The notes below the pieces were generated by a model that saw nothing but the letters and a program-made list of their open reading frames with translations, had not been told where the DNA came from and ran no database searches. Both the position numbers and the translations under genes were made by a program. A DNA stretch of 64,000 nt from Saccharibacillus sacchari DSM 19268 (GTDB lineage: Bacteria; Bacillota; Bacilli; Paenibacillales; Paenibacillaceae), in assembly GCF_000585395.1 (NCBI RefSeq), contig NZ_KK073875.1, forward strand, positions 509,186-573,185, read 5' to 3'. Within the stretch, counting starts at the first letter, position 1. Every line of letters begins with the position of its first letter. Positions 1 through 64,000 of this stretch are shown here, piece after piece.

Positions 1-54
1 CAGTCTCCATCGTTCTCCGCAGCATTCGTTCGTTACAGAAAGGAGACATCGCTT

Positions 55-1110
55 TTGAAAGTTTACGTAACCGATCTCAAGCCCGGCGACCGCCTGCTTG
101 CCGACACCTTCAACCGGCACGGCGTGCACATTCTTGCCAAAGGCACTGCCCTGCACGATGCGGAAATCGCCCGTCTTGTTCAGCACAGTATTGATTATGT
201 CGAAGTTCAACCCAATGTGGAAGAAGCTTATACCAATGCTAGCTCAGCCGCTTACTTCTTCCCTGAAATCAAGTCGACGTTCGACGATGCAGTCCTCATG
301 TTCGAATCTTTGTTCCACGAATCCATGACGACCGGCACTTTCAACAGCGAACTCGTTGAGGACATTATGCAGCCGCTCTTCAATGTACTGGCTTCCCAAA
401 AGGATGCTGTGGCCTTACTTTTGCTGCTGAACCGGGACGCCAACTACACGTATGTTCATTCCATGCAAGTCGGTATGCTGTCTTACTACCTTGCGCTCTG
501 GCTTGGCCATCCGCATGATGAAGCTTCCGCTATCTGTCAGGCAGGTTATCTGCACGACATCGGCAAATCGACCATTCCAAGCGAGATTCTGAACAAGCCG
601 GGCAGGTTGACGCGCGAAGAGTACGAGATCATCAAGACGCACACCGTAAACGGGTATGAAATCATTCGCAACTCGCTGGGTGACACGGTCGCTGCGACCG
701 CTGCTCTCCAGCATCACGAGCGCGGAGACGGAAGCGGTTACCCTTACGGAATCAAGGAAGAGGAAATGCATCCCTGGTCACGTATCATTGCCGTGGCGGA
801 CGTTTATAGCGCCATGACCAGCAACCGCGTGTATCAGGACAAGCAAGAACTCATCAACGTGCTGAAAGAATTGTATTCGCTCAGCTTCGGGCAATTGTCC
901 GCCGAACCTACGCATACGTTCATTCGCAACATGCTGCCCTACTTTATCAACAAAAAGGTAAAGCTGACCAACGGGGAGTTCGGCTATATCGTGATGAATC
1001 ACCCCACCGACTTTTTCCGGCCTCTTATTCGTGTCAGCGACCGCTTCGTGGATCTCTCCATCGAACGCGACGTGGATATCGAAGAAGTGTTCTCGGATAG
1101 CGAAGCCTGA
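55..1110 (+). CDS. HD-GYP domain protein (putative c-di-GMP phosphodiesterase)
   Basis: 351 aa with a TTG start chosen because AAAGGAGA lies about 8 nt upstream. The C-terminal half is an HD-GYP hydrolase domain: metal-ligand HDIGK at residues 167-171 and the HHERGDGSGYP signature at 220-230, both intact. HD-GYP proteins typically hydrolyse c-di-GMP to pGpG/GMP in the cytoplasm. The first ~110 residues resemble the N-terminal extension common in Paenibacillus HD-GYP proteins and carry no receiver or membrane segment, so the input signal is unknown. It is a single gene on the left edge, ending in a strong hairpin and convergent with the next gene. Family assignment is secure; substrate is inferred. 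Confidence 0.9.
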   Translation: MKVYVTDLKPGDRLLADTFNRHGVHILAKGTALHDAEIARLVQHSIDYVEVQPNVEEAYTNASSAAYFFPEIKSTFDDAVLMFESLFHESMTTGTFNSELVEDIMQPLFNVLASQKDAVALLLLLNRDANYTYVHSMQVGMLSYYLALWLGHPHDEASAICQAGYLHDIGKSTIPSEILNKPGRLTREEYEIIKTHTVNGYEIIRNSLGDTVAATAALQHHERGDGSGYPYGIKEEEMHPWSRIIAVADVYSAMTSNRVYQDKQELINVLKELYSLSFGQLSAEPTHTFIRNMLPYFINKKVKLTNGEFGYIVMNHPTDFFRPLIRVSDRFVDLSIERDVDIEEVFSDSEA

Positions 1111-1132
1111 TTCCTTTATCGCATTGCAGCAG

Positions 1133-1170
1133 AAAAAACACGTATCCGCCAAAAGCGGGCACGTGTTTTT
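1133..1170. terminator. Bidirectional intrinsic terminator
   Basis: A-tract, GC-rich hairpin (ACACGT..CCGC / GCGGG..ACGTGT) and T-tract between the convergent HD-GYP gene and the unknown gene at 1178-1747. Confidence 0.85.
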
Positions 1171-1177
1171 ATTTGGT

Positions 1178-1747
1178 CTATTTCTTCAATACCAATTTGA
1201 CGGTCGACGCCTGAACGTCCTCGTCCTTCGACGCAACGTAACGGTTCAACAGCTTCTGGGATTGAATCATGGCACTTGGCGTTTCCGTTCCGGTCTCTTT
1301 CCAATAGCTTTGGAGCAGCTCATACAGATTGCCGTATTTCCCTGCGCCTTCCGCCAGGAAGAAATAAGCAATCTCGTTGCCGCGCGGCTTCAAATGACGT
1401 TCTGCACGGCTGTTATGGTCATACGTGCAGACTTCGACGTCTCCGTCTTTGTTCACGCCGCCGAATGCCGTCATGATCGATTTGCTTTTTTCGGAAAAAG
1501 CGGACAGCGTCATTTGCAAAATGACCAAAATACGGTCATAAGGCGTGCCTTCCTTCAGCAGATCCTCAACGTGCTTCGTAATAACCGCACGCGCTTCGCG
1601 ATCCCCTCCGGCTGTAGCCACAAACTCGCGATCTCCCACTCTCACCACATGCTCTTCCGGCTGTGGCGTATGTTCCGAACCGGCGGCGACATTATCGCTC
1701 ATCACGGTTATAAATTTCTCTTTTGCGATTACGGAAATGAAGCTCAT
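1178..1747 (-). CDS. Unknown protein, possibly Ntn-hydrolase (HslV-like) fold
   Basis: 189 aa. The ATG at 1747 is chosen because GGAGGAG sits 8-9 nt upstream; the reading frame stays open further upstream but has no SD there. I do not recognise the gene with certainty. The N-terminus (MSFISVIAKEKFITVMSD) followed by a Gly-rich FVATAGGDREA segment resembles the beta-strand pattern of HslV/proteasome-type Ntn folds. No N-terminal Thr/Ser nucleophile is exposed after Met removal in a convincing way, so catalysis is doubtful. There is no signal peptide or membrane segment. An extended -10 (TGGTATACT on the minus strand, 1908-1916) is a possible promoter. Its convergent neighbour encodes HD-GYP; nothing in the context fixes its role. 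Confidence 0.6.
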   Translation of the reverse strand: MSFISVIAKEKFITVMSDNVAAGSEHTPQPEEHVVRVGDREFVATAGGDREARAVITKHVEDLLKEGTPYDRILVILQMTLSAFSEKSKSIMTAFGGVNKDGDVEVCTYDHNSRAERHLKPRGNEIAYFFLAEGAGKYGNLYELLQSYWKETGTETPSAMIQSQKLLNRYVASKDEDVQASTVKLVLKK

Positions 1748-1969
1748 TTTCTTATACTCCTCCTTCATCTGAAGCGTATGTACTTCTGCATCTTTGCTCG
1801 GCTGATATGCAATGGGTACATAACGCTGTAAGCCAAACGATCCGCGAATCAAGCTTTTTCGGCCTTTATTGCGCAGACTCAAACAACTATCGGGTTTCGG
1901 CTTACTCAGTATACCAGATGAAAGCGACCTCAAGCTATTCCTTAAAATATTCTCGGTGCAAAAATAAGC

Positions 1970-1989
1970 CAATTCAGATAAAGCTTATT
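1970..1989 (-). terminator. Probable terminator of the yesMN operon
   Basis: On the minus strand AATAAGC pairs with GCTTATT across a ~13 nt region starting just after the yesN-like stop, followed by TTT. The stem is short and AT-rich, so termination may be partial. Confidence 0.5.
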
Positions 1990-1993
1990 CGTT

Positions 1994-3589
1994 TCATCGG
2001 TAATTTTTAAAATCCTGGGGCGAAACGCCTACGTTTTTTTTGAACCAACTAGTAAAGTAAGCTGCATTCTGAAATCCCATCTGCTCCGCCGCTTCATATA
2101 TTTTCGTCTCGCTGTTTCCCAAAAGCTCTTTGGCTTTTTTGACTCGGATGTTTTGCACGAATTCCGAAAGGGTCTGTCCGGTTTCTTTTTTGAACAATAC
2201 GCTCAAATAACTCGGATTCAGACGGAACCGGGCCGCCAATTCGCGAACCGTCTCGTGCATCAAATGATTTTCTTCGATATGGGCGATAATCTTTCGGATT
2301 GCCGCATGCACGGAATCGCTTTTTTTCGATTGGGCTTCGAGGTAATCATGCAAATAGCCGAGCAAAACTCCCCGCAATTCGTACTCCTGCGTACAATCGA
2401 TAATGCGCTGCCACATTTTTACGCTCTGATTGTCTCCGGGCTCTTCCCTGGAATCGAATTTTCCGGATAGTTCGCCCACAAGACTCATCGCGAAAGCCTG
2501 AACGTAAGAAAAAGAAAACCTGCCCGTGCATAAAGACTGCTCAAAAACGCGATGGAACAAAGAAATCGCGCGATCTCCTTTTCCTTCTTCCAAAAGCTTG
2601 ACGATCTCGGGAATAGCGTCTTCCCTCATTTGATCATCATGGTAACGGTTCGCCATCTGCAAATCGAAATAATAAACGCCTCCTTGCTCCGGCTTTCTCG
2701 CATTGTTAAGCATATGCTTGACTTCTTTATACAGTCCCGAGGATTCTTCCAGATCGCCTTCGCGGCTTACCCCGATCGAGACGTCGATCTGATGCTGCCG
2801 CTGCATCGTTTCGCGGACGAAAGAAAATTGTTTTTCGATTTTGGCCCTTTCGTCCGGAGTCGCGTTCAAATGCAAGATGACGACTTCGCCTACCGCGTTT
2901 TTGCCGATATAACATTTTTCCAAATTCGCCAATGATACTTTTACGATTTTCGCCAAGCCTTCGGCAAACTCGATTCGTTCTCTCGGATCGGCTATGCCGA
3001 CCGAAGGTGCATGGTAACTGAATACTAACAAACGTGCTTTGCGCATGCTTTGCGGGAGTTCGAAAATATGTGCCCAGTAGGCCAGAATTTTGCTTTCCTG
3101 AATTTTGCCTTCGATGATATCGGCAACGAACCGTTCCTGTACGACGTCCATGCTGCTGTTCACTTTTTCTTTCAGCAGCTGCGTCTCTGTCTGGACTTCT
3201 TTTCGTTTTTCGAGTTCCGTTTTGAATGAAAGTAATTTTTGCTTCAATTCTTCCGGCTTGATCGGTTTGAGCAAGTAAGCTTTGGCTCCGAGCAGAATCG
3301 CTTTTTGAGCGAAATGAAATTCGTCGTAGCCGCTGATCAACAGCGTCTGGACGTTTTGAAAACCTTCGAATTCTTCCGTGCAGCGCGACAGCATTTCGAT
3401 GCCGGACATGCCGGGCATCGAAATATCCGTAATCAGCACGTCAACGGCGCCTTGTTTCAAAACAGCCAAAGCTTCTTCGCCTGTTTCCGCAACCCAAGGC
3501 ATCGCGTACCCCATGGCTTCCCAATCGATATGCCGCATGATGCCTTCCGTATGCGCGGGTTCGTCATCCACGATCAATGTTTGTATCAT
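1994..3589 (-). CDS. YesN-type response regulator (receiver + AraC HTH)
   Basis: 531 aa. The receiver domain (residues ~1-120) has acidic residues D8/D9, phospho-acceptor D55 in DVLITDIS and K in AYLLKPIKPEE. A ~300-residue middle region of the YesN type follows, then a C-terminal AraC-family double helix-turn-helix (ELAARFRLNPSYLSVLFKKE and YEAAEQMGFQNAAYFTSWFK). The ATG at 3589 is preferred (AGGTG 6-7 nt upstream); a GTG at 3598 is the alternative. The start lies inside the end of the kinase gene (26-nt overlap), indicating translational coupling. It most likely activates the linked sugar ABC genes; the direct repeats at 9001-9029 are candidate sites. Confidence 0.93.
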   Translation of the reverse strand: MIQTLIVDDEPAHTEGIMRHIDWEAMGYAMPWVAETGEEALAVLKQGAVDVLITDISMPGMSGIEMLSRCTEEFEGFQNVQTLLISGYDEFHFAQKAILLGAKAYLLKPIKPEELKQKLLSFKTELEKRKEVQTETQLLKEKVNSSMDVVQERFVADIIEGKIQESKILAYWAHIFELPQSMRKARLLVFSYHAPSVGIADPRERIEFAEGLAKIVKVSLANLEKCYIGKNAVGEVVILHLNATPDERAKIEKQFSFVRETMQRQHQIDVSIGVSREGDLEESSGLYKEVKHMLNNARKPEQGGVYYFDLQMANRYHDDQMREDAIPEIVKLLEEGKGDRAISLFHRVFEQSLCTGRFSFSYVQAFAMSLVGELSGKFDSREEPGDNQSVKMWQRIIDCTQEYELRGVLLGYLHDYLEAQSKKSDSVHAAIRKIIAHIEENHLMHETVRELAARFRLNPSYLSVLFKKETGQTLSEFVQNIRVKKAKELLGNSETKIYEAAEQMGFQNAAYFTSWFKKNVGVSPQDFKNYR

Positions 3590-5342
3590 GTTCGTCACCT
3601 CGTATGATTTGCGGACGTTCGGAGCAAGCCGGAATCACGATAGAAATATTCGTAAATCGGTCTTGCTCGCTCTCGATCATCAATCGCGATCGATGCCCGA
3701 AATACAAAAATAGCCGGTCTCGGATATTGGAAATGCCTAACCCGTTTCCGGAACCCGAATAGATGCCTGCTTCGATTTGCTCCAGTTTCGAAGATTCGAT
3801 TCCGTATCCGTTATCAAAAATCCCGAAATGAACGTTGTCCTCGAAACCGAAAATCTCAATACGTATCGTTGCCCCTTTACGCTGCGCGATACGGCCGTGC
3901 AAATAGCAATTTTCGACGATCGGCTGCAGCATGATTTTAGGCACGTAAAAATTCATGACGTCCGACGAAATTTCCCATTCGACTTTGACCCTTCCCGGGT
4001 AACGGTGCTGCTGGATGTCCAAATAAGCTTTCACATGCTCGACTTCTTCTTGAATCGAAGTTACGTTTTCATGATTGTTAAGCGCTTTCCGGTAAAACGT
4101 CGTCATGGAATCAATCAAATCGACTTGCACCTGATCATTCGAATCCAATGCCCGCCAACGGATCAATCCTAGCGTGTTATAGATAAAATGGGGATTGATT
4201 TGCGATTGCAAAGCTCGATACGCCTGCTCTTTCTCTTTGAGCACGGCTTCCGTTTTTTCTTGAACCAGTCTTCGGAGTTGTCCCGTCATCTGATTGAACA
4301 ACACTTCAAGTTCTCCCAATTCGTCTTGGTTGCGGGTTTTGACTTTTGCTTCGAACACGCCGTTCGAGATATCCCCGACGCGTGCCGCCAACTTGTCGAT
4401 TCTCCAAACAAGCTGTTTCAAAATAAGCAGCAGCAGCAAAACGGACGTCGATACAAGCAGTGTTCCGCCTATTCCGACCATGATCAAAGTGGGTCTGAGC
4501 TTCTTCTCCAACTGACGGATATCGAGCAATGCCATAATTTTCGATTCCGGATCGCTGTCATCCGTCAGCACCCATTTTCCGTCGATTCGATTGGCCGCTT
4601 CTCCTGCCTGAAGATAAGGTTCGATTGCGGTATCCGTTACAGGTTTGCCGATATCGTTTCGAACGGACGAAGCCAAGACCCGCTCGCTTTGATCCACGGC
4701 ATACACTTCTCCGGCTCCCCCGAACGGATCGCGAAAAGCTTCGGCGAAAATCTCGTTATAATCGAGCAGCAGATAGACCAAACCGCAGAGCTCTCCGCTC
4801 GTATCGAAAATTTTGTGGCTGACGATGATTTTCGATTTATCTTCTCCTGCATTTTGCCATAAAAGCGGTTCGTTGCTTTCCCTTCTCTGTTCGTACCAGC
4901 TTTTCTCCGTTTGGTCGATCAGCAGGCGTTCTTCCGGTTTCCAAAGGATTCCTCCGTCTTGCACCAGCGAATCATTGTCGTGATAAATACGAAAATCGAT
5001 GATTCCGGGCAAATACCTGGACATCCCTTGAAAAGAACGATCCACGTATCGGATGGTGTCCAGATGCTCCAGGCGTTCCGTATAGTTTCGCGACAGCCTT
5101 GCGATCAACTCCCCGTCCGAAGCGGTGCGTATCGCCAGCAGGTCATAACTTTGCTTTTTAAAAGAGAAACTTTGGGAGGTCTGCTTCAAGGCTTCCTGCA
5201 CCGTGAGAAGATAGTTGGATCTGGCTTCTTTGATGAAATAGTTGCCCACCCCGGCTACTACGATGGATGTAGGCGCGAATACGATTAACAAATACAGCAA
5301 AACGATTTTTCTTTTCAAACTCATGGAACGAAATACGGACAT
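3564..5342 (-). CDS. YesM-type sensor histidine kinase
   Basis: 592 aa from an ATG at 5342; the frame is open further upstream but the only ATG near the ribosome-binding region is this one, although its AGGAGG is unusually far (about 30 nt). There is an N-terminal membrane segment (KRKIVLLYLLIVFAPTSIVV), a ~250-residue extracellular sensor, a second membrane segment, HAMP, then a His_kinase domain with phospho-acceptor H385 in INPHFIYNTL, and a HATPase_c domain with DNGYGI and GNGLGISNIRDRL. Such kinases usually report sugar-ligand status, often through the binding protein encoded next door. It pairs with the downstream YesN-like regulator. Confidence 0.92.
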   Translation of the reverse strand: MSVFRSMSLKRKIVLLYLLIVFAPTSIVVAGVGNYFIKEARSNYLLTVQEALKQTSQSFSFKKQSYDLLAIRTASDGELIARLSRNYTERLEHLDTIRYVDRSFQGMSRYLPGIIDFRIYHDNDSLVQDGGILWKPEERLLIDQTEKSWYEQRRESNEPLLWQNAGEDKSKIIVSHKIFDTSGELCGLVYLLLDYNEIFAEAFRDPFGGAGEVYAVDQSERVLASSVRNDIGKPVTDTAIEPYLQAGEAANRIDGKWVLTDDSDPESKIMALLDIRQLEKKLRPTLIMVGIGGTLLVSTSVLLLLLILKQLVWRIDKLAARVGDISNGVFEAKVKTRNQDELGELEVLFNQMTGQLRRLVQEKTEAVLKEKEQAYRALQSQINPHFIYNTLGLIRWRALDSNDQVQVDLIDSMTTFYRKALNNHENVTSIQEEVEHVKAYLDIQQHRYPGRVKVEWEISSDVMNFYVPKIMLQPIVENCYLHGRIAQRKGATIRIEIFGFEDNVHFGIFDNGYGIESSKLEQIEAGIYSGSGNGLGISNIRDRLFLYFGHRSRLMIESEQDRFTNISIVIPACSERPQIIRGDEHDTNIDRG

Positions 5343-5414
5343 GATTTGGGTATTAACCGAATTTTTAAACGTCTCGGCTCCTCCTTTCCCGATAATCGGC
5401 ACGATATTCAAAAG

Positions 5415-5442
5415 GGAGCATCTCCTGGGTTCAAGATGCTCC
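5415..5442 (-). terminator. Stem-loop between binding-protein and kinase genes
   Basis: A 9-bp perfect stem (GGAGCATCT / AGATGCTCC) with a 10-nt loop. On the minus strand it is followed by CCTTTTG, so it can act as a leaky terminator or mRNA 3'-end stabiliser separating abundant transporter mRNA from the yesMN-like part. Confidence 0.6.
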
Positions 5443-5467
5443 ACGCCAAACAATTCGAATATCCGCT

Positions 5468-7111
5468 TTATTTACTGATCATGGTTTGATACGTATCATT
5501 CCATTCTTGCTTCAACTCGCTCCAATGCGCTCTGGCCTCCATGGCCGAATTGAAATCCGTCCAAGCCTTTTCGAACTCCGCATCGTCTTTGGCCAAAATC
5601 AGTTTGGCTTTGTATTCTTTTCGGACGCTTTCCAGCTCCGGGCCGTATCGTTCCCAGGCGCCGCCGGAACCGGGTTTAACCTGATCGTAAGGTTCCGCTA
5701 CGCGGGTCGAGCCCATTTCCCCGATTTTTTCCGAAAATTCCGCCGTTTTGCTTGCCCCTTTGTATTCTCCTCCTCCGTAATTCCACCATGCGTACCATTC
5801 TTTTCCGTAATTCGTGATTTGCCATAATTCCGGCGTAAGCCCTGCTTTTTTGGCCGCGTCGCCTGCATTGCGTTTTTCTTTGTAATCGGCGTCGATATAA
5901 TCCCATTTTCCGTAGGGTTCGCCGGTCCAACCCCAATATTTTCCTTCGGGTCCTTCGCTCACCGCGAAACCTTGTGCCGGATCCGTACCTAAAGCATAAT
6001 CATAAAATTTTAAAATAGCATCTATATTTTTTGTGTTTTTGCTCACGTAAGTATCATAGGCCGGATACGGATTGATGACTTGCGAGGTCCCCAACCGATC
6101 AATGCCTTCAACTTTCGGAAAAGCGATCGGCGCATAAAACCATCCCGGAGCCGTAGGACCGTTAAGTTGTTCCCAAAGCGATGCGTCCAGGTTCCAAAAA
6201 CTTCCTGCATTCATCGCATAACGTCCGCTTTTGTTTTTCTCGGTGTAGCGTTCTTTTTTGTCGGTGAGCGATTCGGGATCAAGCCAGCCTTCGCGATAAG
6301 CTTTGTTCAACCACGCATAAGCTTGTTTATAACCGGGATCTTCGTATTGGAAAACGATCTGCCCGTCTTTCTCGCTGACCGGCGTGATTCCTCCTGCTGC
6401 CGCCGTGGTGACGCCAAAGCTGGCAAGCACGGCATTTTCGTCGTTCGAATCGATCAAAATTCCGAGCGGAAGCAATTTTTTACCGGATTCGTCAGTCAGC
6501 TCCGATGCTTTTTCCAAATACGTTTCGATGCCTGCTATCGTTTGCAAATCGCTTTCTTTCAACCCTGTTTTCTCCAAAATATCGCTGCGGACAAACCAGG
6601 AATTCGACGCCCATCCTTTCCAAGGGTCGACCGGATCACGATCGAAATACGTCGGGATTGACCAGATATGTCCTTCGCCGTCTTTCATTTGTTCTAAATA
6701 TTCTTTCGGAATTTGCGCTAAATTAGGATATTTATCGGGCATATCGAAATATTGTTCAAGCGGCATCAGGAGATTGGATTTTCTCATCGCGTTATCGACG
6801 GTAGTACTTCTTCCGAAAAGAGCCGCGTCTTTGAAGCCTCCCGTGTTGAGTTTAAGATTCAAAGCCGTTGTCGCGTCGCCCTGAGCAGCTTCCGTTTTCA
6901 CTTCGACTTTGGGGTCCGTATCGCGCCAATATTGTTGGATCAAACTATTGTTGTTCACGGTAGCCGCCCATCCCAGCCAAAGATCGAACGCCGCTTTGCC
7001 TTCATTTTCCGCGTTTTCCGAAGTTCCGGTGTCGGAACTGCATCCCGCCAAAACGAACAATACCGCGCAAAGCGACGCAATCAACGGTTTACGCACAAAT
7101 TTGAATGCCAT
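5468..7111 (-). CDS. Sugar ABC transporter substrate-binding lipoprotein
   Basis: 547 aa. The signal peptide ends in a lipobox (VLAGC, lipidated Cys24). Length and composition match the large LplA/LipO-type extracellular solute-binding proteins that feed complex oligosaccharides to paired permeases. SD GGGGAGA precedes the ATG. It follows two permease genes and precedes a YesM/YesN pair, the standard Paenibacillus arrangement. No ATPase is encoded in the operon; such systems usually share an MsmX/MsmK-type ATPase encoded elsewhere. By eye this stretch is more A+T-rich than the neighbouring suf region. Substrate is unknown, probably a plant or microbial polysaccharide fragment. Confidence 0.93.
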   Translation of the reverse strand: MAFKFVRKPLIASLCAVLFVLAGCSSDTGTSENAENEGKAAFDLWLGWAATVNNNSLIQQYWRDTDPKVEVKTEAAQGDATTALNLKLNTGGFKDAALFGRSTTVDNAMRKSNLLMPLEQYFDMPDKYPNLAQIPKEYLEQMKDGEGHIWSIPTYFDRDPVDPWKGWASNSWFVRSDILEKTGLKESDLQTIAGIETYLEKASELTDESGKKLLPLGILIDSNDENAVLASFGVTTAAAGGITPVSEKDGQIVFQYEDPGYKQAYAWLNKAYREGWLDPESLTDKKERYTEKNKSGRYAMNAGSFWNLDASLWEQLNGPTAPGWFYAPIAFPKVEGIDRLGTSQVINPYPAYDTYVSKNTKNIDAILKFYDYALGTDPAQGFAVSEGPEGKYWGWTGEPYGKWDYIDADYKEKRNAGDAAKKAGLTPELWQITNYGKEWYAWWNYGGGEYKGASKTAEFSEKIGEMGSTRVAEPYDQVKPGSGGAWERYGPELESVRKEYKAKLILAKDDAEFEKAWTDFNSAMEARAHWSELKQEWNDTYQTMISK

Positions 7112-7145
7112 CTTTTTTTCTCCCCTTTTCGAATATCGTCCATGT

Positions 7146-8057
7146 TCAGCCTTTGACCGAGCCGATCAATACGCCTTTGACGAAATACTTTTGCAAAAAC
7201 GGATAAACGCACAGAATCGGCAGCGTACTGACCATGACTACCGCCATTTTGATCGACATCAACGTAATATTTTGCATTGCCGAATCGCGGGCCAGAGCTT
7301 CTTGATTGGTATTCGAACCGATGACCGCCGAAATATCGGACGCGGAGAGCAGTTGTTGAAGGAACGTCTGCACGGGAATCAGCTGTTGATCGGTGACGTA
7401 AAAAGCTCCGGCAAACCAATCGTTCCAATGCCCGACCGCCGTGAACAGTCCCAACGCGGCCAACATCGGCTTGGACAACGGAACGACGATCGAAAAAAGC
7501 ACCCGAAACGGTCCTGATCCGTCCAACTCCGCCGATTCGATCAACGCTTCGGGAATCCCGTTGACGAATTTGAGCATGACGAACATATTCCACACCGAAA
7601 ACATACCCGGAATAATGAAAACCCAGAACGTGTTCAGCAAGCCCAGATGGTTCAATTGAATATATAAAGGAATCAAACCGCCGCTGAACAGCATGGTAAT
7701 CAAAATGTAAGTCATGATCGGAGCGCGAAACGGAAGCCTTTTATAAGAAAGTCCGTAAGCGGCAAGCAAAGTGATCAACAAACTTGAAAGCGTTCCCAAA
7801 ATAGTTCGAGCAATCGTTACCAAATAAGCATGACGAATGACTTCATTCCCCAGAACGATTTCGTAATTGGCAAGCGTGAAAGATCTGGGCCATAAATAAA
7901 CGCCGCCTTTCGCCGCATCGGCGCCTTCGTTCAACGAGATCGCCAACATATACAGAAAAGGATAAATGACTGACGCACAGATCAAAAGCATGACGACGAT
8001 CAAAACAACTTGCGCCCATCTTTCGCTTCTTGAACGCATAACCCCCATTTTCACCAC
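7146..8057 (-). CDS. Sugar ABC transporter permease (YtcP/LplC type)
   Basis: 303 aa, six membrane-spanning segments, with the binding-protein-dependent transport inner-membrane signature EALIESAELDGSGPFRVLF (the EAA loop contacting the ATPase). The start is a GTG at 8057, overlapping the end of the upstream permease gene by 7 nt; an ATG three codons in is the alternative. GAAGGA precedes it. It forms the channel heterodimer with the product of the upstream gene. Sequence style is closest to LplC/YtcP permeases of Paenibacillus. Confidence 0.93.
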   Translation of the reverse strand: MVKMGVMRSRSERWAQVVLIVVMLLICASVIYPFLYMLAISLNEGADAAKGGVYLWPRSFTLANYEIVLGNEVIRHAYLVTIARTILGTLSSLLITLLAAYGLSYKRLPFRAPIMTYILITMLFSGGLIPLYIQLNHLGLLNTFWVFIIPGMFSVWNMFVMLKFVNGIPEALIESAELDGSGPFRVLFSIVVPLSKPMLAALGLFTAVGHWNDWFAGAFYVTDQQLIPVQTFLQQLLSASDISAVIGSNTNQEALARDSAMQNITLMSIKMAVVMVSTLPILCVYPFLQKYFVKGVLIGSVKG

Positions 8058-8944
8058 AATCCTTCGCCATTCATTTTACGGGAAATTTGATTGGTCACCA
8101 AGACAAGAATCAAACTGATGACCGAAGACAGAAGCCCGACGGCCGTCGCGATGCTGAAATATCCTTGCTGCAAGCCATTTCTCAGCACGTAAGTATCAAG
8201 AACGTCCGCTACAGCCATATTTGCCGTGTTCATGAGCGGATAAATCTGATCCATGCCTACCGTAATCAAGCTCGGAATGCTCAAAATCAATACGATCGAG
8301 ATTGTAGGCAAAATTCCCGGCAGAGTAATATAACGGATTTGCGCCCATTTCCCGGCCCCTTCGACTTTTGCCGCTTCATAAAGTTGAGGATCGATAGTCG
8401 TAATCGCCGCCAAATAAAGAATGGTGTTCCAGCCGGTTTCTTTCCATAAACTGCTGCCGATCACCATGGGCCTGAACCACTCGGTCGAACCCAGGAAGAA
8501 TATCGGTTCTCCGCCGGATTTTTGAATCATGTCGTTAACCATGCCTCCGTCCATCGTCAGAAAAGCCTGTAAAATGTAAGCCACGACGATCCACGAAAAA
8601 AAGTGCGGCAGATAACTGACCGATTGCACGAACCGCTTGAATATCGAGCTTCGGATTTCATTGATCATCAAAGCCAAAAGAATCGGCGCGGGAAAACCGA
8701 AAATGAATTTGAATGCCGAAATCCACAACGTGTTCTGTACAACAACCCAAAACTGCGGCTCTTTCAGAAAAGAAAAGTTATCCCATCCGACCCAAGGGCT
8801 TTCCCACATGGATGTTCCGATCCGAAAATCGCGAAAAGCGATTTGAATGCCGAACATCGGGACGTAACTGAACAAAAACAATAAAACGACTCCGGGCAGA
8901 ATCATCATGTACTGCCACCGATACTTTACTAATCTTGCCAACAT
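8051..8944 (-). CDS. Sugar ABC transporter permease (LplB type)
   Basis: 297 aa, about six membrane segments, with the EAA-loop motif YEAAKVEGAGKWAQIRYITLP near residue 200. ATG start with strong SD AAAGGAGGG. It is the first gene of the leftward operon permease-permease-binding protein-kinase-regulator. LplB-type permeases partner with LplC-type permeases in oligosaccharide uptake. The upstream 100 bp carry a candidate promoter and direct repeats (8965-9029). Confidence 0.94.
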   Translation of the reverse strand: MLARLVKYRWQYMMILPGVVLLFLFSYVPMFGIQIAFRDFRIGTSMWESPWVGWDNFSFLKEPQFWVVVQNTLWISAFKFIFGFPAPILLALMINEIRSSIFKRFVQSVSYLPHFFSWIVVAYILQAFLTMDGGMVNDMIQKSGGEPIFFLGSTEWFRPMVIGSSLWKETGWNTILYLAAITTIDPQLYEAAKVEGAGKWAQIRYITLPGILPTISIVLILSIPSLITVGMDQIYPLMNTANMAVADVLDTYVLRNGLQQGYFSIATAVGLLSSVISLILVLVTNQISRKMNGEGLW

Positions 8945-8964
8945 GTTGTCCCTCCTTTGTTCCC

Positions 8965-9029
8965 ATAGTAACGGATCGAAAAAACCGCGAACATACAGAA
9001 TGATTGGATTTATTGCGTTTTGATTGGAT
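8965..9029 (-). promoter_or_regulatory. Candidate promoter with phased direct repeats (YesN-like operator)
   Basis: TGATTGGAT occurs at 9001-9009 and again at 9021-9029, exactly 20 bp apart (two helical turns). Eight bases further towards the operon lies a weak -35 (TGTTCG, 8988-8993), a 17-bp spacer and -10 TACTAT (8965-8970). A poor -35 with upstream direct repeats fits AraC-type activation. Inference only. Confidence 0.5.
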
Positions 9030-9044
9030 CGGTTTCAATAAAAT

Positions 9045-9076
9045 AAAAAAAGACGAACCGCGAAGGTTCGTCTTTT
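9045..9076 (-). terminator. suf operon terminator
   Basis: Perfect 12-bp stem AAAAGACGAACC / GGTTCGTCTTTT with a 5-nt loop, 28 nt past the sufB stop. Confidence 0.9.
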
Positions 9077-9103
9077 CGTTTTCGTTAACAGAATGTTCGC
9101 GGC

Positions 9104-10501
9104 TTAACCGATCGAACCTTCCATCTCGAATTTGATCAATCTATTCATCTCGACCGCGTACTCCATCGGCAGTTCTTTCGTGAACGGCTCGATGAAGCCC
9201 ATAACGATCATCTGCGTCGCTTCGTTCTCGCTGAGGCCGCGGCTCATCAGGTAGAAGAGTTGATCTTCGGATACCTTCGATACCGTGGCTTCGTGCTCGA
9301 GCATCACGTCGTCGTTCAGAATTTCGTTGTACGGAATCGTATCCGACGTGGATTGGTTATCCAGGATCAGCGTATCGCACTTGATGTTCGACTTGGCGCC
9401 CGTCGCTTTGCGACCGAACGAAGCCAGACCTTGATACGTAACTTTGCCGCCGTGCTTACTGATCGACTTGGAAATGATTGTCGACGTCGTATCCGGAGCC
9501 AAGTGGATCATTTTCGCGCCCGCGTGCTGATGCTGGTCTTTACCGGCAACGGCAATCGAAAGTACGGAACCTTTGGCGCCGCGTCCTTTGAGAACGACAG
9601 CCGGATATTTCATCGTCAGTTTGGAGCCGATGTTGCCGTCGACCCATTCCATATTGGCGTTTTCTTCCGCAACCGCGCGTTTCGTTACGAGGTTGTAGAT
9701 GTTGGACGACCAGTTTTGGATCGTGGTGTAACGAACGCGGGCGTCCTTCTTCACGATGATCTCGACGACCGCGCTGTGCAGCGAGTTCGTGCCGTAGACC
9801 GGAGCCGTGCAGCCTTCGACGTAGTGCACGAAGCTGCCTTCGTCGGCGATGATCAATGTGCGTTCGAATTGGCCCATGTTTTCCGAGTTGATCCGGAAGT
9901 ACGCTTGCAGAGGCACTTCGCACTTCACGCCTTTCGGCACGTAGATGAAGCTGCCGCCGGACCATACGGCGCTGTTCAGAGCCGCGAATTTATTGTCGGA
10001 AGGCGGAATGACTTTGGCGAAATGTTCTCTCAGGATCTCCGGGTGCTCTCTAAGAGCCGTATCCGTATCCATGAAGATAACGCCTTGGTCTTCCAGTTCC
10101 TTCTGCATATTGTGGTAAACGACTTCGGATTCGTACTGCGCCGAGACGCCGGCGAGGAACTTCTGTTCCGCTTCCGGAATGCCCAGCTTGTTGAACGTTT
10201 CCTTGATCTCGCTCGGAACTTCTTCCCACGTTTTGCTTTGTCCTTCGGACGGCTTCACGTAGTATTGAATCTCGTCGAAGTTCAATTCGCTCAGGTCGCC
10301 GCCCCATGTAGGCATCGGCATTTTTTGGAACTGCTCGAACGATTTGAGGCGGAAATCGAGCATCCATTCCGGTTCGTTTTTCATTTTCGAAATGGAGATG
10401 ACGATTTCCTTGGTCAGGCCTTTGCCGCTCTTGTAAATCGACTCGTGTTCATCGCGAAAACCATATTGGTACTCGTCGCTAATCGGTGCTTCTTTAGCCA
10501 T
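9104..10501 (-). CDS. sufB: Fe-S cluster scaffold SufB
   Basis: 465 aa, the same length as Bacillus subtilis SufB. It carries the family core including the SVKYPAVVL-like strand region (here [16 protein letters not shown]), [14 protein letters not shown] and the C-terminal [21 protein letters not shown]. SufB with SufC and SufD forms the SufBC2D scaffold that assembles [4Fe-4S] clusters from sulfur delivered through SufS-SufU. ATG with SD AGGGAGG. Last gene of sufCDSUB, 18 nt after sufU. Confidence 0.97.
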
Positions 10502-10519
10502 GGTGATTCCTCCCTTTCG

Positions 10520-13456
<2,937 letters not shown>

Positions 13457-13488
13457 AATCGGTGTTCCTCCTTCCGCTTCTTATTGAA

Positions 13489-14277
13489 TTATGCTTCTTG
13501 TTCTTGTCCGACCGTCTCGTCCGTGATGCCGAGCTCTTCCTTGATCCAATCGTAACCGTCTTGCTCCAGGCGCGCCGCGAGTTCCGGTCCGCCGGATTTC
13601 ACGATACGACCTTGCATCATGACGTGCACGAAGTCAGGCGTAATATAGTTCAGCAAACGCTGATAGTGGGTAATGATCAGGAATCCGCGATCTTCGTTCT
13701 TCATTTCGTTCACGCCGTTCGCAACGATGCGCAGGGCGTCGATGTCGAGACCGGAGTCGATTTCGTCAAGGATCACGACTTTCGGATCGAGCATCATCAT
13801 TTGCAGAATTTCGTTACGCTTTTTCTCGCCGCCGGAGAAACCTTCGTTCAGGTAACGGTGCGCGAATTCAGGGTTCATTTCCAGACCCTTCATGCTGCTT
13901 TCCATTTGGCGGATGAACTTGATCAGCGAGATTTCGTTGCCTTCGCCGCGACGCGCGTTGATCGCGCTGCGCAAGAAGTCGGAATTCGTGACGCCCGCGA
14001 TTTCGCTCGGATACTGCATCGCGAGGAACAGACCCGCAAGCGCGCGCTCGTCGACGCCCATTTCCAGCACGTCTTCGCCGTTAAGCGTAGCCGAACCTTC
14101 GGTTACTTCGTATTTCGGATGCCCCATCAGTGCGGAAGCCAGCGTACTTTTGCCGGTACCGTTCGGTCCCATGATCGCGTGGATTTCCCCGCCGTTCATT
14201 TCCAGGTTGATCCCTTTCAGAATTTCCTTGCCTTCGATCTCAGCTTTGAGTCCTTCGATGACGAATTTAGTTGCCAT
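13489..14277 (-). CDS. sufC: Fe-S assembly ATPase SufC
   Basis: 262 aa from ATG 14277, chosen over an in-frame upstream codon because GGAGGG precedes it. Walker A is GPNGTGKST, the ABC signature is FSGGEKKR and Walker B is VVILDEIDSGLD. SufC is the soluble ABC ATPase that drives conformational change in SufBD during cluster assembly. First gene of sufCDSUB; a near-consensus promoter lies ~90 bp upstream. Confidence 0.97.
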   Translation of the reverse strand: MATKFVIEGLKAEIEGKEILKGINLEMNGGEIHAIMGPNGTGKSTLASALMGHPKYEVTEGSATLNGEDVLEMGVDERALAGLFLAMQYPSEIAGVTNSDFLRSAINARRGEGNEISLIKFIRQMESSMKGLEMNPEFAHRYLNEGFSGGEKKRNEILQMMMLDPKVVILDEIDSGLDIDALRIVANGVNEMKNEDRGFLIITHYQRLLNYITPDFVHVMMQGRIVKSGGPELAARLEQDGYDWIKEELGITDETVGQEQEA

Positions 14278-14365
14278 GTTCAGCGTCCCTCCAGAAATAT
14301 AATGGTGAATCCGTGATATCCTTTTGATCAAGCGCTCTAATCAAAATAATTATAACCTTGTAATG

Positions 14366-14394
14366 ATTATAAACTGATTATCGTTGATACTCAA
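14366..14394 (-). promoter_or_regulatory. suf operon sigma-A promoter
   Basis: On the minus strand, -35 TTGAGT (14389-14394), a 17-bp spacer and a perfect -10 TATAAT (14366-14371). TSS would be near 14359. The overlapping GATAATC/TATAATCATTA pattern is vaguely Fur-box-like (about 11/19), too weak to call. The rest of 14278-14510 is AT-rich with no gene. Confidence 0.8.
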
Positions 14395-14510
14395 TTTATT
14401 TTACCCGAATTTATTTTACAGTTCAACGAATCGACATACATTTAAAAATTAAATCGTGTTAATAATGAATGTTGTGCAACCATTTGTATGGAGAAACGGA
14501 CGTTTCAAAA

Positions 14511-14543
14511 GGAAAACCCGATCCAAAACGGACCGGGTTTTCT
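14511..14543 (-). terminator. dps terminator
   Basis: Stem of 12 positions with one mismatch (AAAACCCG.TCC / GGA.CGGGTTTT), followed by T-rich sequence, 40 nt beyond the dps stop. Confidence 0.8.
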
Positions 14544-14582
14544 TGGTATGGACATGTATTGAATATTTCGTAAACTCGGTTT

Positions 14583-15047
14583 TTAGTGTCCGAGGAACGA
14601 ACGCAGCATCCACATATGCTTTTCGAGATCTTGCTTCATGCTGATCAGCATGTCGCTCGTTGCTTGGTCATGCGCTTCTTCGGCCAACTCCAGGCCTTCC
14701 TGCATCTCTTCGGCTACAGTCGCGAAATCTTCGATCAGCGTTTGTACCATCGTGCGATAGTCTTCGCCGCCGGCTGCTTCCTGAATGCTGGACAATTCCA
14801 GGTATTCTTTCATCGTAGCGGCCGGGCTGGCTTTGATCGTCAGCATGCGTTCTGCCACTTCGTCCATTTTCTCCGTGACTTCGTTGTAGAGTTCTTCGAA
14901 CTTCACGTGCAGCGTATAGAAGTTTTCGCCTTTGACGTACCAGTGGAAGTTATGGATTTTAACGTAAAGAACGTTCAGGTTCGCAACCTGGCGGTTCAGG
15001 ATTTCCTCAATTGTTTTAGTTTGTGCTTCTGTTTTTGTTTTATCCAT
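14583..15047 (-). CDS. dps: Dps family DNA-binding/ferritin-like protein
   Basis: 154 aa, a four-helix ferritin fold. Ferroxidase-centre signatures at the dimer interface are intact: NFHWYVKGENFYTLHVKFEELY-type helix (H and D/E ligands) and DEVAERMLTIKASP. Dps dodecamers oxidise and store Fe(II), using H2O2, and protect DNA in stress and stationary phase. Monocistronic, with an ATG start. A sigma-B-like promoter 115 bp upstream supports general-stress control as known for B. subtilis dps. Its position beside suf groups iron-sulfur functions but the two units are separately terminated. Confidence 0.94.
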   Translation of the reverse strand: MDKTKTEAQTKTIEEILNRQVANLNVLYVKIHNFHWYVKGENFYTLHVKFEELYNEVTEKMDEVAERMLTIKASPAATMKEYLELSSIQEAAGGEDYRTMVQTLIEDFATVAEEMQEGLELAEEAHDQATSDMLISMKQDLEKHMWMLRSFLGH

Positions 15048-15162
15048 GGTTAATCCCTGCTTTCGTTAAATTTTATCCGTCACGCCGAACATGCGGGCTT
15101 GAAGGATTATTTGGTAAAATCTCGCGGCGACCCATGTGCTTTTCGCCGTTTCTAGTTACCTT

Positions 15163-15188
15163 TTACCCGTACGAAAATCAGGCGAAAC
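15163..15188 (-). promoter_or_regulatory. Sigma-B-like promoter of dps
   Basis: Minus strand: GTTTCG (15183-15188), 14-bp spacer, GGGTAA (15163-15168), matching the general-stress consensus GTTT-N12-15-GGGWAW. TSS near 15155 would leave a ~108 nt leader. Nothing else recognisable between 15048 and 15340 except this site. Confidence 0.55.
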
Positions 15189-15425
15189 AAGTCGAACCTT
15201 CAAAGCGATGTCCGTTTTGCGACGAGTTGGCACTGCTTCGTTGTGTAACTTTTATCACAGAAGAACGCTTGCTCGCTTCCATCCATTAAACTGGATAATT
15301 TCCCGGCGTGACAGCCCCTCTGGGACTAGGATTATGCCAAAAGTCATGGTATCATGAAAGGACGCGGGATTCCGATTTCCACTAAGCTCGGATCCAAATT
15401 TGAACTGGTTAAGACCGGGGGAATT

Positions 15426-15968
15426 ATGAACAATAAGACATCGCAAGAACGTTCCGGATTTTTATTCAATGTTGATATTCTGATTGACGGTTCGACAAAC
15501 GCCCAAGCCTTACAGTCCCTTTTGGCACTTCTCAACGCCTCGGACAAGGTCGTCGATCTTCGCGTGAATTCCGGCCTTGAGCTCGGTCAAATCATCGAAG
15601 CCTCTTTGTCCAATCTCAAGACGAATTACGTTGAAAAATCCAGGGCAGGCCTCTCCTCGGCAAAAGGATTACAGTTCAAACATGCCGCGGCTGCCGAAAG
15701 CGCTCTAAAAGCTGCGCAAAAAGCAACTCAACCCGTAGCCGCCGCGCCGTCGGCTTCGTTTTTAACGCCTGACGATATTCGGGATAGCATTAGCAAAAAC
15801 CGCTTGGTTCGCCTGATCGTCAATAAACCGGGGGGTACTCGATTGAGCATCCCGTGCCGGATCCTCAACTTCGACGAAGCAGCCCAAATGCTGAGCGTCT
15901 ATCACGTTGACGAAAAACAAGTGTACAGCTTCTCGCTAAACGAAATCGACGAGCTGACCGGACAGTAA
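15426..15968 (+). CDS. Unknown small protein
   Basis: 180 aa from the ATG at 15426 (GGGGGAA close upstream); the frame continues 24 codons upstream without a better SD. I do not recognise it. N-terminal ~45 residues (FNVDILIDGSTNAQALQSLL) look alpha/beta. A central Ala-rich segment (KHAAAAESALKAAQKA) is probably a helix or linker. The last ~65 residues (LVRLIVNKPGGTRLSIPCRI, then FDEAAQMLSVYHVDEKQVYSF) look like a small beta-barrel domain. No signal peptide or membrane segment. An extended -10 (TGGTATCAT, ~15348-15355) may be its promoter. Monocistronic. Confidence 0.7.
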   Translation: MNNKTSQERSGFLFNVDILIDGSTNAQALQSLLALLNASDKVVDLRVNSGLELGQIIEASLSNLKTNYVEKSRAGLSSAKGLQFKHAAAAESALKAAQKATQPVAAAPSASFLTPDDIRDSISKNRLVRLIVNKPGGTRLSIPCRILNFDEAAQMLSVYHVDEKQVYSFSLNEIDELTGQ

Positions 15969-16037
15969 TTTTTCCAAGATCAGCATGTCCAAACGCCTTT
16001 CCCAACATCTTCATTTAGGCAAACGATATTCGCAAAG

Positions 16038-16075
16038 AAAAGACCGAGTGAACGTTCCCGTTCACTCGGTCTTTT
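16038..16075 (+). terminator. Strong intrinsic terminator
   Basis: Perfect 17-bp stem AAAAGACCGAGTGAACG / CGTTCACTCGGTCTTTT with a TTCC loop, 70 nt after the preceding stop. Confidence 0.93.
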
Positions 16076-16113
16076 CTTCTCAATAAACCCTCTCAAGAAA
16101 ACCTAACGTAACT

Positions 16114-16247
16114 GGAAGCGAAAAGACGGAGAGAAAAATTCAGTGAAAAACGCCTTTGAACTTGGAAAACCTCTACTCGAATTTCATTCCGGTTTTCCAA
16201 GTGAGACAGCGTTTTGAACGAATTTATCTCGAAGTCTTTTCGCTTCC
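16114..16247 (-). repeat. Nested-palindrome dispersed repeat, copy A
   Basis: 134 bp. Outer perfect 14-bp inverted repeat GGAAGCGAAAAGAC (16114-16127) / GTCTTTTCGCTTCC (16234-16247). Inner 11-bp hairpin CTTGGAAAACC (16161-16171) / GGTTTTCCAAG (16191-16201). Read on the minus strand it aligns over its whole length with copy D at 58483-58616 (same length, most positions equal), including TTCAAAGGCG just after the inner stem. The distal arm overlaps the 3' end of the DUF423 gene. Confidence 0.85.
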
Positions 16248-16607
16248 CATCGACAACGCAAGCAAAATCCACCCCGCAATAAAAGCGACTCCGCCCAGCG
16301 GCGTAATCGGCCCGAAGATTTTAAGCCCGGTTGTGCTCAGCAAGTACAAACTGCCCGAGAACATGACGATACCGGCAAAAAATAACCAAGCCGCCCAGGT
16401 CAGTCTTCGAGATTCGCCCCATACTCCCATCGCAATAGACGCAATCAACATGGCAAGTGCATGGATAAAATGATACTGAATGCCGGTCTGAAACGTCTTT
16501 AACGCGTCTTCACCGATCTGTTCGCCAAGAATGTGGCTGCCGAAAGCCCCTAATCCAACGCCGATCATGGCGACGATACAAGCAACGATCGCAATTTTCC
16601 GCTGCAT
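16224..16607 (-). CDS. DUF423 family small membrane protein
   Basis: 127 aa from ATG 16607. Four hydrophobic helices; the N-terminal part (IGVGLGAFGSHILGEQIGEDALKTF-type) is the DUF423/YwdK-family signature GAFGAH..L with the following tyrosine-His region (QYHFIHALAML). Function is unknown for the family; inner-membrane location is expected. The last seven residues (GSEKTSR) and stop codon lie inside repeat copy A, so the repeat insertion has defined the present C-terminus. An upstream alternative ATG overlaps by four bases. Monocistronic. Confidence 0.88.
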   Translation of the reverse strand: MQRKIAIVACIVAMIGVGLGAFGSHILGEQIGEDALKTFQTGIQYHFIHALAMLIASIAMGVWGESRRLTWAAWLFFAGIVMFSGSLYLLSTTGLKIFGPITPLGGVAFIAGWILLALSMGSEKTSR

Positions 16608-16928
16608 ACATTCCCTCTTTTCCTTTTTTAACTTGAAACCTGTTTGCAGGCTCTTCGTTTCGCCTTGCAAATCGACTTTCATTATAGGATGTTATGAAGG
16701 CAAAGGCCAGAAAAAGGCGAAAACTTCATTATTTTTCGCGATCCGTTCAGCTTATGGCCGGGTAATACTTATTAATTCCCTACCTGCTTCCGATGTGTAT
16801 TTTAACTGAAACCAGATGATTAGTCGCTGCGTATTACGGGAGACAGTCGGCAATTCAGGGTTGCTTTTTGATGCGGAATATGAAAGAGTAATCACGTAAA
16901 AGCTTCCAAAATAAAGGAGAGTTGAAGC
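16608..16928. promoter_or_regulatory. Divergent intergenic region, probable promoters
   Basis: Contains a perfect minus-strand -10 TATAAT (16681-16686 on the plus strand as ATTATA) for the DUF423 gene with no clear -35, and a small CCTGTTTGCAGG palindrome. No clear plus-strand promoter and no gene seen. Confidence 0.4.
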
Positions 16929-17519
16929 ATGGATAATCGGTTTCCACCATCCGACGGCAAAGATGACCGTCAAAACGGGCCGGATCTTCGCAAAGATCCT
17001 TACCGGAACGAATCTGAACCCAACAACAATTTCGGAGACCCGTATCGCAGCGAACCCGACGGACGCGGTTATGACGACCGGGTTAACCCGCCGTTCAGCC
17101 CTTACGATTCGTATCCGCAAGGCGATCGCCCTCAAGAACGTCTCAAACATTCCGGAGTCGGCATCGCTTCGTTCGTGCTTTCGCTGCTCAGCATCGCCTT
17201 GTACGTGGTCTTTGTCATTTCGGCGTTCAGCGTCGTGTATTCGCTTGGCGAAGTGGGAAGCACGGTAAATTTCGACGTGAACTCAGCTACAGAAGAACAG
17301 CTGATGAGCGTCGGGCTTAGCGCCATCGTCCTCATTTTCAGCGTTCTCGGCGCAGCCGTGTTGAATCTGGTCGGCGCGATTCTGGGCATCGTCGGTATCG
17401 TATCCAAGACGCGCAAAAGAGTCTTTGCCGTGATCGGTACCGTCTTGAACGGCTTGTGCCTGCTCGGCGGAGGCGGCTTTATTATCTTCAGCACAGTGAT
17501 CGGAGCCGGCGGCCTGTAA
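16929..17519 (+). CDS. DUF4190-like membrane protein
   Basis: 196 aa. The first ~75 residues are hydrophilic and rich in Asp, Arg, Asn and Pro (disordered, cytoplasmic by charge). Three hydrophobic helices follow (about residues 79-103, 127-160 and 168-194). The order small-residue-rich helix GVGIASFVLSLLSIALYVV then LNLVGAILGIVGIVSKTRKR resembles the DUF4190-type proteins of Gram-positives, whose function is unknown. SD AAAGGAG precedes the ATG. Monocistronic, ended by a strong hairpin. Confidence 0.75.
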   Translation: MDNRFPPSDGKDDRQNGPDLRKDPYRNESEPNNNFGDPYRSEPDGRGYDDRVNPPFSPYDSYPQGDRPQERLKHSGVGIASFVLSLLSIALYVVFVISAFSVVYSLGEVGSTVNFDVNSATEEQLMSVGLSAIVLIFSVLGAAVLNLVGAILGIVGIVSKTRKRVFAVIGTVLNGLCLLGGGGFIIFSTVIGAGGL

Positions 17520-17561
17520 AAAGTCTCTTTTGCCAACATAAGCGATAGCAGCGCGATTCTC

Positions 17562-17596
17562 AAAAAAGGCCGACGCTTCACCAGCGTCGGCCTTTC
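17562..17596 (+). terminator. Intrinsic terminator
   Basis: AAAGGCCGACGCT / AGCGTCGGCCTTT, 13-bp stem with a 5-nt loop. Confidence 0.9.
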
Positions 17597-17773
17597 GTCT
17601 GCCGATTCGCTTCGGATCATGATATACTGTTAGCTGCGGAGAATGTCTCTACATACGTTGTCTCGCCCGATTTGCAACCCGACATCAATTGCTTGCCGAA
17701 GACAATGTAACAGCTTTGCTTATTTCGCCCGCTTGCTTTTTAAGTGTGCGGGAGCGTCCATGAGGAGATGAAT

Positions 17774-18622
17774 ATGCCCAACATTCGAATTTTTTCTGAC
17801 AGTACCAGCGATCTGCCTGCCGGGCTAATCGAGCAATACGGCATTGGAATCGTACCGCTGTACGTCGTTTTCGAGGATCAAACTTACCGTGATGGCGTAG
17901 ACCTTACCCCATCCCAGCTATTTGATAAAGTCGCCCGTCAGGGCAAGCTACCCAAATCCGCAGCCCCTTCGCCGGCCGATTTCGGTCAAGCGTTTGCTCC
18001 TTATATTGAAAAAGGGGAGCGTATTCTGTATATCAGTCTCTCTTCCGAGCTGTCATCCACGTATCAGAACGCCCGGATTGCCGCCGATGACTTCGATCCG
18101 GGCAGCGTAACGGTCTTTGACTCGCTAAATCTCTCGACGGCAATCGGCATTCAAGTGCTTCAAGCAGCCCGTCTTGCCGAAGCCGGTGCGGAGATTGACG
18201 AGATCGTGCGCAAGCTGGAACGCATGCGTCCCGAGGTGGAGACCGAATTCGCGATCGACACGCTGGAATATCTGCACAAAGGAGGGCGCTGCTCCGGCAT
18301 GCAAAACCTGATCGGAAGCCTGCTCAGCATTCGCCCGATTATCAAGGTCAACGACGGCAAGATGACACCGGCTTACAAAGTTCGCGGGAAGCGGGAAAAA
18401 GCGATCGACAAGATGCTGCAAAACCTGCTGGTCAACAAAGACCGGATCGAAGGACCTGTGGTCGTCGTGAACGCGCACGCCGAGGAAGACGCGATTCAAA
18501 TGCGCGAATTTATTCTTCGGGAAACGAATGTAACGGAAGTGCTGATGCCTTCGGCCGGATGCGTCATTTCGACGCACTGCGGTCCAGGCACAATCGGTCT
18601 GATGTACGCCAAAAAAAGCTAA
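17774..18622 (+). CDS. DegV family fatty-acid-binding protein
   Basis: 282 aa from ATG 17774 (GAGGAG six bases upstream; the ATG two codons earlier abuts the SD). The opening strand [12 protein letters not shown] with the conserved serines, [24 protein letters not shown] and the C-terminal HCGPGTIGL are diagnostic for DegV/FakB. Family members bind a fatty acid and present it to FakA kinase for phosphorylation and use in phospholipid synthesis. No fakA is nearby. Cytoplasmic, monocistronic. Confidence 0.95.
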
Positions 18623-18633
18623 ATCCCTTTATC

Positions 18634-18687
18634 AAAAAAGACCGCCGTTTTCTCCAGCCCAAGGAGAGGAAACGGCGGTCTTTTTTT
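18634..18687. terminator. Bidirectional intrinsic terminator
   Basis: AAAAAAGACCGCCGTTT / AAACGGCGGTCTTTTTT with an additional TCTCC/GGAGA inner stem, between the convergent degV-like and kinase genes. Confidence 0.93.
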
Positions 18688-20596
18688 ATTCTTCGCACAA
18701 CATCGGCAAAGTGAACGAGAAGACCGATCCGGCCCCCTCTTGGCTTTCTGCCCAGATCGTTCCTCCCATCCGCTCGATCCAACGTTTACAGATGGCGAGC
18801 CCCAGACCGGTTCCTTCATAACTGCGAGCCAGCGTCGAAGAATGAATTTGGGAAAACGGCTGGAACAATAGTTCCATTTTGTCTGCCGGAATCCCGATCC
18901 CGCTATCGCGAACTTCGACTTTGAGTACGCAGCGCGCCATCTCTCCGTGACCCGTACGCGGCCGAACCACGCATTCCGCAAACACTTCGATCAGCCCTCG
19001 CGGCGTAAATTTAACGGCATTACCGACAAGGCCTACCATGATCTGCCGGAGTTTCCCTTCGTCCCCAACCAACTCTGAAGGGAATCCGTCGGCAATTTGA
19101 AGCGCCAACTCGACGCCGGACGTCTGTGCCTGGACCGAAAAAGCTTCGACCGATTCTTCGATCAAGCGGCGCGCCCGGAACGGCTTGTTCTCAAAACGCA
19201 ATGCCCCGCTCTCCGCAGCATTAAAATCAAGGACTCGATCGACAACGGCCTGCAGGCCTCGCCCGCTTAGCAGCAGCACTTCCATATAATCCTGCTGTTC
19301 CAAGGTCAATTCGGTTTGCTGCATCAATTCCGCCATGCCGAGCACGCCGCCGAGCGGCGTGCGTAGTTCATGGCTCATCAGGCTCAAGAACTTCGTTTTG
19401 GCAGCAAGTCCGCGTTGCGCTTCGTCTTTTTGCCTAACGATCTCCGCTTCGCTGGTCACATCCTTGAAAACGACGACGGCTCCTGCCGGTTCGCCGTTTT
19501 CGAATAACGGATTCACCCGGTACTCGACCAACAGGCTGCTTCCGTCTTTGCGCCAGAATACTTCACCGCGAACTTCCCGGACAATGCCTTCGCGCATTGA
19601 ACTGTGAATCGGACACTCCTCCACCGGATACGGACTGCCGTCGGCGCGGCTGTGATGAATCAGATCGTGATTATAGATATTTTGGAATTCTTCGATTTCG
19701 TACCCGAGCATCTGCGCCCCTGCCTGATTGATGAATACGGAGCGCCCTTCGCGATTGATCTCATAAATTCCTTCCGATACCGCATTCAGGATTGACGTGT
19801 ATTGATCCGTCAATTCCCGGCTTCGCTGCATCTGCCGCTTCGACTCCGTAATGTCGAGCGCGATCATATACACCCCCAACACTTGTCGATCGACAATGAT
19901 CGGCAGCGTAGTGAGATTCACGTCGATCCGCTGTCCGTCAGTTGCCAGAAGCTGCGCCTCGAAGTTGCCGGAATGTCCGCTTAGGGCGTACTCGAACCGT
20001 TGCTCTAGCAGCATGGACGACTCCGGTGCAAAAAAATGAGCATAAGGTTGTTCGGACAACTCGCGATGCGAATAACCGGTCATCGCTTCCAAATTCGGAT
20101 TGACCGACAAACAACGTCCCTCGGGATCAAAGGACAAAATCCCCGCCGGGTTATATTCAAACAACGAATGGTACAGACGTTCCTGCTCGCGCAATTTGCG
20201 GTTCCGATGTTCGTCCTCCGTGATGTCTTTGGCAATCGCATATACGCCTACCCGAACATCGTCTTGTTCGATGGCTACATACGTAATCGCCAGCATTCGC
20301 TTTTCGCCGTCTCTGCGTATAATTTCAAGCTTGAACTCCAGTCTTTTTTGCGTGTCCATCGCGTTCCAGTAAAGCATACTTCGGCCCGGTTCGCGATTGG
20401 CGGAAAAATCGCGCAGCGTCATGGATTGCATCTCTTCAAAAGTATAACCGGTGATCTGTTCGGTCGCAGGATTCGCATAGACCAGATCTCCCGCCATGTT
20501 CATCACGTAAATGGCGTCGGGATGGTGAAAAAACAGCGGGCGATACACTTCACTTTCCGCAACCGTTTCTCCTAACAAGCCAAATGAATTTTTCAA
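18686..20596 (-). CDS. Multi-PAS hybrid-less sensor histidine kinase (orphan)
   Basis: 636 aa from a TTG at 20596 (AAGGGAG six bases upstream); a GTG at 20617 is an alternative without SD. Three PAS domains: around residues 15-120 ([20 protein letters not shown]), 145-260 ([20 protein letters not shown]) and 270-390 ([20 protein letters not shown]), each with a following PAC-like segment. A HisKA dimerisation helix with [12 protein letters not shown] and a complete HATPase_c (N box NAVKF, G1 DSGIGIP, G2 GTGLGLAI) follow. No membrane helix, so a cytoplasmic sensor. No response regulator gene is adjacent. Confidence 0.94.
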
Positions 20597-20781
20597 GGCG
20601 GACTCCCTTCGTTTCACACATCGTCTCTTGACTCATTTTATCTCAATTTTTCTTTAAAAAACAGGGAGTACCGAACGGGTTTGCCGAATTTATTCCGCTT
20701 CCTTTTTCCTGTTGCGTCAGTCACGCTTGCTTGTTGTTATATAGAGATAGAGATAGAGCCTACATAGAAGGGACGAACGGA

Positions 20782-22332
20782 ATGGGCAATGATGAATTAT
20801 GGGCGACGCATCGCAGCGGTACGATCATGCGCGCGTCGGGCAACCGGCAATACGAACCCAAGCGCCCTCGCGGCAAAAAAAACAAACGCAGCACTCCGCT
20901 GACGACCGGAAAGATCATATGGCGACTGGTTATTTTGCTGGCGGTGTGGCTGCTCGCGGTGTTGTTGTATCAGATGAATAAGCCGCTGCCGGAAGGAATT
21001 TCTTACGAAAGCCCGGTCTATCGCACGAACCAGGTCGATTTCTTATACGATTTGACCTATCCGGCGCAGACTCGCGAATTCACGCAGGACCGGCAAATTT
21101 TTGATCGAACGCTTGAAATGATTCAAGAAGCGGAACAGTTTATCGTGATCGACGTGTTTCTTTTCAACGATTATACGCATGAAGGGCAGCAATACCCGAA
21201 GGTTAGCGCCAAACTGGCCAAAACGCTGATCGAGCGCAAACAGGCCGTGCCGGAGCTCGATATCGTGTTTATTACGGACGAGGTCAATACGAATTACGGC
21301 TCGTCTTCCAACGCGCTGCTGGAAAGCATGAAAAAAGCCGGGATTCGAGTCGTCGTCACAAATACCGATCCGCTGCGCGATTCGACTCCGATCTACTCGG
21401 CCGTTTGGCGCACGTTTATTCAATGGTTCGGTCAGTCCGGCAACGGTCATATTCCGAACCTGATGGCCAGCGACGGGCCGGATATCACGCTTCGTTCTTA
21501 TTTGAAGCTGCTGAACGTCAAAGCCAACCACCGCAAAGCTTTTATTACGGAAAAAAGCGCGATCGTCTCCAGCGGCAATATTCATGATGCGAGCGCCTAT
21601 CATTCCAATGTCGCGCTGGAAGTCAGCGGCCCGATTATCGGCGATCTGCTGAAAGCCGAGCAAGCGGTGTTGGACTTCTCCGGCGGCGGTACGCTGCCCG
21701 TATATGCGGGCAGCACCGAACAAGACGCAAACGCCCCTTACGCGGTACGATATCTGACCGAAGGCAAAGTGCATCAGCATGTACTGGCGGAAATCGACAA
21801 AGCAAGCGAAGGCGATACGGTGTGGATGGGCATGTTTTATCTTGCGGATTACGACGTGATGCAGTCGCTGATCGACGCATCGGATCGGGGCGCGGAAGTT
21901 CGCTTGGTGCTTGATCCCAACGAAAATGCATTCGGCCGGGACAAGATCGGGATTCCGAACCGCCCAGTCGCTGCCGAATTGCATGAAGAATCGCCGGAAG
22001 ACATTCAGATTCGTTGGTACAACACGACCAAGGAACAATACCATACCAAAATGCTGTTTATCGATCGGACCGAAGGCCAAAGCAGCATCCTGGCCGGTTC
22101 GACCAATTTCACTCCGCGCAACCTCAAAGATTATAACCTGGAAAATGAATTGTTCGTGGAAGCACCGACCGACAGCGAATTGACCGGCGACGTGCGCGGC
22201 TACTTCGAACGGATCTGGAACAATGACGGCGCCGAATATACGCTGGATCTGGACGAACATTTGGAAGCGACAACCTGGATCAAAGATATTTTGTACCGGA
22301 TACAGATGAGACTCGGATTTACGACGTTTTAA
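20782..22332 (+). CDS. Phospholipase D-like membrane protein with one altered HKD motif
   Basis: 516 aa from ATG 20782 (AGAAGGGA upstream). A basic N-terminal tail of ~45 residues is followed by one membrane helix (IIWRLVILLAVWLLAVLLYQ) and two PLD domains. Motif 2 is canonical (HTKMLFID, then GSTNFT). Motif 1 reads HRKAFITE followed by SSGNIHD, with Glu where the HxK(x)4D signature has Asp. PLDc_2 proteins include cardiolipin synthases and other phosphodiesterases; the single-helix topology differs from ClsA. Substrate unknown. Confidence 0.85.
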   Translation: MGNDELWATHRSGTIMRASGNRQYEPKRPRGKKNKRSTPLTTGKIIWRLVILLAVWLLAVLLYQMNKPLPEGISYESPVYRTNQVDFLYDLTYPAQTREFTQDRQIFDRTLEMIQEAEQFIVIDVFLFNDYTHEGQQYPKVSAKLAKTLIERKQAVPELDIVFITDEVNTNYGSSSNALLESMKKAGIRVVVTNTDPLRDSTPIYSAVWRTFIQWFGQSGNGHIPNLMASDGPDITLRSYLKLLNVKANHRKAFITEKSAIVSSGNIHDASAYHSNVALEVSGPIIGDLLKAEQAVLDFSGGGTLPVYAGSTEQDANAPYAVRYLTEGKVHQHVLAEIDKASEGDTVWMGMFYLADYDVMQSLIDASDRGAEVRLVLDPNENAFGRDKIGIPNRPVAAELHEESPEDIQIRWYNTTKEQYHTKMLFIDRTEGQSSILAGSTNFTPRNLKDYNLENELFVEAPTDSELTGDVRGYFERIWNNDGAEYTLDLDEHLEATTWIKDILYRIQMRLGFTTF

Positions 22333-22358
22333 AAAAGCAGGTTGTCTAAGGAAATATC

Positions 22359-22401
22359 AAAAATGCAGTTCGCTCCTGTGAAGGAACGAACTGCATTTTT
22401 T
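22359..22401. terminator. Bidirectional intrinsic terminator
   Basis: AAAATGCAGTTCG / CGAACTGCATTTT with an extra TCC/GGA, between convergent PLD and esterase genes. Confidence 0.9.
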
Positions 22402-22441
22402 GTCATTCCCCGTAAAATCCAAGTTTAAATACGCGGCTTCT

Positions 22442-23281
22442 TTACGATTTGAGATGACTATCGAAAAACTCGCCGACTTTATCAAGCACGTCGCTCCGGG
22501 TCAACATCTCCGCCGTGGAGTGTCCCGTTCCCTCCAGTACGCACAATTCGGAAGGAACATCGGCTTGCGTAAGCGCATCATGCAAGATTCGGCTTTGGCG
22601 CAAAGGGACGGTTGTGTCCGCATCTCCATGCACGATGAGGAACGGAGGAACTTCGCGTCCGTCCAGATAGTGCGTCGGATTGGTGCTGCGCGCAAGCTCC
22701 GGCTTCATTCGAATCGTACCGCCGAGCATCAATGCCATTACAGGCATATGGAACTCGCTTTGGAAGTCCAGCTCGATATCGATCGGACCGCTGAAATCGA
22801 CAACCGCCTGAACTCGCGTAGACTGCTGCAAATCATCGGCGGTCTCGAATTCCGGCGAACCGCCCGTCACCCCTAGCAGCGCCGCCAGTTGTCCTCCTGC
22901 CGAGTGTCCCCATACGCCGACGCGACTGCCGTCAATGCCGTACTTGTCCGCATTGGCACGCAGGAAACGCAGCGCACTCTTGACATCTTCGATCTGTGCG
23001 GGAAAACGCGCTTCATGCGCCAACCGATACTCGATCGCGGCTACTGCATACCCCTGCTCGGCAAAACGAACAAGTTGAGGCAAATTGCGCGCCGAATTAC
23101 AGCTGACCCAAGCTCCGCCTACAATCCATATAATCAGCGGCGCCGGTCTTTCCGCAGCCGGAAGCAGCAGGTTCATACTGAGCGTCTTGCCTCCTGCAAA
23201 ACGCGCGAACTGCACGTCCGGTACAAGTCGGACAAAAGCTTGGTCCGGCTTGCGCGCCGACCAGGTTGATTCTCCATTCAT
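22442..23281 (-). CDS. Alpha/beta-hydrolase esterase (BD-FAE/lipase type)
   Basis: 279 aa from ATG 23281 (GGAGAG seven bases upstream; an ATG two codons earlier is possible). Oxyanion segment IIWIVGGAW, nucleophile elbow GVWGHSAGGQ with Ser127, acidic residue in HGDADTTVP and catalytic His in GTGHSTAEM form a complete triad. No signal peptide, so cytoplasmic. The HGG-like oxyanion loop and Ser-Asp-His order place it with carboxylesterases/lipases acting on small acylated compounds; natural substrate unknown. Monocistronic. Confidence 0.92.
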   Translation of the reverse strand: MNGESTWSARKPDQAFVRLVPDVQFARFAGGKTLSMNLLLPAAERPAPLIIWIVGGAWVSCNSARNLPQLVRFAEQGYAVAAIEYRLAHEARFPAQIEDVKSALRFLRANADKYGIDGSRVGVWGHSAGGQLAALLGVTGGSPEFETADDLQQSTRVQAVVDFSGPIDIELDFQSEFHMPVMALMLGGTIRMKPELARSTNPTHYLDGREVPPFLIVHGDADTTVPLRQSRILHDALTQADVPSELCVLEGTGHSTAEMLTRSDVLDKVGEFFDSHLKS

Positions 23282-23412
23282 GAACATTCTCTCCGTTTCT
23301 CTACGCAAAATTTTTCAACGCTTCATGCAATCTATTATGTTCATCATAGCATATCTGATTGGCGATCCTAAAACCCTACTCTCATCGCAAGCTCTGCCAT
23401 CGTATCCGCATG

Positions 23413-23451
23413 AAAAAAGGTTCCCTCCCAAGATCATTCGGAAGAGAACCT
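23413..23451 (-). terminator. Terminator of the EamA transporter gene
   Basis: On the minus strand AGGTTCTCTTCC pairs imperfectly with GGGAGGGAACCT and is followed by six T. Confidence 0.8.
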
Positions 23452-23483
23452 GAATATTCGACTGTGCCGAATGCCTGCTGCGC

Positions 23484-24491
23484 TTAAGCCGCTTCTTGCG
23501 CCAATCGTCCCGGACCGATCTCTTGCGTCTGTTGACGGGAGATAATGAACAGTACCGACCAGATCAAGATAAAGCCGATCACCTGCGCCGGCGTGACTAC
23601 CTCGCCGCCGTACAACCAGTTCACGAGCACGCCGACCATAGGGAAGCTCAATTCGGCCAATGTCGCCACTGAAGCTTTAGTCGTTTTCAGTCCTTTGTAA
23701 TAAGCCAGAAGGCTAAGCAGACCTGGCAGCAACGCTTGCAGAAGCAAGTTCACGCCAACCAATGTAAGTGCGATTCCGCCTGCCGGCAGCGCCCAAGCCG
23801 CACCTTCGCTGGCTGTAATCGCGAGCAGCAGCGGCAAAGCCAGAATGAAGCGCAGCGAAGTCACGGTCTCGTATTTCAGCTTGCCTACCATATAGCGTCC
23901 CATAACCGTCGATCCGCCCCACAGTGCCGCAGCACCCAAAGCGAGCAAGCTGCCCAGTTGCATAAACTCGCCCGCGTGACCGAACGGAACCGTAAAGCCG
24001 AACGTCAGCAAGTACGTACCGCCCAGCGCAACGAGGAACAGCGGACCGAATTGACGCGGCAGCGATTCTTTCAACATGAAGTGCGCCAAAACAATCGCGA
24101 ACAGCGGTTGAAGCTTTTGCAGCAAAAGTACTGTATTGAATGCTCCGCCCGCATGCTGCAGAGCCAGCGTGAACATCAAGGTCGCCAGAGCCGAACCGCC
24201 CCAGGAAATGAACAGCAACGCACCGATTTGACGCCATCCCAAACCTTTCAGTTCCGTCCGGTTTTTCCAAAGAATCGGCGCCGCGACAAGTCCGATAATG
24301 ACATGTTCCAGCAAAACGATCTGCGAAGAGGTCATCGATTCCAACAGCAAAATCCGGAACAGCGGATCGATGCCCCACATGGCCGCGCCGAGTACGATCA
24401 ACCAAAATCCGCTTCCTGCTTTGGAAAAGAAGGAGCTTCCTTTGCCTCCTGTGCTTGCTTGAGTAAAGTCGTTGCGATTGGCTGTTTTCAT
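23484..24491 (-). CDS. EamA/DMT family transporter, probable riboflavin importer
   Basis: 335 aa, ten predicted membrane helices in two EamA repeats (first ~30-160, second ~175-320). Helix 1 begins GFWLIVLGAAMWGIDPLFRI, the typical DMT start. ATG with SD GAGGAG. The gene lies directly behind an FMN riboswitch and its terminator, and is the only gene they can control. RibN riboflavin transporters are EamA-family proteins known to be preceded by FMN riboswitches in other bacteria, so riboflavin or a flavin precursor is the likely substrate. Family from sequence; substrate inferred from the riboswitch. Confidence 0.92.
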   Translation of the reverse strand: MKTANRNDFTQASTGGKGSSFFSKAGSGFWLIVLGAAMWGIDPLFRILLLESMTSSQIVLLEHVIIGLVAAPILWKNRTELKGLGWRQIGALLFISWGGSALATLMFTLALQHAGGAFNTVLLLQKLQPLFAIVLAHFMLKESLPRQFGPLFLVALGGTYLLTFGFTVPFGHAGEFMQLGSLLALGAAALWGGSTVMGRYMVGKLKYETVTSLRFILALPLLLAITASEGAAWALPAGGIALTLVGVNLLLQALLPGLLSLLAYYKGLKTTKASVATLAELSFPMVGVLVNWLYGGEVVTPAQVIGFILIWSVLFIISRQQTQEIGPGRLAQEAA

Positions 24492-24532
24492 TTCCCTAGT
24501 CTCCTCATCTGAATAAGGGGGATCATACGCGC

Positions 24533-24577
24533 AAAAAGCCCCGAAGACCGGAAGATCCGGCGTTCGGGGCGGTTTTT
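24533..24577 (-). terminator. FMN riboswitch expression-platform terminator
   Basis: On the minus strand GCCCCGAA..CGGATCTTCCG..TTCGGGGC followed by TTTTT, 40 nt before the transporter ATG. It is expected to form when FMN is bound. Confidence 0.88.
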
Positions 24578-24681
24578 ACGTTAATCGAAGGGTCGAGCGG
24601 TTCAACAAACACGAAGCGAGTATCCGTTGGCAGGTTCCTCAAAAAAACCTACAGTCGGCTCGCACCGGCATGTCTGCGCTT

Positions 24682-24830
24682 GATCTTCTCCCATCCGGAC
24701 TGTACCGTCGGCTCTGGAATCGCACCAGATCAGTCCCGATCGTTCATGACGAACGATGCGAGAGTCGCGGGCTAGATTTGCGTCGCAAACCATTACCGCC
24801 GGTCGGGAATTTCACCCTACCCCGAAGATC
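24682..24830 (-). ncRNA. FMN riboswitch (RFN element)
   Basis: On the minus strand the order GATCTTCGGGG, AGGGTGAAATTCCCGACC, GGCGGT, CCCGCGA, GGTGCGATTCCAGAGCC, GACGGTACAGTCCGGATGGGAGAAGATC reproduces the conserved RFN blocks. The closing P1 stem is GATCTTC (24824-24830) with GAAGATC (24682-24688). Bound FMN should favour the terminator at 24533-24577. The AT-rich stretch 24840-25068 holds no gene and only weak -10-like sequences (TTATAA, TAAAAT). Confidence 0.96.
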
Positions 24831-25068
24831 CTTTATTCATTTATTTTTTATAATCTTATTTTAAAACAAATCCAGACGATATGCATGTGAAAATTGTCAC
24901 GATATTCGTACATTTCCCGATATTCGCAAAAATGATCGAGAATGATGTCGTCTTTCGCAAACTTTCATCTGCGTTCAGTCTTTCAAGTCTGGTTTCATCA
25001 TAAACCATGTTACACACTTTTACAAGCTACTGAATAAAATAAAGTTAGTTTCCGGGTTGCGTATTCCT

Positions 25069-25620
25069 TTACGGCGAATTTTCGCTGTCTGTTTCGCCGC
25101 TTTCCTCAGGTTCCCATGGATAACTTTTGGTCAAAAACTCCGCCAATGTCCGGCTTGCTTCTCTGCGCTGCTTGCGCATCTCCGCCCGAATCGGCGCACT
25201 CTCGTGCAGCTTCCGTTCTTCTTCGGTCTCCGGATACACAGGCGTAACTTCCGTCTTGCGCCCGTGGTCGTCCAACGCGACAAAGGTCAAAAAAGCCGTC
25301 GCCGCAATCTGGCGCTCCCCGGTTTTCAGATCCTCGCGAACGACCTTCACGAACGTCTCCATCGAGCTGCGTCCCGTCCAGGTCACGAACGATTCCAGCG
25401 TCACCGAATCGGTCATATAGATCGGATACAGAAAATCGACCGAATCCGTCGAAGCGGTAATCGTATTCGCTCTCGACAGCTTCGCTGCGGCAATCGAAGC
25501 GATATCGTCAATATACGCCATCAACCTCCCGCCGAACAACGTCTGATAGCTGTTCACATCGGTCGGAAACACGCGCGCCATTTTATAACTTCTCGTCGTA
25601 CGAATCGGAATCCCTTCCAT
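25069..25620 (-). CDS. Acyl-CoA thioesterase (YkhA type)
   Basis: 183 aa from ATG 25620 (GAAGGA upstream; a GTG three codons earlier abuts the SD). Single hot-dog domain with the BFIT/YkhA opening RTTRSYKMARVFPTDVNSYQ, then LFGGRLMAYIDDIASIAA where the conserved catalytic Asp lies (MAYIDD) and SVDFLYPIYMTDSV. Members hydrolyse medium- to long-chain acyl-CoA as hexamers in the cytosol. The ~35-residue charged C-terminal tail ends in acidic residues. Monocistronic; upstream region is occupied by repeat copies B and C. Confidence 0.93.
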   Translation of the reverse strand: MEGIPIRTTRSYKMARVFPTDVNSYQTLFGGRLMAYIDDIASIAAAKLSRANTITASTDSVDFLYPIYMTDSVTLESFVTWTGRSSMETFVKVVREDLKTGERQIAATAFLTFVALDDHGRKTEVTPVYPETEEERKLHESAPIRAEMRKQRREASRTLAEFLTKSYPWEPEESGETDSENSP

Positions 25621-25701
25621 CTCTTGCACTTCCTTCTTTGTGTTGATGATCTCGTTTGTCCATTATACGCCTCCGTGACTCAGGCGTACAAACCCTCTGC
25701 G

Positions 25702-25850
25702 TGGGAAGACCGGGGGCGCTGCGGGGAGAATTCGTTTCGGTCGCTGTCTCAATCGGGAAGCTGGATGGAATTTAACAAGGAGGCTTCCCGATTTCAAAGG
25801 CGAGCGCTTCGCTCCTACACGAACTCTCCCCTCCGCTAAGGGTCTTCCCA
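25702..25850 (+). repeat. Nested-palindrome dispersed repeat, copy B
   Basis: 149 bp. Outer arms TGGGAAGACC (25702-25711) / GGTCTTCCCA (25841-25850). Middle arms GGGGAGA (25723-25729) / TCTCCCC (25825-25831). Inner hairpin ATCGGGAAGC (25752-25761) / GCTTCCCGAT (25783-25792). An extra GAGCG/CGCTC mini-hairpin lies at 25802-25814. Shares AATTCGTT, GCTGTCTCA, GGAATTTA and TTCAAAGGCG in order with copy D. Confidence 0.85.
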
Positions 25851-25871
25851 AGCATCGGCTTGGCCTCGCTC

Positions 25872-25922
25872 GATCTGTTTTTTTAATTAAAAAACAGACG
25901 CCGTCTCTTTTCAGACGGCGCC
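25872..25922. terminator. Two hairpins between repeat copies B and C
   Basis: A CTGTTTTTTTAATTAAAAAACAG palindrome adjoins GACGCCGTCT / AGACGGCG(CC). On either strand a GC stem abuts an A/T run, so it can terminate transcription, most plausibly of the beta-mannosidase gene. Confidence 0.55.
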
Positions 25923-25944
25923 CAGATTTAAAAATGATTTTATA

Positions 25945-26102
25945 TTCCCGGCGAAGCGGGTGCGGAGGGAGAAATTTAGTGTAGGAGCGATAGCGTTCGC
26001 CTTTGACTTTGGGAAGCTTCCTTATAAATTTCAATTAGGCTTCCCAAAGTCAACACGCGACCGGAACGAATTTCTCCCGCAGCACCTCCCCCAGCTTCCC
26101 AC
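25945..26102 (-). repeat. Nested-palindrome dispersed repeat, copy C
   Basis: About 158 bp, inverted relative to copy B. Inner 13-bp perfect hairpin GACTTTGGGAAGC (26005-26017) / GCTTCCCAAAGTC (26039-26051). Middle arms GGGAGAAATT (25967-25976) / AATTTCTCCC (26069-26078). Minus-strand reading gives TCAAAGGCGAACG and TAGGAGCGA-like blocks also in copy B. Ends 10 nt from the beta-mannosidase stop. Confidence 0.82.
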
Positions 26103-26112
26103 GAATAGGAAC

Positions 26113-28662
26113 TTATTTTTGAATTTTAATAAAATCAGCCATCGATTGAACAGAGACGGCGCCTGGAGCACCGTGGGACAAGGTGCCTTCGGTTTGGCGC
26201 GCCCAGAATTCGACGACGATTTTTTCGCCCGGCACGAGGTCGAAGTAGTTGTCGGTGAAGACGCCTTCGGCTTCGGCGGTCAGCCAGACTTGTTTTGCCA
26301 GAATGTCCGTTTCGAGCGCAATCGTTGTACGGCCTTCGCCGTCGTCGGTGCGGGTGACGCGGATGTTCGGCGCGGACAGTTCAATCTCGCGTGCCGGCAC
26401 GAAATAGTGCGTGCGCTGATCGATGACGCGGCCGTCTTGTTCCAGTTCGGCCAACAATACCGTGCGCTCCGCAATTTCTTCGCCGAGCAGTTCGGTCACT
26501 TTCGCCGAGTAGACTTTCTCCGCGCTGTTCGCTTTGGCTTCTACAGGAAGTACCTGCTCGCTCCGAACTTCGCCGCCGAAGCTCAGCAGTCGGATGCGCA
26601 GCGATGCGGATTCCGCTTGTAAATGATCGTTCAGAACGTGGAAATTCAGGTCTTCTCCGTTCGTGCCGTCGATCGATACGGACAGATCGCGGAAGCTGCG
26701 GCGAGCGTAGTAGTGCAGCGCCTTCCAGCGGCCGTAGTAGTCGATGCCCGACCAGGAAGCGACCGGCCAGCTATCGTTCATTTGCCAGTACAACGTTCCC
26801 ATGCAATACGGCATGCTGCGGCGGTGCGCTTCGATCGCGGATTTCATGGCTTCGGCTTGCAGCACCTGGCTCATGTACAGGAACGAAACGAAGTCTTTCG
26901 GCTCCGGCAGGTATTTGTCCATGTATTCCTTGATCAAGAAGTTGCCGCGTCCGTTCTTCTGATGCGCCAGCATGATCTCCGAATCGAGTTGAAGCGCGTC
27001 TTCCGGCGCATATTGCAGGACCGACTTGTGTTCCGGGAACGATTGGAAACCGTATTCGCTCATGAAACGGCCGATGTATTTGTTATAGTTCTCGAACGGC
27101 TCCGAATTGTGCCATACGCCCCAATAGTGGATATCGCCTTCCGACGTGCCCGGGTGCGCGTGCTGCTTCTCGTCATTGCTCAGCGATACGAGCGGCGAAG
27201 AAGGCCAGTACTCCGCGCCCGGTGCCATTTTCGAGATCGCGGTCGGCAGTAGACGGTGGAAGATCGCTTCATAGTCCGCCCAAATGCTGTTTTGCTGCTC
27301 CTTGGTGTAGTCCTTTTTCCAGCCCCAACCGCCGTCCGGAATGTAGTGCGCCCATGCCGAGTCGATCTCGTTGTTGCCGCACCACAGCACGATGCTCGGG
27401 TGATTGCGCAGACGGAGTAGGTTGTCTTCCGCTTCGTGGCGCACGCTTTCCAGGAAATCTTCGTCGCCCGGATACATGCTGCACGCGAACATGAAGTCCT
27501 GCCAGACCATGATGCCGTACTCGTCGCACAGCTCGTAGAAGGCGTCTTCCTCGTAAATCCCGCCGCCCCAAACGCGCAGCATGTTCATGTTCGCTTCGGC
27601 CGCCGAGACAACCTCGTAGCGATAACGCTCGCGCGTGACGTCCGTCTCGAAGTTATCGTTCGGAATATGGTTCGCGCCTTTCGCGAAGACCGGAACGCCG
27701 TTCAGCTCAATATAGAAGGACGCGCCCGCGCCGTCTTTTTCCCGCTTCAGCTTGGCGCTGCGCAGACCGGTACGCACGCTTTTCTCCGCGCTGAGCGATT
27801 CGCCTTCCAAAATCTCCGCCTTGAACGTGTACAGATGCGCGTCGCCGAGACCTCTCGACCACCATAGCTTCGGATCGTTGACTTCGAATTCGAAACGGAT
27901 CGTATTTTCGCCGCGGCGAATTTGCTCGGTGCGATCAATCTCCAATCCTTCCGCCGAGATGCGCAGACGTCCTTCGAAGTCGCGGTCCGATTCTACGCTT
28001 ACGATCGCAGTCAGCTTGGCTTTCGACGCCGTGACTTCATTTTGACGGATAAACAGATCGGTGATGCGCTGTCCGGTCCAAGCTTCAAGACGTACCGCGC
28101 GCCAGATCCCGCTCGTAACGAAACGCGGACCCCAATCCCACCCGTAGTGATAAGGGGCTTTGCGCGCAAAGATACTGACCCGCTTGTCGCCGAGGCCGCC
28201 CAGCTCCGATTGGTCGTTGGATGCGGGCAGTGCGTAACCCAGCTTCTCCAGCTTCGGCAGATCTTCGTTGATCGGTGAACGGAAAAGGATGCGCAGCGTA
28301 TTTTCTCCGTCTTTCAGATGCGTCTTAACAGGCACGTTCCACGTACGGAACATATTGTCGACCGACAGAATGCGTGCGCCGTTCAGTTCTACGTCAGCGT
28401 AGGTGTCCAGACCGTCGAACACGAGGCTGATGTTATCCTGGCGAAGCAGCTCGGCAGGTGCGGCGAAGGTCGTCTCATAGACCCAGTCCTGTTTGTCGAT
28501 CCACTGCAAGTCATGCTCGTTTGTTCCGTAGTACGGGTCCGGAATTTTGTTGTTTCGATACAGATCGCTATGCACGCAGCCCGGTACGACGGCCGGCAGC
28601 CGTTCGTTTTCTCCTGAAGCTGCAAACGTCCATTCTTTCAATTCCCATTTGATTTCGTTCAC
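26113..28662 (-). CDS. Beta-mannosidase, glycoside hydrolase family 2
   Basis: 849 aa from a GTG at 28662 (GGGGGA six bases upstream). N-terminal galactose-binding-like domain (WELKEWTFA, VPGCVHSDLYRN with the beta-mannosidase-type PGCVHSDL motif), an immunoglobulin-like domain, then the TIM barrel. Acid/base Glu432 lies in WCGNNEIDSAW and nucleophile Glu536 in FMSEYGFQSFPE. WGGGIYEEDAFYELCDEYGI is typical of GH2 mannosidases. No signal peptide, so it cleaves imported manno-oligosaccharides in the cytoplasm. Behind it lies the lacI-type gene with its own promoter; a cre/LacI-like operator overlaps the transcript start. Confidence 0.94.
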   Translation of the reverse strand: MNEIKWELKEWTFAASGENERLPAVVPGCVHSDLYRNNKIPDPYYGTNEHDLQWIDKQDWVYETTFAAPAELLRQDNISLVFDGLDTYADVELNGARILSVDNMFRTWNVPVKTHLKDGENTLRILFRSPINEDLPKLEKLGYALPASNDQSELGGLGDKRVSIFARKAPYHYGWDWGPRFVTSGIWRAVRLEAWTGQRITDLFIRQNEVTASKAKLTAIVSVESDRDFEGRLRISAEGLEIDRTEQIRRGENTIRFEFEVNDPKLWWSRGLGDAHLYTFKAEILEGESLSAEKSVRTGLRSAKLKREKDGAGASFYIELNGVPVFAKGANHIPNDNFETDVTRERYRYEVVSAAEANMNMLRVWGGGIYEEDAFYELCDEYGIMVWQDFMFACSMYPGDEDFLESVRHEAEDNLLRLRNHPSIVLWCGNNEIDSAWAHYIPDGGWGWKKDYTKEQQNSIWADYEAIFHRLLPTAISKMAPGAEYWPSSPLVSLSNDEKQHAHPGTSEGDIHYWGVWHNSEPFENYNKYIGRFMSEYGFQSFPEHKSVLQYAPEDALQLDSEIMLAHQKNGRGNFLIKEYMDKYLPEPKDFVSFLYMSQVLQAEAMKSAIEAHRRSMPYCMGTLYWQMNDSWPVASWSGIDYYGRWKALHYYARRSFRDLSVSIDGTNGEDLNFHVLNDHLQAESASLRIRLLSFGGEVRSEQVLPVEAKANSAEKVYSAKVTELLGEEIAERTVLLAELEQDGRVIDQRTHYFVPAREIELSAPNIRVTRTDDGEGRTTIALETDILAKQVWLTAEAEGVFTDNYFDLVPGEKIVVEFWARQTEGTLSHGAPGAVSVQSMADFIKIQK

Positions 28663-28686
28663 GATGTTTTCCCCCAATGCTGAAAG

Positions 28687-28741
28687 TGTAACCGCTTTTA
28701 ATTTCCATCAACACCGTATCATTCTCCGCACTAAATTTCAA
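28687..28741 (-). promoter_or_regulatory. Mannosidase promoter with cre/LacI-like operator
   Basis: Minus strand -35 TTGAAA (28736-28741), 17-bp spacer, -10 TACGGT (28713-28718). Just downstream of the expected start is TGTAACCGCTTTTA (28687-28700), 13/14 to the cre consensus TGWAANCGNTNWCA. Could bind CcpA or the adjacent LacI-family protein. Confidence 0.6.
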
Positions 28742-28821
28742 TATAATCTCGTTTTTTTATATCATTTTTATTTTTTTAGGAAAACAAAAATACATAAAAT
28801 TATTTTGTTAGGTTCGTTAGC

Positions 28822-28856
28822 AAAAGAAAAACCCTGCCGCATACGGTCAGGGTTTT
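28822..28856 (-). terminator. lacI-type gene terminator
   Basis: Minus strand AAAACCCTG / CAGGGTTTT 9-bp stem followed by TTC TTTT, 137 nt past the stop; the nested palindrome lies between. Confidence 0.75.
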
Positions 28857-28892
28857 CGATGTGGTGCTTGATAGGCTTGTAAACTTCCATTC

Positions 28893-28990
28893 CCTTGTCA
28901 ACGCTAGAAGCAAGGTTGCGTTCGAATGAAATGCACCTGAAGCGCGTTACTTTCATTCGAACGCAATCCTCCGATTAAGAGTTGACAAGG
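28893..28990. repeat. Nested inverted repeat E at lacI 3' end
   Basis: Outer perfect 10-bp arms CCTTGTCAAC (28893-28902) / GTTGACAAGG (28981-28990), two 13-14-nt internal loops, then a perfect 16-bp stem TTGCGTTCGAATGAAA (28916-28931) / TTTCATTCGAACGCAA (28951-28966) with a 19-nt loop. Ends 2 nt from the regulator stop. Same architecture as copies A-D but no clear sequence similarity to them. Confidence 0.85.
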
Positions 28991-28992
28991 CA

Positions 28993-29997
28993 CTACTTGC
29001 GAGGCTTGGCCGTAGTGCTGCGAACAACGAGATTCGACGGCTCTGTCACGACGGAAGGCGCGAAGTCGCTGTTTTCGATCATGGCGATCAAGGTCTCGAT
29101 CGCGTGCGAACCGATCGACGGAATGTTTTGGTTTACCGTGGTCAGTGCAGGACTGAAGATTTCCGAATAATACGTATTGTCGAAGCCAATGACGGAAATA
29201 TCCTCGGGCACGGACAGACCGCTGCGATGAATGACGTTGATTGCGCCGAACGCCATCATATCCGACGTGCAGACAACGGCAGTCGGACGCTCCTTCAATG
29301 CCAGCAGGTCGGTCATCGCGCGCGTCCCTCCTTCCATGGAATAGTCGCTGATGCGCACATGATCCGGGTTTACGGGTAACTTGTGCTTCTTCATGCCTTC
29401 CATAAAGCCTTCGTGGCGAAGCACGCCGACAGCTTTGTCCAACTCGCCCGAGATAAACGAAATACGCGAATGTCCCAGTTCTACGAGATGCTCGACGGCC
29501 TGCATGATGCCCGCTTTGTTTTCCGTCGTGATATATCCGGCACGGCGGCCGCGAATGTCCGCGTCGACAAACATCGTGGCAATATCGGAATCGAGCAATT
29601 CTTCCAAATGCGGATCGTTGCGCGCTACGCCGAAACCGACTACGCCATCCACGTTCCGACTGAGGCAGTGCTCGACGAACGAATAGCCCGGATCGTCAAA
29701 TCGCGTCGATAGCAGAACCAGGTCATAGCCGCTGTTTTGCAGCGCCGTCTTGATTCCTTCGAGCAGCTCCGAGACGAACGGATTAGTGAACGAAGTCGTC
29801 ACGAATACGCCGACTGTCCAGGAACGGCCTTTCACCAGTCCTCTTGCAGCCACGTTGGGATGGTATTTCAGATCTTTGATCGTTTGGCTGACTTTTTTGC
29901 GCGTTTTATCGCTCACATCCGGATAGTTATTAATTACCTTGGAAACGGTTGCGACTGAAACTCCCGCTTCTTTGGCCACGTCATGAATCGAAGCCAT
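28993..29997 (-). CDS. LacI family transcriptional regulator
   Basis: 334 aa from ATG 29997 (AAGGAGG upstream); the open frame continues far upstream but without support. N-terminal HTH with hinge helix (ASIHDVAKEAGVSVATVSKV, NVAARGLVKG), then a periplasmic-binding-protein-like effector domain (GYITTENKAGIMQAVEHLVE, GHSRISFISG). Likely responds to a sugar and controls the adjacent beta-mannosidase gene; its target site may be the cre-like element at 28687-28700. Divergent from the DUF2161 gene, sharing a 183-bp promoter region. Confidence 0.95.
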   Translation of the reverse strand: MASIHDVAKEAGVSVATVSKVINNYPDVSDKTRKKVSQTIKDLKYHPNVAARGLVKGRSWTVGVFVTTSFTNPFVSELLEGIKTALQNSGYDLVLLSTRFDDPGYSFVEHCLSRNVDGVVGFGVARNDPHLEELLDSDIATMFVDADIRGRRAGYITTENKAGIMQAVEHLVELGHSRISFISGELDKAVGVLRHEGFMEGMKKHKLPVNPDHVRISDYSMEGGTRAMTDLLALKERPTAVVCTSDMMAFGAINVIHRSGLSVPEDISVIGFDNTYYSEIFSPALTTVNQNIPSIGSHAIETLIAMIENSDFAPSVVTEPSNLVVRSTTAKPRK

Positions 29998-30070
29998 TGT
30001 TTTACCTCCTTCCCGGTCGGATTGTACACTTTTGCGACGCCCCGTCCGGAAACCCATGTTTTTTTCTACT

Positions 30071-30134
30071 ATTATATATAGGTGTCGTTTGCGCGACAAG
30101 CTTTTTTGCCAACCGACTGCTTTAAGGGTATGAT
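30071..30134. promoter_or_regulatory. Divergent promoters, lacI-type gene and DUF2161 gene
   Basis: Leftward: -35 TTGTCG (30094-30099), 17 bp, -10 TATAAT (30071-30076). Rightward: -35 TTGCCA (30106-30111), 17 bp, -10 TATGAT (30129-30134). TGTCG-N6-CGACA inverted repeat overlaps the leftward -35, a possible operator. Confidence 0.75.
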
Positions 30135-30180
30135 AAGATATTGAATTCAGGCAATTTGCGACATAAAAGGAGTAAGAAAG

Positions 30181-30897
30181 ATGGCTGTGAAGTATGAAAC
30201 GGAATTGTATCCGCCGCTCAAATCGTTCTTCGAGACACGAGGGTACTCGGTCAAGAGCGAAGTCCGTCACTGCGACCTGGTCGGTTACCTTGAAGGCGAA
30301 GAACGTCCTCTTATCGTGGAGATGAAACGAACGTTTACGCTTGAATTGCTGCTTCAAGGAGCCGATCGCCAGCGCACCGGCGGGTTGGTTTATTTGGCCG
30401 TGGAGCGCAATCGAGCCAAAAAAGGGGCGCATAATCAGAGATTCGGCGAAATCGCGCGGCTTTGCGGACGTTTAGGAATCGGACTTATCGTCATTACCTT
30501 TTACAAATCCAAGTCCCCGTTCGTTGAAGTCCTATGTGAAGCAGGCGAAGATTCCGGCAAGACAGGCAAAATCTCCGGCAAAAAAGCCAAGCGGTTACGC
30601 ACAGAGTTCGATGCCCGCAGCGGAGATCACAACATCGGCGGCTCAACCAAACGAAAAATCGTGACCGCTTACCGGGAAAATGCGCTGAAAGTCGCTCGTC
30701 AGCTATGGATGTTCGGCGAAGCTTCTCCGGTCATGTTGAAAGAAGCGAGCGGTGTGGGCAAAGCAGCTGCCGTGCTTCAAGCTAATTATTACGGCTGGTT
30801 CGAACGGGTGTCCCGCGGTCGTTACAAATTGACGGAAACGGGTCTCGCCGCACTCAACGAGTATGCGACCGTCGTATCGGCTTGGCCCGAGAAATAG
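30181..30897 (+). CDS. DUF2161 putative PD-(D/E)XK nuclease-fold protein
   Basis: 238 aa; ATG with AAAGGAG. Residues ~1-120 have the nuclease-fold pattern HCDLVGYLEGEE then LIVEMKRTF (D and E-x-K residues) and QGADRQRTGGLVYLAVE, as in DUF2161. The last ~75 residues (RENALKVARQLWMFGEASPV.. GRYKLTETGLAAL) look like a winged helix. The pair suggests a DNA-directed enzyme; role unknown. A basic linker (SGKKAKRLRTEF) joins the parts. Monocistronic. Confidence 0.85.
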   Translation: MAVKYETELYPPLKSFFETRGYSVKSEVRHCDLVGYLEGEERPLIVEMKRTFTLELLLQGADRQRTGGLVYLAVERNRAKKGAHNQRFGEIARLCGRLGIGLIVITFYKSKSPFVEVLCEAGEDSGKTGKISGKKAKRLRTEFDARSGDHNIGGSTKRKIVTAYRENALKVARQLWMFGEASPVMLKEASGVGKAAAVLQANYYGWFERVSRGRYKLTETGLAALNEYATVVSAWPEK

Positions 30898-31046
30898 GAA
30901 AAATCGACTGCATGCTTTGTAATGAAAATTGAAAGCTTTGGTTTGAAATCGGACAAAAGGGCTTTTGCGAAATAAAACCCTGCATGATAGAATGAAAACT
31001 GAAATTTGAGGCTCTGCCTTTTTCAAATTATTAATGAGGTGATGGA

Positions 31047-31463
31047 ATGAAAGCTTCAACGGGACCTACCTCCGCCCCGTCCCGCAGCACGAAAAAGGGC
31101 AGGCTTTCAGCCAGATGGTTTTTGCTGGTCTGGGTCGTCCTGATCGCCCTTTTCGTTTATGCCGCTTACGAGTACAGCCAAAGGCTGCAAGCCCAGACCG
31201 TTGCTGCTTTAGAGCAGCAAACACAGGCTCAAATGGCTGATCTTCGCGCCGATTACGAGAAGCAGCTTGCCGCCCTGAATACGGACCTGAACGAGCAAAT
31301 CGCTGCCCTGCAAAGCAAAGTGGACTCGTTCAACGAGCTGCTGACCTTTACCAAAGACAACGCGAGCAACAAAACCGATAACAGCAACAAGCTTTATACG
31401 CAGTTGGACGAGGTCAAAACCCAACTGAACGCACTTCAGAAGAAAATGGATCTGCTCAAATGA
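31047..31463 (+). CDS. Single-pass membrane coiled-coil protein
   Basis: 138 aa, basic N-terminus, one membrane helix (WFLLVWVVLIALFVYAAYEY), then an almost continuous coiled coil with heptads rich in Gln, Ala and Leu (QAQTVAALEQQTQAQMADLR, then QLDEVKTQLNALQKKMDLLK). Type II topology puts the coil outside. I recognise no family. SD GAGGTG. Its stop overlaps the next start (ATGA), so it forms a two-gene operon with the NAGPA-domain protein and may be its partner or spacer in the envelope. Confidence 0.8.
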   Translation: MKASTGPTSAPSRSTKKGRLSARWFLLVWVVLIALFVYAAYEYSQRLQAQTVAALEQQTQAQMADLRADYEKQLAALNTDLNEQIAALQSKVDSFNELLTFTKDNASNKTDNSNKLYTQLDEVKTQLNALQKKMDLLK

Positions 31464-32524
31464 CGCGCGTCCAACACGTGAACCGCTTCTTCCTGATCCT
31501 GGCGGCTCCGGCAATCGGCCTGTTGCTGTGCCTGTTGCTGTTTCCGCCGCAGCTCGACTTGCAGCTTGATACTCAGGCTTACAAGTCCGAGAGCAGGGTA
31601 AGCGTTTCTTCGGCCAAGCTGCTGCAAGACCTGGATACGGCAGAGATCAGCGCCAAATCGACTTCCGACTCGCTGCAGCAGACTTTGAACCTGTACAACC
31701 AGACGACGCAAACGATGTCTTCGATTGTGCAAAAAGCGTCCATTCAAGCGAGCCGGCCCGAAAACATCTACGACAAACGCATCCGTTCCAAGCTGGGACT
31801 GCCGATAGAGACCGTAGATAGCGACAAGATCCGGGTTGAGTTGTTCCGCGTCAATGCCGTCACTTACAAAGGCTATGCGATGAAAGTAAAGCTGAAAGAC
31901 CCTTCCGCGATGCGCATGAGTCTGGCGGGCGAGACGCTCGGAAGCTCGGAGACGACGCTCAAAGCCGTACAACGGCACGGCGCGATCGCAGGCATCAATG
32001 CCGGCGGATTCGCGGACCAAGACGGCAAACGTTACCCGCTCAGCACAACGATGATGGACGGCCAGTATCTGACCGGATTCCAGTCCAGCTTCAAGGATCT
32101 ATACTTTGTCGGACTCAACGGTTCCGGCAAGCTGATCGGCGGCAAATTCGATCGTCAGGATCAGCTCGATAAGCTCCGGCCGCAATTCGGCGCTTCATTC
32201 GTGCCGATTCTGCTCAAAGACGGCAAGAAGACGGCTATTCCGGCAAAATGGAAAGCTTCTCCGAAGCGCGCCCCGCGTACGATCATCGGCAGCTACAAAG
32301 ATGACCAGTTGATTATCTTCGTGATCGACGGCTATAACGAAGGCGGCGGCTCCGGCGCAACGCTTGAAGAGATTCAAGGCCAGCTGTACAAAATCGGCGT
32401 CATCAATGCGTACAATCTCGATGGCGGCGGTTCGTCTTCGCTCGTCATGAACGGCCGCGTCGTGAACCATCCTTCGGACGGCACGTTACGCCCTGTACCG
32501 ACCAACTTTTTGTTCTTCAAATAA
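31460..32524 (+). CDS. Phosphodiester glycosidase (NAGPA) domain exported protein
   Basis: 354 aa, starts in a 4-nt ATGA overlap with the coiled-coil gene. An N-terminal membrane anchor (FFLILAAPAIGLLLCLLLF) precedes a ~110-residue Ser/Gln-rich linker. The NAGPA domain spans about residues 150-354: GINAGGFADQDG, RTIIGSYKDDQ, VIDGYNEGGGSGATLEE and AYNLDGGGSSSLV are its hallmark glycine-rich motifs. Bacterial members act on or associate with exopolysaccharide and cell-wall glycans outside the membrane. Specific substrate unknown. Confidence 0.92.
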   Translation: MTRVQHVNRFFLILAAPAIGLLLCLLLFPPQLDLQLDTQAYKSESRVSVSSAKLLQDLDTAEISAKSTSDSLQQTLNLYNQTTQTMSSIVQKASIQASRPENIYDKRIRSKLGLPIETVDSDKIRVELFRVNAVTYKGYAMKVKLKDPSAMRMSLAGETLGSSETTLKAVQRHGAIAGINAGGFADQDGKRYPLSTTMMDGQYLTGFQSSFKDLYFVGLNGSGKLIGGKFDRQDQLDKLRPQFGASFVPILLKDGKKTAIPAKWKASPKRAPRTIIGSYKDDQLIIFVIDGYNEGGGSGATLEEIQGQLYKIGVINAYNLDGGGSSSLVMNGRVVNHPSDGTLRPVPTNFLFFK

Positions 32525-32552
32525 TTTCGCCCGACAAGTAACGATCGGTTAT

Positions 32553-32580
32553 AAAAAAAGAGCCCAAGGGCTCTTTTTTT
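32553..32580. terminator. Bidirectional intrinsic terminator
   Basis: AAAAAAAGAGCCC / GGGCTCTTTTTTT, 13-bp perfect stem, AA loop, between convergent NAGPA and AbrB-like genes. Confidence 0.92.
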
Positions 32581-32607
32581 GCATGATACGGATGTTTTCA
32601 ATGCCGC

Positions 32608-32862
32608 TCAGCCATGTTTGGGAAGATGCATCATGTCGACCACGCAAGCTCCGCAGATATAACGATCCTTAAACTCGCTGACTTCATCGATAGAACCGCA
32701 GAACACGCATTTCGGACGATAACGCTCCAAAATGATATGATCTCCCTGGACCAAAATTTCGACCGGATCGCCTTCGTTCATTTGGTATCTTTTTCTCAGC
32801 GATTTCGGAAGGACGATACGTCCCAATTGGTCGACTTTCCGGACTACTCCAGCAGGTTTCAT
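32608..32862 (-). CDS. AbrB/SpoVT-type regulator with four-Cys tail
   Basis: 84 aa from ATG 32862 (AGAGGTG ~10 bases upstream). The N-terminal ~47 residues form the AbrB swapped-hairpin domain (GVVRKVDQLGRIVLPKSLRK, then VEILVQGDHIIL). The tail has CVFCGS..YICGAC, a CxxC-x14-CxxC potential zinc ribbon not found in B. subtilis AbrB itself. Family members are transition-state or antitoxin-type DNA-binding proteins; targets cannot be read here. Monocistronic. Confidence 0.9.
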   Translation of the reverse strand: MKPAGVVRKVDQLGRIVLPKSLRKRYQMNEGDPVEILVQGDHIILERYRPKCVFCGSIDEVSEFKDRYICGACVVDMMHLPKHG

Positions 32863-33027
32863 GATTGAAAACACCTCTTCTGTTTTTAGTTTGCTGTTTC
32901 TGCCCCACCTGCAGAAATGATTCTGCAAACCCAACACTAGATATTCGAGGCTCGATTACGAATTCCTTCTTGTTGAGCAAAAAAAAGAAACGTTGGTTAA
33001 TTATCGGTTTTTTATCTAATGAAGCAA

Positions 33028-33495
33028 TTATTCCATGCCCGGAAAATCCAACTGGCGCAGCGCTTCGTAAAGCATGATCGCCACCGAATTGGAAAGGTTC
33101 AACGAACGCACGTGCTCGGTCCGCATCGGCAGGCGGATCGAGGTGTCCGGATTCGCGGCGATCAGTTCCGGGGGCAGGCCTTTGGTTTCCTTACCGAAAA
33201 CGAGGAAATCTCCGTCCCGGAATTGAACGTCGCTGTAGCGCTTGGTTGCTTTCGTCGTCGCGTAGAAAAAGCGGCCTTCCGGATATTTTTCCTGAAGCTC
33301 GGCAAACGAGTCATGATACTCCAGTTTGACGGAAGGCCAGTAATCCAGACCCGCGCGTTTAAGCGAAGCGTCGTCCGTGCGGAAGCCCAGCGGACGCACC
33401 AGATGCAGATGCGTGTCCGTCGCTGCACAGGTTCGAGAGATGTTGCCGGTGTTCGCCGGGATTTCCGGTTCAACCAGTACGATATGCAAAGCCAT
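33028..33495 (-). CDS. trmL: tRNA (cytidine/uridine-2'-O-)-methyltransferase TrmL
   Basis: 155 aa from ATG 33495, matching the ~155-aa TrmL/YibK size. SPOUT knot motifs: HIVLVEPEIPANTGNISRTC near the start, LVFGKETKGLP with the family's GxExxGLP pattern, and SLNLSNSVAIMLYEALRQL at the C-terminus. It methylates ribose 2'-OH of the wobble base in tRNA-Leu isoacceptors using SAM. Single-domain, dimeric, cytosolic. SD CGGAG. Confidence 0.95.
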   Translation of the reverse strand: MALHIVLVEPEIPANTGNISRTCAATDTHLHLVRPLGFRTDDASLKRAGLDYWPSVKLEYHDSFAELQEKYPEGRFFYATTKATKRYSDVQFRDGDFLVFGKETKGLPPELIAANPDTSIRLPMRTEHVRSLNLSNSVAIMLYEALRQLDFPGME

Positions 33496-33562
33496 AAGTG
33501 TATTCACTCCGTTTCGAAAAATAAGACTGACAGCATTCAATGCTTCTATTAGATGCACGCAG

Positions 33563-33592
33563 AAAAGCCGCCCGAAGGTTGGGCGGCTTTTC
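33563..33592 (-). terminator. serC terminator
   Basis: AAAAGCCGCCC / GGGCGGCTTTT, 11-bp stem, 55 nt beyond the serC stop. Confidence 0.9.
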
Positions 33593-33646
33593 CGTCTCTT
33601 CTTTTCTATAGTACCCGAATCGCCAGCTTAAGGGAAGATTGTAACG

Positions 33647-34735
33647 TTAGCCGTTGCGTTTTTGGAAATCGCCCATGAAGTCGACCAGTGCCGCTACGCT
33701 TTCGTAAGGTACGGCATTGTAGATCGAAGCGCGCAGGCCGCCGACGCTGCGATGGCCTTTAAGACCAACAAAGCCTTGCTGTTCGCTTTCTTTGGCAAAT
33801 GCCTTCTCCAGCTCTTCCGAGCCCAAACGGAACGTCACGTTCATGATCGAACGGCTATCCGTTTGCGCAACGCCGCTGTAGAATCCGCCGCTGCCGTCGA
33901 TTGCATCATACAACAGCTTCGCCTTAGCATTGTTCTTTTCTTGTACGCCTTCCAGACCGCCTTGCTCTTCGATCCAACGCAGGGTCTGATTGACCATGTA
34001 AATGGAGAAAGACGGCGGCGTGTTGTACAGCGAGTTGTTCGACAAATGCGTACTGTAGCGGAACACGGTCGGAATGTTCTTCGCTTCCTGAGCCAGCATT
34101 TCTTCCTTGGCAATCACGACGGTTACGCCGGACGGACCGAGGTTTTTTTGAGCGCCCGCATAAATCATTCCGAACTTCTCGATATCGAGCGGACGGCAGA
34201 AAATGTCGCTGGACAGATCCGCGATCAACGGCACATTGCCCGTATCCGGATATTCGGCGAATTGCGTGCCTTCAATCGTCTCGTTGGATGTGATATGCAC
34301 ATACGCGGCATTGTCTCGCACTTCGATTTCGCTTTGCGAAGGCATGCGCGTGAACTTGTCGCCTTCGGTCGAAGCCGCGGTATAAATATCTCCGATCAGC
34401 TTCGCTTCCTTGGCAGCCTTGGAAGCCCAGCTTCCCGTCATGACATAGCCCGCTGTCTTGCCTGCTGTCAGCAGGTTCATCGGAATCGTCGCGAACTGCG
34501 TGCTGGCTCCGCCTTGAAGGAACAGCGTCTTATAGCCGGATGGATTGCCCAGCAGCTTCAGCAGGCGTTCCTGCGCTTCATTATGTACGCTCTCGTACAC
34601 GGCCCCACGGTGGGACATTTCCATGATCGACATGCCCGTACCCTGAAATTCCACAAATTCCGCCTGCGCGCGCTCCAATACTTCGAGCGGCAATGCAGCC
34701 GGCCCCGCATTAAAGTTGTAAGCCCGTTTACCCAT
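33647..34735 (-). CDS. serC: Phosphoserine aminotransferase
   Basis: 362 aa, the family length. Opens with YNFNAGPAALP, PLP lysine in MIYAGAQKNLGPSG, and ends with HRSVGGLRASIYNAVPYESV, all SerC signatures. Converts 3-phosphohydroxypyruvate and glutamate to phosphoserine in serine (and pyridoxine) biosynthesis. ATG with a GGGGG-type SD. Monocistronic, no serA or serB nearby. Confidence 0.97.
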   Translation of the reverse strand: MGKRAYNFNAGPAALPLEVLERAQAEFVEFQGTGMSIMEMSHRGAVYESVHNEAQERLLKLLGNPSGYKTLFLQGGASTQFATIPMNLLTAGKTAGYVMTGSWASKAAKEAKLIGDIYTAASTEGDKFTRMPSQSEIEVRDNAAYVHITSNETIEGTQFAEYPDTGNVPLIADLSSDIFCRPLDIEKFGMIYAGAQKNLGPSGVTVVIAKEEMLAQEAKNIPTVFRYSTHLSNNSLYNTPPSFSIYMVNQTLRWIEEQGGLEGVQEKNNAKAKLLYDAIDGSGGFYSGVAQTDSRSIMNVTFRLGSEELEKAFAKESEQQGFVGLKGHRSVGGLRASIYNAVPYESVAALVDFMGDFQKRNG

Positions 34736-34772
34736 GAATCAAATGCCCCCTCAAGCCCAGAATTTAGGGTTA

Positions 34773-34801
34773 ATCATAACAGCAATCTAACATTACTTCA
34801 A
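34773..34801 (-). promoter_or_regulatory. serC sigma-A promoter
   Basis: Minus strand -35 TTGAAG (34796-34801), 17-bp spacer, -10 TATGAT (34773-34778). The -35 is embedded in TTACTTGAAGTAA, a small palindrome. Confidence 0.7.
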
Positions 34802-34894
34802 GTAAAACCATGACGCGATAAAGCGATAACGAGTCGTTTTTTTCAAGCTTTACGCTTTTCGTCAAAAATCATTATTCGTTCGTGTTTTTCGGTT

Positions 34895-34949
34895 TTTCGC
34901 AAAATAATTTTGCGAAATCATTGACTGGAGGTAACTCGCCTTATATACT
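34895..34949 (+). promoter_or_regulatory. Chemoreceptor promoter with adjacent palindrome
   Basis: -35 TTGACT (34921-34926), 17-bp spacer, -10 TATACT (34944-34949). A perfect palindrome TTTCGCAAAA-TAA-TTTTGCGAAA (34895-34917) ends 3 bp before the -35, an obvious candidate operator. Confidence 0.7.
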
Positions 34950-35005
34950 TCAATAGTCCTATACCATTATTCTTAATACCTTGCTTATTCAAAAGGAGAT
35001 CCGAC

Positions 35006-36754
35006 ATGCAAACCGTCAACAAACGTGCCTGGGGCTATGCCGCTTTATTCCTCGTTTTAGCTTTGGCCGAAATTCCGCTGCGCAATATCCAATGGCAGGG
35101 CGGAACCGTTCTGCATACTTCGATGGAGATCATGGCGACGATGCTCGCCGGCTTTATCGGCATTCTTGCCCTTGTGTACTACTATACGCAAAACCGCACG
35201 TCCATGCTGCTGATCGGCAGCGGCTTTCTCGGTACGGCTTTGCTTGACGGTTATCATGCGATCGTCACCTCTTCCTTTTTCGCGGACATGTTCCCGTCGG
35301 TCTCTTCTTCGCTCGTCGCTTGGAGCTGGCTGGCTTCGCGCATCTTTCTGTCGGTGCTGCTCGTACTGGCTTGGCTGCTGTGGAACCGGCGCGAAGAACA
35401 AGCCGCCGAACGCCGACGCACCGAAGGTCTCGTTTACGGCATGACCGCGCTGCTGACGCTGGCCTGCTTCCTATTCTTCATTTTCGTTCCGCTTCCGAAA
35501 GCTTACGTGGAAGGCGGATTCATCGGACGCCCTCAAGAAATCGTTCCGGGACTGCTGTTCCTGGTCGCGTTGTACGGGCATCTGAAGCTCGGCCATTGGA
35601 AAACGCGTCATTTCGAGCACTGGCTCATCTTGTCAATCATTACCGCGGCTTTGACGCAGCTCGGCTTCATGTCATTTTCGCATGCTTCTTATGACGTCAA
35701 CTTCGACCTGGCCCATTTATTGAAAAAAGTCAGCTATATTCTTGTTTTGATCGGACTGCTGGTCAGCATGTACTTCCAATTCAAGCGCGCCGAAGCTAGC
35801 ACCGATATTTTGCGTCAAAAGCAGCAGCTGGAACAGATCATGATCCAGGCAGGCAGCACTTCGGACCGTATCGTGTATATGGCCGCAGAGCTGTCCGACC
35901 TGCAAAATCAAAGCAAAGAAATGAACAGCCGAATCGTGTCCGCCATGCACGACATCGCGCATCATTCGCTGCTTCAATCGCAAGGAACGCTGGAAAGCTC
36001 GGCGGCGATCAACGAGATTTCGCAGGGCATCATGCATGTGGCGGAAATGAGCGGCGACGTGTCCGAGCAGGCCAAAACGACGACCCGGCAATCGCAGATC
36101 GGCGCACAGTCGATCCGGGAATCGATAGCGCAGATGCAGCAGATCCGGGAAAAAGTCGATACGTCTTCGGCTTCGATCGACGAGTTGGACACGATGTCCG
36201 AACAGATTTCTTCGATCATCGGCTTTATCCGCGACGTGGCTTCGCAAACGCAGCTTCTGGCGCTGAACGCCGCGATCGAAGCTGCGCATGCCGGCGAACA
36301 CGGACGCGGTTTCGAAGTGGTGGCGACGGAAGTGCGCAAACTGTCCGAAGAAACCGGCGGCGCCGTGCAGCAGATCGCGCAGGTCGTATCCGATATCCGT
36401 CAGCGGATCAGCCGTTCTTCGGCGGACATGACGTCGATTACCAAAGAAGTCGAAGCCGGAATGAGCCGGATGGAAAACAACGAAGCGCAGTTCCGAGGCA
36501 TCCTTCAAGCGACGGAACGCTCGGAAATGCAGATTCAAAGCGTGAGCGCGTCGGCCGAAGAAATTTCGGCGGGCGCGCAGCAAGTGAATTCTTCGATGGA
36601 AGAACTCAGCCGGTTATCGAAGCTGTCCGAAGAAGAAGCCGGCAAGATCGCGCAAATGAGCGAAAGCTATGCCGCTTCGGTCGAACGCTTCTCGGAGTTG
36701 ATCGAGGATCTGAACCGCATGTCGGCCGAGCTCAAGTCGGCGACGGAAGGCTGA
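35006..36754 (+). CDS. Methyl-accepting chemotaxis protein with MASE3-like sensor
   Basis: 582 aa; ATG with AAAAGGAGA. Residues 1-~260 contain about seven membrane helices with GTALLDGYHAIVTSSFFADM, resembling the MASE3 membrane sensor rather than a periplasmic ligand domain. The cytoplasmic part from ~290 is a coiled coil with the signalling hairpin IGFIRDVASQTQLLALNAAI and EAAHAGEHGRGFEVVATEVR. No HAMP domain is evident. It should signal to CheA/CheW from an intramembrane cue (redox or membrane state). Monocistronic. Confidence 0.93.
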   Translation: MQTVNKRAWGYAALFLVLALAEIPLRNIQWQGGTVLHTSMEIMATMLAGFIGILALVYYYTQNRTSMLLIGSGFLGTALLDGYHAIVTSSFFADMFPSVSSSLVAWSWLASRIFLSVLLVLAWLLWNRREEQAAERRRTEGLVYGMTALLTLACFLFFIFVPLPKAYVEGGFIGRPQEIVPGLLFLVALYGHLKLGHWKTRHFEHWLILSIITAALTQLGFMSFSHASYDVNFDLAHLLKKVSYILVLIGLLVSMYFQFKRAEASTDILRQKQQLEQIMIQAGSTSDRIVYMAAELSDLQNQSKEMNSRIVSAMHDIAHHSLLQSQGTLESSAAINEISQGIMHVAEMSGDVSEQAKTTTRQSQIGAQSIRESIAQMQQIREKVDTSSASIDELDTMSEQISSIIGFIRDVASQTQLLALNAAIEAAHAGEHGRGFEVVATEVRKLSEETGGAVQQIAQVVSDIRQRISRSSADMTSITKEVEAGMSRMENNEAQFRGILQATERSEMQIQSVSASAEEISAGAQQVNSSMEELSRLSKLSEEEAGKIAQMSESYAASVERFSELIEDLNRMSAELKSATEG

Positions 36755-36793
36755 GAAGCAAGGCGAGGCCGGCATCGGCCGAATACATTAACG

Positions 36794-36835
36794 AACGACC
36801 CCGTTTCCGCCTATACGGAAACGAGGTCGTTTTTT
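36794..36835 (+). terminator. Chemoreceptor gene terminator
   Basis: ACGACC-CGTTTCCG / CGGAAACG-GGTCGT stem followed by six T. Confidence 0.9.
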
Positions 36836-36973
36836 CACGCCGCGCGCTTGAACGAAATCGGCGCACGAGTGCCGCGTTTGCCCAGTACTCCGTACCCGAT
36901 AAAAGTAACGTTACGCTCGTTCGAAACGCAAACCTACTATTTGAGGTGGTACAGAGTACTAAGGCTGAGCGAA

Positions 36974-37010
36974 AAAAAGCCTCTATCCTTTTACCGGATA
37001 GAGGCTTTTT
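36974..37010 (-). terminator. glnA terminator
   Basis: AAAAAGCCTCTATCC / GGATAGAGGCTTTTT, 15-bp stem, 7-nt loop, 37 nt past the glnA stop. Confidence 0.92.
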
Positions 37011-37046
37011 GCCGTATTTGCTTTCACGGAACGAATTCGCGGCGGA

Positions 37047-38471
37047 TTAGCAATCGTAGTACAGGCTGTACTCGTGCGGATGAACGCGGATCGATACTTG
37101 CTTCGCTTCCGCACGCTTGAAGGCGATGTAGTTCGCGATGAAGTCTTCGGAGAAGACGCCGCCTTCAGTCAGGAACGCGCTGTCCGCTTCGAGCGAATCC
37201 AGTGCTTCTTCCAGGGAACCCGGAACGCTGCGGATTTGCGATTTCTCTTCTTCCGGCAGATCGTACAGGTTCTTGTCGGCAGGACCGTAGCCCAGCTCAA
37301 CCGGATTGATTTTCTTCTTGATTCCGTCAAGGCCCGCCATCAGCATGGCCGAGAAAGCGAGATAAGGGTTAGCGGTGGAGTCCGGCGTACGGAACTCGAT
37401 GCGACAGCCCTTAGGCGTCACGGCAGCAACCGGGATACGAACAGCCGCCGAGCGGTTACCCTTCGAGAATACCAAGTTAACCGGAGCTTCGTAGCCTGGA
37501 ACCAGACGCTTGAACGAGTTCGTGCTCGGGTTCGTCAATGCGATCAATGCCGGAGCGTGGTACAGGATGCCGCCGATGTAGTTCAGCGCCATTTCGCTCA
37601 GGTTGGCGTAGCCGCCTTTTTCATAGAACAAAGGCTCGCCGTCTTTGAAGATCGATTGGTGAACGTGCATGCCGCTACCGTTGTCGCCGAAGAGCGGTTT
37701 AGGCATAAACGTAGCCGTTTTGCCGTATTGGCGAGCGGTGTTGTGCACGATATATTTGTATTTGAGCAGGTTGTCTGCCGTTTTCTTCAGTGTGTCGAAA
37801 CGGAAGTTGATTTCCGCTTGGCCGGCCGTCGCCACTTCGTGGTGGTGGCGTTCGATCACGAGACCTGCTTCTTCGAGCAGACGGCACATTTCGCTGCGGA
37901 TATCCTGTTGGCTGTCGACCGGAGCGACCGGCACGTAGCCGCCTTTGACGCCTACTTTGAAGCCCAGGTTGCCGCCTTCTTCTTGGCGGTTCGTATTCCA
38001 TGCCGCTTCTTCGGAATCCACGGAGTACGAAGAACTGTTCATGCCGCTGTGGTAACGAACGTCGTCGAAGATGAAGAATTCGGATTCAGGCGCGAAGAAC
38101 GCGTCGGAACCTACGCCGCTCGCCTGCATGAAAGCTTCGGCTTTCTCTGCGATGCCGCGCGGGTCACGGTCGTAATGTTCGCCGTCCGGCGTATAGATGT
38201 TGCACATAATGTTCAATGTTGGATGAGCAGTGAAAGCGTCAATGTATACCGATTCCGTATCCGGCATCATGACCATATCCGACTCTTCGATCCCGCGGAA
38301 GCCCGGAATCGACGATCCGTCGAAGGCTACGCCGTTCTCAAAAGTTTCTTCTTCAACTGCGCTTGCAGGGACCGAAATGTGATGAGTCTTGCCCGACAGA
38401 TCCACGAAACGGAAATCAACCCACTCGATGTTGTTCTCCTGAATAAGCTTCAATACTTTTTCTACCGACAT
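37047..38471 (-). CDS. glnA: Glutamine synthetase, GSI-beta-like
   Basis: 474 aa, longer than the ~444-aa Bacillus GSI-alpha enzyme and close to the ~469-aa enterobacterial type. It has the extra segment after FIFDDVRY (GMNSSSYSVDSEEAAWNTNR) and the adenylylation loop DKNLYDLPEEE with Tyr403, both GSI-beta traits. Active-site blocks are intact: GFRGIEESD, EVATAGQAEINFRF, KPLFGDNGSGMHVHQS and NRSAAVRIPV. It makes glutamine from glutamate, ammonia and ATP as a dodecamer. SD GGGAGGA. No glnR is adjacent, but a GlnR/TnrA-type box precedes the promoter. No adenylyltransferase gene is in the window. Confidence 0.96.
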   Translation of the reverse strand: MSVEKVLKLIQENNIEWVDFRFVDLSGKTHHISVPASAVEEETFENGVAFDGSSIPGFRGIEESDMVMMPDTESVYIDAFTAHPTLNIMCNIYTPDGEHYDRDPRGIAEKAEAFMQASGVGSDAFFAPESEFFIFDDVRYHSGMNSSSYSVDSEEAAWNTNRQEEGGNLGFKVGVKGGYVPVAPVDSQQDIRSEMCRLLEEAGLVIERHHHEVATAGQAEINFRFDTLKKTADNLLKYKYIVHNTARQYGKTATFMPKPLFGDNGSGMHVHQSIFKDGEPLFYEKGGYANLSEMALNYIGGILYHAPALIALTNPSTNSFKRLVPGYEAPVNLVFSKGNRSAAVRIPVAAVTPKGCRIEFRTPDSTANPYLAFSAMLMAGLDGIKKKINPVELGYGPADKNLYDLPEEEKSQIRSVPGSLEEALDSLEADSAFLTEGGVFSEDFIANYIAFKRAEAKQVSIRVHPHEYSLYYDC

Positions 38472-38548
38472 GTCACTTTCCTCCCAAATTTCCGAACATT
38501 GAACGGATATGCGTTATGAAACGTTCATGCTCTTTTTTCGCTGTCGTC

Positions 38549-38622
38549 ATTATAAAACGGCACTATTTAGCAGTCAATACTCATGTCAGGTATTTTTTAT
38601 GGCAATGTAAGTTATGCTCACA
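38549..38622 (-). promoter_or_regulatory. glnA promoter with GlnR/TnrA box
   Basis: Minus strand: -35 TTGACT (38572-38577), 17 bp, perfect -10 TATAAT (38549-38554). Upstream is TGTGAGCATAACTTACA (38606-38622), an exact TGTNA-N7-TNACA match. A weaker two-mismatch copy (~38571-38587) overlaps the -35. Matches GlnR operator placement known for Bacillus glnRA. Confidence 0.8.
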
Positions 38623-38652
38623 CTTTGGCGAAACTTGAAGGTGCTTGAAACA

Positions 38653-38697
38653 AAAGCCCGACATCGACCGCAAATAGCGGTACGACGCGGGCTTTCT
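38653..38697 (-). terminator. aroF terminator
   Basis: Minus strand AAAGCCCG..ACCGC / GCGGT..CGGGCTTT long interrupted stem followed by TTTG, 55 nt past the stop. Confidence 0.8.
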
Positions 38698-38752
38698 TTA
38701 TTTAGCAAGCGCATGAAAACAGCATGCTTTTTGGTTTGCCAGCATTCAAAAA

Positions 38753-39817
38753 TTAGACGATCGCCCAATTTTTAAAAGCAGCGGCTTCCGCCTTCGGCGT
38801 GGCGAAGCTTTTGCCGACGATCGGCGATAATTGTTCCAAATCGCGCATCAAACCCGCGAATTGGTCCGGGAACAACGATTGAACGCCGTCGCCCGTCATG
38901 GAATTGTCCGGATCGGTATGCATTTCGATAATCAGACCGTCCGCGCCTGCGGCAACGGAAGCTTTAGCCATAGGTTCGACCAGCTCGCGCCGTCCCGTAC
39001 CGTGGCTCGGGTCGGAAATGACCGGAAGATGGCTTAGGCTTTGCAGGGCCGGAATCGCCGCCAGATCCAGCGTGTTGCGCGTGTAGGATTCGAACGTGCG
39101 GATACCGCGCTCGCACAACATGACGTCAGGGTTGCCGCCTGCCAGGATGTACTCGGCCGCGTTCAGCAGCTCGTCGTACGTTGCGCTGAAGCCGCGTTTG
39201 AGCAGGACCGGACGGCCGCAGGTACCCAATTTGCGCAGCAAGTCGAAATTCTGCATATTACGCGTACCGATCTGAAGAATGTCCGCGTACTCCGCACAGA
39301 TATCGACATATTCCGGCGTCATGACTTCGGTGATCGTGAGCAAACCGTGCTTTTTGCCGGCTTCGGCCATCATGATCAGACCTTCCACGCCGACGCCCTG
39401 GAAGCTGTAAGGGCCTGTACGCGGCTTGAACGCGCCGCCGCGCAGCACCTGTCCGCCCGCTGCTTTAACCAAACGAGCGATTTCGTCGATTTGTTCCGGC
39501 GATTCTACCGCGCAAGGTCCGCCCATCACAACCAGCTCTCCGCCGCCGATCTTGACGTCGCCGATCTGGATCACCGTGTTCTCCGGGTGGAAGTCGCGGC
39601 TGGCCAGCTTGTACGACTTGGAAATCTTCACGACATCCTCGACGCCTTTCATCTGACGCAGATGCTCGGCTAATCTTGGCTCGGCTTTACCGATCAGTCC
39701 TACGACCGTACGATCCGCTCCTCTGGACAGGTGAACGGTCAGTCCTTCTTTTTCGATGACGCGAATAACTTCTTGCAGCTGCTCCTCGGGAGCTTGGTTC
39801 GATAAGATAGCGATCAT
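38753..39817 (-). CDS. aroF: 3-deoxy-7-phosphoheptulonate (DAHP) synthase, type I-beta
   Basis: 354 aa. A ~70-residue N-terminal ferredoxin-like regulatory domain ([20 protein letters not shown].. [13 protein letters not shown]) precedes the KDO8P/DAHP-synthase barrel: [23 protein letters not shown] and [13 protein letters not shown]. This fusion is the arrangement feedback-inhibited by aromatic amino acids in related enzymes. First step of the shikimate pathway, PEP plus erythrose-4-phosphate. SD AAAGGA. Monocistronic. Confidence 0.96.
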
Positions 39818-39896
39818 AATGGTTTCGTCCTTTCGTTATGGGAATGGGAATCGGGTTCCCGATCAATAGAAATCCAACAAATTCTTTCGCACTTAA

Positions 39897-39920
39897 ACGC
39901 TTTTATGCTTTTAGGCTTTT
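39897..39920 (-). repeat. Tandem 8-mer upstream of aroF
   Basis: On the minus strand AAAAGCCT, AAAAGCAT, AAAAGCGT in direct succession (consensus AAAAGCNT x3), about 80 bp upstream of the aroF start. May be a multimeric binding site or a chance slippage tract. Confidence 0.5.
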
Positions 39921-39941
39921 ATTCGTTAAAGTAATCTTAGC

Positions 39942-39989
39942 AAAGAAAAGGCTCCCCGTCAACCCGAAGAGCACCAAATCCTTTTCTTG
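39942..39989 (-). terminator. Terminator of the padR/membrane-protein operon
   Basis: AAGAAAAGG / CCTTTTCTT 9-bp stem with an internal GCTC/GAGC pair, 40 nt past the stop. Confidence 0.6.
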
Positions 39990-40028
39990 TTCGCAACGCC
40001 TCGAAGTTTGAATTGCCGCATGCGGCAT

Positions 40029-41012
40029 TCAGGCTCTCCCTTTCGATTTTCGGCGCATGCTGTACACGCCGCCGATCGCCGCAAACAAAACAGCGGTGAT
40101 CGGGAATATCGCCCAATTCACGTCCCAACGCTGATAAACGAAACCGCTGACGAAAAATACCACGAACGCGATCGGCCAAACGACCGCGGCAATACGGTTG
40201 ATGACCCGGTTTTCTTCTTTCTTTTCCCGCGTATATTCGCCCAACTGAAGCAATCTTTGAAATCCGCCTTGAATGCCTCCGACATACGCGAACAAAGCAA
40301 TCGCGCCCCCCAACAAAGCCAGCATGATCGCGGCCCCGTAAGGCAGTTGGCCTTCTCCCCTTATGCCCGCGATCAATAAAGCCACGGGAGACAGCGTACC
40401 CAGGCAAGCCGCAATGACGATCCCACGGGAATGGACGGGACGAAAAGCTTCCATATGCTGCTCCGTCTTCGATTTGGCACCCGGAGAAAGTTCGAAATCG
40501 CCTTCCAGCATTTTATACCGCTCTTTGCCGCTGCCGCTCGCGATAAACAAGCCGATCGCCGGAACCACGAAAACGAACAACGCGATCAGTGCAAGCAGAT
40601 AGGCCTGGCCGCCGGACCAGCTGCCGAAAGCGCCGTGTTCGTTCAACGCCGCGACGACCATCGTGGCGGCGACGCCGAACAAAATCGACAGCCAACCGAT
40701 CGCTTGCAGGCGCGAGGAGCGGCGAACGATCTGTTCGTATTGCAGCGCTTGTTGTTCGGAGATGCTGATTTCTTCCCCGGTTTCGGCAGCCGGCAAAATC
40801 CCGAGCTCGTGCATCAACTCATCGATGCTGCCGAATTCCGAAATCACGATCCCGATCGCTTCATGTTCGCTTTTGCCATCCTGCTTCAATTCTTCGTACT
40901 TGTCCTCCATCGTATCGAGCATCTCCCGTTTCAAGTTCAGTACTTGAGCGGTACGCGGCCATGGGGCAAACAAGCTGTCCAGATAAGCATGCAGTACGTC
41001 CATCGTCTTCAC
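40029..41012 (-). CDS. Membrane protein with permease-prefix (DUF1700-like) N-terminus
   Basis: 327 aa from a GTG in a GTGA overlap with the padR stop (the ATG three codons in is an alternative). Residues ~1-75 (YLDSLFAPWPRTAQVLNLKR, EAIGIVISEFGSIDELMHEL) form the helical HAAS/permease-prefix domain. About six membrane helices follow. This pairing of a PadR regulator with a HAAS-domain membrane protein is common in Bacillota and implies direct repression by, and binding of, the PadR-like module. Biochemical role unknown. Confidence 0.9.
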   Translation of the reverse strand: MKTMDVLHAYLDSLFAPWPRTAQVLNLKREMLDTMEDKYEELKQDGKSEHEAIGIVISEFGSIDELMHELGILPAAETGEEISISEQQALQYEQIVRRSSRLQAIGWLSILFGVAATMVVAALNEHGAFGSWSGGQAYLLALIALFVFVVPAIGLFIASGSGKERYKMLEGDFELSPGAKSKTEQHMEAFRPVHSRGIVIAACLGTLSPVALLIAGIRGEGQLPYGAAIMLALLGGAIALFAYVGGIQGGFQRLLQLGEYTREKKEENRVINRIAAVVWPIAFVVFFVSGFVYQRWDVNWAIFPITAVLFAAIGGVYSMRRKSKGRA

Positions 41013-41335
41013 GTCTCCTTTATGAATTTATTGACGACTTCTTGAGTGACCTGCCATTCGCTGCATTTCTCCCGATAGTAGGCCAGCCCTTCTTCGGTAA
41101 TCCGATAATAGGTGCGCCGCTTCCCGCTCTCCCCGTCCTTATGGAAAGAAGCGATATAGCCGTTCTTTTCCAATCGCGTAAAAGCGGAATAAAGCGTCGT
41201 TTCCTTCATCACGTATTTTTCTTCCGACAGTCTGCGGATATTTTTCGAGATTTCGTAGCCGTACGATTCTCCGCCGAGCAGCATGTACAGAATCATCGTA
41301 TCGTTATAACCTCGGATGACGTCGCTGCTAATCAA
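41009..41335 (-). CDS. PadR family transcriptional regulator
   Basis: 108 aa, TTG start supported by GGGGGAGG at optimal spacing. Winged helix typical of PadR: MILYMLLGGESYGYEISKNI, TTLYSAFTRLEKNGYIASFH and RRTYYRITEEGLAYY. First gene of a two-gene operon with the permease-prefix membrane protein. An array of CTGTCGTA octamers over its promoter is the probable autoregulatory operator. Confidence 0.95.
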   Translation of the reverse strand: MISSDVIRGYNDTMILYMLLGGESYGYEISKNIRRLSEEKYVMKETTLYSAFTRLEKNGYIASFHKDGESGKRRTYYRITEEGLAYYREKCSEWQVTQEVVNKFIKET

Positions 41336-41362
41336 GGGCCTCCCCCTTTTCTTTTACTATGT

Positions 41363-41429
41363 CTGTCGTACTTCATCTGTCGTAGTAATTTTGCATCTTC
41401 AATGTATCATGGTTACTACGACAGGTAAA
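41363..41429 (-). promoter_or_regulatory. padR promoter and octamer operator array
   Basis: CTGTCGTA at 41363-41370 and 41377-41384, and its inverted form within TTACTACGACAG at 41413-41424; 41377-41388 and 41413-41424 form a perfect 12-bp inverted repeat. Between and over them: -35 TTTACC (41424-41429), 17 bp, -10 TACATT (41401-41406) on the minus strand. Confidence 0.7.
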
Positions 41430-41449
41430 GTAGTTTTGCATAAAAAGAA

Positions 41450-41486
41450 AATGCGAAGAACCGCCTCTTGGCAGCCCTCCGCATTG
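41450..41486 (-). terminator. aldA terminator
   Basis: Minus strand AATGCG(GAGGGC) .. (GGTTCTT)CGCATT interrupted stem, then TTTCTTTTT, 45 nt past the stop. Confidence 0.7.
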
Positions 41487-41529
41487 GGATGATTGAACCT
41501 ATTATTCCACTTTCGCTTATCGGACGCTT

Positions 41530-42975
41530 TTACTGAATATCCTTATCGTACTGCAAATACACGACCTGCGTTTGCAGATACTCGTTCAGGCCGTGCTTGC
41601 CGTCCGCGCCGCCGATGCCCGACTTGCGCCAGCCCGCATGGAAGCCCTGCATCGCCTCGAAGTTCTCGCGGTTGATGTAGGTTTCCCCGTATTTCAGACG
41701 CTTCACGACTTTCATCGCCACATTGAGGTTTTGCGTGTACAGCGACGAGGTCAGGCCGAATTCGCTGTCGTTGGCAAGATCGATCGCTTCGTCCAACGTT
41801 TTGAACGAGACGATCGGAATGACCGGACCGAAAATTTCTTCCTGAATGATCTCCATCTCGTTGCTTGCGTCCGCAATGACCGTCGGCTCGTAGAAGCTGC
41901 CCGTACCCTCGACCTTTTTGCCGCCCAAAAGAACTTTCGCCCCTTGCTCGACCGCGCGGTCTACCTTCGCTTGTACCGAGTCCTGCGCATCCTTGTTGAT
42001 CAGCGGGCCCATGTGAATTCCCGAATCTTTCAACGGATCGCCGTATTTCACGGCTTTCATCGCTTCGACGAGACGGTTCGTGAATTCTTCCTTAATGTCT
42101 TCATGCACGTAAACGCGCTCGGCGCAGTTGCACACCTGACCCGTATTGATTACGCGCGAATCGACGACGGATTTCACCGCGATATCGAGGTCGGCGTCTT
42201 TGTGCACGATCGCAGGAGCTTTACCGCCCAATTCCAGACTGACTTTGATGATATTTTCGGCCGCGGCCTCCATTACCTTCTGTCCGGCAGGCACGCTGCC
42301 CGTCAAGCTGACCATTCCGACTTTCGGATTGCTGGCCAGCTCGTTGCCCACTTCGCCGCCGCGTCCGGTAACCAGGTTGAACACGCCTTTCGGCAGGCCC
42401 GCCTCATCGACGATTTTGGTAAACGCGATGGCGTTGTTCGGAGACTCGGCGCTCGGCTTCACGACAATCGTATTGCCCGTGATCAGAGCCGGAGCCATTT
42501 TGCGGGCGATCAGGAAGAACGGGAAGTTCCAAGGCAGAATGCCCGTGGTGACGCCGATCGCTCTTTTGAACACAAAAATATTCTCGTTGTCGCGGTCGCT
42601 CTGGACGATCTCGCCTTCGTAACGCCGCGCCCACTCTGCCATGTAATCCATATAATCCGCCGTGAAATGGACTTCCACCGTCGACAGTTCCAGCGTTTTG
42701 CCCACTTCTTCGGAGATCAAACGGGCAATCTCGTCCGCCTGCTTGCGAATACCGTCGGCGATTTTATGTAGATAAATGCCCCGCTCCACCGCCGGTGTTT
42801 CTTCCCAGGCGCTTTGCGCCGCTTCCGCCGCGTCGATCGCCCGGGCCACGTCCGCCTTCGTCGCTTTCGGAACCTGAGAAACCGTTTCGTCCGTCGACGG
42901 ATTGGTCACATCCATCCATTCTCCGTTTTCCGCATCGGTAAATTGCCCGTTAATGTACATCTGATGTTTTTGCAC
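41530..42975 (-). CDS. aldA: Lactaldehyde dehydrogenase (AldA-like)
   Basis: 481 aa from a GTG (GAGGAGG eight bases upstream). Very close to Escherichia coli AldA by eye: TADYMDYMAEWARRYEGEI, GVTTGILPWNFPFFLIARKM, RVINTGQVCNCAERVYV with catalytic Cys, and NRENFEAMQGFHAGWRKSG. AldA oxidises L-lactaldehyde (from rhamnose/fucose) and glycolaldehyde with NAD. Divergent from lutABC, whose products oxidise lactate, so the two units form one carbon path. A perfect cre site overlaps its promoter. Confidence 0.95.
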   Translation of the reverse strand: MQKHQMYINGQFTDAENGEWMDVTNPSTDETVSQVPKATKADVARAIDAAEAAQSAWEETPAVERGIYLHKIADGIRKQADEIARLISEEVGKTLELSTVEVHFTADYMDYMAEWARRYEGEIVQSDRDNENIFVFKRAIGVTTGILPWNFPFFLIARKMAPALITGNTIVVKPSAESPNNAIAFTKIVDEAGLPKGVFNLVTGRGGEVGNELASNPKVGMVSLTGSVPAGQKVMEAAAENIIKVSLELGGKAPAIVHKDADLDIAVKSVVDSRVINTGQVCNCAERVYVHEDIKEEFTNRLVEAMKAVKYGDPLKDSGIHMGPLINKDAQDSVQAKVDRAVEQGAKVLLGGKKVEGTGSFYEPTVIADASNEMEIIQEEIFGPVIPIVSFKTLDEAIDLANDSEFGLTSSLYTQNLNVAMKVVKRLKYGETYINRENFEAMQGFHAGWRKSGIGGADGKHGLNEYLQTQVVYLQYDKDIQ

Positions 42976-43022
42976 CGAACCTGCCTCCTCAGAAATGGGT
43001 TAAAGTCTGTTTCTTCTATTGT

Positions 43023-43052
43023 ATTGTAAACGTTATCAATTTTTATTGTCAA
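43023..43052 (-). promoter_or_regulatory. aldA promoter with perfect cre site
   Basis: Minus strand: consensus -35 TTGACA (43047-43052), 18-bp spacer, -10 TACAAT (43023-43028). The plus strand reads TGTAAACGTTATCA (43025-43038), a 14/14 match to cre (TGWAANCGNTNWCA), covering the -10 and spacer. Confidence 0.85.
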
Positions 43053-43115
43053 CATTTTAGTTCTTTTTATCTGTGGTTTTGTGATGTTTTTTATTTTATT
43101 TTTCTGCTTTTATGG

Positions 43116-43144
43116 TTTTCAATGGAACAATCGCGGAGTACAAT
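43116..43144 (+). promoter_or_regulatory. lutABC promoter
   Basis: -35 TTTTCA (43116-43121), 17-bp spacer, -10 TACAAT (43139-43144), followed by AAAGGAG and the lutA SD. Confidence 0.55.
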
Positions 43145-43168
43145 AAAGGAGAAACGGAGGGATCGCGA

Positions 43169-43933
43169 ATGAAAGTCAGCATTTTCTCGACCTGCCTGGT
43201 TGACCTTATGTTTCCCGGCGTCGGCAAAGCGATGGTCGAAGTTCTGGAACGTCTCGGCTGCGAAACTGATTTTCCCGCTTCTCAAGTGTGCTGCGGGCAG
43301 CCGACTTACAATAGCGGTTATTTGGAAGAATCCAAGCAAGCCATGATCAATATGATGAACGCTTTTGAACATTCCGATTACGTCGTCGGTCCGTCCGGCT
43401 CTTGCGTCGCCATGTTCCATGAGTATCCGCATATTTTCAAGGGTGATCCGAACTGGGAAATGAAAGCGATTGCTTTAAAAGAAAAGTCATTCGAATTTAC
43501 CCAATTCATCGTGCGGGTACTCGGCATTACCGATGTCGGCGCACGTCTTGAAGGCAGCGCGACGTATCATCGTTCCTGCCATATGACGCGTTTGCTCGGC
43601 GAAGCCGAGACTCCTTTTATGCTGCTCGAAAAAGTGGACGGTCTTCAGCTTGAACCGTTGAAGAATGCCGACAACTGCTGCGGCTTCGGCGGAACCTTTT
43701 CCGTCAAAATGCCTGAGATTTCCGAACAGATGGTGGATGAAAAAAGCGCCTGCGTCGCGGACACGGGAGCGGAGTATTTGATCAGCGCGGACATGGGCTG
43801 CCTGATGAATATCGGAGGTCGGATGTCTCGAACCGGCAAAGAGATCCAAGTTATGCATATCGCAGAAGTGCTGAATCGCATTCCGGCCGAACCGGAACGT
43901 CGCGGTACAGTGGAAGGAGGAGCTTTCGCATGA
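43169..43933 (+). CDS. lutA: L-lactate oxidation subunit LutA
   Basis: 254 aa from ATG 43169 (CGGAGGG seven bases upstream). Two CCG-type cysteine-rich repeats: [12 protein letters not shown] (near residue 50) and [12 protein letters not shown] (near residue 170). These resemble heterodisulfide-reductase/glycolate-oxidase Fe-S modules. LutABC oxidises L-lactate to pyruvate with Fe-S electron transfer; LutA is the CCG subunit. First gene of the operon, 4-nt overlap with lutB. Confidence 0.96.
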
Positions 43934-45504
43934 GTTTAAAAACGGACGATCGGAAATTCGATGCGCGCACGGCGGCCGGAATCGGAGACGCGTTTATGCG
44001 CGGAGCGGTCGGTTCGGCGCAGGACAGTCTGAAGACGCGGCGGTTGACCGCGGCGACGGCGCTCGGGGATTGGGAGCAATGGCGCGAGCTGGGCCAGCAG
44101 ATCCGGCAGCATACGCTGGAGAACCTGGACTATTATCTGGGGCAAATGGCGGATAACGTGGAGCGGCGCGGCGGACATGTCTTTTTCGCGCGGACCAAAG
44201 AAGAAGCGAGTGCGTATATCCGCGATGTCGTTCAAAGCAAAAACGCGCGCAAAGTAGTCAAATCGAAATCGATGGTCACGGAAGAAATCGAAATGAACCA
44301 CGTGCTGATGGAAGCGGGTTGCGAAGTCATCGAAAGCGACCTCGGCGAGTACATTTTACAAGAAGACGATTGGGACCCGCCTTCGCATATCGTCGCTCCC
44401 GCCCTGCATAAAAACCGTAAACAGATCCGCGACGTGTTCGCCTCCAAGCTGAGTTATGCCGGAGACGAGACGCCGGAGCATCTGGCCCGGTTCGCGCGGG
44501 ACATCTTGCGGGAAAAGTTTCTCGAAGCGGAAATCGGCATCACGGGCTGCAATTTCGCGGTGGCCAATCTGGGCGCGATCAATCTGGTCACGAACGAAGG
44601 CAACGGCGATCTGACTGCCGCACTGCCCAAAACGCATATCGCGGTGATGGGCATGGAACGGATCGTGCCGACGCTGGAAGAGATGGAAGTGCTGGATAAT
44701 TTGCTTTGCCGAAGCGCGGTCGGGCAGAAATTGACGAGCTATATCACGGTGATGGGTCCGCGCGAACCCGGCGAAGTCGACGGTCCCGAGGAATTTCACT
44801 TGGTGATCGTCGACAACGGCAGATCCGAGATTTTGGCCAGTGAATTTCACGAAGCGCTGCAATGTATCCGCTGCGGCGCTTGCCTGAACGTATGTCCGGT
44901 CTATCGACATATCGGCGGACATGCCTACGGTTCGATCTATCCCGGTCCGATCGGCGCGGTCATTACCCCGCTATTGGGCGGCTATGACGACTACAAAGAA
45001 CTTCCGTATGCCTCCAGCTTATGCGGCGCTTGTACGGATGTATGCCCGGTCAAAATTCCGCTGCATGAGCAGCTTGTCATGCATAGGCAGAACATTGTCT
45101 CCCAAGGGCGGACAGGCGTCGCGGATCGGGTACAAATGAAAGCGGCGAGCAAACTCCTTTCTTCGCCAGGCATGTTCCGCAGTACGCTGCGCGTCGCCTA
45201 TTCGATGACCCGCCTGCTCAGCCGACACGGTCGTATCGTACGCGGTCCGGGTCCGATCGAAGGCTGGATCGGAATACGCGATATGCCGCAGCCGGTCAAA
45301 AAGCAAGACGGCTTCCGTTCATGGTACGAGAATCGCGAGCGCGTCGAACGCGCAGACGCGTTCGATGCGCCTTTGAAGGATATTCGCAAAAACGGTCTTT
45401 CCGCAAAAAGTGACGCAAACGCTGCCGTTTTGCCGAAAGCCGAGCCTGGACGCGATAGTTCGGTAGAAGAAGCGGCTGCGCCGATCGGAAAAGAAGGGAG
45501 ATAA
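43930..45504 (+). CDS. lutB: L-lactate oxidation Fe-S subunit LutB
   Basis: 524 aa, ATGA overlap with lutA. An LUD-type N-terminal domain ([38 protein letters not shown]) is followed by two ferredoxin clusters, [19 protein letters not shown] and [17 protein letters not shown]. The family is ~475 aa; this one has an extra ~45-residue charged C-terminal tail. It transfers electrons from lactate oxidation. Adjacent lutC starts 3 nt after the stop region. Confidence 0.96.
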
Positions 45505-45506
45505 CC

Positions 45507-46214
45507 ATGAGCCGGACCGAAAGCAAAAATAGAACCGCCGATATGTCTAACCGTAACCCTTTTTTGAATCGGGTTGCCGAAAGTCTCGGACGTCCCCGCC
45601 GGACGGACGATGTAACGAGACCCGATTGGAAGCATACCGTCCATCTGGATACGTTGGCCGATTCCACGCCGGAGCAGCTCGTCGAGGTGTTGAAGGAACA
45701 ATGCTTTTTCATTCATACGCAGGTGATCGAATCGACTCCACAGCTGCTGCAGGCCACGCTCGACGACTTGATCGACAGCTATGGCGGAGGTTCCGTCATT
45801 CGCTCGGGCGATCCGAGATTTTCGCAATACGATTTATCTTTCCACAATGATTTTGCCTGGTCGGCAGACGCCGCACGCGAGGAAAATATCCGTCGGGCGG
45901 AAGCCGCCAATGTCGCGATCGTCTTCGCCGACTATGCGCTTGCCGAATCCGGAACCGTCGTGCTGGAAAGTCGACCCGATCAGGGACGCGCGCTGCATTT
46001 TCTCCCGGCCCACTACATTGCGGTGATCGAACGTGATCGGATCGTGCCGCGTTCCACCCAAGCGATGGCCGAACTGAACCGTCGATACGAGAAAGGCGAA
46101 ACGCTCGGTTCCTGCCTCAATCTGATCTCTGGTCCTTCCAACTCGGCGGATATCGAGATGCAGCTTGTAGTAGGCGTACACGGGCCGCTGAAGGCGACGT
46201 ATGTATTGATTTGA
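45507..46214 (+). CDS. lutC: L-lactate oxidation subunit LutC
   Basis: 235 aa, ATG with AAGGGAG. Single LUD domain: FADYALAESGTVVLESRPDQ and the C-terminal SADIEMQLVVGVHGPLKATY are LutC hallmarks. Third subunit of the cytoplasmic LutABC lactate-utilisation complex. The N-terminal ~40 residues are basic. Operon ends in a bidirectional hairpin. No LutR regulator or lactate permease LutP lies in the window. Confidence 0.95.
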   Translation: MSRTESKNRTADMSNRNPFLNRVAESLGRPRRTDDVTRPDWKHTVHLDTLADSTPEQLVEVLKEQCFFIHTQVIESTPQLLQATLDDLIDSYGGGSVIRSGDPRFSQYDLSFHNDFAWSADAAREENIRRAEAANVAIVFADYALAESGTVVLESRPDQGRALHFLPAHYIAVIERDRIVPRSTQAMAELNRRYEKGETLGSCLNLISGPSNSADIEMQLVVGVHGPLKATYVLI

Positions 46215-46271
46215 ATAGTAATCAGCGAAGGAATATCCTGTGAACCCTTCCTTCGAAAATGAATACCCAAT

Positions 46272-46325
46272 AAAAAAGAGTGTACCCGGTTGAGTCGGCT
46301 CGCGACTGTCGGGACACTCTTTTTT
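46272..46325. terminator. Bidirectional terminator, lutC and ispH
   Basis: AAAAAAGAGTGT / ACACTCTTTTTT with a CCG..GTCG / CGAC..CGG inner stem. Confidence 0.9.
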
Positions 46326-46329
46326 ACTT

Positions 46330-47295
46330 TTATTCCGCTTGTGCTTGGACTTTCTTTTTCTCGCGCACCGGCGGCAAAAGCTTTTTCATGTCCACCGTGC
46401 GTTTGATTTCCCACGTCGACGGATCGCTTTCTTCGAACTGCTCCAGATACGTAATGACTTCCTTCGTAATCGGCGTCGGCGTCGATGCCCCCGCCGTCAC
46501 TGCCACTTTGGAAATGCCCATCAGCCACTCTTGCTTGATTTCGCTCACGTCCGAAACTCGGTAAGCGGTCGTGCCCGCGATTTCTTCCGACACCTGCGCC
46601 AGACGGTTGGAGTTGTTGCTGCGCGGGTCGCCGACCACGATCACCAGATCGGCTTGGCCGGCCTGCTCGGCAACGGCTTCCTGACGCACCTGCGTCGCCA
46701 AACAAATCTCGTTATGGACTTCGGCGCCCGGATAACGTTCCAGCAGCATTTTCATGATATTTTTGATATCCCACTGGCTCATCGTCGTCTGATTGGTGAT
46801 GATGATCTTGCCCGGCGGAACGTTAAGCAGCTCGATTTCTTCTTCTTTTTCGATCAAATGCACCTTGTCCGGAGCGATACCGATCGCCCCTTCCGGCTCG
46901 GGGTGGTTCTTTTTGCCGATGTAAATGATCTCATAGCCTTCGCCCGCCTTCTCGCGGATCAAGTCGTGCGTCTTGGTCACGTCCGGACATGTCGCATCGA
47001 CCGTGGTCAAACCGCGATCCCGGGCACGCTTGCGTACTTCGGGCGACACGCCGTGCGCGGTGAAAATAACCGTTCCTTTCTCCACCTGCTCCAGAATCTC
47101 CAGTCGGTTAGGTCCGTCAAGGGTAACGATTCCTTCGTCCTCGAACGATTGGGTGACATGCGCGTTATGCACGATCATCCCAAGTATATAAATAGGCCGC
47201 GGCAGATCGAGGTTTTTGGCCGCTTGTCTGGCGAGCACCATCGCGTCGACTACTCCGTAACAGTAACCGCGGGGCGCGATACGTAGAACTTCCAT
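46330..47295 (-). CDS. ispH: 4-hydroxy-3-methylbut-2-enyl diphosphate reductase
   Basis: 321 aa. [4Fe-4S] ligands in [12 protein letters not shown] (C12), [12 protein letters not shown] and [22 protein letters not shown] and [14 protein letters not shown] complete the LytB pattern. Last step of the MEP isoprenoid pathway, giving IPP and DMAPP. The C-terminus has a short Lys-rich tail. Needs Fe-S clusters supplied by the SUF system seen in this window. Monocistronic. Confidence 0.97.
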
Positions 47296-47376
47296 CTATT
47301 AGCACCTGCTTTCGGATTCATGGCTTAAGCGCGAACGATCACGCATACCCCGATTATAACGTATTCGGAAGGCCGA

Positions 47377-47424
47377 AGAAAGGCGACCCCGCCCACGGCA
47401 CGTTATCCGCGGGCAAGATCGCCT
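47377..47424 (-). terminator. Two-component operon terminator
   Basis: Minus strand AGGCGATC..GCCCGC / GGGC..GGTCGCCT stem followed by TTTCTTC, just past the kinase stop. Confidence 0.8.
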
Positions 47425-47436
47425 GTTTTTGTGGGA

Positions 47437-49005
47437 TTATTTAGCGTTACGCCGCGATTTTGCGTCTTCGGATTCCGAATCGTTCTTGTCGATCTCGTCA
47501 GGTTCGACATCGATCACTTCATCTTCGGAAGATGCTTCAGCGGCAGACGCAGCTTGGATTTCCGGGAATAACGCCGGAAGCCAGATAATGAACGTGGTTC
47601 CTTCCCCTTTGACCGTCACGACTTCGACAGACCCTTGGTGCTCGTCGATAATCCATTTCGCGATCGAGAGTCCCAATCCGGTTCCCGGCGTCTTGCCGCG
47701 CGATTCGTCCGCCCGATAGAAACGCTCGAAGATATGCGGAACTTCGTCCTTGTCCATCCCGATTCCGCTATCCTTCACGCGAATCCCGACCTGTTGACGG
47801 TAAACGACGATATCGAACGATACCTGGCCTTCCATCGTGTACTTAAAAGCATTTTCGATAAAGATAAACAGCATCTGCTGCAAATAATCTTTGTTGCCGA
47901 CTACGGCAATGCCGTCGAGCGCGCTCAAATCGCCCGGTACCCATTCCGCCCGATGAGGCAGGAATTGAGCGCGACGCACGACATCTTCGACTAAGGGGCC
48001 GAGCTTCAGCAGTTCTTTTTGCATCGTCTGACCCGCGTCCGCCCGAGCCAGCGAAAGCATGTCTCCGATCAGGCGGCTCATCCGCTCGGATTCATCCGCA
48101 ATATCGCCGATCGCTTCGACCGACATCTGCTTCAGATCCTCTTCGCTAAGACCGGAAGGCGCACTCTGCATCGTCCAGATCTTTTTCAACAAATCGGTAT
48201 TGCCTCGAATGGTCGTCAGCGGCGTACGCAGTTCATGGGAAGCATCCGACACGAAGCGCCGCTGCGTCCGGTATGATTCCTCCAGGTCTTTATAAAAGTG
48301 CTCGGTACGCCCCAGCATCCGATTGACCGTGCTGATTAACTGTCCGACCTCGTCCTGCGGCCCCGTATAGTCGATGCGCACGCTGAGATCGCTGCTTGTC
48401 TGAACGGCATTTGCCGCCTCGATCACTTTGCCGATCGGCGCCATCGATTTACGGGCCAGGAACAGACCCAGCGTAAAAGCAAAAATCAATGTGGAGAGCG
48501 AACCCAGCACAAGGATAAACCTCAAATCGGACAGCATATTCTCCGCTTCCTCCATGCTGGCTGCGATCTGGAGCAGAACGGGAGAACCTGTCGCTTTGGT
48601 TTGCAGAACTTGCTGATACATCAGAAACGGCCTTCCGTCTTTATGAATACGGCTAAATTCCGAAGTAACCAGATTAAGCTCCGGAATATCAAATTTGAAA
48701 GTATTGCTCACAAAAGCCATATTGGTCGATTGCTTCAAGGTACCCGTATCGTAATAGTACATCTGCACGTAAAGTCGACTATCGATCGTTTTCAACAAAT
48801 TTTCGATATTGATGTCGGAAGTCACCATGCCGTTTTGTTCCACGATACTTTGCCGAATCTGCTCCCGAATACGGCTTTGCCAGGTATCATACGTACTCAA
48901 GTAGGTATTGTAATACACGAATGCATAAATGATCGCGCTGAACATCAGCAGCGTCAGTGCGAGGATACCCGAATACCAAGCGGTCAGGCGTAAACGAATG
49001 GACAT
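47437..49005 (-). CDS. Membrane sensor histidine kinase (MprB/CssS-like organisation)
   Basis: 522 aa. Membrane helix 1 (LTAWYSGILALTLLMFSAII), a ~130-residue outer domain, membrane helix 2 (LVLGSLSTLIFAFTLGLFLA), HAMP, HisKA with [20 protein letters not shown], and HATPase_c with N box FIENAFKYT, DSGIGMD and GTGLGLSI. The acidic C-terminal tail (~40 residues, EDEVIDVEPDE) is unusual. Twenty nt downstream of its regulator gene. Next to htrA, so likely senses envelope protein misfolding. Confidence 0.94.
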   Translation of the reverse strand: MSIRLRLTAWYSGILALTLLMFSAIIYAFVYYNTYLSTYDTWQSRIREQIRQSIVEQNGMVTSDINIENLLKTIDSRLYVQMYYYDTGTLKQSTNMAFVSNTFKFDIPELNLVTSEFSRIHKDGRPFLMYQQVLQTKATGSPVLLQIAASMEEAENMLSDLRFILVLGSLSTLIFAFTLGLFLARKSMAPIGKVIEAANAVQTSSDLSVRIDYTGPQDEVGQLISTVNRMLGRTEHFYKDLEESYRTQRRFVSDASHELRTPLTTIRGNTDLLKKIWTMQSAPSGLSEEDLKQMSVEAIGDIADESERMSRLIGDMLSLARADAGQTMQKELLKLGPLVEDVVRRAQFLPHRAEWVPGDLSALDGIAVVGNKDYLQQMLFIFIENAFKYTMEGQVSFDIVVYRQQVGIRVKDSGIGMDKDEVPHIFERFYRADESRGKTPGTGLGLSIAKWIIDEHQGSVEVVTVKGEGTTFIIWLPALFPEIQAASAAEASSEDEVIDVEPDEIDKNDSESEDAKSRRNAK

Positions 49006-49024
49006 AACAGAGGGCTGCCCCCTT

Positions 49025-49717
49025 TTAGGAATCGCTTCTTAAGATGTAACCTGCACCGCGGATGGTCTGGATCAGGCGCTTGTGCTCGGCGCCTTCCGTT
49101 TTTTGCCGCAACATGGCGACGTAGACTTCCAATACATTGGATTCGCCGCTGTAATCGTAACCCCAAATTTTATCCATGATCAGGTCGCGGGACAGTACGC
49201 GTCTCGGATTGAGCATGAACAAATGCAGCAGCTCGAATTCTTTGGCCGTCAATTCGATTCGTTTGTCTCCCCGGGTAACTTCGCGCGAATCGACGTTCAT
49301 GACCAAATCCTCGAACGTCAGGCGTTCTCCGTCGTCTTCGCGAACGTTGTCCGTTTTGCGCCGAAGCAAAGCGCGTACCCGCGCCAGCAATTCTTCCAGA
49401 GCAAACGGTTTGACCAAATAATCGTCCGCGCCCAGGTCAAGACCTTTCACGCGGTTTTCCAGCTCGTCTTTGGCCGTCAGCATCAGTACCGGAACGGCAC
49501 TGCCCGCCTCGCGCAATCGGCGCACGACTTCGAACCCGTCCACCTCCGGCATCATCACGTCAAGCACCAATAGATCCGGATCGGTCGTTCGCATCAGCTT
49601 CAGCCCTTCCGCCCCGTTCGGCGCGGTGTGAACCTCGTAACCTTCGAAAGCCAATCCTCTTCTCAGCATGGAAATGATTTTCTCGTCGTCATCGACAACC
49701 AGTATATTCGATCGCAT
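49025..49717 (-). CDS. OmpR-family response regulator
   Basis: 230 aa. Receiver with VVDDDEKI, phospho-Asp in LLVLDVMMPEVDG, and K in DYLVKPFALEEL; C-terminal winged helix with ELTAKEFELLHLFMLNPRRV, WGYDYSGESNVLEVYVAML and IRGAGYILR. SD GAAGGA. Pairs with the downstream kinase. It lies behind the htrA terminator, suggesting a distinct transcript, and HtrA is a plausible regulon member by analogy with CssR and MprA. Confidence 0.96.
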   Translation of the reverse strand: MRSNILVVDDDEKIISMLRRGLAFEGYEVHTAPNGAEGLKLMRTTDPDLLVLDVMMPEVDGFEVVRRLREAGSAVPVLMLTAKDELENRVKGLDLGADDYLVKPFALEELLARVRALLRRKTDNVREDDGERLTFEDLVMNVDSREVTRGDKRIELTAKEFELLHLFMLNPRRVLSRDLIMDKIWGYDYSGESNVLEVYVAMLRQKTEGAEHKRLIQTIRGAGYILRSDS

Positions 49718-49771
49718 CTTGTCCTTCGTTCCCCTCTACGTTCTTTTTTATTATTGTAGCACCCAAGCAGC

Positions 49772-49796
49772 AAAAACGGGAGGGTTGCCCCTCCCG
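49772..49796 (-). terminator. htrA terminator
   Basis: CGGGAGGG / CCCTCCCG with TTGC loop, then TTTTTG on the minus strand, 40 nt past the htrA stop. Confidence 0.9.
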
Positions 49797-49835
49797 CACT
49801 CCGCCAAGCTTATGACCTTTCGCTATTGAGACAAA

Positions 49836-51518
49836 TTATTGGCCGCCGAACGGGTTGGCGAATCCATTTTCATTCTGGCTATTGTTGTTTTGGCTGTTAT
49901 TGTTTTGCTGAGCCGCATTGGACTTCTCGTATTCGTTGCGGTCGCCGATCGTTACTTTCACGTCGACCTTTTGATTATTGCGCACGACGTTCAATGTAGC
50001 GGAGTCTCCCACTTTCAGTGCCTGGATCGCCGTAATCAGATCCTGGCTGGTCGCATACGGAGTTCCGTTGACGCCCGTGATGATGTCGTAGCTGCGCAGG
50101 TCGGCTTTATAAGCCGGCGAACCGTAGAGTACTTCGCTGACGAGCGAACCTTCAGTCGTATCCACGCCCATTTGCTGCGCGATGCTTTCGGACATGGTCG
50201 TCAAGCTGGCGCCGATGAACGGAACCGCTTCTTTCGGAATTTCTTCGTTGTTTTTCAATTGTTCGACGACGCCTTTAATCGTGTTCGAAGAGATTGCGAA
50301 GCCGATCCCTTGCGCTTCCGTGCTTACCGCCGTGTTCATGCCGATGACTTCGCCGTTCAGGTTAAGCAGCGGGCCGCCGGAGTTGCCCGGGTTAATCGAA
50401 GCATCCGTTTGCAGCAGGTGTTTGTATTCCGTCGTTGCGCCCGTCGTTTCGTCGGCGATCGAAATTTCGCGTTCTTTCGCGCTGAGCACGCCCGCTGTCA
50501 CGGTGTGTTCGAAACCTTCCGGGTTACCGATCGCGACGACCCAGTTGCCGATCGCGGTCGCATCGGAGTCGCCCAGCGAGATCGCCGGGAAGTCGCTTCC
50601 GTCCGTGCTTTCGATCTTCAGAACGGCCAGGTCAAGATCGGCGCTATGACCGAGCAGTTTCGCTTCGTAAGGCTTGGTCGTACCGTCCAGCGTAACCTGG
50701 ATGACGTCTCCGCCTTCAACCACGTGGTTATTCGTCAAGATATAGCCTGCTTTATCGAAAATGAAGCCTGTTCCCAGACCGAGCGGAGTCAATTGACCCG
50801 AAGTGGACGAGTCGGAACTGCCGTTGCTGCCGTTTCCGTTATTGCCGTTGTTGCTGTTGCCTTGGGAATCGCCATAGAAGTAGCGGAAGAACGGGTCGTT
50901 GTAATTGCCTTGCGTGCTCGACGAGCCGCCTTTGGACAGCGTCTCGATCTTGACGACCGACGGGCTGGCTTGATTCACGACGTCCGAGATATCTTTGGAC
51001 GAAGCGATCGTATACGCCGCCGTAGACACGCCGCTGGAATTTGTCGCCGCTGCGGTGGTCGTGGTCGAGGCTTGAGTCGCCGCTGCCTCATCGCCGCCGA
51101 ACCAGCCTGCATGTCCTGCCGTGAAGACCGATCCCGTAATGACGATTGCGCCAAGCGCGCCTGCCGCAAACGAAGTCACCATATTTTTGAACGAAGATTT
51201 CGGCTTTTGGTTATAATTCCAGTTCCCGTTCGGGGACGAACCGTTCGATCCGGTCGGCGCGCCGTAAGAGTCATAGTTGCGAACCGGACTCGGCGGCGTC
51301 ACTTCGACGTCCTGCACTTTTTTTGCCGATTCCGGATCGGAAGAACCGACCGATTGGAACGGACCGTAAGAGTAATAGTAGGAAGAGCCGTCCGGGTTGG
51401 TACCCGATTGCTCGGAGGAGCCGGCATTCGATTGATTGCCGCGGTCATCGTTGTTCGCACCGTTGCTGCCTGCTGCGTTGTTGTCTTCGAAAGAGTTTCC
51501 GTATTTCTTTTCGTCCAT
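49836..51518 (-). CDS. htrA: Membrane-anchored serine protease HtrA
   Basis: 560 aa. Long hydrophilic cytoplasmic N-terminus rich in Asn/Gly/Ser (~105 residues), one membrane helix (SFAAGALGAIVITGSVFTAG), then a trypsin-like domain with triad His265 (TNNHVVEGG), Asp296 (DLDLAVLKI) and Ser380 (NPGNSGGPLL). A PDZ domain (~430-530) and a low-complexity Asn-rich tail follow. DegP/HtrA proteases degrade misfolded proteins outside the membrane. ATG with SD GAGGAGG. Adjacent two-component system suggests envelope-stress control. Confidence 0.96.
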   Translation of the reverse strand: MDEKKYGNSFEDNNAAGSNGANNDDRGNQSNAGSSEQSGTNPDGSSYYYSYGPFQSVGSSDPESAKKVQDVEVTPPSPVRNYDSYGAPTGSNGSSPNGNWNYNQKPKSSFKNMVTSFAAGALGAIVITGSVFTAGHAGWFGGDEAAATQASTTTTAAATNSSGVSTAAYTIASSKDISDVVNQASPSVVKIETLSKGGSSSTQGNYNDPFFRYFYGDSQGNSNNGNNGNGSNGSSDSSTSGQLTPLGLGTGFIFDKAGYILTNNHVVEGGDVIQVTLDGTTKPYEAKLLGHSADLDLAVLKIESTDGSDFPAISLGDSDATAIGNWVVAIGNPEGFEHTVTAGVLSAKEREISIADETTGATTEYKHLLQTDASINPGNSGGPLLNLNGEVIGMNTAVSTEAQGIGFAISSNTIKGVVEQLKNNEEIPKEAVPFIGASLTTMSESIAQQMGVDTTEGSLVSEVLYGSPAYKADLRSYDIITGVNGTPYATSQDLITAIQALKVGDSATLNVVRNNQKVDVKVTIGDRNEYEKSNAAQQNNNSQNNNSQNENGFANPFGGQ

Positions 51519-51722
51519 GTCTATTTCCTCCTCGCGTTCGGGCTATGCCGAATAACGTAATTTGGTTGGGGCGTTTCGTGAAATCTCGGGTAGATCCGGC
51601 GTCGCCTTGTTTGTTCGTCGTTTGCTTCTGTAGTTATTTTCGCCCAAGAACCTTAATTGAACATTAAAAGAGGTATAAAGATAGATAAGAAAAAGTAAAT
51701 TATTTTGAATTCGCTTTCTTTC

Positions 51723-51788
51723 AAGCTTGGAGGAGGTTTTTGGGGAAGCTGGGGGCGCTTCCGCTAAGCAAAAAACTTCTCCATGCTT
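51723..51788. repeat. Nested inverted repeat F, likely deletion derivative of the A-D family
   Basis: Outer AAGCTTGGAGGAGGTTTTT (51723-51741) pairs imperfectly with AAAAACTTCTCCATGCTT (51771-51788). Inside, GGGGAAGCTGGGGGCGCT runs straight into TCCGCTAAG (51742-51768), matching the left and right ends of copy B with the middle missing. The remaining 51519-51722 shows no gene. Confidence 0.55.
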
Positions 51789-51818
51789 AAAAGCTCCTTC
51801 CGGGGGAAGGAGCTAAGA
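51789..51818 (-). terminator. lia operon/methyltransferase terminator
   Basis: AGCTCCTTCC / GGAAGGAGCT 10-bp perfect stem, GGG loop, then TTTTAAG on the minus strand, immediately after the methyltransferase stop. Confidence 0.85.
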
Positions 51819-51827
51819 GTTTAAGTT

Positions 51828-52526
51828 CTATTGAACGGTATCAGAAGGAAGCCGAAAAGTCAGGCAGTACATCAAGCCGTCGCAAATCTCACGGGCGTTG
51901 ACTTCGAGCATACCGGGAGGAACCAGTTCGATCGGAATCCGGATATCGGTTCGGTTCTTAAATCTTTTGCCTACGAACGGAATCTTCTCGTACGTGCCGG
52001 ACGCGAGCCTTTCCGTTTCGTCGACGATCACGATCTTCGTTCCCGGTTTGGCTACTCGGATCATTTCCTTTACAGCCCCGGCACCGTCGTTGAAAAAATT
52101 GATGCCGCCGACATGATAGACGGTATCGAAACTGTTGTCCCCGAACGGAAGGGCTTCCGCGGAAGCGTGATACAGCGAAGCGGTCCGATTCCACTTTCGC
52201 AGATGTTTGCGGCACGCCTGAAGCATGCCCAATGACAGATCCAAGCCGTGCAAATCAATATTTTCCGGCAAATACGGAAAATTGTCTCCGGTTCCGCATG
52301 ACACTTCAAGCACGCGGCCTCCGTCCGGAATTTCGAGTTCGCTCAAAAACTGATTCCGGTAAGCGGCTTCGCCACCGAATTTCAACCGAAAATAGATTTT
52401 GTTCGACAGATTGTAAAAAGGAGCGATGCGGTCGTACATTTTGCGATACTTGTCGTTGTCTCCGATCGTCTGCTCTGCTCCCGGAAACCGTTGAATATCT
52501 ACTGTAGCCTGCATCGAATTTTTCAT
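51828..52526 (-). CDS. Class I SAM-dependent methyltransferase in the lia operon
   Basis: 232 aa from ATG 52526, whose first base is the last base of the liaR stop (TGATG), so it is translationally coupled. SAM motif I is VLEVSCGTGDNFPYL; HGLDLSLGML, FDTVYHVGGINFF and KIVIVDETE follow, a UbiE/PMT-like pattern. N-terminal KMYDRIAPFYNLSNKIYF resembles quinone and phospholipid methyltransferases. No membrane helix. Fourth gene after liaF-liaS-liaR, so probably induced by envelope stress. Substrate unknown; lipid or quinone is a guess. Confidence 0.88.
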   Translation of the reverse strand: MKNSMQATVDIQRFPGAEQTIGDNDKYRKMYDRIAPFYNLSNKIYFRLKFGGEAAYRNQFLSELEIPDGGRVLEVSCGTGDNFPYLPENIDLHGLDLSLGMLQACRKHLRKWNRTASLYHASAEALPFGDNSFDTVYHVGGINFFNDGAGAVKEMIRVAKPGTKIVIVDETERLASGTYEKIPFVGKRFKNRTDIRIPIELVPPGMLEVNAREICDGLMYCLTFRLPSDTVQ

Positions 52527-53182
52527 CAACGGATCATGCCTTGCCGATGCGCATAGATCGCAAGCTGCGTACGGTCTTCCAGTTCGCACTTCATCAGCAG
52601 GTTGCTGACGTGCGTTTTGACGGTTTTGATGCTGATATGTAATTCTTCGCCGATCTCTTTGTTGCCCATGCCTTCCGCGATGAGCAGCAGCACTTCTTTT
52701 TCGCGCTCGGTCAGCGGGGAGGAATCGGCTTCGACGGTGCGTTGACGAATGCCCCGGGTCAAGGCTTGGGAAACGTCTCCTGTCATGACCGGCATGCCGC
52801 GGAACGCGCCTTTTAACGCATAGATCAGTTCTTCGGCCGTAACGGTCTTGAGCACATAGCTCACCGCTCCGGCTTCGATCGCTTCCATAACCAGTTTGTC
52901 TTCCAGGAAACTGGTCAACATGACGACGCGCACAGCAGGAAATTCGGAGACGACGACGCGTGTTGCTTCGGTTCCGTTCATTTCCGGCATCATCATATCC
53001 ATTAAGATCAGATCCGGCATATCGCCGCCTTCGGCGGAAATGGCGCGCAAGCGTTCGATGACCTCCAAGCCGTTACTCGCTTCTCCGATCACGTCAAACC
53101 CGGGCTCCAGCATCAAGTACGTCTTCAGGCCCATCCTCACCATGTCGTGATCGTCCGCCAGCAGGATCTTGATCTTGTCCAT
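52526..53182 (-). CDS. liaR: Response regulator LiaR
   Basis: 218 aa, NarL/FixJ family. Receiver with LLADDHDMVRMGL, phospho-Asp in LILMDMMMPEMNG and K in AVSYVLKTV; LuxR-type HTH with LTEREKEVLLLIAEGMGNKE and ISIKTVKTHVSNLL. Start supported by GGAAGAG. It begins 89 nt before the liaS stop. LiaR activates cell-envelope stress genes in related Bacillota. Confidence 0.95.
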   Translation of the reverse strand: MDKIKILLADDHDMVRMGLKTYLMLEPGFDVIGEASNGLEVIERLRAISAEGGDMPDLILMDMMMPEMNGTEATRVVVSEFPAVRVVMLTSFLEDKLVMEAIEAGAVSYVLKTVTAEELIYALKGAFRGMPVMTGDVSQALTRGIRQRTVEADSSPLTEREKEVLLLIAEGMGNKEIGEELHISIKTVKTHVSNLLMKCELEDRTQLAIYAHRQGMIR

Positions 53183-54218
53183 GCTCTTCCACTGCCTTTC
53201 CTTCTGTGAATTTTGGAATATGTACGCGAATCGTGGTTCCGGCTCCGGGTCTCGAAATAATCTCTGCCCGGCCGCCCAACTTCTCCGCCCGTTCTCGCAT
53301 GGTCATCAAGCCGTACGAACCTTGTTTTTGCGCCGCGCTTCCGGAAAACCCTTTGCCGTCGTCGCTGATCGACAGCAGCACTTGGCGCTCGTTCTCGCGC
53401 AGCGACAAGCTGACGATGCCGGCATGCGCGTGTTTGACGATGTTGGCCATCGCTTCCTGCACGATCAGGAACAACTGCTGCTCGATCGCTTCGGACAACC
53501 CTTCGCACAACTCGACATCCTTCACGCCCTTCAACCCGTTTTGGATGCAATAATCCGGGAACCAACGATCCAGCGCGGCGGGCAGGTCGATCCCTTCCAG
53601 TTCGACGGGACGCAGCTGCGCGATCAACGCCCTCATCTGCTTCTGGGCCAGATTCGACATCTGAATCAACTGCTGCATCACCTGCACCGAGGCATCGGGA
53701 TTCAATTCCAAGACTTTCGGCAGCGAAGCGGCAGACATATGGATGGCAAAAAGCTGTTGGCTGACCGAATCGTGCAGATCGCGCGCCATCCGGCGGCGTT
53801 CTTCGCGCACGGCGCTTTCCACCAACTGCTCCTTGCCGATCGCTTCGCTCTCCCCGAGCTTTTGCAGCAGCTTGGTCTTGGTCTCGATCGAATCCATCAT
53901 GACGTTAAATTCACTGTACACGCGGGCAAAAGACTGATCGTCCGTATCGCCGAGACGCAGCGCCAGATTGCCTTGCGACACCTGGAGCATCGTATAATGA
54001 AGCACGTCGATCCGACGTTGAATCCGCTGTCCCGCAACGTATCCCGTAACGACGGCGACCAATACGGCGGCAAGCAGATAAAATACCCAGATTCGCGGAG
54101 GAAAAACCCGTACGAATCCGTACAGGCTGAACCAATACAGCAAAGCGGCGAGAATCCCGCCGCTTAGCAGAAAGTAAAACATCAATTCCCATTTCGTGTT
54201 TTTCAGTAAGTTTCCCAT
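53094..54218 (-). CDS. liaS: Sensor histidine kinase LiaS
   Basis: 374 aa. Two N-terminal membrane helices with almost no extracellular loop (intramembrane-sensing type), a HAMP-like linker, HisKA_3 with REERRRMARDLHDSVSQQLF, and HATPase_c with ISDDGKGF and GSYGLMTMRERAE. Follows liaF by 12 nt. The last ~30 residues read out of frame through the start of liaR, an 89-nt overlap. LiaS receives cues through LiaF and phosphorylates LiaR. Confidence 0.94.
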   Translation of the reverse strand: MGNLLKNTKWELMFYFLLSGGILAALLYWFSLYGFVRVFPPRIWVFYLLAAVLVAVVTGYVAGQRIQRRIDVLHYTMLQVSQGNLALRLGDTDDQSFARVYSEFNVMMDSIETKTKLLQKLGESEAIGKEQLVESAVREERRRMARDLHDSVSQQLFAIHMSAASLPKVLELNPDASVQVMQQLIQMSNLAQKQMRALIAQLRPVELEGIDLPAALDRWFPDYCIQNGLKGVKDVELCEGLSEAIEQQLFLIVQEAMANIVKHAHAGIVSLSLRENERQVLLSISDDGKGFSGSAAQKQGSYGLMTMRERAEKLGGRAEIISRPGAGTTIRVHIPKFTEGKAVEEHGQDQDPAGGRSRHGEDGPEDVLDAGARV

Positions 54219-54230
54219 AACCGCCCGCCT

Positions 54231-55529
54231 TTACCCTACGATATTGACGTTGACGTCCGAGATGAACGAGCTGACGTTAATCTTGATCCGTTTCGCGCAA
54301 TCGTCATAGTTTCGCGTTTCGTCGGCGCCGCCGACCATGCCGCTTCGCGTGTTGCCCAATACGTTGTGGTTACCGAGGAAGGAGCTGGTGTTTACTTTGA
54401 CTCCGACTTCCGGGTCGTTCGGCATGTAGATCACGACGTCTCCGATAAAGCTCGATATATTGATTTTCGTTGTTCCGTAAGGAATCTGTGCCTTCGTCAG
54501 ATCGATGACCGTGTCTCCGATAAAATGGGAAACGTTCAACGGTTTGAGGCGGAAGTAATCTCTGCCGATATAATAGTCGCCGATAAAGCTCGACTCGTTA
54601 ACGGTTTTGTCTTTTTTTTCTTTATCCGCCTTTTGGCGTGCTTTACGCATCTGTTCGCGATCGTAACCGCTATAGGCGTGCCTACTATCTTCGTCGCAAC
54701 TATCGTAAAACCTTCCGTTGTCCGAAAAATCTTCCGGAAAAGGATCTTTTTCCAGCGAAACGGTGCCGCGCTTTTTCTTGTCTTGTTCGTGATTCATCGA
54801 CTTTTTAAAATCTTTCATGGCACTGTCGACTTCGCTTTTCACTTCGTCCGCAATACGGGAAAAGTCGATTTTGCGCACCTGATCGGCTGTCTGTTTACCG
54901 AATTCGCGAGCCATGTCTCCGATTTTCTGGAATTCCGACGCATTGTCCGGACGGGGTTCGCGATCTTCCCGATCGAATTCGCGGCGAGCTTCGGGTTCCC
55001 AGTCATAACGTTTACCGTCATGTTTGCGTGCATGCTCGGGTTCGCTCTTCGGTTCGTCTTTATCCAGGTTGACGAACATTCGATCCAAAGGCGATTCCAA
55101 CGGCTCGATCGGAGCTGGCGGAATCGGGGGTTGAGGGTTCGCTTTACTGCCCATAGACGAAAAATCGTCGGGGCTTTCCGGACGGGCGGACGGATATTCC
55201 GGAACCCGCTTCGGTTTAACCAGCGTGTAAATGCCGATCGCAATAAGTCCGGCAGGAATCAGGAATTTGAAAAACTCGCCTGTGCCGAGATCGGTAATGC
55301 CGAGATTGCGAGCTTGGAAATATCCGCCGATCGCGATCAAAATCAAATGGCCGACGATGCTTGAACTGTGCTTTTTGGCACCCAGCAGCTGCGAAATGCC
55401 GGTCACGATCAGAATGGTCGGCCAGAACGTCCGAATCAAATCTCCGATGCCGTAACTGATATAACCGAGTTGATAGGCCAGAAAAATGCCGCCGATCGCG
55501 ATCAGCCATATGGCTCCGCTTTTCTTCAT
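54231..55529 (-). CDS. liaF: LiaF-like inhibitor protein, extended form
   Basis: 432 aa from ATG 55529 (AAGGAGGAG upstream); the frame is open further upstream without SD. Four short membrane helices (KKSGAIWLIAIGGIFLAYQL, WPTILIVTGISQLL and two more), then a ~180-residue charged linker rich in Asp, Glu and Arg not present in the ~240-aa B. subtilis LiaF, then the C-terminal DUF2154 beta-helix: SSFIGDYYIG, SHFIGDTVID, SSFIGDVVIY and SSFISDVNVN repeats. LiaF restrains LiaS until envelope stress. First gene of the operon. Confidence 0.93.
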   Translation of the reverse strand: MKKSGAIWLIAIGGIFLAYQLGYISYGIGDLIRTFWPTILIVTGISQLLGAKKHSSSIVGHLILIAIGGYFQARNLGITDLGTGEFFKFLIPAGLIAIGIYTLVKPKRVPEYPSARPESPDDFSSMGSKANPQPPIPPAPIEPLESPLDRMFVNLDKDEPKSEPEHARKHDGKRYDWEPEARREFDREDREPRPDNASEFQKIGDMAREFGKQTADQVRKIDFSRIADEVKSEVDSAMKDFKKSMNHEQDKKKRGTVSLEKDPFPEDFSDNGRFYDSCDEDSRHAYSGYDREQMRKARQKADKEKKDKTVNESSFIGDYYIGRDYFRLKPLNVSHFIGDTVIDLTKAQIPYGTTKINISSFIGDVVIYMPNDPEVGVKVNTSSFLGNHNVLGNTRSGMVGGADETRNYDDCAKRIKINVSSFISDVNVNIVG

Positions 55530-55654
55530 CACGTTCTCCTCCTTGTATGTGGGACCGGAAACTTCGATCGACGCTTCCGGAAACTCTCTTCTTGTTACAT
55601 TCAGTCTACCGTAAGCCCGATCGAGGCAAAAGCGGCCCAAGAATGAAAACCGCC

Positions 55655-55670
55655 TCGGTCTCAAGACCGA
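55655..55670. promoter_or_regulatory. Perfect palindrome upstream of liaF
   Basis: TCGGTCT-CA-AGACCGA, 7-bp arms, 125 bp before the liaF start and 8 bp after the stop of the 66-aa gene. Could be a LiaR operator or a short terminator; neither strand has a good T-tract. Confidence 0.45.
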
Positions 55671-55678
55671 TATGGGCG

Positions 55679-55879
55679 TTATAATCGAATCCGGATCGAG
55701 TCGATGGCTAATTCTTCATTCCAGCCTTGCTTCAAGTCTTCTTGGCTTAAAGGCTTCCAATCTTGACCGCGCCGCGCCATCATCCCCGTCGCAAATCTTT
55801 GACGCTCTTTTTGTAACCCTTGTCCGAACAGCCGACCGTAAGCTTCTTTCAGCAATTTCTTCATCTTATGTTTTCTCAT
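55679..55879 (-). CDS. Small basic protein, unknown
   Basis: 66 aa from ATG 55879, chosen because GAGGAGG lies eight bases upstream; the longer frame lacks any SD. Highly basic N-terminal half (MRKHKMKKLLKEAYGRLFGQ, then KERQRFATGMMARRG), no membrane segment, no recognised family. It sits 150 nt upstream of liaF on the same strand with a palindrome between, so it might be the first gene of the lia transcript or separate. Purely descriptive. Confidence 0.6.
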   Translation of the reverse strand: MRKHKMKKLLKEAYGRLFGQGLQKERQRFATGMMARRGQDWKPLSQEDLKQGWNEELAIDSIRIRL

Positions 55880-56050
55880 ATCCCGCGCCTCCTCTTCGTT
55901 TTTTCCAGTATGCGCGAAAAAGCGATTTCTCTTAAGCGGCGCGGGAATGATTTGCTTTTCCGGCCCGAGAGCGAACTTTCGTCCCGCCTCCGGCCCTGCC
56001 GTTCTCCGCCTTGCGACCGAGCTGCCGCAGACCCGGAGCAAAAAGACGTA

Positions 56051-56081
56051 AAAAAGCCGCTCCTATTAAAGAAGCGGCTTG
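56051..56081 (-). terminator. thrS terminator
   Basis: AAGCCGCT / AGCGGCTT 8-bp stem with a run of six T after it on the minus strand, 18 nt past the stop. Confidence 0.85.
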
Positions 56082-56098
56082 ATTTTGAATATTCCACT

Positions 56099-58036
56099 TT
56101 AGATCTTGCGGGTTTGAATCTCTTCTTTTAACAGGGCAATCACTTCGTCCAACGGCTTCGCGCCGAGGTCGCCTTCGCCGCGCTTACGCACGGATACGCC
56201 GCCGGCTTCTTTCTCGTTTTCGCCGACTACGAACATGTACGGCGCTTTTTCCAGCTGCGCTTCGCGGATCTTGTAGCCCAACTTCTCGTTGCGCACGTCC
56301 GTTTCCACGCGAATTCCGGCTTTTCTCAAGCGATCCGCCACTTGCTCGGCGTATTCGCTGTAGTTGCCCGATACCGGAATGATTTTGGCTTGCATCGGCG
56401 ACAGCCAAAGCGGCAGGTTGCCGGCGAAGTTCTCCAGCAAGAACGCGGTAAAACGCTCCATCGTGCTGATGATGCCGCGGTGGATCACGACCGGACGATG
56501 CTTTTGACCGTCATCGCCGATGTATTCCAATTCGAAACGCTCAGGCAGCAGGAAGTCGAGTTGCGCGGTCGACAATGTTTCTTCCTTGCCAAGTGCCGTC
56601 TTGATCTGCACGTCGAGCTTTGGTCCGTAGAATGCCGCTTCGCCCTCTGCTTCGTAGAATGGCAGTTCCAGTTCTTCGACCACTTCGCGCAGCATGCGTT
56701 GGGACATTTCCCACATCTCGTCGTTTTGGAAGTACTTTTCGGTATCTTGCGGATCGCGGTACGACAGACGGAAACGATAGCTGTCGATGCCGAAGTCTTG
56801 GTATACTTTGGCAATCAGCTTCACGACGCGGCCGAATTCTTCCTTGATCTGATCGGGACGGCAGAAGATATGCGCATCGTTCAGCGTCATCGCGCGCACG
56901 CGGTGGAAACCGGTCAGCGCGCCGGACATTTCGTAACGGTGCATCAAGCCGAGTTCCGCGATACGGATCGGCAGTTCGCGGTAGCTGTGCATGTCGCTCT
57001 TATAGACCATCATATGGTGAGGACAGTTCATCGGACGCAACACGAGCGATTCGTTGTCCAGCTCCATAGGAGGGAACATGTCTTCTTGATAGTGCTCCCA
57101 GTGTCCGGAAGTTTTATACAGCTCGACGTTGCCCATGACTGGCGTGTATACGTGTTGGTAGCCGAGACTTTCTTCCAGGTCCACGATGTAACGCTCCAGC
57201 GTACGGCGCAGTTTAGCTCCGTTCGGCAGCCAGATCGGCAGACCTTGGCCGACCAGATTGTTAAACGTGAACATTTTCAAGTCTTTGCCCAGTTTACGGT
57301 GATCGCGCTTCTTTGCTTCTTCGAGGAAATGCAAATGCTCGTCCAGCTCGGCTTTCTTGAAGAACGCCGTGCCGTAAATCCGTTGCAGCATTTTGTTCTT
57401 GCTATCGCCGCGCCAGTAAGCGCCCGCTACGCTCAGCAGTTTGAAAATTTTCAATTTGCCCGTCGAAGGTACGTGCGGTCCGCGGCACAGGTCAAAGAAT
57501 TCGCCTTGATCATAGATCGTGATCGCGGAATCTTCCGGCAGCGCTTCGATCAGTTCGATTTTGTAAGGATCGCCCAGCTCGCCGAAAATTTTCAGCGCTT
57601 CTTCGCGGCTCACTTCACGACGCGTGATCGGCAGGTTTTCACCCACGATGCGTTCCATTTCTTTCTCGATCTTTTGCAGATCTTCCGGGTTGAGGCCGTG
57701 TTCGAGATCCATATCATAGTAGAAACCTTCTTCGATCACGGGACCGATGCCCAGCTTTACTTCATTCGTACCGAACAGACGACGTACCGCTTGCGCAGTC
57801 AAGTGAGCGGTACTGTGACGCACCACTTCCAAACCTTCCGGCGATCCCGGCATCACGATTTCGATCTGTGCGCCGTTTTCGAGCGGGGTGCTCAGATCGA
57901 CGACGATTCCGTTTTGTTTGCCTGCCAGTGCATTTTTGCGCAAGCTGCTGCTGATCGATGCCGCAACGTCCTCGATGGTGCTGCCTGCTTCGTATTCCCG
58001 AACGGAGCCGTCCGGCAGGCTGATAGAGATAGCCAT
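56099..58036 (-). CDS. thrS: Threonyl-tRNA synthetase
   Basis: 645 aa from ATG 58036 (AAAGGAGG upstream). TGS domain at the N-terminus ([20 protein letters not shown]), editing domain with [11 protein letters not shown] and the tRNA_SAD motif, then the class II core: motif 2 region [20 protein letters not shown], zinc ligands NCPHHM (Cys) and motif 3 [17 protein letters not shown], and a C-terminal anticodon domain. The open frame continues ~160 codons upstream through the T-box leader; that part is not translated. Confidence 0.98.
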
Positions 58037-58085
58037 AATGATAATTCCTCCTTTGATTTTGAAAAAAGCAAATACGGAATCGGCA

Positions 58086-58411
58086 CGCAAAAAACGCCCG
58101 TCCCGCGAAGGGACGAGCGTTATACCCGTGGTTCCACCCTGATTCGGCCCGGTTCCGCCATGCGTTCGATCTCGTCGATGTTGGCGGGACAAAAAGCCCT
58201 CATTGAGCACGTCAATAACGGAAGTGCGGTTCCGGCGTGATCTACTGTTCAGCTCTACGATTCGCGCAAGCGGAGATCCTAAGCGGAAGTTCGAAAACGC
58301 AGCTCGAAAGGGGTAAATGCGGGCCGGTCCGGAGGAAATTGCAGCCGAAGTTTCCTCTCTCTGGAGCGGTGCCGTGTGCCAGCATTCATGTCTTTGTCGT
58401 TGCTTTTGCTG
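58086..58411 (-). ncRNA. Threonine T-box leader of thrS
   Basis: The T-box AGGGTGGAACCACGGGT (minus strand, 58124-58140) is followed by an intrinsic terminator ACGCTCGTCCC / GGGACGGGCGT plus six T (58089-58121). Upstream lies a ~270-nt leader with a long Stem I (GGAGGAAA .. TTTCCTCC) and an ACC codon (58312-58314) where the specifier is expected. Uncharged tRNA-Thr should stabilise the antiterminator. Confidence 0.95.
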
Positions 58412-58417
58412 CTGTTC

Positions 58418-58446
58418 ATTATAAGCGGCAACGTTGAAAGCGTCAA
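58418..58446 (-). promoter_or_regulatory. thrS leader promoter
   Basis: Minus strand -35 TTGACG (58441-58446), 17-bp spacer, perfect -10 TATAAT (58418-58423); TSS near 58411 at the leader start. Confidence 0.88.
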
Positions 58447-58482
58447 GACCGGTGGGTGCGGCAGCAAAGTTACTCGGGTGCG

Positions 58483-58616
58483 GGAAGCGAGAAGACTCCG
58501 ACAAAAATTCGTTCAATTCGCTGTCTCACTTGGAAAACTGGATTGGAATTTAAAATGTGGTTTTCCAAGTTCAAAGGCGTCTTTCACTGAATTTTTCTCT
58601 CCGTCTTCTCGCTTCC
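58483..58616 (+). repeat. Nested-palindrome dispersed repeat, copy D
   Basis: 134 bp. Outer 14-bp perfect arms GGAAGCGAGAAGAC (58483-58496) / GTCTTCTCGCTTCC (58603-58616). Inner CTTGGAAAAC (58529-58538) / GTTTTCCAAG (58560-58569). Compared with copy A both outer arms carry one complementary substitution (A to G on the left, T to C on the right). Lies between thrS promoter and the end of the HAD gene. Confidence 0.85.
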
Positions 58617-58712
58617 AGTTACATCGGACTTTACCGACACTTTGTTCTTCGATTCAACGAATTTATTTCTGTATCTTCTGTTTTTAAGTCGTTTGAGATT
58701 TTCTCGACACGC

Positions 58713-59414
58713 TTACTGCTGTTCCAGCAATTTCTGTAAATCTTCGATTTTATCGATCACGACGCCGGCCGTTTGGAGTTCGTCCGCGTCCCCGAACTCG
58801 GAACGGACGCCGACGACGGGAATTCCGGCTTCTTTGGCGGCGTCGACGTCCGACTTTCGATCGCCGACCATGAGGACTTCAGAAGTGTCCAATCCGCTTT
58901 GGCGAAGCAGTTCGCGCAGCACGTCGCTTTTTTGTTCGGCGTTTACGCTTCCCGCGCAAAGCGGATAAGTAATCAGTTCTTTCAGGCCGTCTTTGGCAAG
59001 CACGCGTGCGAGATAGGCTTCTCCGCAGTTGCTGGCCGTCGCCAGCTCGTAGCGGCCGGCCAAAGATTTCAGCAGTTCGGGCACGCCGGGCAGTACGTAG
59101 GATTGAGTATCCATCTTGTCTCGAAGCAGTTCGTTGTGCCGCTCTTTGTAATGATCCGATCTTTCGTCCGGTATTTCCGAGGCCAGCGTATTCCAGGCTT
59201 CGTCGCCGATCATCCCGAACGTCGAGTACACTTCTTCTTTTGTCGGCTGCTTGTTTGCGTCTCCGTTATCGATGGCTTCGCTGAACACTTGGTGATTCAC
59301 GTCCAGCATCGCTTGCGAGGTATCGATCAAGGTTCCGTCCAGGTCAAACGCGATCACTTTGATCTGCGCCGCGTCGAATGGGATAGGAGTTTCTTTGGAA
59401 TGGATTTGGGTCAT
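58713..59414 (-). CDS. HAD superfamily phosphatase (PpaX/Gph-like)
   Basis: 233 aa from ATG 59414 (AGGAGGG upstream). HAD motifs: I FDLDGTLIDTS, II threonine/serine in ATASNCGEAYL, III Lys in AEQKSDVLREL and IV VGDRKSDVDAAKEAG. Cap domain (~residues 40-110) is C1 type. Members dephosphorylate small sugar or glycolate phosphates; the precise substrate is not inferable. Monocistronic, repeat copy D lies downstream. Confidence 0.93.
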   Translation of the reverse strand: MTQIHSKETPIPFDAAQIKVIAFDLDGTLIDTSQAMLDVNHQVFSEAIDNGDANKQPTKEEVYSTFGMIGDEAWNTLASEIPDERSDHYKERHNELLRDKMDTQSYVLPGVPELLKSLAGRYELATASNCGEAYLARVLAKDGLKELITYPLCAGSVNAEQKSDVLRELLRQSGLDTSEVLMVGDRKSDVDAAKEAGIPVVGVRSEFGDADELQTAGVVIDKIEDLQKLLEQQ

Positions 59415-59645
59415 GTTCGCGCCCTCCTGAGTTTTTATATGGTCGAAATAGAATATGTTCATCCTTTCTTATACCCGATTTTGCTCTTTTGTCTCTCGGT
59501 CGGAACCTCTATTATTTTCATTTATATGGAAAGGAGTGGCTTTTCGTCAGATGCGGGCAGGACTTATGAAATGAATAGCGAATAAATAGACATGTACGAC
59601 CAGCGTTACTCATTCAAGGCTACCGGCCGACACAAGGAGGATTCC

Positions 59646-61463
59646 ATGCTATCGTTCAAAAAACCTGATGTCGAGCAGTTCTTCCGTACGTTCGCGATCG
59701 AGACTTTCGCGGTTAGCCCGGACGAAGGACAGCTTGTGTTCAGCACCAACCTCAGCGGAAAGTTTGATCTGTGGGCCATGGATCTTCCGAACGCTTTTCC
59801 GTATCCGCTTACTTTTAACGGACAGAGCTGCCATGCCATCAAGTACGACAAACGGGGACGTTTTCTCGTGGTTGCATTCGACAAAGACGGCGACGAGAAC
59901 GCACAGCTTTACGCGCTTCAACCCAAAGGCGGGGAGCTGCTTCCGCTTTGCGTGAAAGAAGGCCATCGCCATATGGGACCGATCTTGTCGGAAGACGGCA
60001 AACGTCTCTACTATACGTCGACCAAAGAAGACGCGACTTATCTAAGCGCCCTTTGCTGCGACCTGAACACGGGGCAAGAAGTCTCCGTGCTGCAAGGCTC
60101 CGGCGACGCTTCCGTCTTTTTGAGCGACATCAGTCCCAAAGAAGAATATCTCGTATACAGCAAACATTTTGCCAATACCTACGCCCCTGCCTTTATTTGC
60201 TTCGGGGATAAGCATGTCTCGCTCGATCCGGAAGCGGAAGGCGAATATACCGTCTCGGACAGCGTATTTACCGGCGATGCGGAGCTGCATTTCCTGACCA
60301 ACGCGGGCGGCGACTTTACGTACTTCGCCCGCTTCGATATCGAGTCGGAGACCAAGACCAAGCTGCTGGACCTCGAAGGCGTCGATTTCACTTCGATTAC
60401 TTACGACAAGGAACGCAAGCTGCTGTACCTGACGGCCAGCAAAGGCGTTTCCGATTATTTGTATACGTACGATCTGGAATCCGGCGCGCTGGGCGGCGTT
60501 CCGCTTCCTGTCGATACGCTCGCCTCGGTTCAAGTGGCCGAGAGCGGCAATCTGTACATTCTCGGACGCAGCTCGGTAAGCCCGACCAACATTTTCAAAA
60601 AAGAACGGTTCTCCGAAGAATGGACGCGCTGCACGAATTACGGCGTACCCGGCATCTCGGAATCGGAGTTGGTTCGTCCCGAAGTGCTGACCTATCCGTC
60701 GTTCGACGGTCTGGAGATCGAATCGCTGTTCTTCCGGGCACCTGAGGAGACGTCCAACGGACATACCATTTTGTGGCCGCACGGCGGACCTCAGGCAGCG
60801 GAGCGTCTGGGCTTCCGTTCGTTGTTCCAGTTCCTCGTCAGCCGCGGATTCAACATCTTCGCGCCGAACTTCCGGGGTTCGACGGGTTACGGCCTGGCGT
60901 TCTGCAAGCTGGTCGAAGGCGATTGGGGCGACGGGCCGAGACTGGACAATATCGCGGGTCTGGATTGGATCGCGGAAAACGGCTACGCCGAGCGGGACAA
61001 ACTGCTACTGATGGGCGGAAGCTTCGGCGGATACATGGCTCTTCTGCTGCACGGACGCCATGCCGATTACTTCAAAGCCGTGGTCGATATCTTCGGACCG
61101 AGCGATCTGTTCTCGTTCATCGAATCGGTGCCTGAACATTGGAAGCCGATCATGAACAAGTGGGTCGGCGACCCTGTAGCGGACAAAGAAAAGCTTATCG
61201 CATTCTCGCCGATCACCTATTTGGACGGGATGACCAAGCCGATGCTTGTTATCCAAGGCGCCAACGATCCTCGCGTCGTCAAAGCCGAATCCGACCAGAT
61301 CGTCAAAGCTTTGCACGAAAAAGGCGCAAACGTCGAATACATCGTGCTTGAAGACGAAGGTCACGGATTCTCGAAAAAAGAAAACGAAATGCGGGTCTAC
61401 CGCGCCGTGCTGGAATTCCTGGAGAAAGCGATCAATGAACAGCCTGCAAGCGTCCAATCTTAA
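59646..61463 (+). CDS. S9 family serine peptidase (acylaminoacyl-peptidase type)
   Basis: 605 aa from ATG 59646 (AAGGAGG six bases upstream). N-terminal ~350 residues form a beta-propeller with DPP/WD-like repeats ([25 protein letters not shown]). C-terminal alpha/beta-hydrolase: nucleophile Ser459 in [12 protein letters not shown], Asp541 in QGANDPRV and His573 in [12 protein letters not shown]. Cleaves short peptides, no signal peptide, cytoplasmic. Ended by a 16-bp hairpin. Confidence 0.95.
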
Positions 61464-61493
61464 CTTTCGTTTATTCTTCTCTTCGCCTGATAA

Positions 61494-61531
61494 GCTCGCT
61501 TTCTTGCCGTCGATTCGGCAGGAAAGCGAGC
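61494..61531 (+). terminator. Peptidase gene terminator
   Basis: GCTCGCTTTCTTGCCG / CGGCAGGAAAGCGAGC with one mismatch, 6-nt loop, then CTATTCTTTTTT. Confidence 0.9.
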
Positions 61532-61617
61532 CTATTCTTTTTTCATCACGAATTTCCCAATACTGCTTACGCCGTTTGAGCATCATAGCTGGATCATCGT
61601 TTTACCCACTTCCCCTA

Positions 61618-61685
61618 TTGACAAAGTGTCTGAGCCACCGTAATGTTGGGATATTGCGCTTGATTGATAACGATTATCGTTGTCA
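61618..61685 (+). promoter_or_regulatory. Siderophore operon promoter and Fur box
   Basis: -35 TTGACA (61618-61623), 17 bp, -10 TAATGT (61641-61646). TGATAACGATTATCGTTGTCA at 61665-61685 matches the 19-bp Fur box at 15 of 19 positions and would lie over the start of transcription. Confidence 0.85.
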
Positions 61686-61715
61686 ACTCGACATTATACC
61701 AAGGGAGTGTCTACC

Positions 61716-62684
61716 ATGAAAAAACTGTTTCTGCCTCTTCTATTCACCCTGCTTCTGATCCTCAGCGCTTGCGGCAACCAAACAAGCACGCCAACTGCAA
61801 GCAGCAATGCCGCTACTGAAACGACGGCAACCTCGGAACCTGCCGCCGACACGACAGCCGAAGCCGCTACAGGCACCGTTACATACGAGTCCGAAAACGG
61901 ACCGATCGAAGTTCCTGCCAATCCTCAGCGCGTTGTCGACTTGTCCAGCTATACCGGCAGTCTGCTTAAATTCGGCGTTCCGGTTGTCGGTGTTGACCAA
62001 TGGACCAAAGCCAACCCGAATTTCGCGGAACAGTTGAAAGACGTGGAACAAGTATCCGCGGACGACGTGGAAAAAATCATCGAACTTCAACCTGACCTGA
62101 TCATCGCTTCGAGCGACGTGAAGAATGCGGATAAACTTAAGCAAATCGCTCCCCTCGTGACGTACACATACAATAAAGTCGACTATCTGACTCAAATCGA
62201 AGAAGTGGCTAAAGCCGTTAACAAAGGCGAAGAAGGCGCGGCCTGGGTTGCCGACTTTAAAGCGCAAGCTCAAGCTGCCGGCGAAGAAATCAAAGCCAAA
62301 ATCGGCGAAGACAAAACCGTTACGGTTATGGAAGGCGATGCCAAAGCCCTTTACATCTTCGGCGATGCCTGGGGTCGCGGTACCGAAATCCTGTATCAAG
62401 CCATGGGTCTGAAAATGCCGGAGAAAGTCAAAGAAGTCACTTCGTCGCAAGGCTATTACGATCTGTCGCTCGAAGTACTGCCTGAATATATGGGCGACTA
62501 TGTGATCTTCAGCAAAACGCTGGCCGGAGACAACTCCTTCCAAGAAACCGATACGTACAAAAATATTCCGGCAGTCAAAGAAGGCCATGTCTATGAAGTT
62601 GACGCTACAGGATTCTACTTCAACGATGCGTTGTCCCTGGAATACCAACTCGATTTCTTCAAAAAATCGTTCCTGGGCGAGTAA
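61716..62684 (+). CDS. Iron-siderophore ABC substrate-binding lipoprotein
   Basis: 322 aa from ATG 61716 (AAGGGAG upstream). Signal peptide with lipobox LSAC (lipid Cys19), a Thr/Ala-rich linker, then a type III helical-backbone binding fold: PQRVVDLSSYTGSLLKFGVP and VEKIIELQPDLIIAS are family hallmarks. Delivers ferric siderophore to the FecCD permeases encoded next. Fur box upstream implies iron repression. Exact siderophore not inferable. Confidence 0.94.
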   Translation: MKKLFLPLLFTLLLILSACGNQTSTPTASSNAATETTATSEPAADTTAEAATGTVTYESENGPIEVPANPQRVVDLSSYTGSLLKFGVPVVGVDQWTKANPNFAEQLKDVEQVSADDVEKIIELQPDLIIASSDVKNADKLKQIAPLVTYTYNKVDYLTQIEEVAKAVNKGEEGAAWVADFKAQAQAAGEEIKAKIGEDKTVTVMEGDAKALYIFGDAWGRGTEILYQAMGLKMPEKVKEVTSSQGYYDLSLEVLPEYMGDYVIFSKTLAGDNSFQETDTYKNIPAVKEGHVYEVDATGFYFNDALSLEYQLDFFKKSFLGE

Positions 62685-62693
62685 GTTTGCGGG

Positions 62694-63713
62694 ATGAAAA
62701 AGTCCGCTTCGCCTAACGTGCTCCGTTCCTTTCCGGTTAAGCTTCTGGCGTCTGTGATCCTGCTTCTCGTCGTATTCGTGGGCGCGATTCTGGTAGGCGC
62801 CAAAAGCGTTTCTCTCTCGGATATCTGGTTGGCTGTGACTAGCCCGAGCGTATCCAACGATGACATTTCGGTTATTCGGGAGCTTCGGCTTCCGCGGGAG
62901 ATCGGCGCGTTGCTGGTCGGTGCCGCGTTAGCCGTTTCCGGCGCGATCATGCAGGGACTGACCCGCAACCCGCTCGCCGATCCCGGATTGCTCGGCATCA
63001 CCGCAGGCGCCAATGCGGCGCTGGCCGTAGTCTTCGCTTTTCTTCCGGCTGCCGGGTACTTCAGCGTCATGGTCGCCTGCTTTATCGGAGCGGCCGTCGG
63101 CGTAATGTTCGTTTTCGGCATACTGGCGCTGCGCGGCAAGACATTGTCTCCGCTGCGCATGGTGCTGGCCGGCGCGGCCGTATCCGCGCTGCTGACCGCG
63201 CTCGCGGAAGCGATCAGCCTGGAATTCAAAATTTCGAAAAGCGTGTCCATGTGGACCTCGGGCGGCCTGATCGGCACGACCTGGGGCCAGCTTATGATCA
63301 TCACGCCTATCATTCTGGTCGGTATCCTCGTGGCTGTTCTGCTTTCCCGCCAACTGACCATCATGAGCCTGAATGAATCGACAGCGGTCGGCCTGGGGCT
63401 GAATACGGGCTGGATCAAGCTGGTGCTCTGCATCGTCGTTACCCTGCTTGCAGGTGCCGCCGTATCGCTGGTCGGCAACCTGGCTTTTGTCGGACTGATG
63501 ATTCCGCACTTGGTGCGCGTCTTCGCGGGAACCGATTATCGGACGGTTCTTCCGCTCTCCGCAATCTTCGGCGCCATGTTCATGGTCGGTGCCGATACGT
63601 TGGGACGGATGCTTAACGCGCCGCTCGAAACGCCGGTTGCCGCAATCGTCGCGGTACTGGGTCTACCTTTCTTCCTGTTTATCGTGCGCAAAGGAGGAAA
63701 GTCGCTGTCATGA
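62694..63713 (+). CDS. FecCD-family siderophore ABC permease (subunit 1)
   Basis: 339 aa, about nine membrane helices. Diagnostic GAILVGAKSVSLSDIWLAV, LRLPREIGALLVGAALAVSG and MQGLTRNPLADPGLLGITAG near residues 60-105. Heterodimerises with the next gene's product. Weak SD (GCGGG) and 9 nt from the binding-protein stop. No ATPase within the window. Confidence 0.95.
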   Translation: MKKSASPNVLRSFPVKLLASVILLLVVFVGAILVGAKSVSLSDIWLAVTSPSVSNDDISVIRELRLPREIGALLVGAALAVSGAIMQGLTRNPLADPGLLGITAGANAALAVVFAFLPAAGYFSVMVACFIGAAVGVMFVFGILALRGKTLSPLRMVLAGAAVSALLTALAEAISLEFKISKSVSMWTSGGLIGTTWGQLMIITPIILVGILVAVLLSRQLTIMSLNESTAVGLGLNTGWIKLVLCIVVTLLAGAAVSLVGNLAFVGLMIPHLVRVFAGTDYRTVLPLSAIFGAMFMVGADTLGRMLNAPLETPVAAIVAVLGLPFFLFIVRKGGKSLS

Positions 63714-64000
63714 AACCCGTATCCGAAAAAATCTCCTTACTGCAAAAACCGCAGTGGGTCGCCATGCTGCTTATGCTGTTGATTCTGGCCACCTTGGTTG
63801 TCAGTTTGGGCCTCGGCTCGTCGACCGTCTCGTTTGATCGCATACTGCCGACGTTATTCGGACAAGGAACGTTCAAAGATGAATTCGTCCTGTTCTCGAT
63901 TCGGCTGCCGCGCATTTTGATTACCCTGCTGGCCGGGATGGCCTTGGCCCTATCAGGCTCGATTCTTCAAGGGATCACCCGCAATGAGCTGGCCGATCCG
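63710..64000 (+). CDS. FecCD-family siderophore ABC permease (subunit 2), partial
   Basis: First 97 codons only; the window ends here. ATG in an ATGA overlap with the preceding permease stop (AAGGAGG upstream inside it). One membrane helix (VAMLLMLLILATLVVSLGLG), then FSIRLPRILITLLAGMALAL and LQGITRNELADP, matching the paired permease. The ATPase and rest of the operon lie beyond the edge. Confidence 0.93.
   Translation, partial: MKPVSEKISLLQKPQWVAMLLMLLILATLVVSLGLGSSTVSFDRILPTLFGQGTFKDEFVLFSIRLPRILITLLAGMALALSGSILQGITRNELADP

What the first reader, a model, noticed from the sequence alone, without database searches (positions are those of the whole stretch)
16114..58616. Unrecognised family of dispersed nested-palindrome repeats with compensatory changes
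Copies at 16114-16247, 25702-25850, 25945-26102 and 58483-58616 share AATTCGTT, TTCAAAGGCG and a hairpin-in-hairpin plan. Inner stems differ (CTTGGAAAACC, ATCGGGAAGC, GACTTTGGGAAGC) yet each pairs perfectly. Copies A and D, both 134 bp, differ in the outer arms by complementary substitutions. This looks like selection for structure, as in bcr/MITE-type elements or a structured RNA, but I know no such family.
Basis: partly seen in the sequence, partly recalled or inferred. Interest (0 to 1): 0.85.

Follow-up and report, generated by a model that had tools for sequence, protein, structure and literature searches.

The report
Terminator-seeking folded repeats in Paenibacillus relatives
The four palindromes belong to a large, apparently undescribed family of folded DNA repeats that a structure model finds in most sampled genomes of the order that holds Paenibacillus; they sit in gaps between genes, and in some subfamilies they are flanked by two copies of a transcription-terminator-like hairpin, as if they had inserted into it and doubled it.

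Summary
All four copies are recovered by a model trained partly on them. The genome is a Saccharibacillus (inferred from relatives): 23 copies in an unbiased 440 kb, so about 300 in all. Covariation passes both controls.

A cross-genus model matches 257 of 296 genomes drawn from the order, and 38 of 398 drawn from the class, all 38 of that order. No Rfam family matches the copies.

Copies lie between genes (0 of 165 inside called genes); adjacent pairs always face each other with the same end (31 of 31). In one Saccharibacillus subfamily 28 of 74 copies, and in a distant relative 8 of 8 with both ends found, are flanked on both sides by copies of one locus-specific hairpin, mostly terminator-like. 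Two empty sites hold that hairpin once.

I read it as a mobile, MITE-like superfamily built on a conserved folded core, whose insertion can duplicate a whole terminator hairpin. What moves it, and what the core does, are not shown. Searches found no REP transposase and no reverse transcriptase in this genome.

The parts
16087..16275 (+). Copy A, subfamily 1; conserved 134-bp core at 16114-16247, with outer arms of about 27-28 bp
   Evidence: CM R1 148.4 bits, a training sequence; extent of the arms from the 30-copy alignment and terminator distances; overlaps the last 24 bp of a called DUF423 gene on the minus strand
16042..16071 (.). Terminator-like hairpin on the left side of copy A (GACCGAGTGAACG...CGTTCACTCGGTC, T-run to the right)
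   Evidence: read from the sequence; same place in the sister species
25706..25848 (-). Copy B, with the small side hairpin module (GTAGGAGCGAAGCGCTCGCC)
   Evidence: CM R1 108.6 bits; CM R2 116.9 bits; a training sequence of both
25900..25919 (-). Terminator-like hairpin between B and C, followed by a T-run for leftward transcription of the glycoside hydrolase gene
   Evidence: read from the sequence
25950..26095 (+). Copy C, between the stop codon of a GH2-type glycosidase gene (17 bp away) and the hairpin at 25900-25919
   Evidence: CM R1 104.4 bits; R2 119.2 bits; a training sequence of both; gene context
58455..58643 (-). Copy D, subfamily 1; core 58483-58616; between a HAD-hydrolase gene (stop at 58713) and thrS
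   Evidence: CM R1 150.8 bits, a training sequence; R2 83.1 bits, not a training sequence; context

Best explanation
These are copies of a MITE-like, non-autonomous mobile superfamily whose defining part is a conserved folded core: an outer stem, three asymmetric internal loops of fixed sequence (GCGGAG/CGCAGC; CAGTG or CTGGAG/GAACG or CGGAAG; CGCCTTTG/CAACA or GAGACA then GCG), an optional side hairpin, and a long inner stem-loop. Shown: the conserved structure; the order-wide spread; the intergenic placement with one end facing the gene; and, in two subfamilies, flanking by two copies of a locus-specific hairpin that is single in the two matching empty sites found. Inferred: the element inserts at terminator hairpins by a process that duplicates the whole hairpin, which would keep termination working on both sides; the folded core in single-stranded form is what the mobility step or the host recognises; the machinery acts in trans and is unknown. 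Once in place the core lies in 3' untranslated or intercistronic RNA, where it may also act as an RNA structure.
For: Doubled hairpin: 28 of 74 subfamily-1 copies above the 99% swapped-flank null, 19 above 99.9%, repeats mostly 27-28 bp left and 28-31 bp right of the core; 26 of these 28 have an A-rich left or T-rich right border, a simple count without a null. In relative G051, 8 of 8 copies with both ends found are abutted within 0-3 bp by a repeated hairpin, every score (19-50) above every swapped pair (at most 18), 3 of the 8 repeats identical. Empty sites with one hairpin: G000 L142 against G014 L201, and G000 L129 against G015 L043, where only the loop region is doubled and partly degenerate. 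Terminators at a near-fixed distance on both sides of subfamily 1. Orientation: 31 of 31 adjacent pairs '-+' in G000, 7 of 7 in G014. 3 of 161 copies in divergent gaps although 127 of 601 gaps over 150 bp are divergent. Covariation. Order-wide spread.
Against: Most copies do not show the doubling: 46 of 74 subfamily-1 copies do not pass the 99% null, and of 106 other copies 5 pass it and 0 pass 99.9%. Other empty sites printed (L132; G002 and G010 sites) concern copies without doubled hairpins and do not bear on it. 18 of 20 mapped G000 copies have a copy at the orthologous place in the sister species, and 18 of 23 the other way round; the four absences I looked at, of seven, keep part of an arm and look like deletions: little current movement here. 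No RAYT or reverse transcriptase found in this genome. Only 6 of 272 arm matches in about 27% of the genome lie outside counted copies, so no sign of a split, autonomous parent; I did not inspect their neighbours. A second G051 subfamily with the same core has different ends and by eye about 5-bp repeats, so the core may be cargo rather than the mobility signal.
Confidence: 0.55

Rival explanations
1. A functional RNA module (cargo) of 3' untranslated and intercistronic regions. The conserved core acts in the transcript, for example as a decay barrier, a processing site or a protein-binding structure, and is spread by several unrelated MITE-type vehicles or by ectopic recombination, and kept by selection at the locus.
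For: The interior is conserved across genera while ends and apparent target repeats differ. By eye, loops stay fixed while stems change compensatorily at orthologous sites (L198/L134, L207/L156). Copies lie just past stop codons (right side a stop in 105 of 161, median 26 bp; 25 of 34, median 31 bp in G014). Five fetched loci that I checked (L228, L250, L251, L254, L268) lie right after the same sugar-ABC-type permease C-terminus (not a survey, the other fetched loci were not checked).
Against: No excess sequence conservation over alignable intergenic DNA. In 56 of 161 cases the right side faces a gene start, not a stop, so the neighbouring gene does not transcribe the core in one fixed way. 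Copy number seen by R1 differs greatly between sister clades, though R2 shows that the poorer clade has copies too.
Confidence: 0.3
2. A DNA-level palindrome family (cruciform or protein-binding site, BIME-like). Arm-to-arm and copy-to-copy gene conversion keeps the arms complementary, so the covariation needs no RNA.
For: 7 of 15 orthologous pairs examined between G000 and G015 differ in core length by more than 10 bp, with inner modules exchanged where I read them. In a strand-neutral recount G.T to A.C is balanced in the inner stem (28:25 in G000, 4:4 in G014) and overall weak (35:25 distinct, p=0.25; 9:3, p=0.15), and 33:32 in the cross-genus alignment.
Against: The conserved mismatched loops are not corrected to pairs. 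The outer stem shows G.T over A.C 16:1 in G000 and 5:0 in G014; the inner stem of the cross-genus set 13:3. The CM-aligned counts are 51:21 (p=0.0005) and 15:6 (p=0.08), although CM alignment can favour G.T.
Confidence: 0.1
3. A REP/REPIN family moved by a RAYT transposase.
For: Many intergenic palindromes, and a GTAG next to the small side hairpin in copies B and C.
Against: PF01797 not found in this genome; of 16 Saccharibacillus genomes only G006 has it, although the search rings in E. coli. REPs are 20-40 bp (abstract of PMC3733652 in the listing); these are about 190-205 bp.
Confidence: 0.03

Closest known systems
bcr1-bcr18 repeats of the Bacillus cereus group
   Same: Interspersed intergenic repeats, some MITE-like, some with conserved secondary structure, 40-51% of the copies found in transcripts in two strains (passages of PMC3446304).
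   Different: A different group of bacteria. Here an interior core is shared across an order under different ends, and terminator-like hairpins are doubled. bcr sequences were not compared directly.
ERIC, BOX, RUP and SPRITE repeats
   Same: Small MITE-like repeats in intergenic regions, modular in the case of BOX (passages of PMC10969869 and PMC3049150).
   Different: SPRITE itself resembles a terminator; here the element sits beside or inside another terminator. In the passages read I saw no doubled terminator hairpin. Sequences were not compared.
Group IIC introns
   Same: Insert after intrinsic terminators (title of Robart et al. 2007 in the reference list of PMC8919778, passages; details recalled).
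   Different: Ribozymes of several hundred bases with a reverse transcriptase (recalled). No reverse transcriptase was found in G000, and the elements are about 190 bp.
REP/REPIN with RAYT
   Same: High-copy intergenic palindromes.
   Different: No RAYT found in this genome, and a much longer, multi-loop element.

Membership tests
MITE (non-autonomous DDE element) | short, no coding capacity, many copies, terminal inverted repeats | tested here: met
   134-bp core, about 190-205 bp in full, imperfect inverted ends TGTCGAGAAA...TTTCTCGACA; at least 150 model matches. Coding capacity was not tested by a search; the length leaves little room
MITE (non-autonomous DDE element) | target site duplication of fixed length | tested here: inconclusive
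   hairpin-long repeats of variable length: 12-25 bp in G051 alpha (8 of 8), 14-39 bp in 28 of 74 subfamily-1 copies; about 5 bp by eye in some G051 beta copies
MITE (non-autonomous DDE element) | a related autonomous element with a transposase | tested here: inconclusive
   2 L and 4 R arm matches out of 272 lay outside counted copies in about 27% of the genome, neighbours not inspected; the whole-genome pattern list was cut
REP/REPIN | RAYT (Y1) transposase in the genome | tested here: not met
   PF01797: 0 in G000; of 16 genus genomes only G006 positive
Group II intron or other reverse-transcriptase element | reverse transcriptase available | tested here: not met
   PF00078: 0 in G000, 4 of 16 genus genomes; 5 matches in G051, 0 in G014, G016, G045, G033, G058
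A family in Rfam 15 | match to a covariance model | tested here: not met
   window at gathering cut-off: FMN riboswitch only; stretches with copies at E up to 10 or 5: weak matches far below cut-off, and an FMN riboswitch beside one copy
Structured RNA | covariation beyond shuffles and slid controls | tested here: met
   0 of 500 shuffles on every measure
Structured RNA | transcription and RNA-level function | not testable with these tools
   no RNA-seq at hand

The most novel reading that the evidence does not exclude
An unrecognised, order-wide class of mobile structured elements that finds intrinsic terminators by their hairpin shape and inserts so that the entire hairpin, whatever its sequence and length, becomes the target duplication. 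The insertion therefore leaves termination intact on both sides, and the folded core is carried as an RNA module into hundreds of 3' untranslated regions.
Probability: 0.4. Interest if true: 0.9.

Novelty: new variant of a known kind. Interest (0 to 1): 0.8.

Why it matters
A repeat family with some hundreds of copies in this genome, matched in 36 of 48 sampled genera of the order and confirmed in named Paenibacillus records, would affect annotation of transcript ends and non-coding DNA in many genomes. A target duplication equal to a whole hairpin would point to an integration chemistry that reads DNA or RNA shape. Compared species already give empty and filled sites, so the question is directly testable.

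Tried and rejected
RAYT partner and reverse transcriptase: not found in G000; G051 has five reverse-transcriptase matches, one lying next to a beta copy, left open. Autonomous parent by orphan arms: 6 of 272 arm matches outside counted copies in about 27% of the genome, neighbours not inspected; at least one of the six is copy D itself in an overlapping tile. The whole-genome arm list (104 forward, 108 reverse, control 1 and 0) was cut in the output. Replication-strand bias: none seen (51/45 and 47/39, taking the record's midpoint as terminus). Extra sequence conservation of the core: not seen. Strand preference by G.T versus A.C: positive with CM alignments, mixed in strand-neutral counts, so I do not rely on it. 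Direct repeats around non-subfamily-1 copies: 5 of 106 above the 99% null. Phage records: no match for one Paenibacillus-type core. Papers: the searches listed nothing whose title or abstract start, as shown, names this family in Saccharibacillus or Paenibacillus; that covers only the held open-licence library. I read passages of five papers and saw the others as listings.

Full report
Checking the observation. A covariance model (R1) built from 41 copies (A2: 32 from this genome, among them all four window copies, and 9 from relatives) recovers them at 148.4, 108.6, 104.4 and 150.8 bits. In an unbiased 440 kb of this genome (G000, 6.08 Mb, one contig) 23 copies pass E 0.1 on their best strand, which extrapolates to about 300. 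All 150 scored candidates of the whole genome match (capped). Arm matches of subfamily 1 alone number 104 forward and 108 reverse, against 1 and 0 for the backward control.

Covariation. On 149 distinct rows from G000 (A3), 21 of 29 pairs have changes on both sides, 357 cells against 87.7 in shuffles and 12-62 when slid (the alignment was fitted to the model, and one row is a copy read on its other strand). On 33 sequences from several genera (A6), 219 cells against 71.0 shuffled and 27-64 slid (the structure was predicted on this alignment). By eye, orthologous old copies in G000 and G014 keep the loops and change stems compensatorily (L134/L198, L156/L207), and a copy shared with G002 has largely different paired arms. 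Between G000 and G015, in 15 orthologous pairs, folded base pairs that changed on both sides were kept as Watson-Crick in 26 and broken in 8; those changed on one side were kept in 26 and broken in 45.

Which organism. An exact pattern scan of named genomes returned 20 stretches, all Saccharibacillus endophyticus; the tool may leave out the window's own genome. G015 C11 has the length of one of its contigs. G002 has the chromosome length (5,619,468 bp) given for Saccharibacillus sp. ATSA2 in the abstract of PMC6743023 as listed, the strain that another listed abstract calls S. brassicae; that identity is inferred from length. The window is another Saccharibacillus. NCBI places the genus in Caryophanales, Paenibacillaceae; the order used by the genome tool is GTDB's, called Paenibacillales from recall.

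Anatomy. Subfamily 1 (copies A and D) is about 190 bp: a 134-bp core plus arms of 27-28 bp ending in TGTCGAGAAA...TTTCTCGACA. The core carries three asymmetric internal loops of conserved sequence, an inner stem-loop, and optional side hairpins: a short one (AGC-GNNA-GCG) or a longer one (...ATGCTTCCGAAG...), the latter seen by eye in Saccharibacillus, G051 and Paenibacillus cellulosilyticus. 7 of 15 orthologous pairs in two sister species differ in core length by more than 10 bp, with different modules while flanks agree where I read them.

Placement. Of 165 G000 copies in 1.62 Mb of tiles (60 of 79 tiles chosen because they hold copies), 0 lie inside called genes; of 161 with both neighbours, 3 are in divergent gaps against 127 of 601 gaps over 150 bp; the right side of the core faces the nearer gene on the whole (stop at median 26 bp, n=105; start at median 142 bp, n=56; left side 206 and 380 bp); 31 of 31 adjacent pairs are '-+', left sides facing. 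G014 repeats this: 34 copies, 0 in genes, 1 divergent, 7 of 7 pairs '-+'. In 600 kb of Paenibacillus cellulosilyticus, 8 copies, 0 in genes; one of the 8 (L281) has its left side nearer a gene than its right. Genes were called by my own script, not by a standard annotator.

Terminator hairpins. On the left of subfamily 1, 29 of 74 copies have a leftward terminator-like hairpin, mostly 26-27 bp from the core; on the right 16 of 74 have a rightward one, mostly 27-30 bp. The flanking hairpins of one locus resemble each other: 28 of 74 above the 99% swapped-flank null, 19 above 99.9%, against 5 and 0 of 106 other copies (2 of 182 copies were dropped for short or masked flanks). 26 of the 28 have an A-rich left or T-rich right border. 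In G051, placed by the tool in another family of the order, 8 of 8 alpha copies with both ends found are abutted by repeated hairpins, three of them identical over 18-25 bp. Four more G051 loci look alpha-type by their core and were not counted because an end was not found: L234 looks doubled by eye, L244 has lost its left side, L233 and L243 lack the ends. Two empty sites hold one hairpin; in the first the doubled part is the loop region only and is degenerate. The absences inside the 440 kb that I looked at (four of seven) keep part of an arm and look like deletions.

Spread. R1 finds matches in all 16 genus genomes, from 2 to at least 57 (57 is the scoring cap). By ThrS identity the genus falls into two clades; R1 counts are high in one and 2-8 in the other, and 200 kb of G002, 100 kb of G010 and 100 kb of G005 held 3, 1 and 0. 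R2, however, matches 7-10 scored candidates in genomes of the poorer clade too, so that contrast is partly the bias of R1. R2, built from 33 cross-genus sequences, matches 38 of 398 genomes drawn from the class at E 1e-5, all 38 from the order; of the 360 without a match 20 are listed, none of the order, and 340 are not listed. Drawn from the order, 257 of 296 genomes and 36 of 48 genera match. E-values of these models are rough, and only 7 or 10 candidates per genome were scored. Named Paenibacillus replicons confirm it. Tandem arrays of period about 225-245 bp occur in Paenibacillus-type genomes.

Interpretation. Shown: structure, order-wide spread, intergenic placement and orientation, doubled hairpins in two subfamilies. 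Inferred: that the doubling is an insertion product, that the core is read as a folded single strand, and that the machinery acts in trans. Because the interior is shared while ends and apparent target repeats differ between subfamilies, I keep the RNA-cargo reading as a serious rival.

Noticed in passing
window 24679-24833 (-): An FMN riboswitch (RF00050, 115.8 bits) lies directly upstream of an EamA-type transporter gene (23484-24491 -), which may therefore be a flavin-related transporter.
   Followed up: no
window 16224-16247: The called DUF423 gene on the minus strand ends inside copy A, so the repeat seems to supply its last codons and stop.
   Followed up: no
L250 (G131) and L251 (G210): Tandem arrays of the element (five in L250, unit about 225 bp) directly after a carbohydrate-ABC-type permease gene end; in L250 they are followed by what looks like a lipoprotein gene.
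   Followed up: partly
G051 copies L216, L217, L229, L230, L237, L239: The same core inside an element with other ends (GAGCGTGTTCAAAAAG...) and, by eye in some copies, about 5-bp target repeats, as if two integration chemistries carry one core.
   Followed up: partly
L232 (G051 C6:98922-99069): A beta-type copy lies just beside a reverse-transcriptase match (C6:99213-99713).
   Followed up: no
L269-L276: Eight viral-contig stretches carry the core pattern exactly; not read, so whether they are prophage edges is unknown.
   Followed up: no
L186 (G015 C11:381614-382162): A reverse-transcriptase-like open frame of 522 codons in G015 (S. endophyticus), with no reverse transcriptase found in this genome; its type was not determined.
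   Followed up: no
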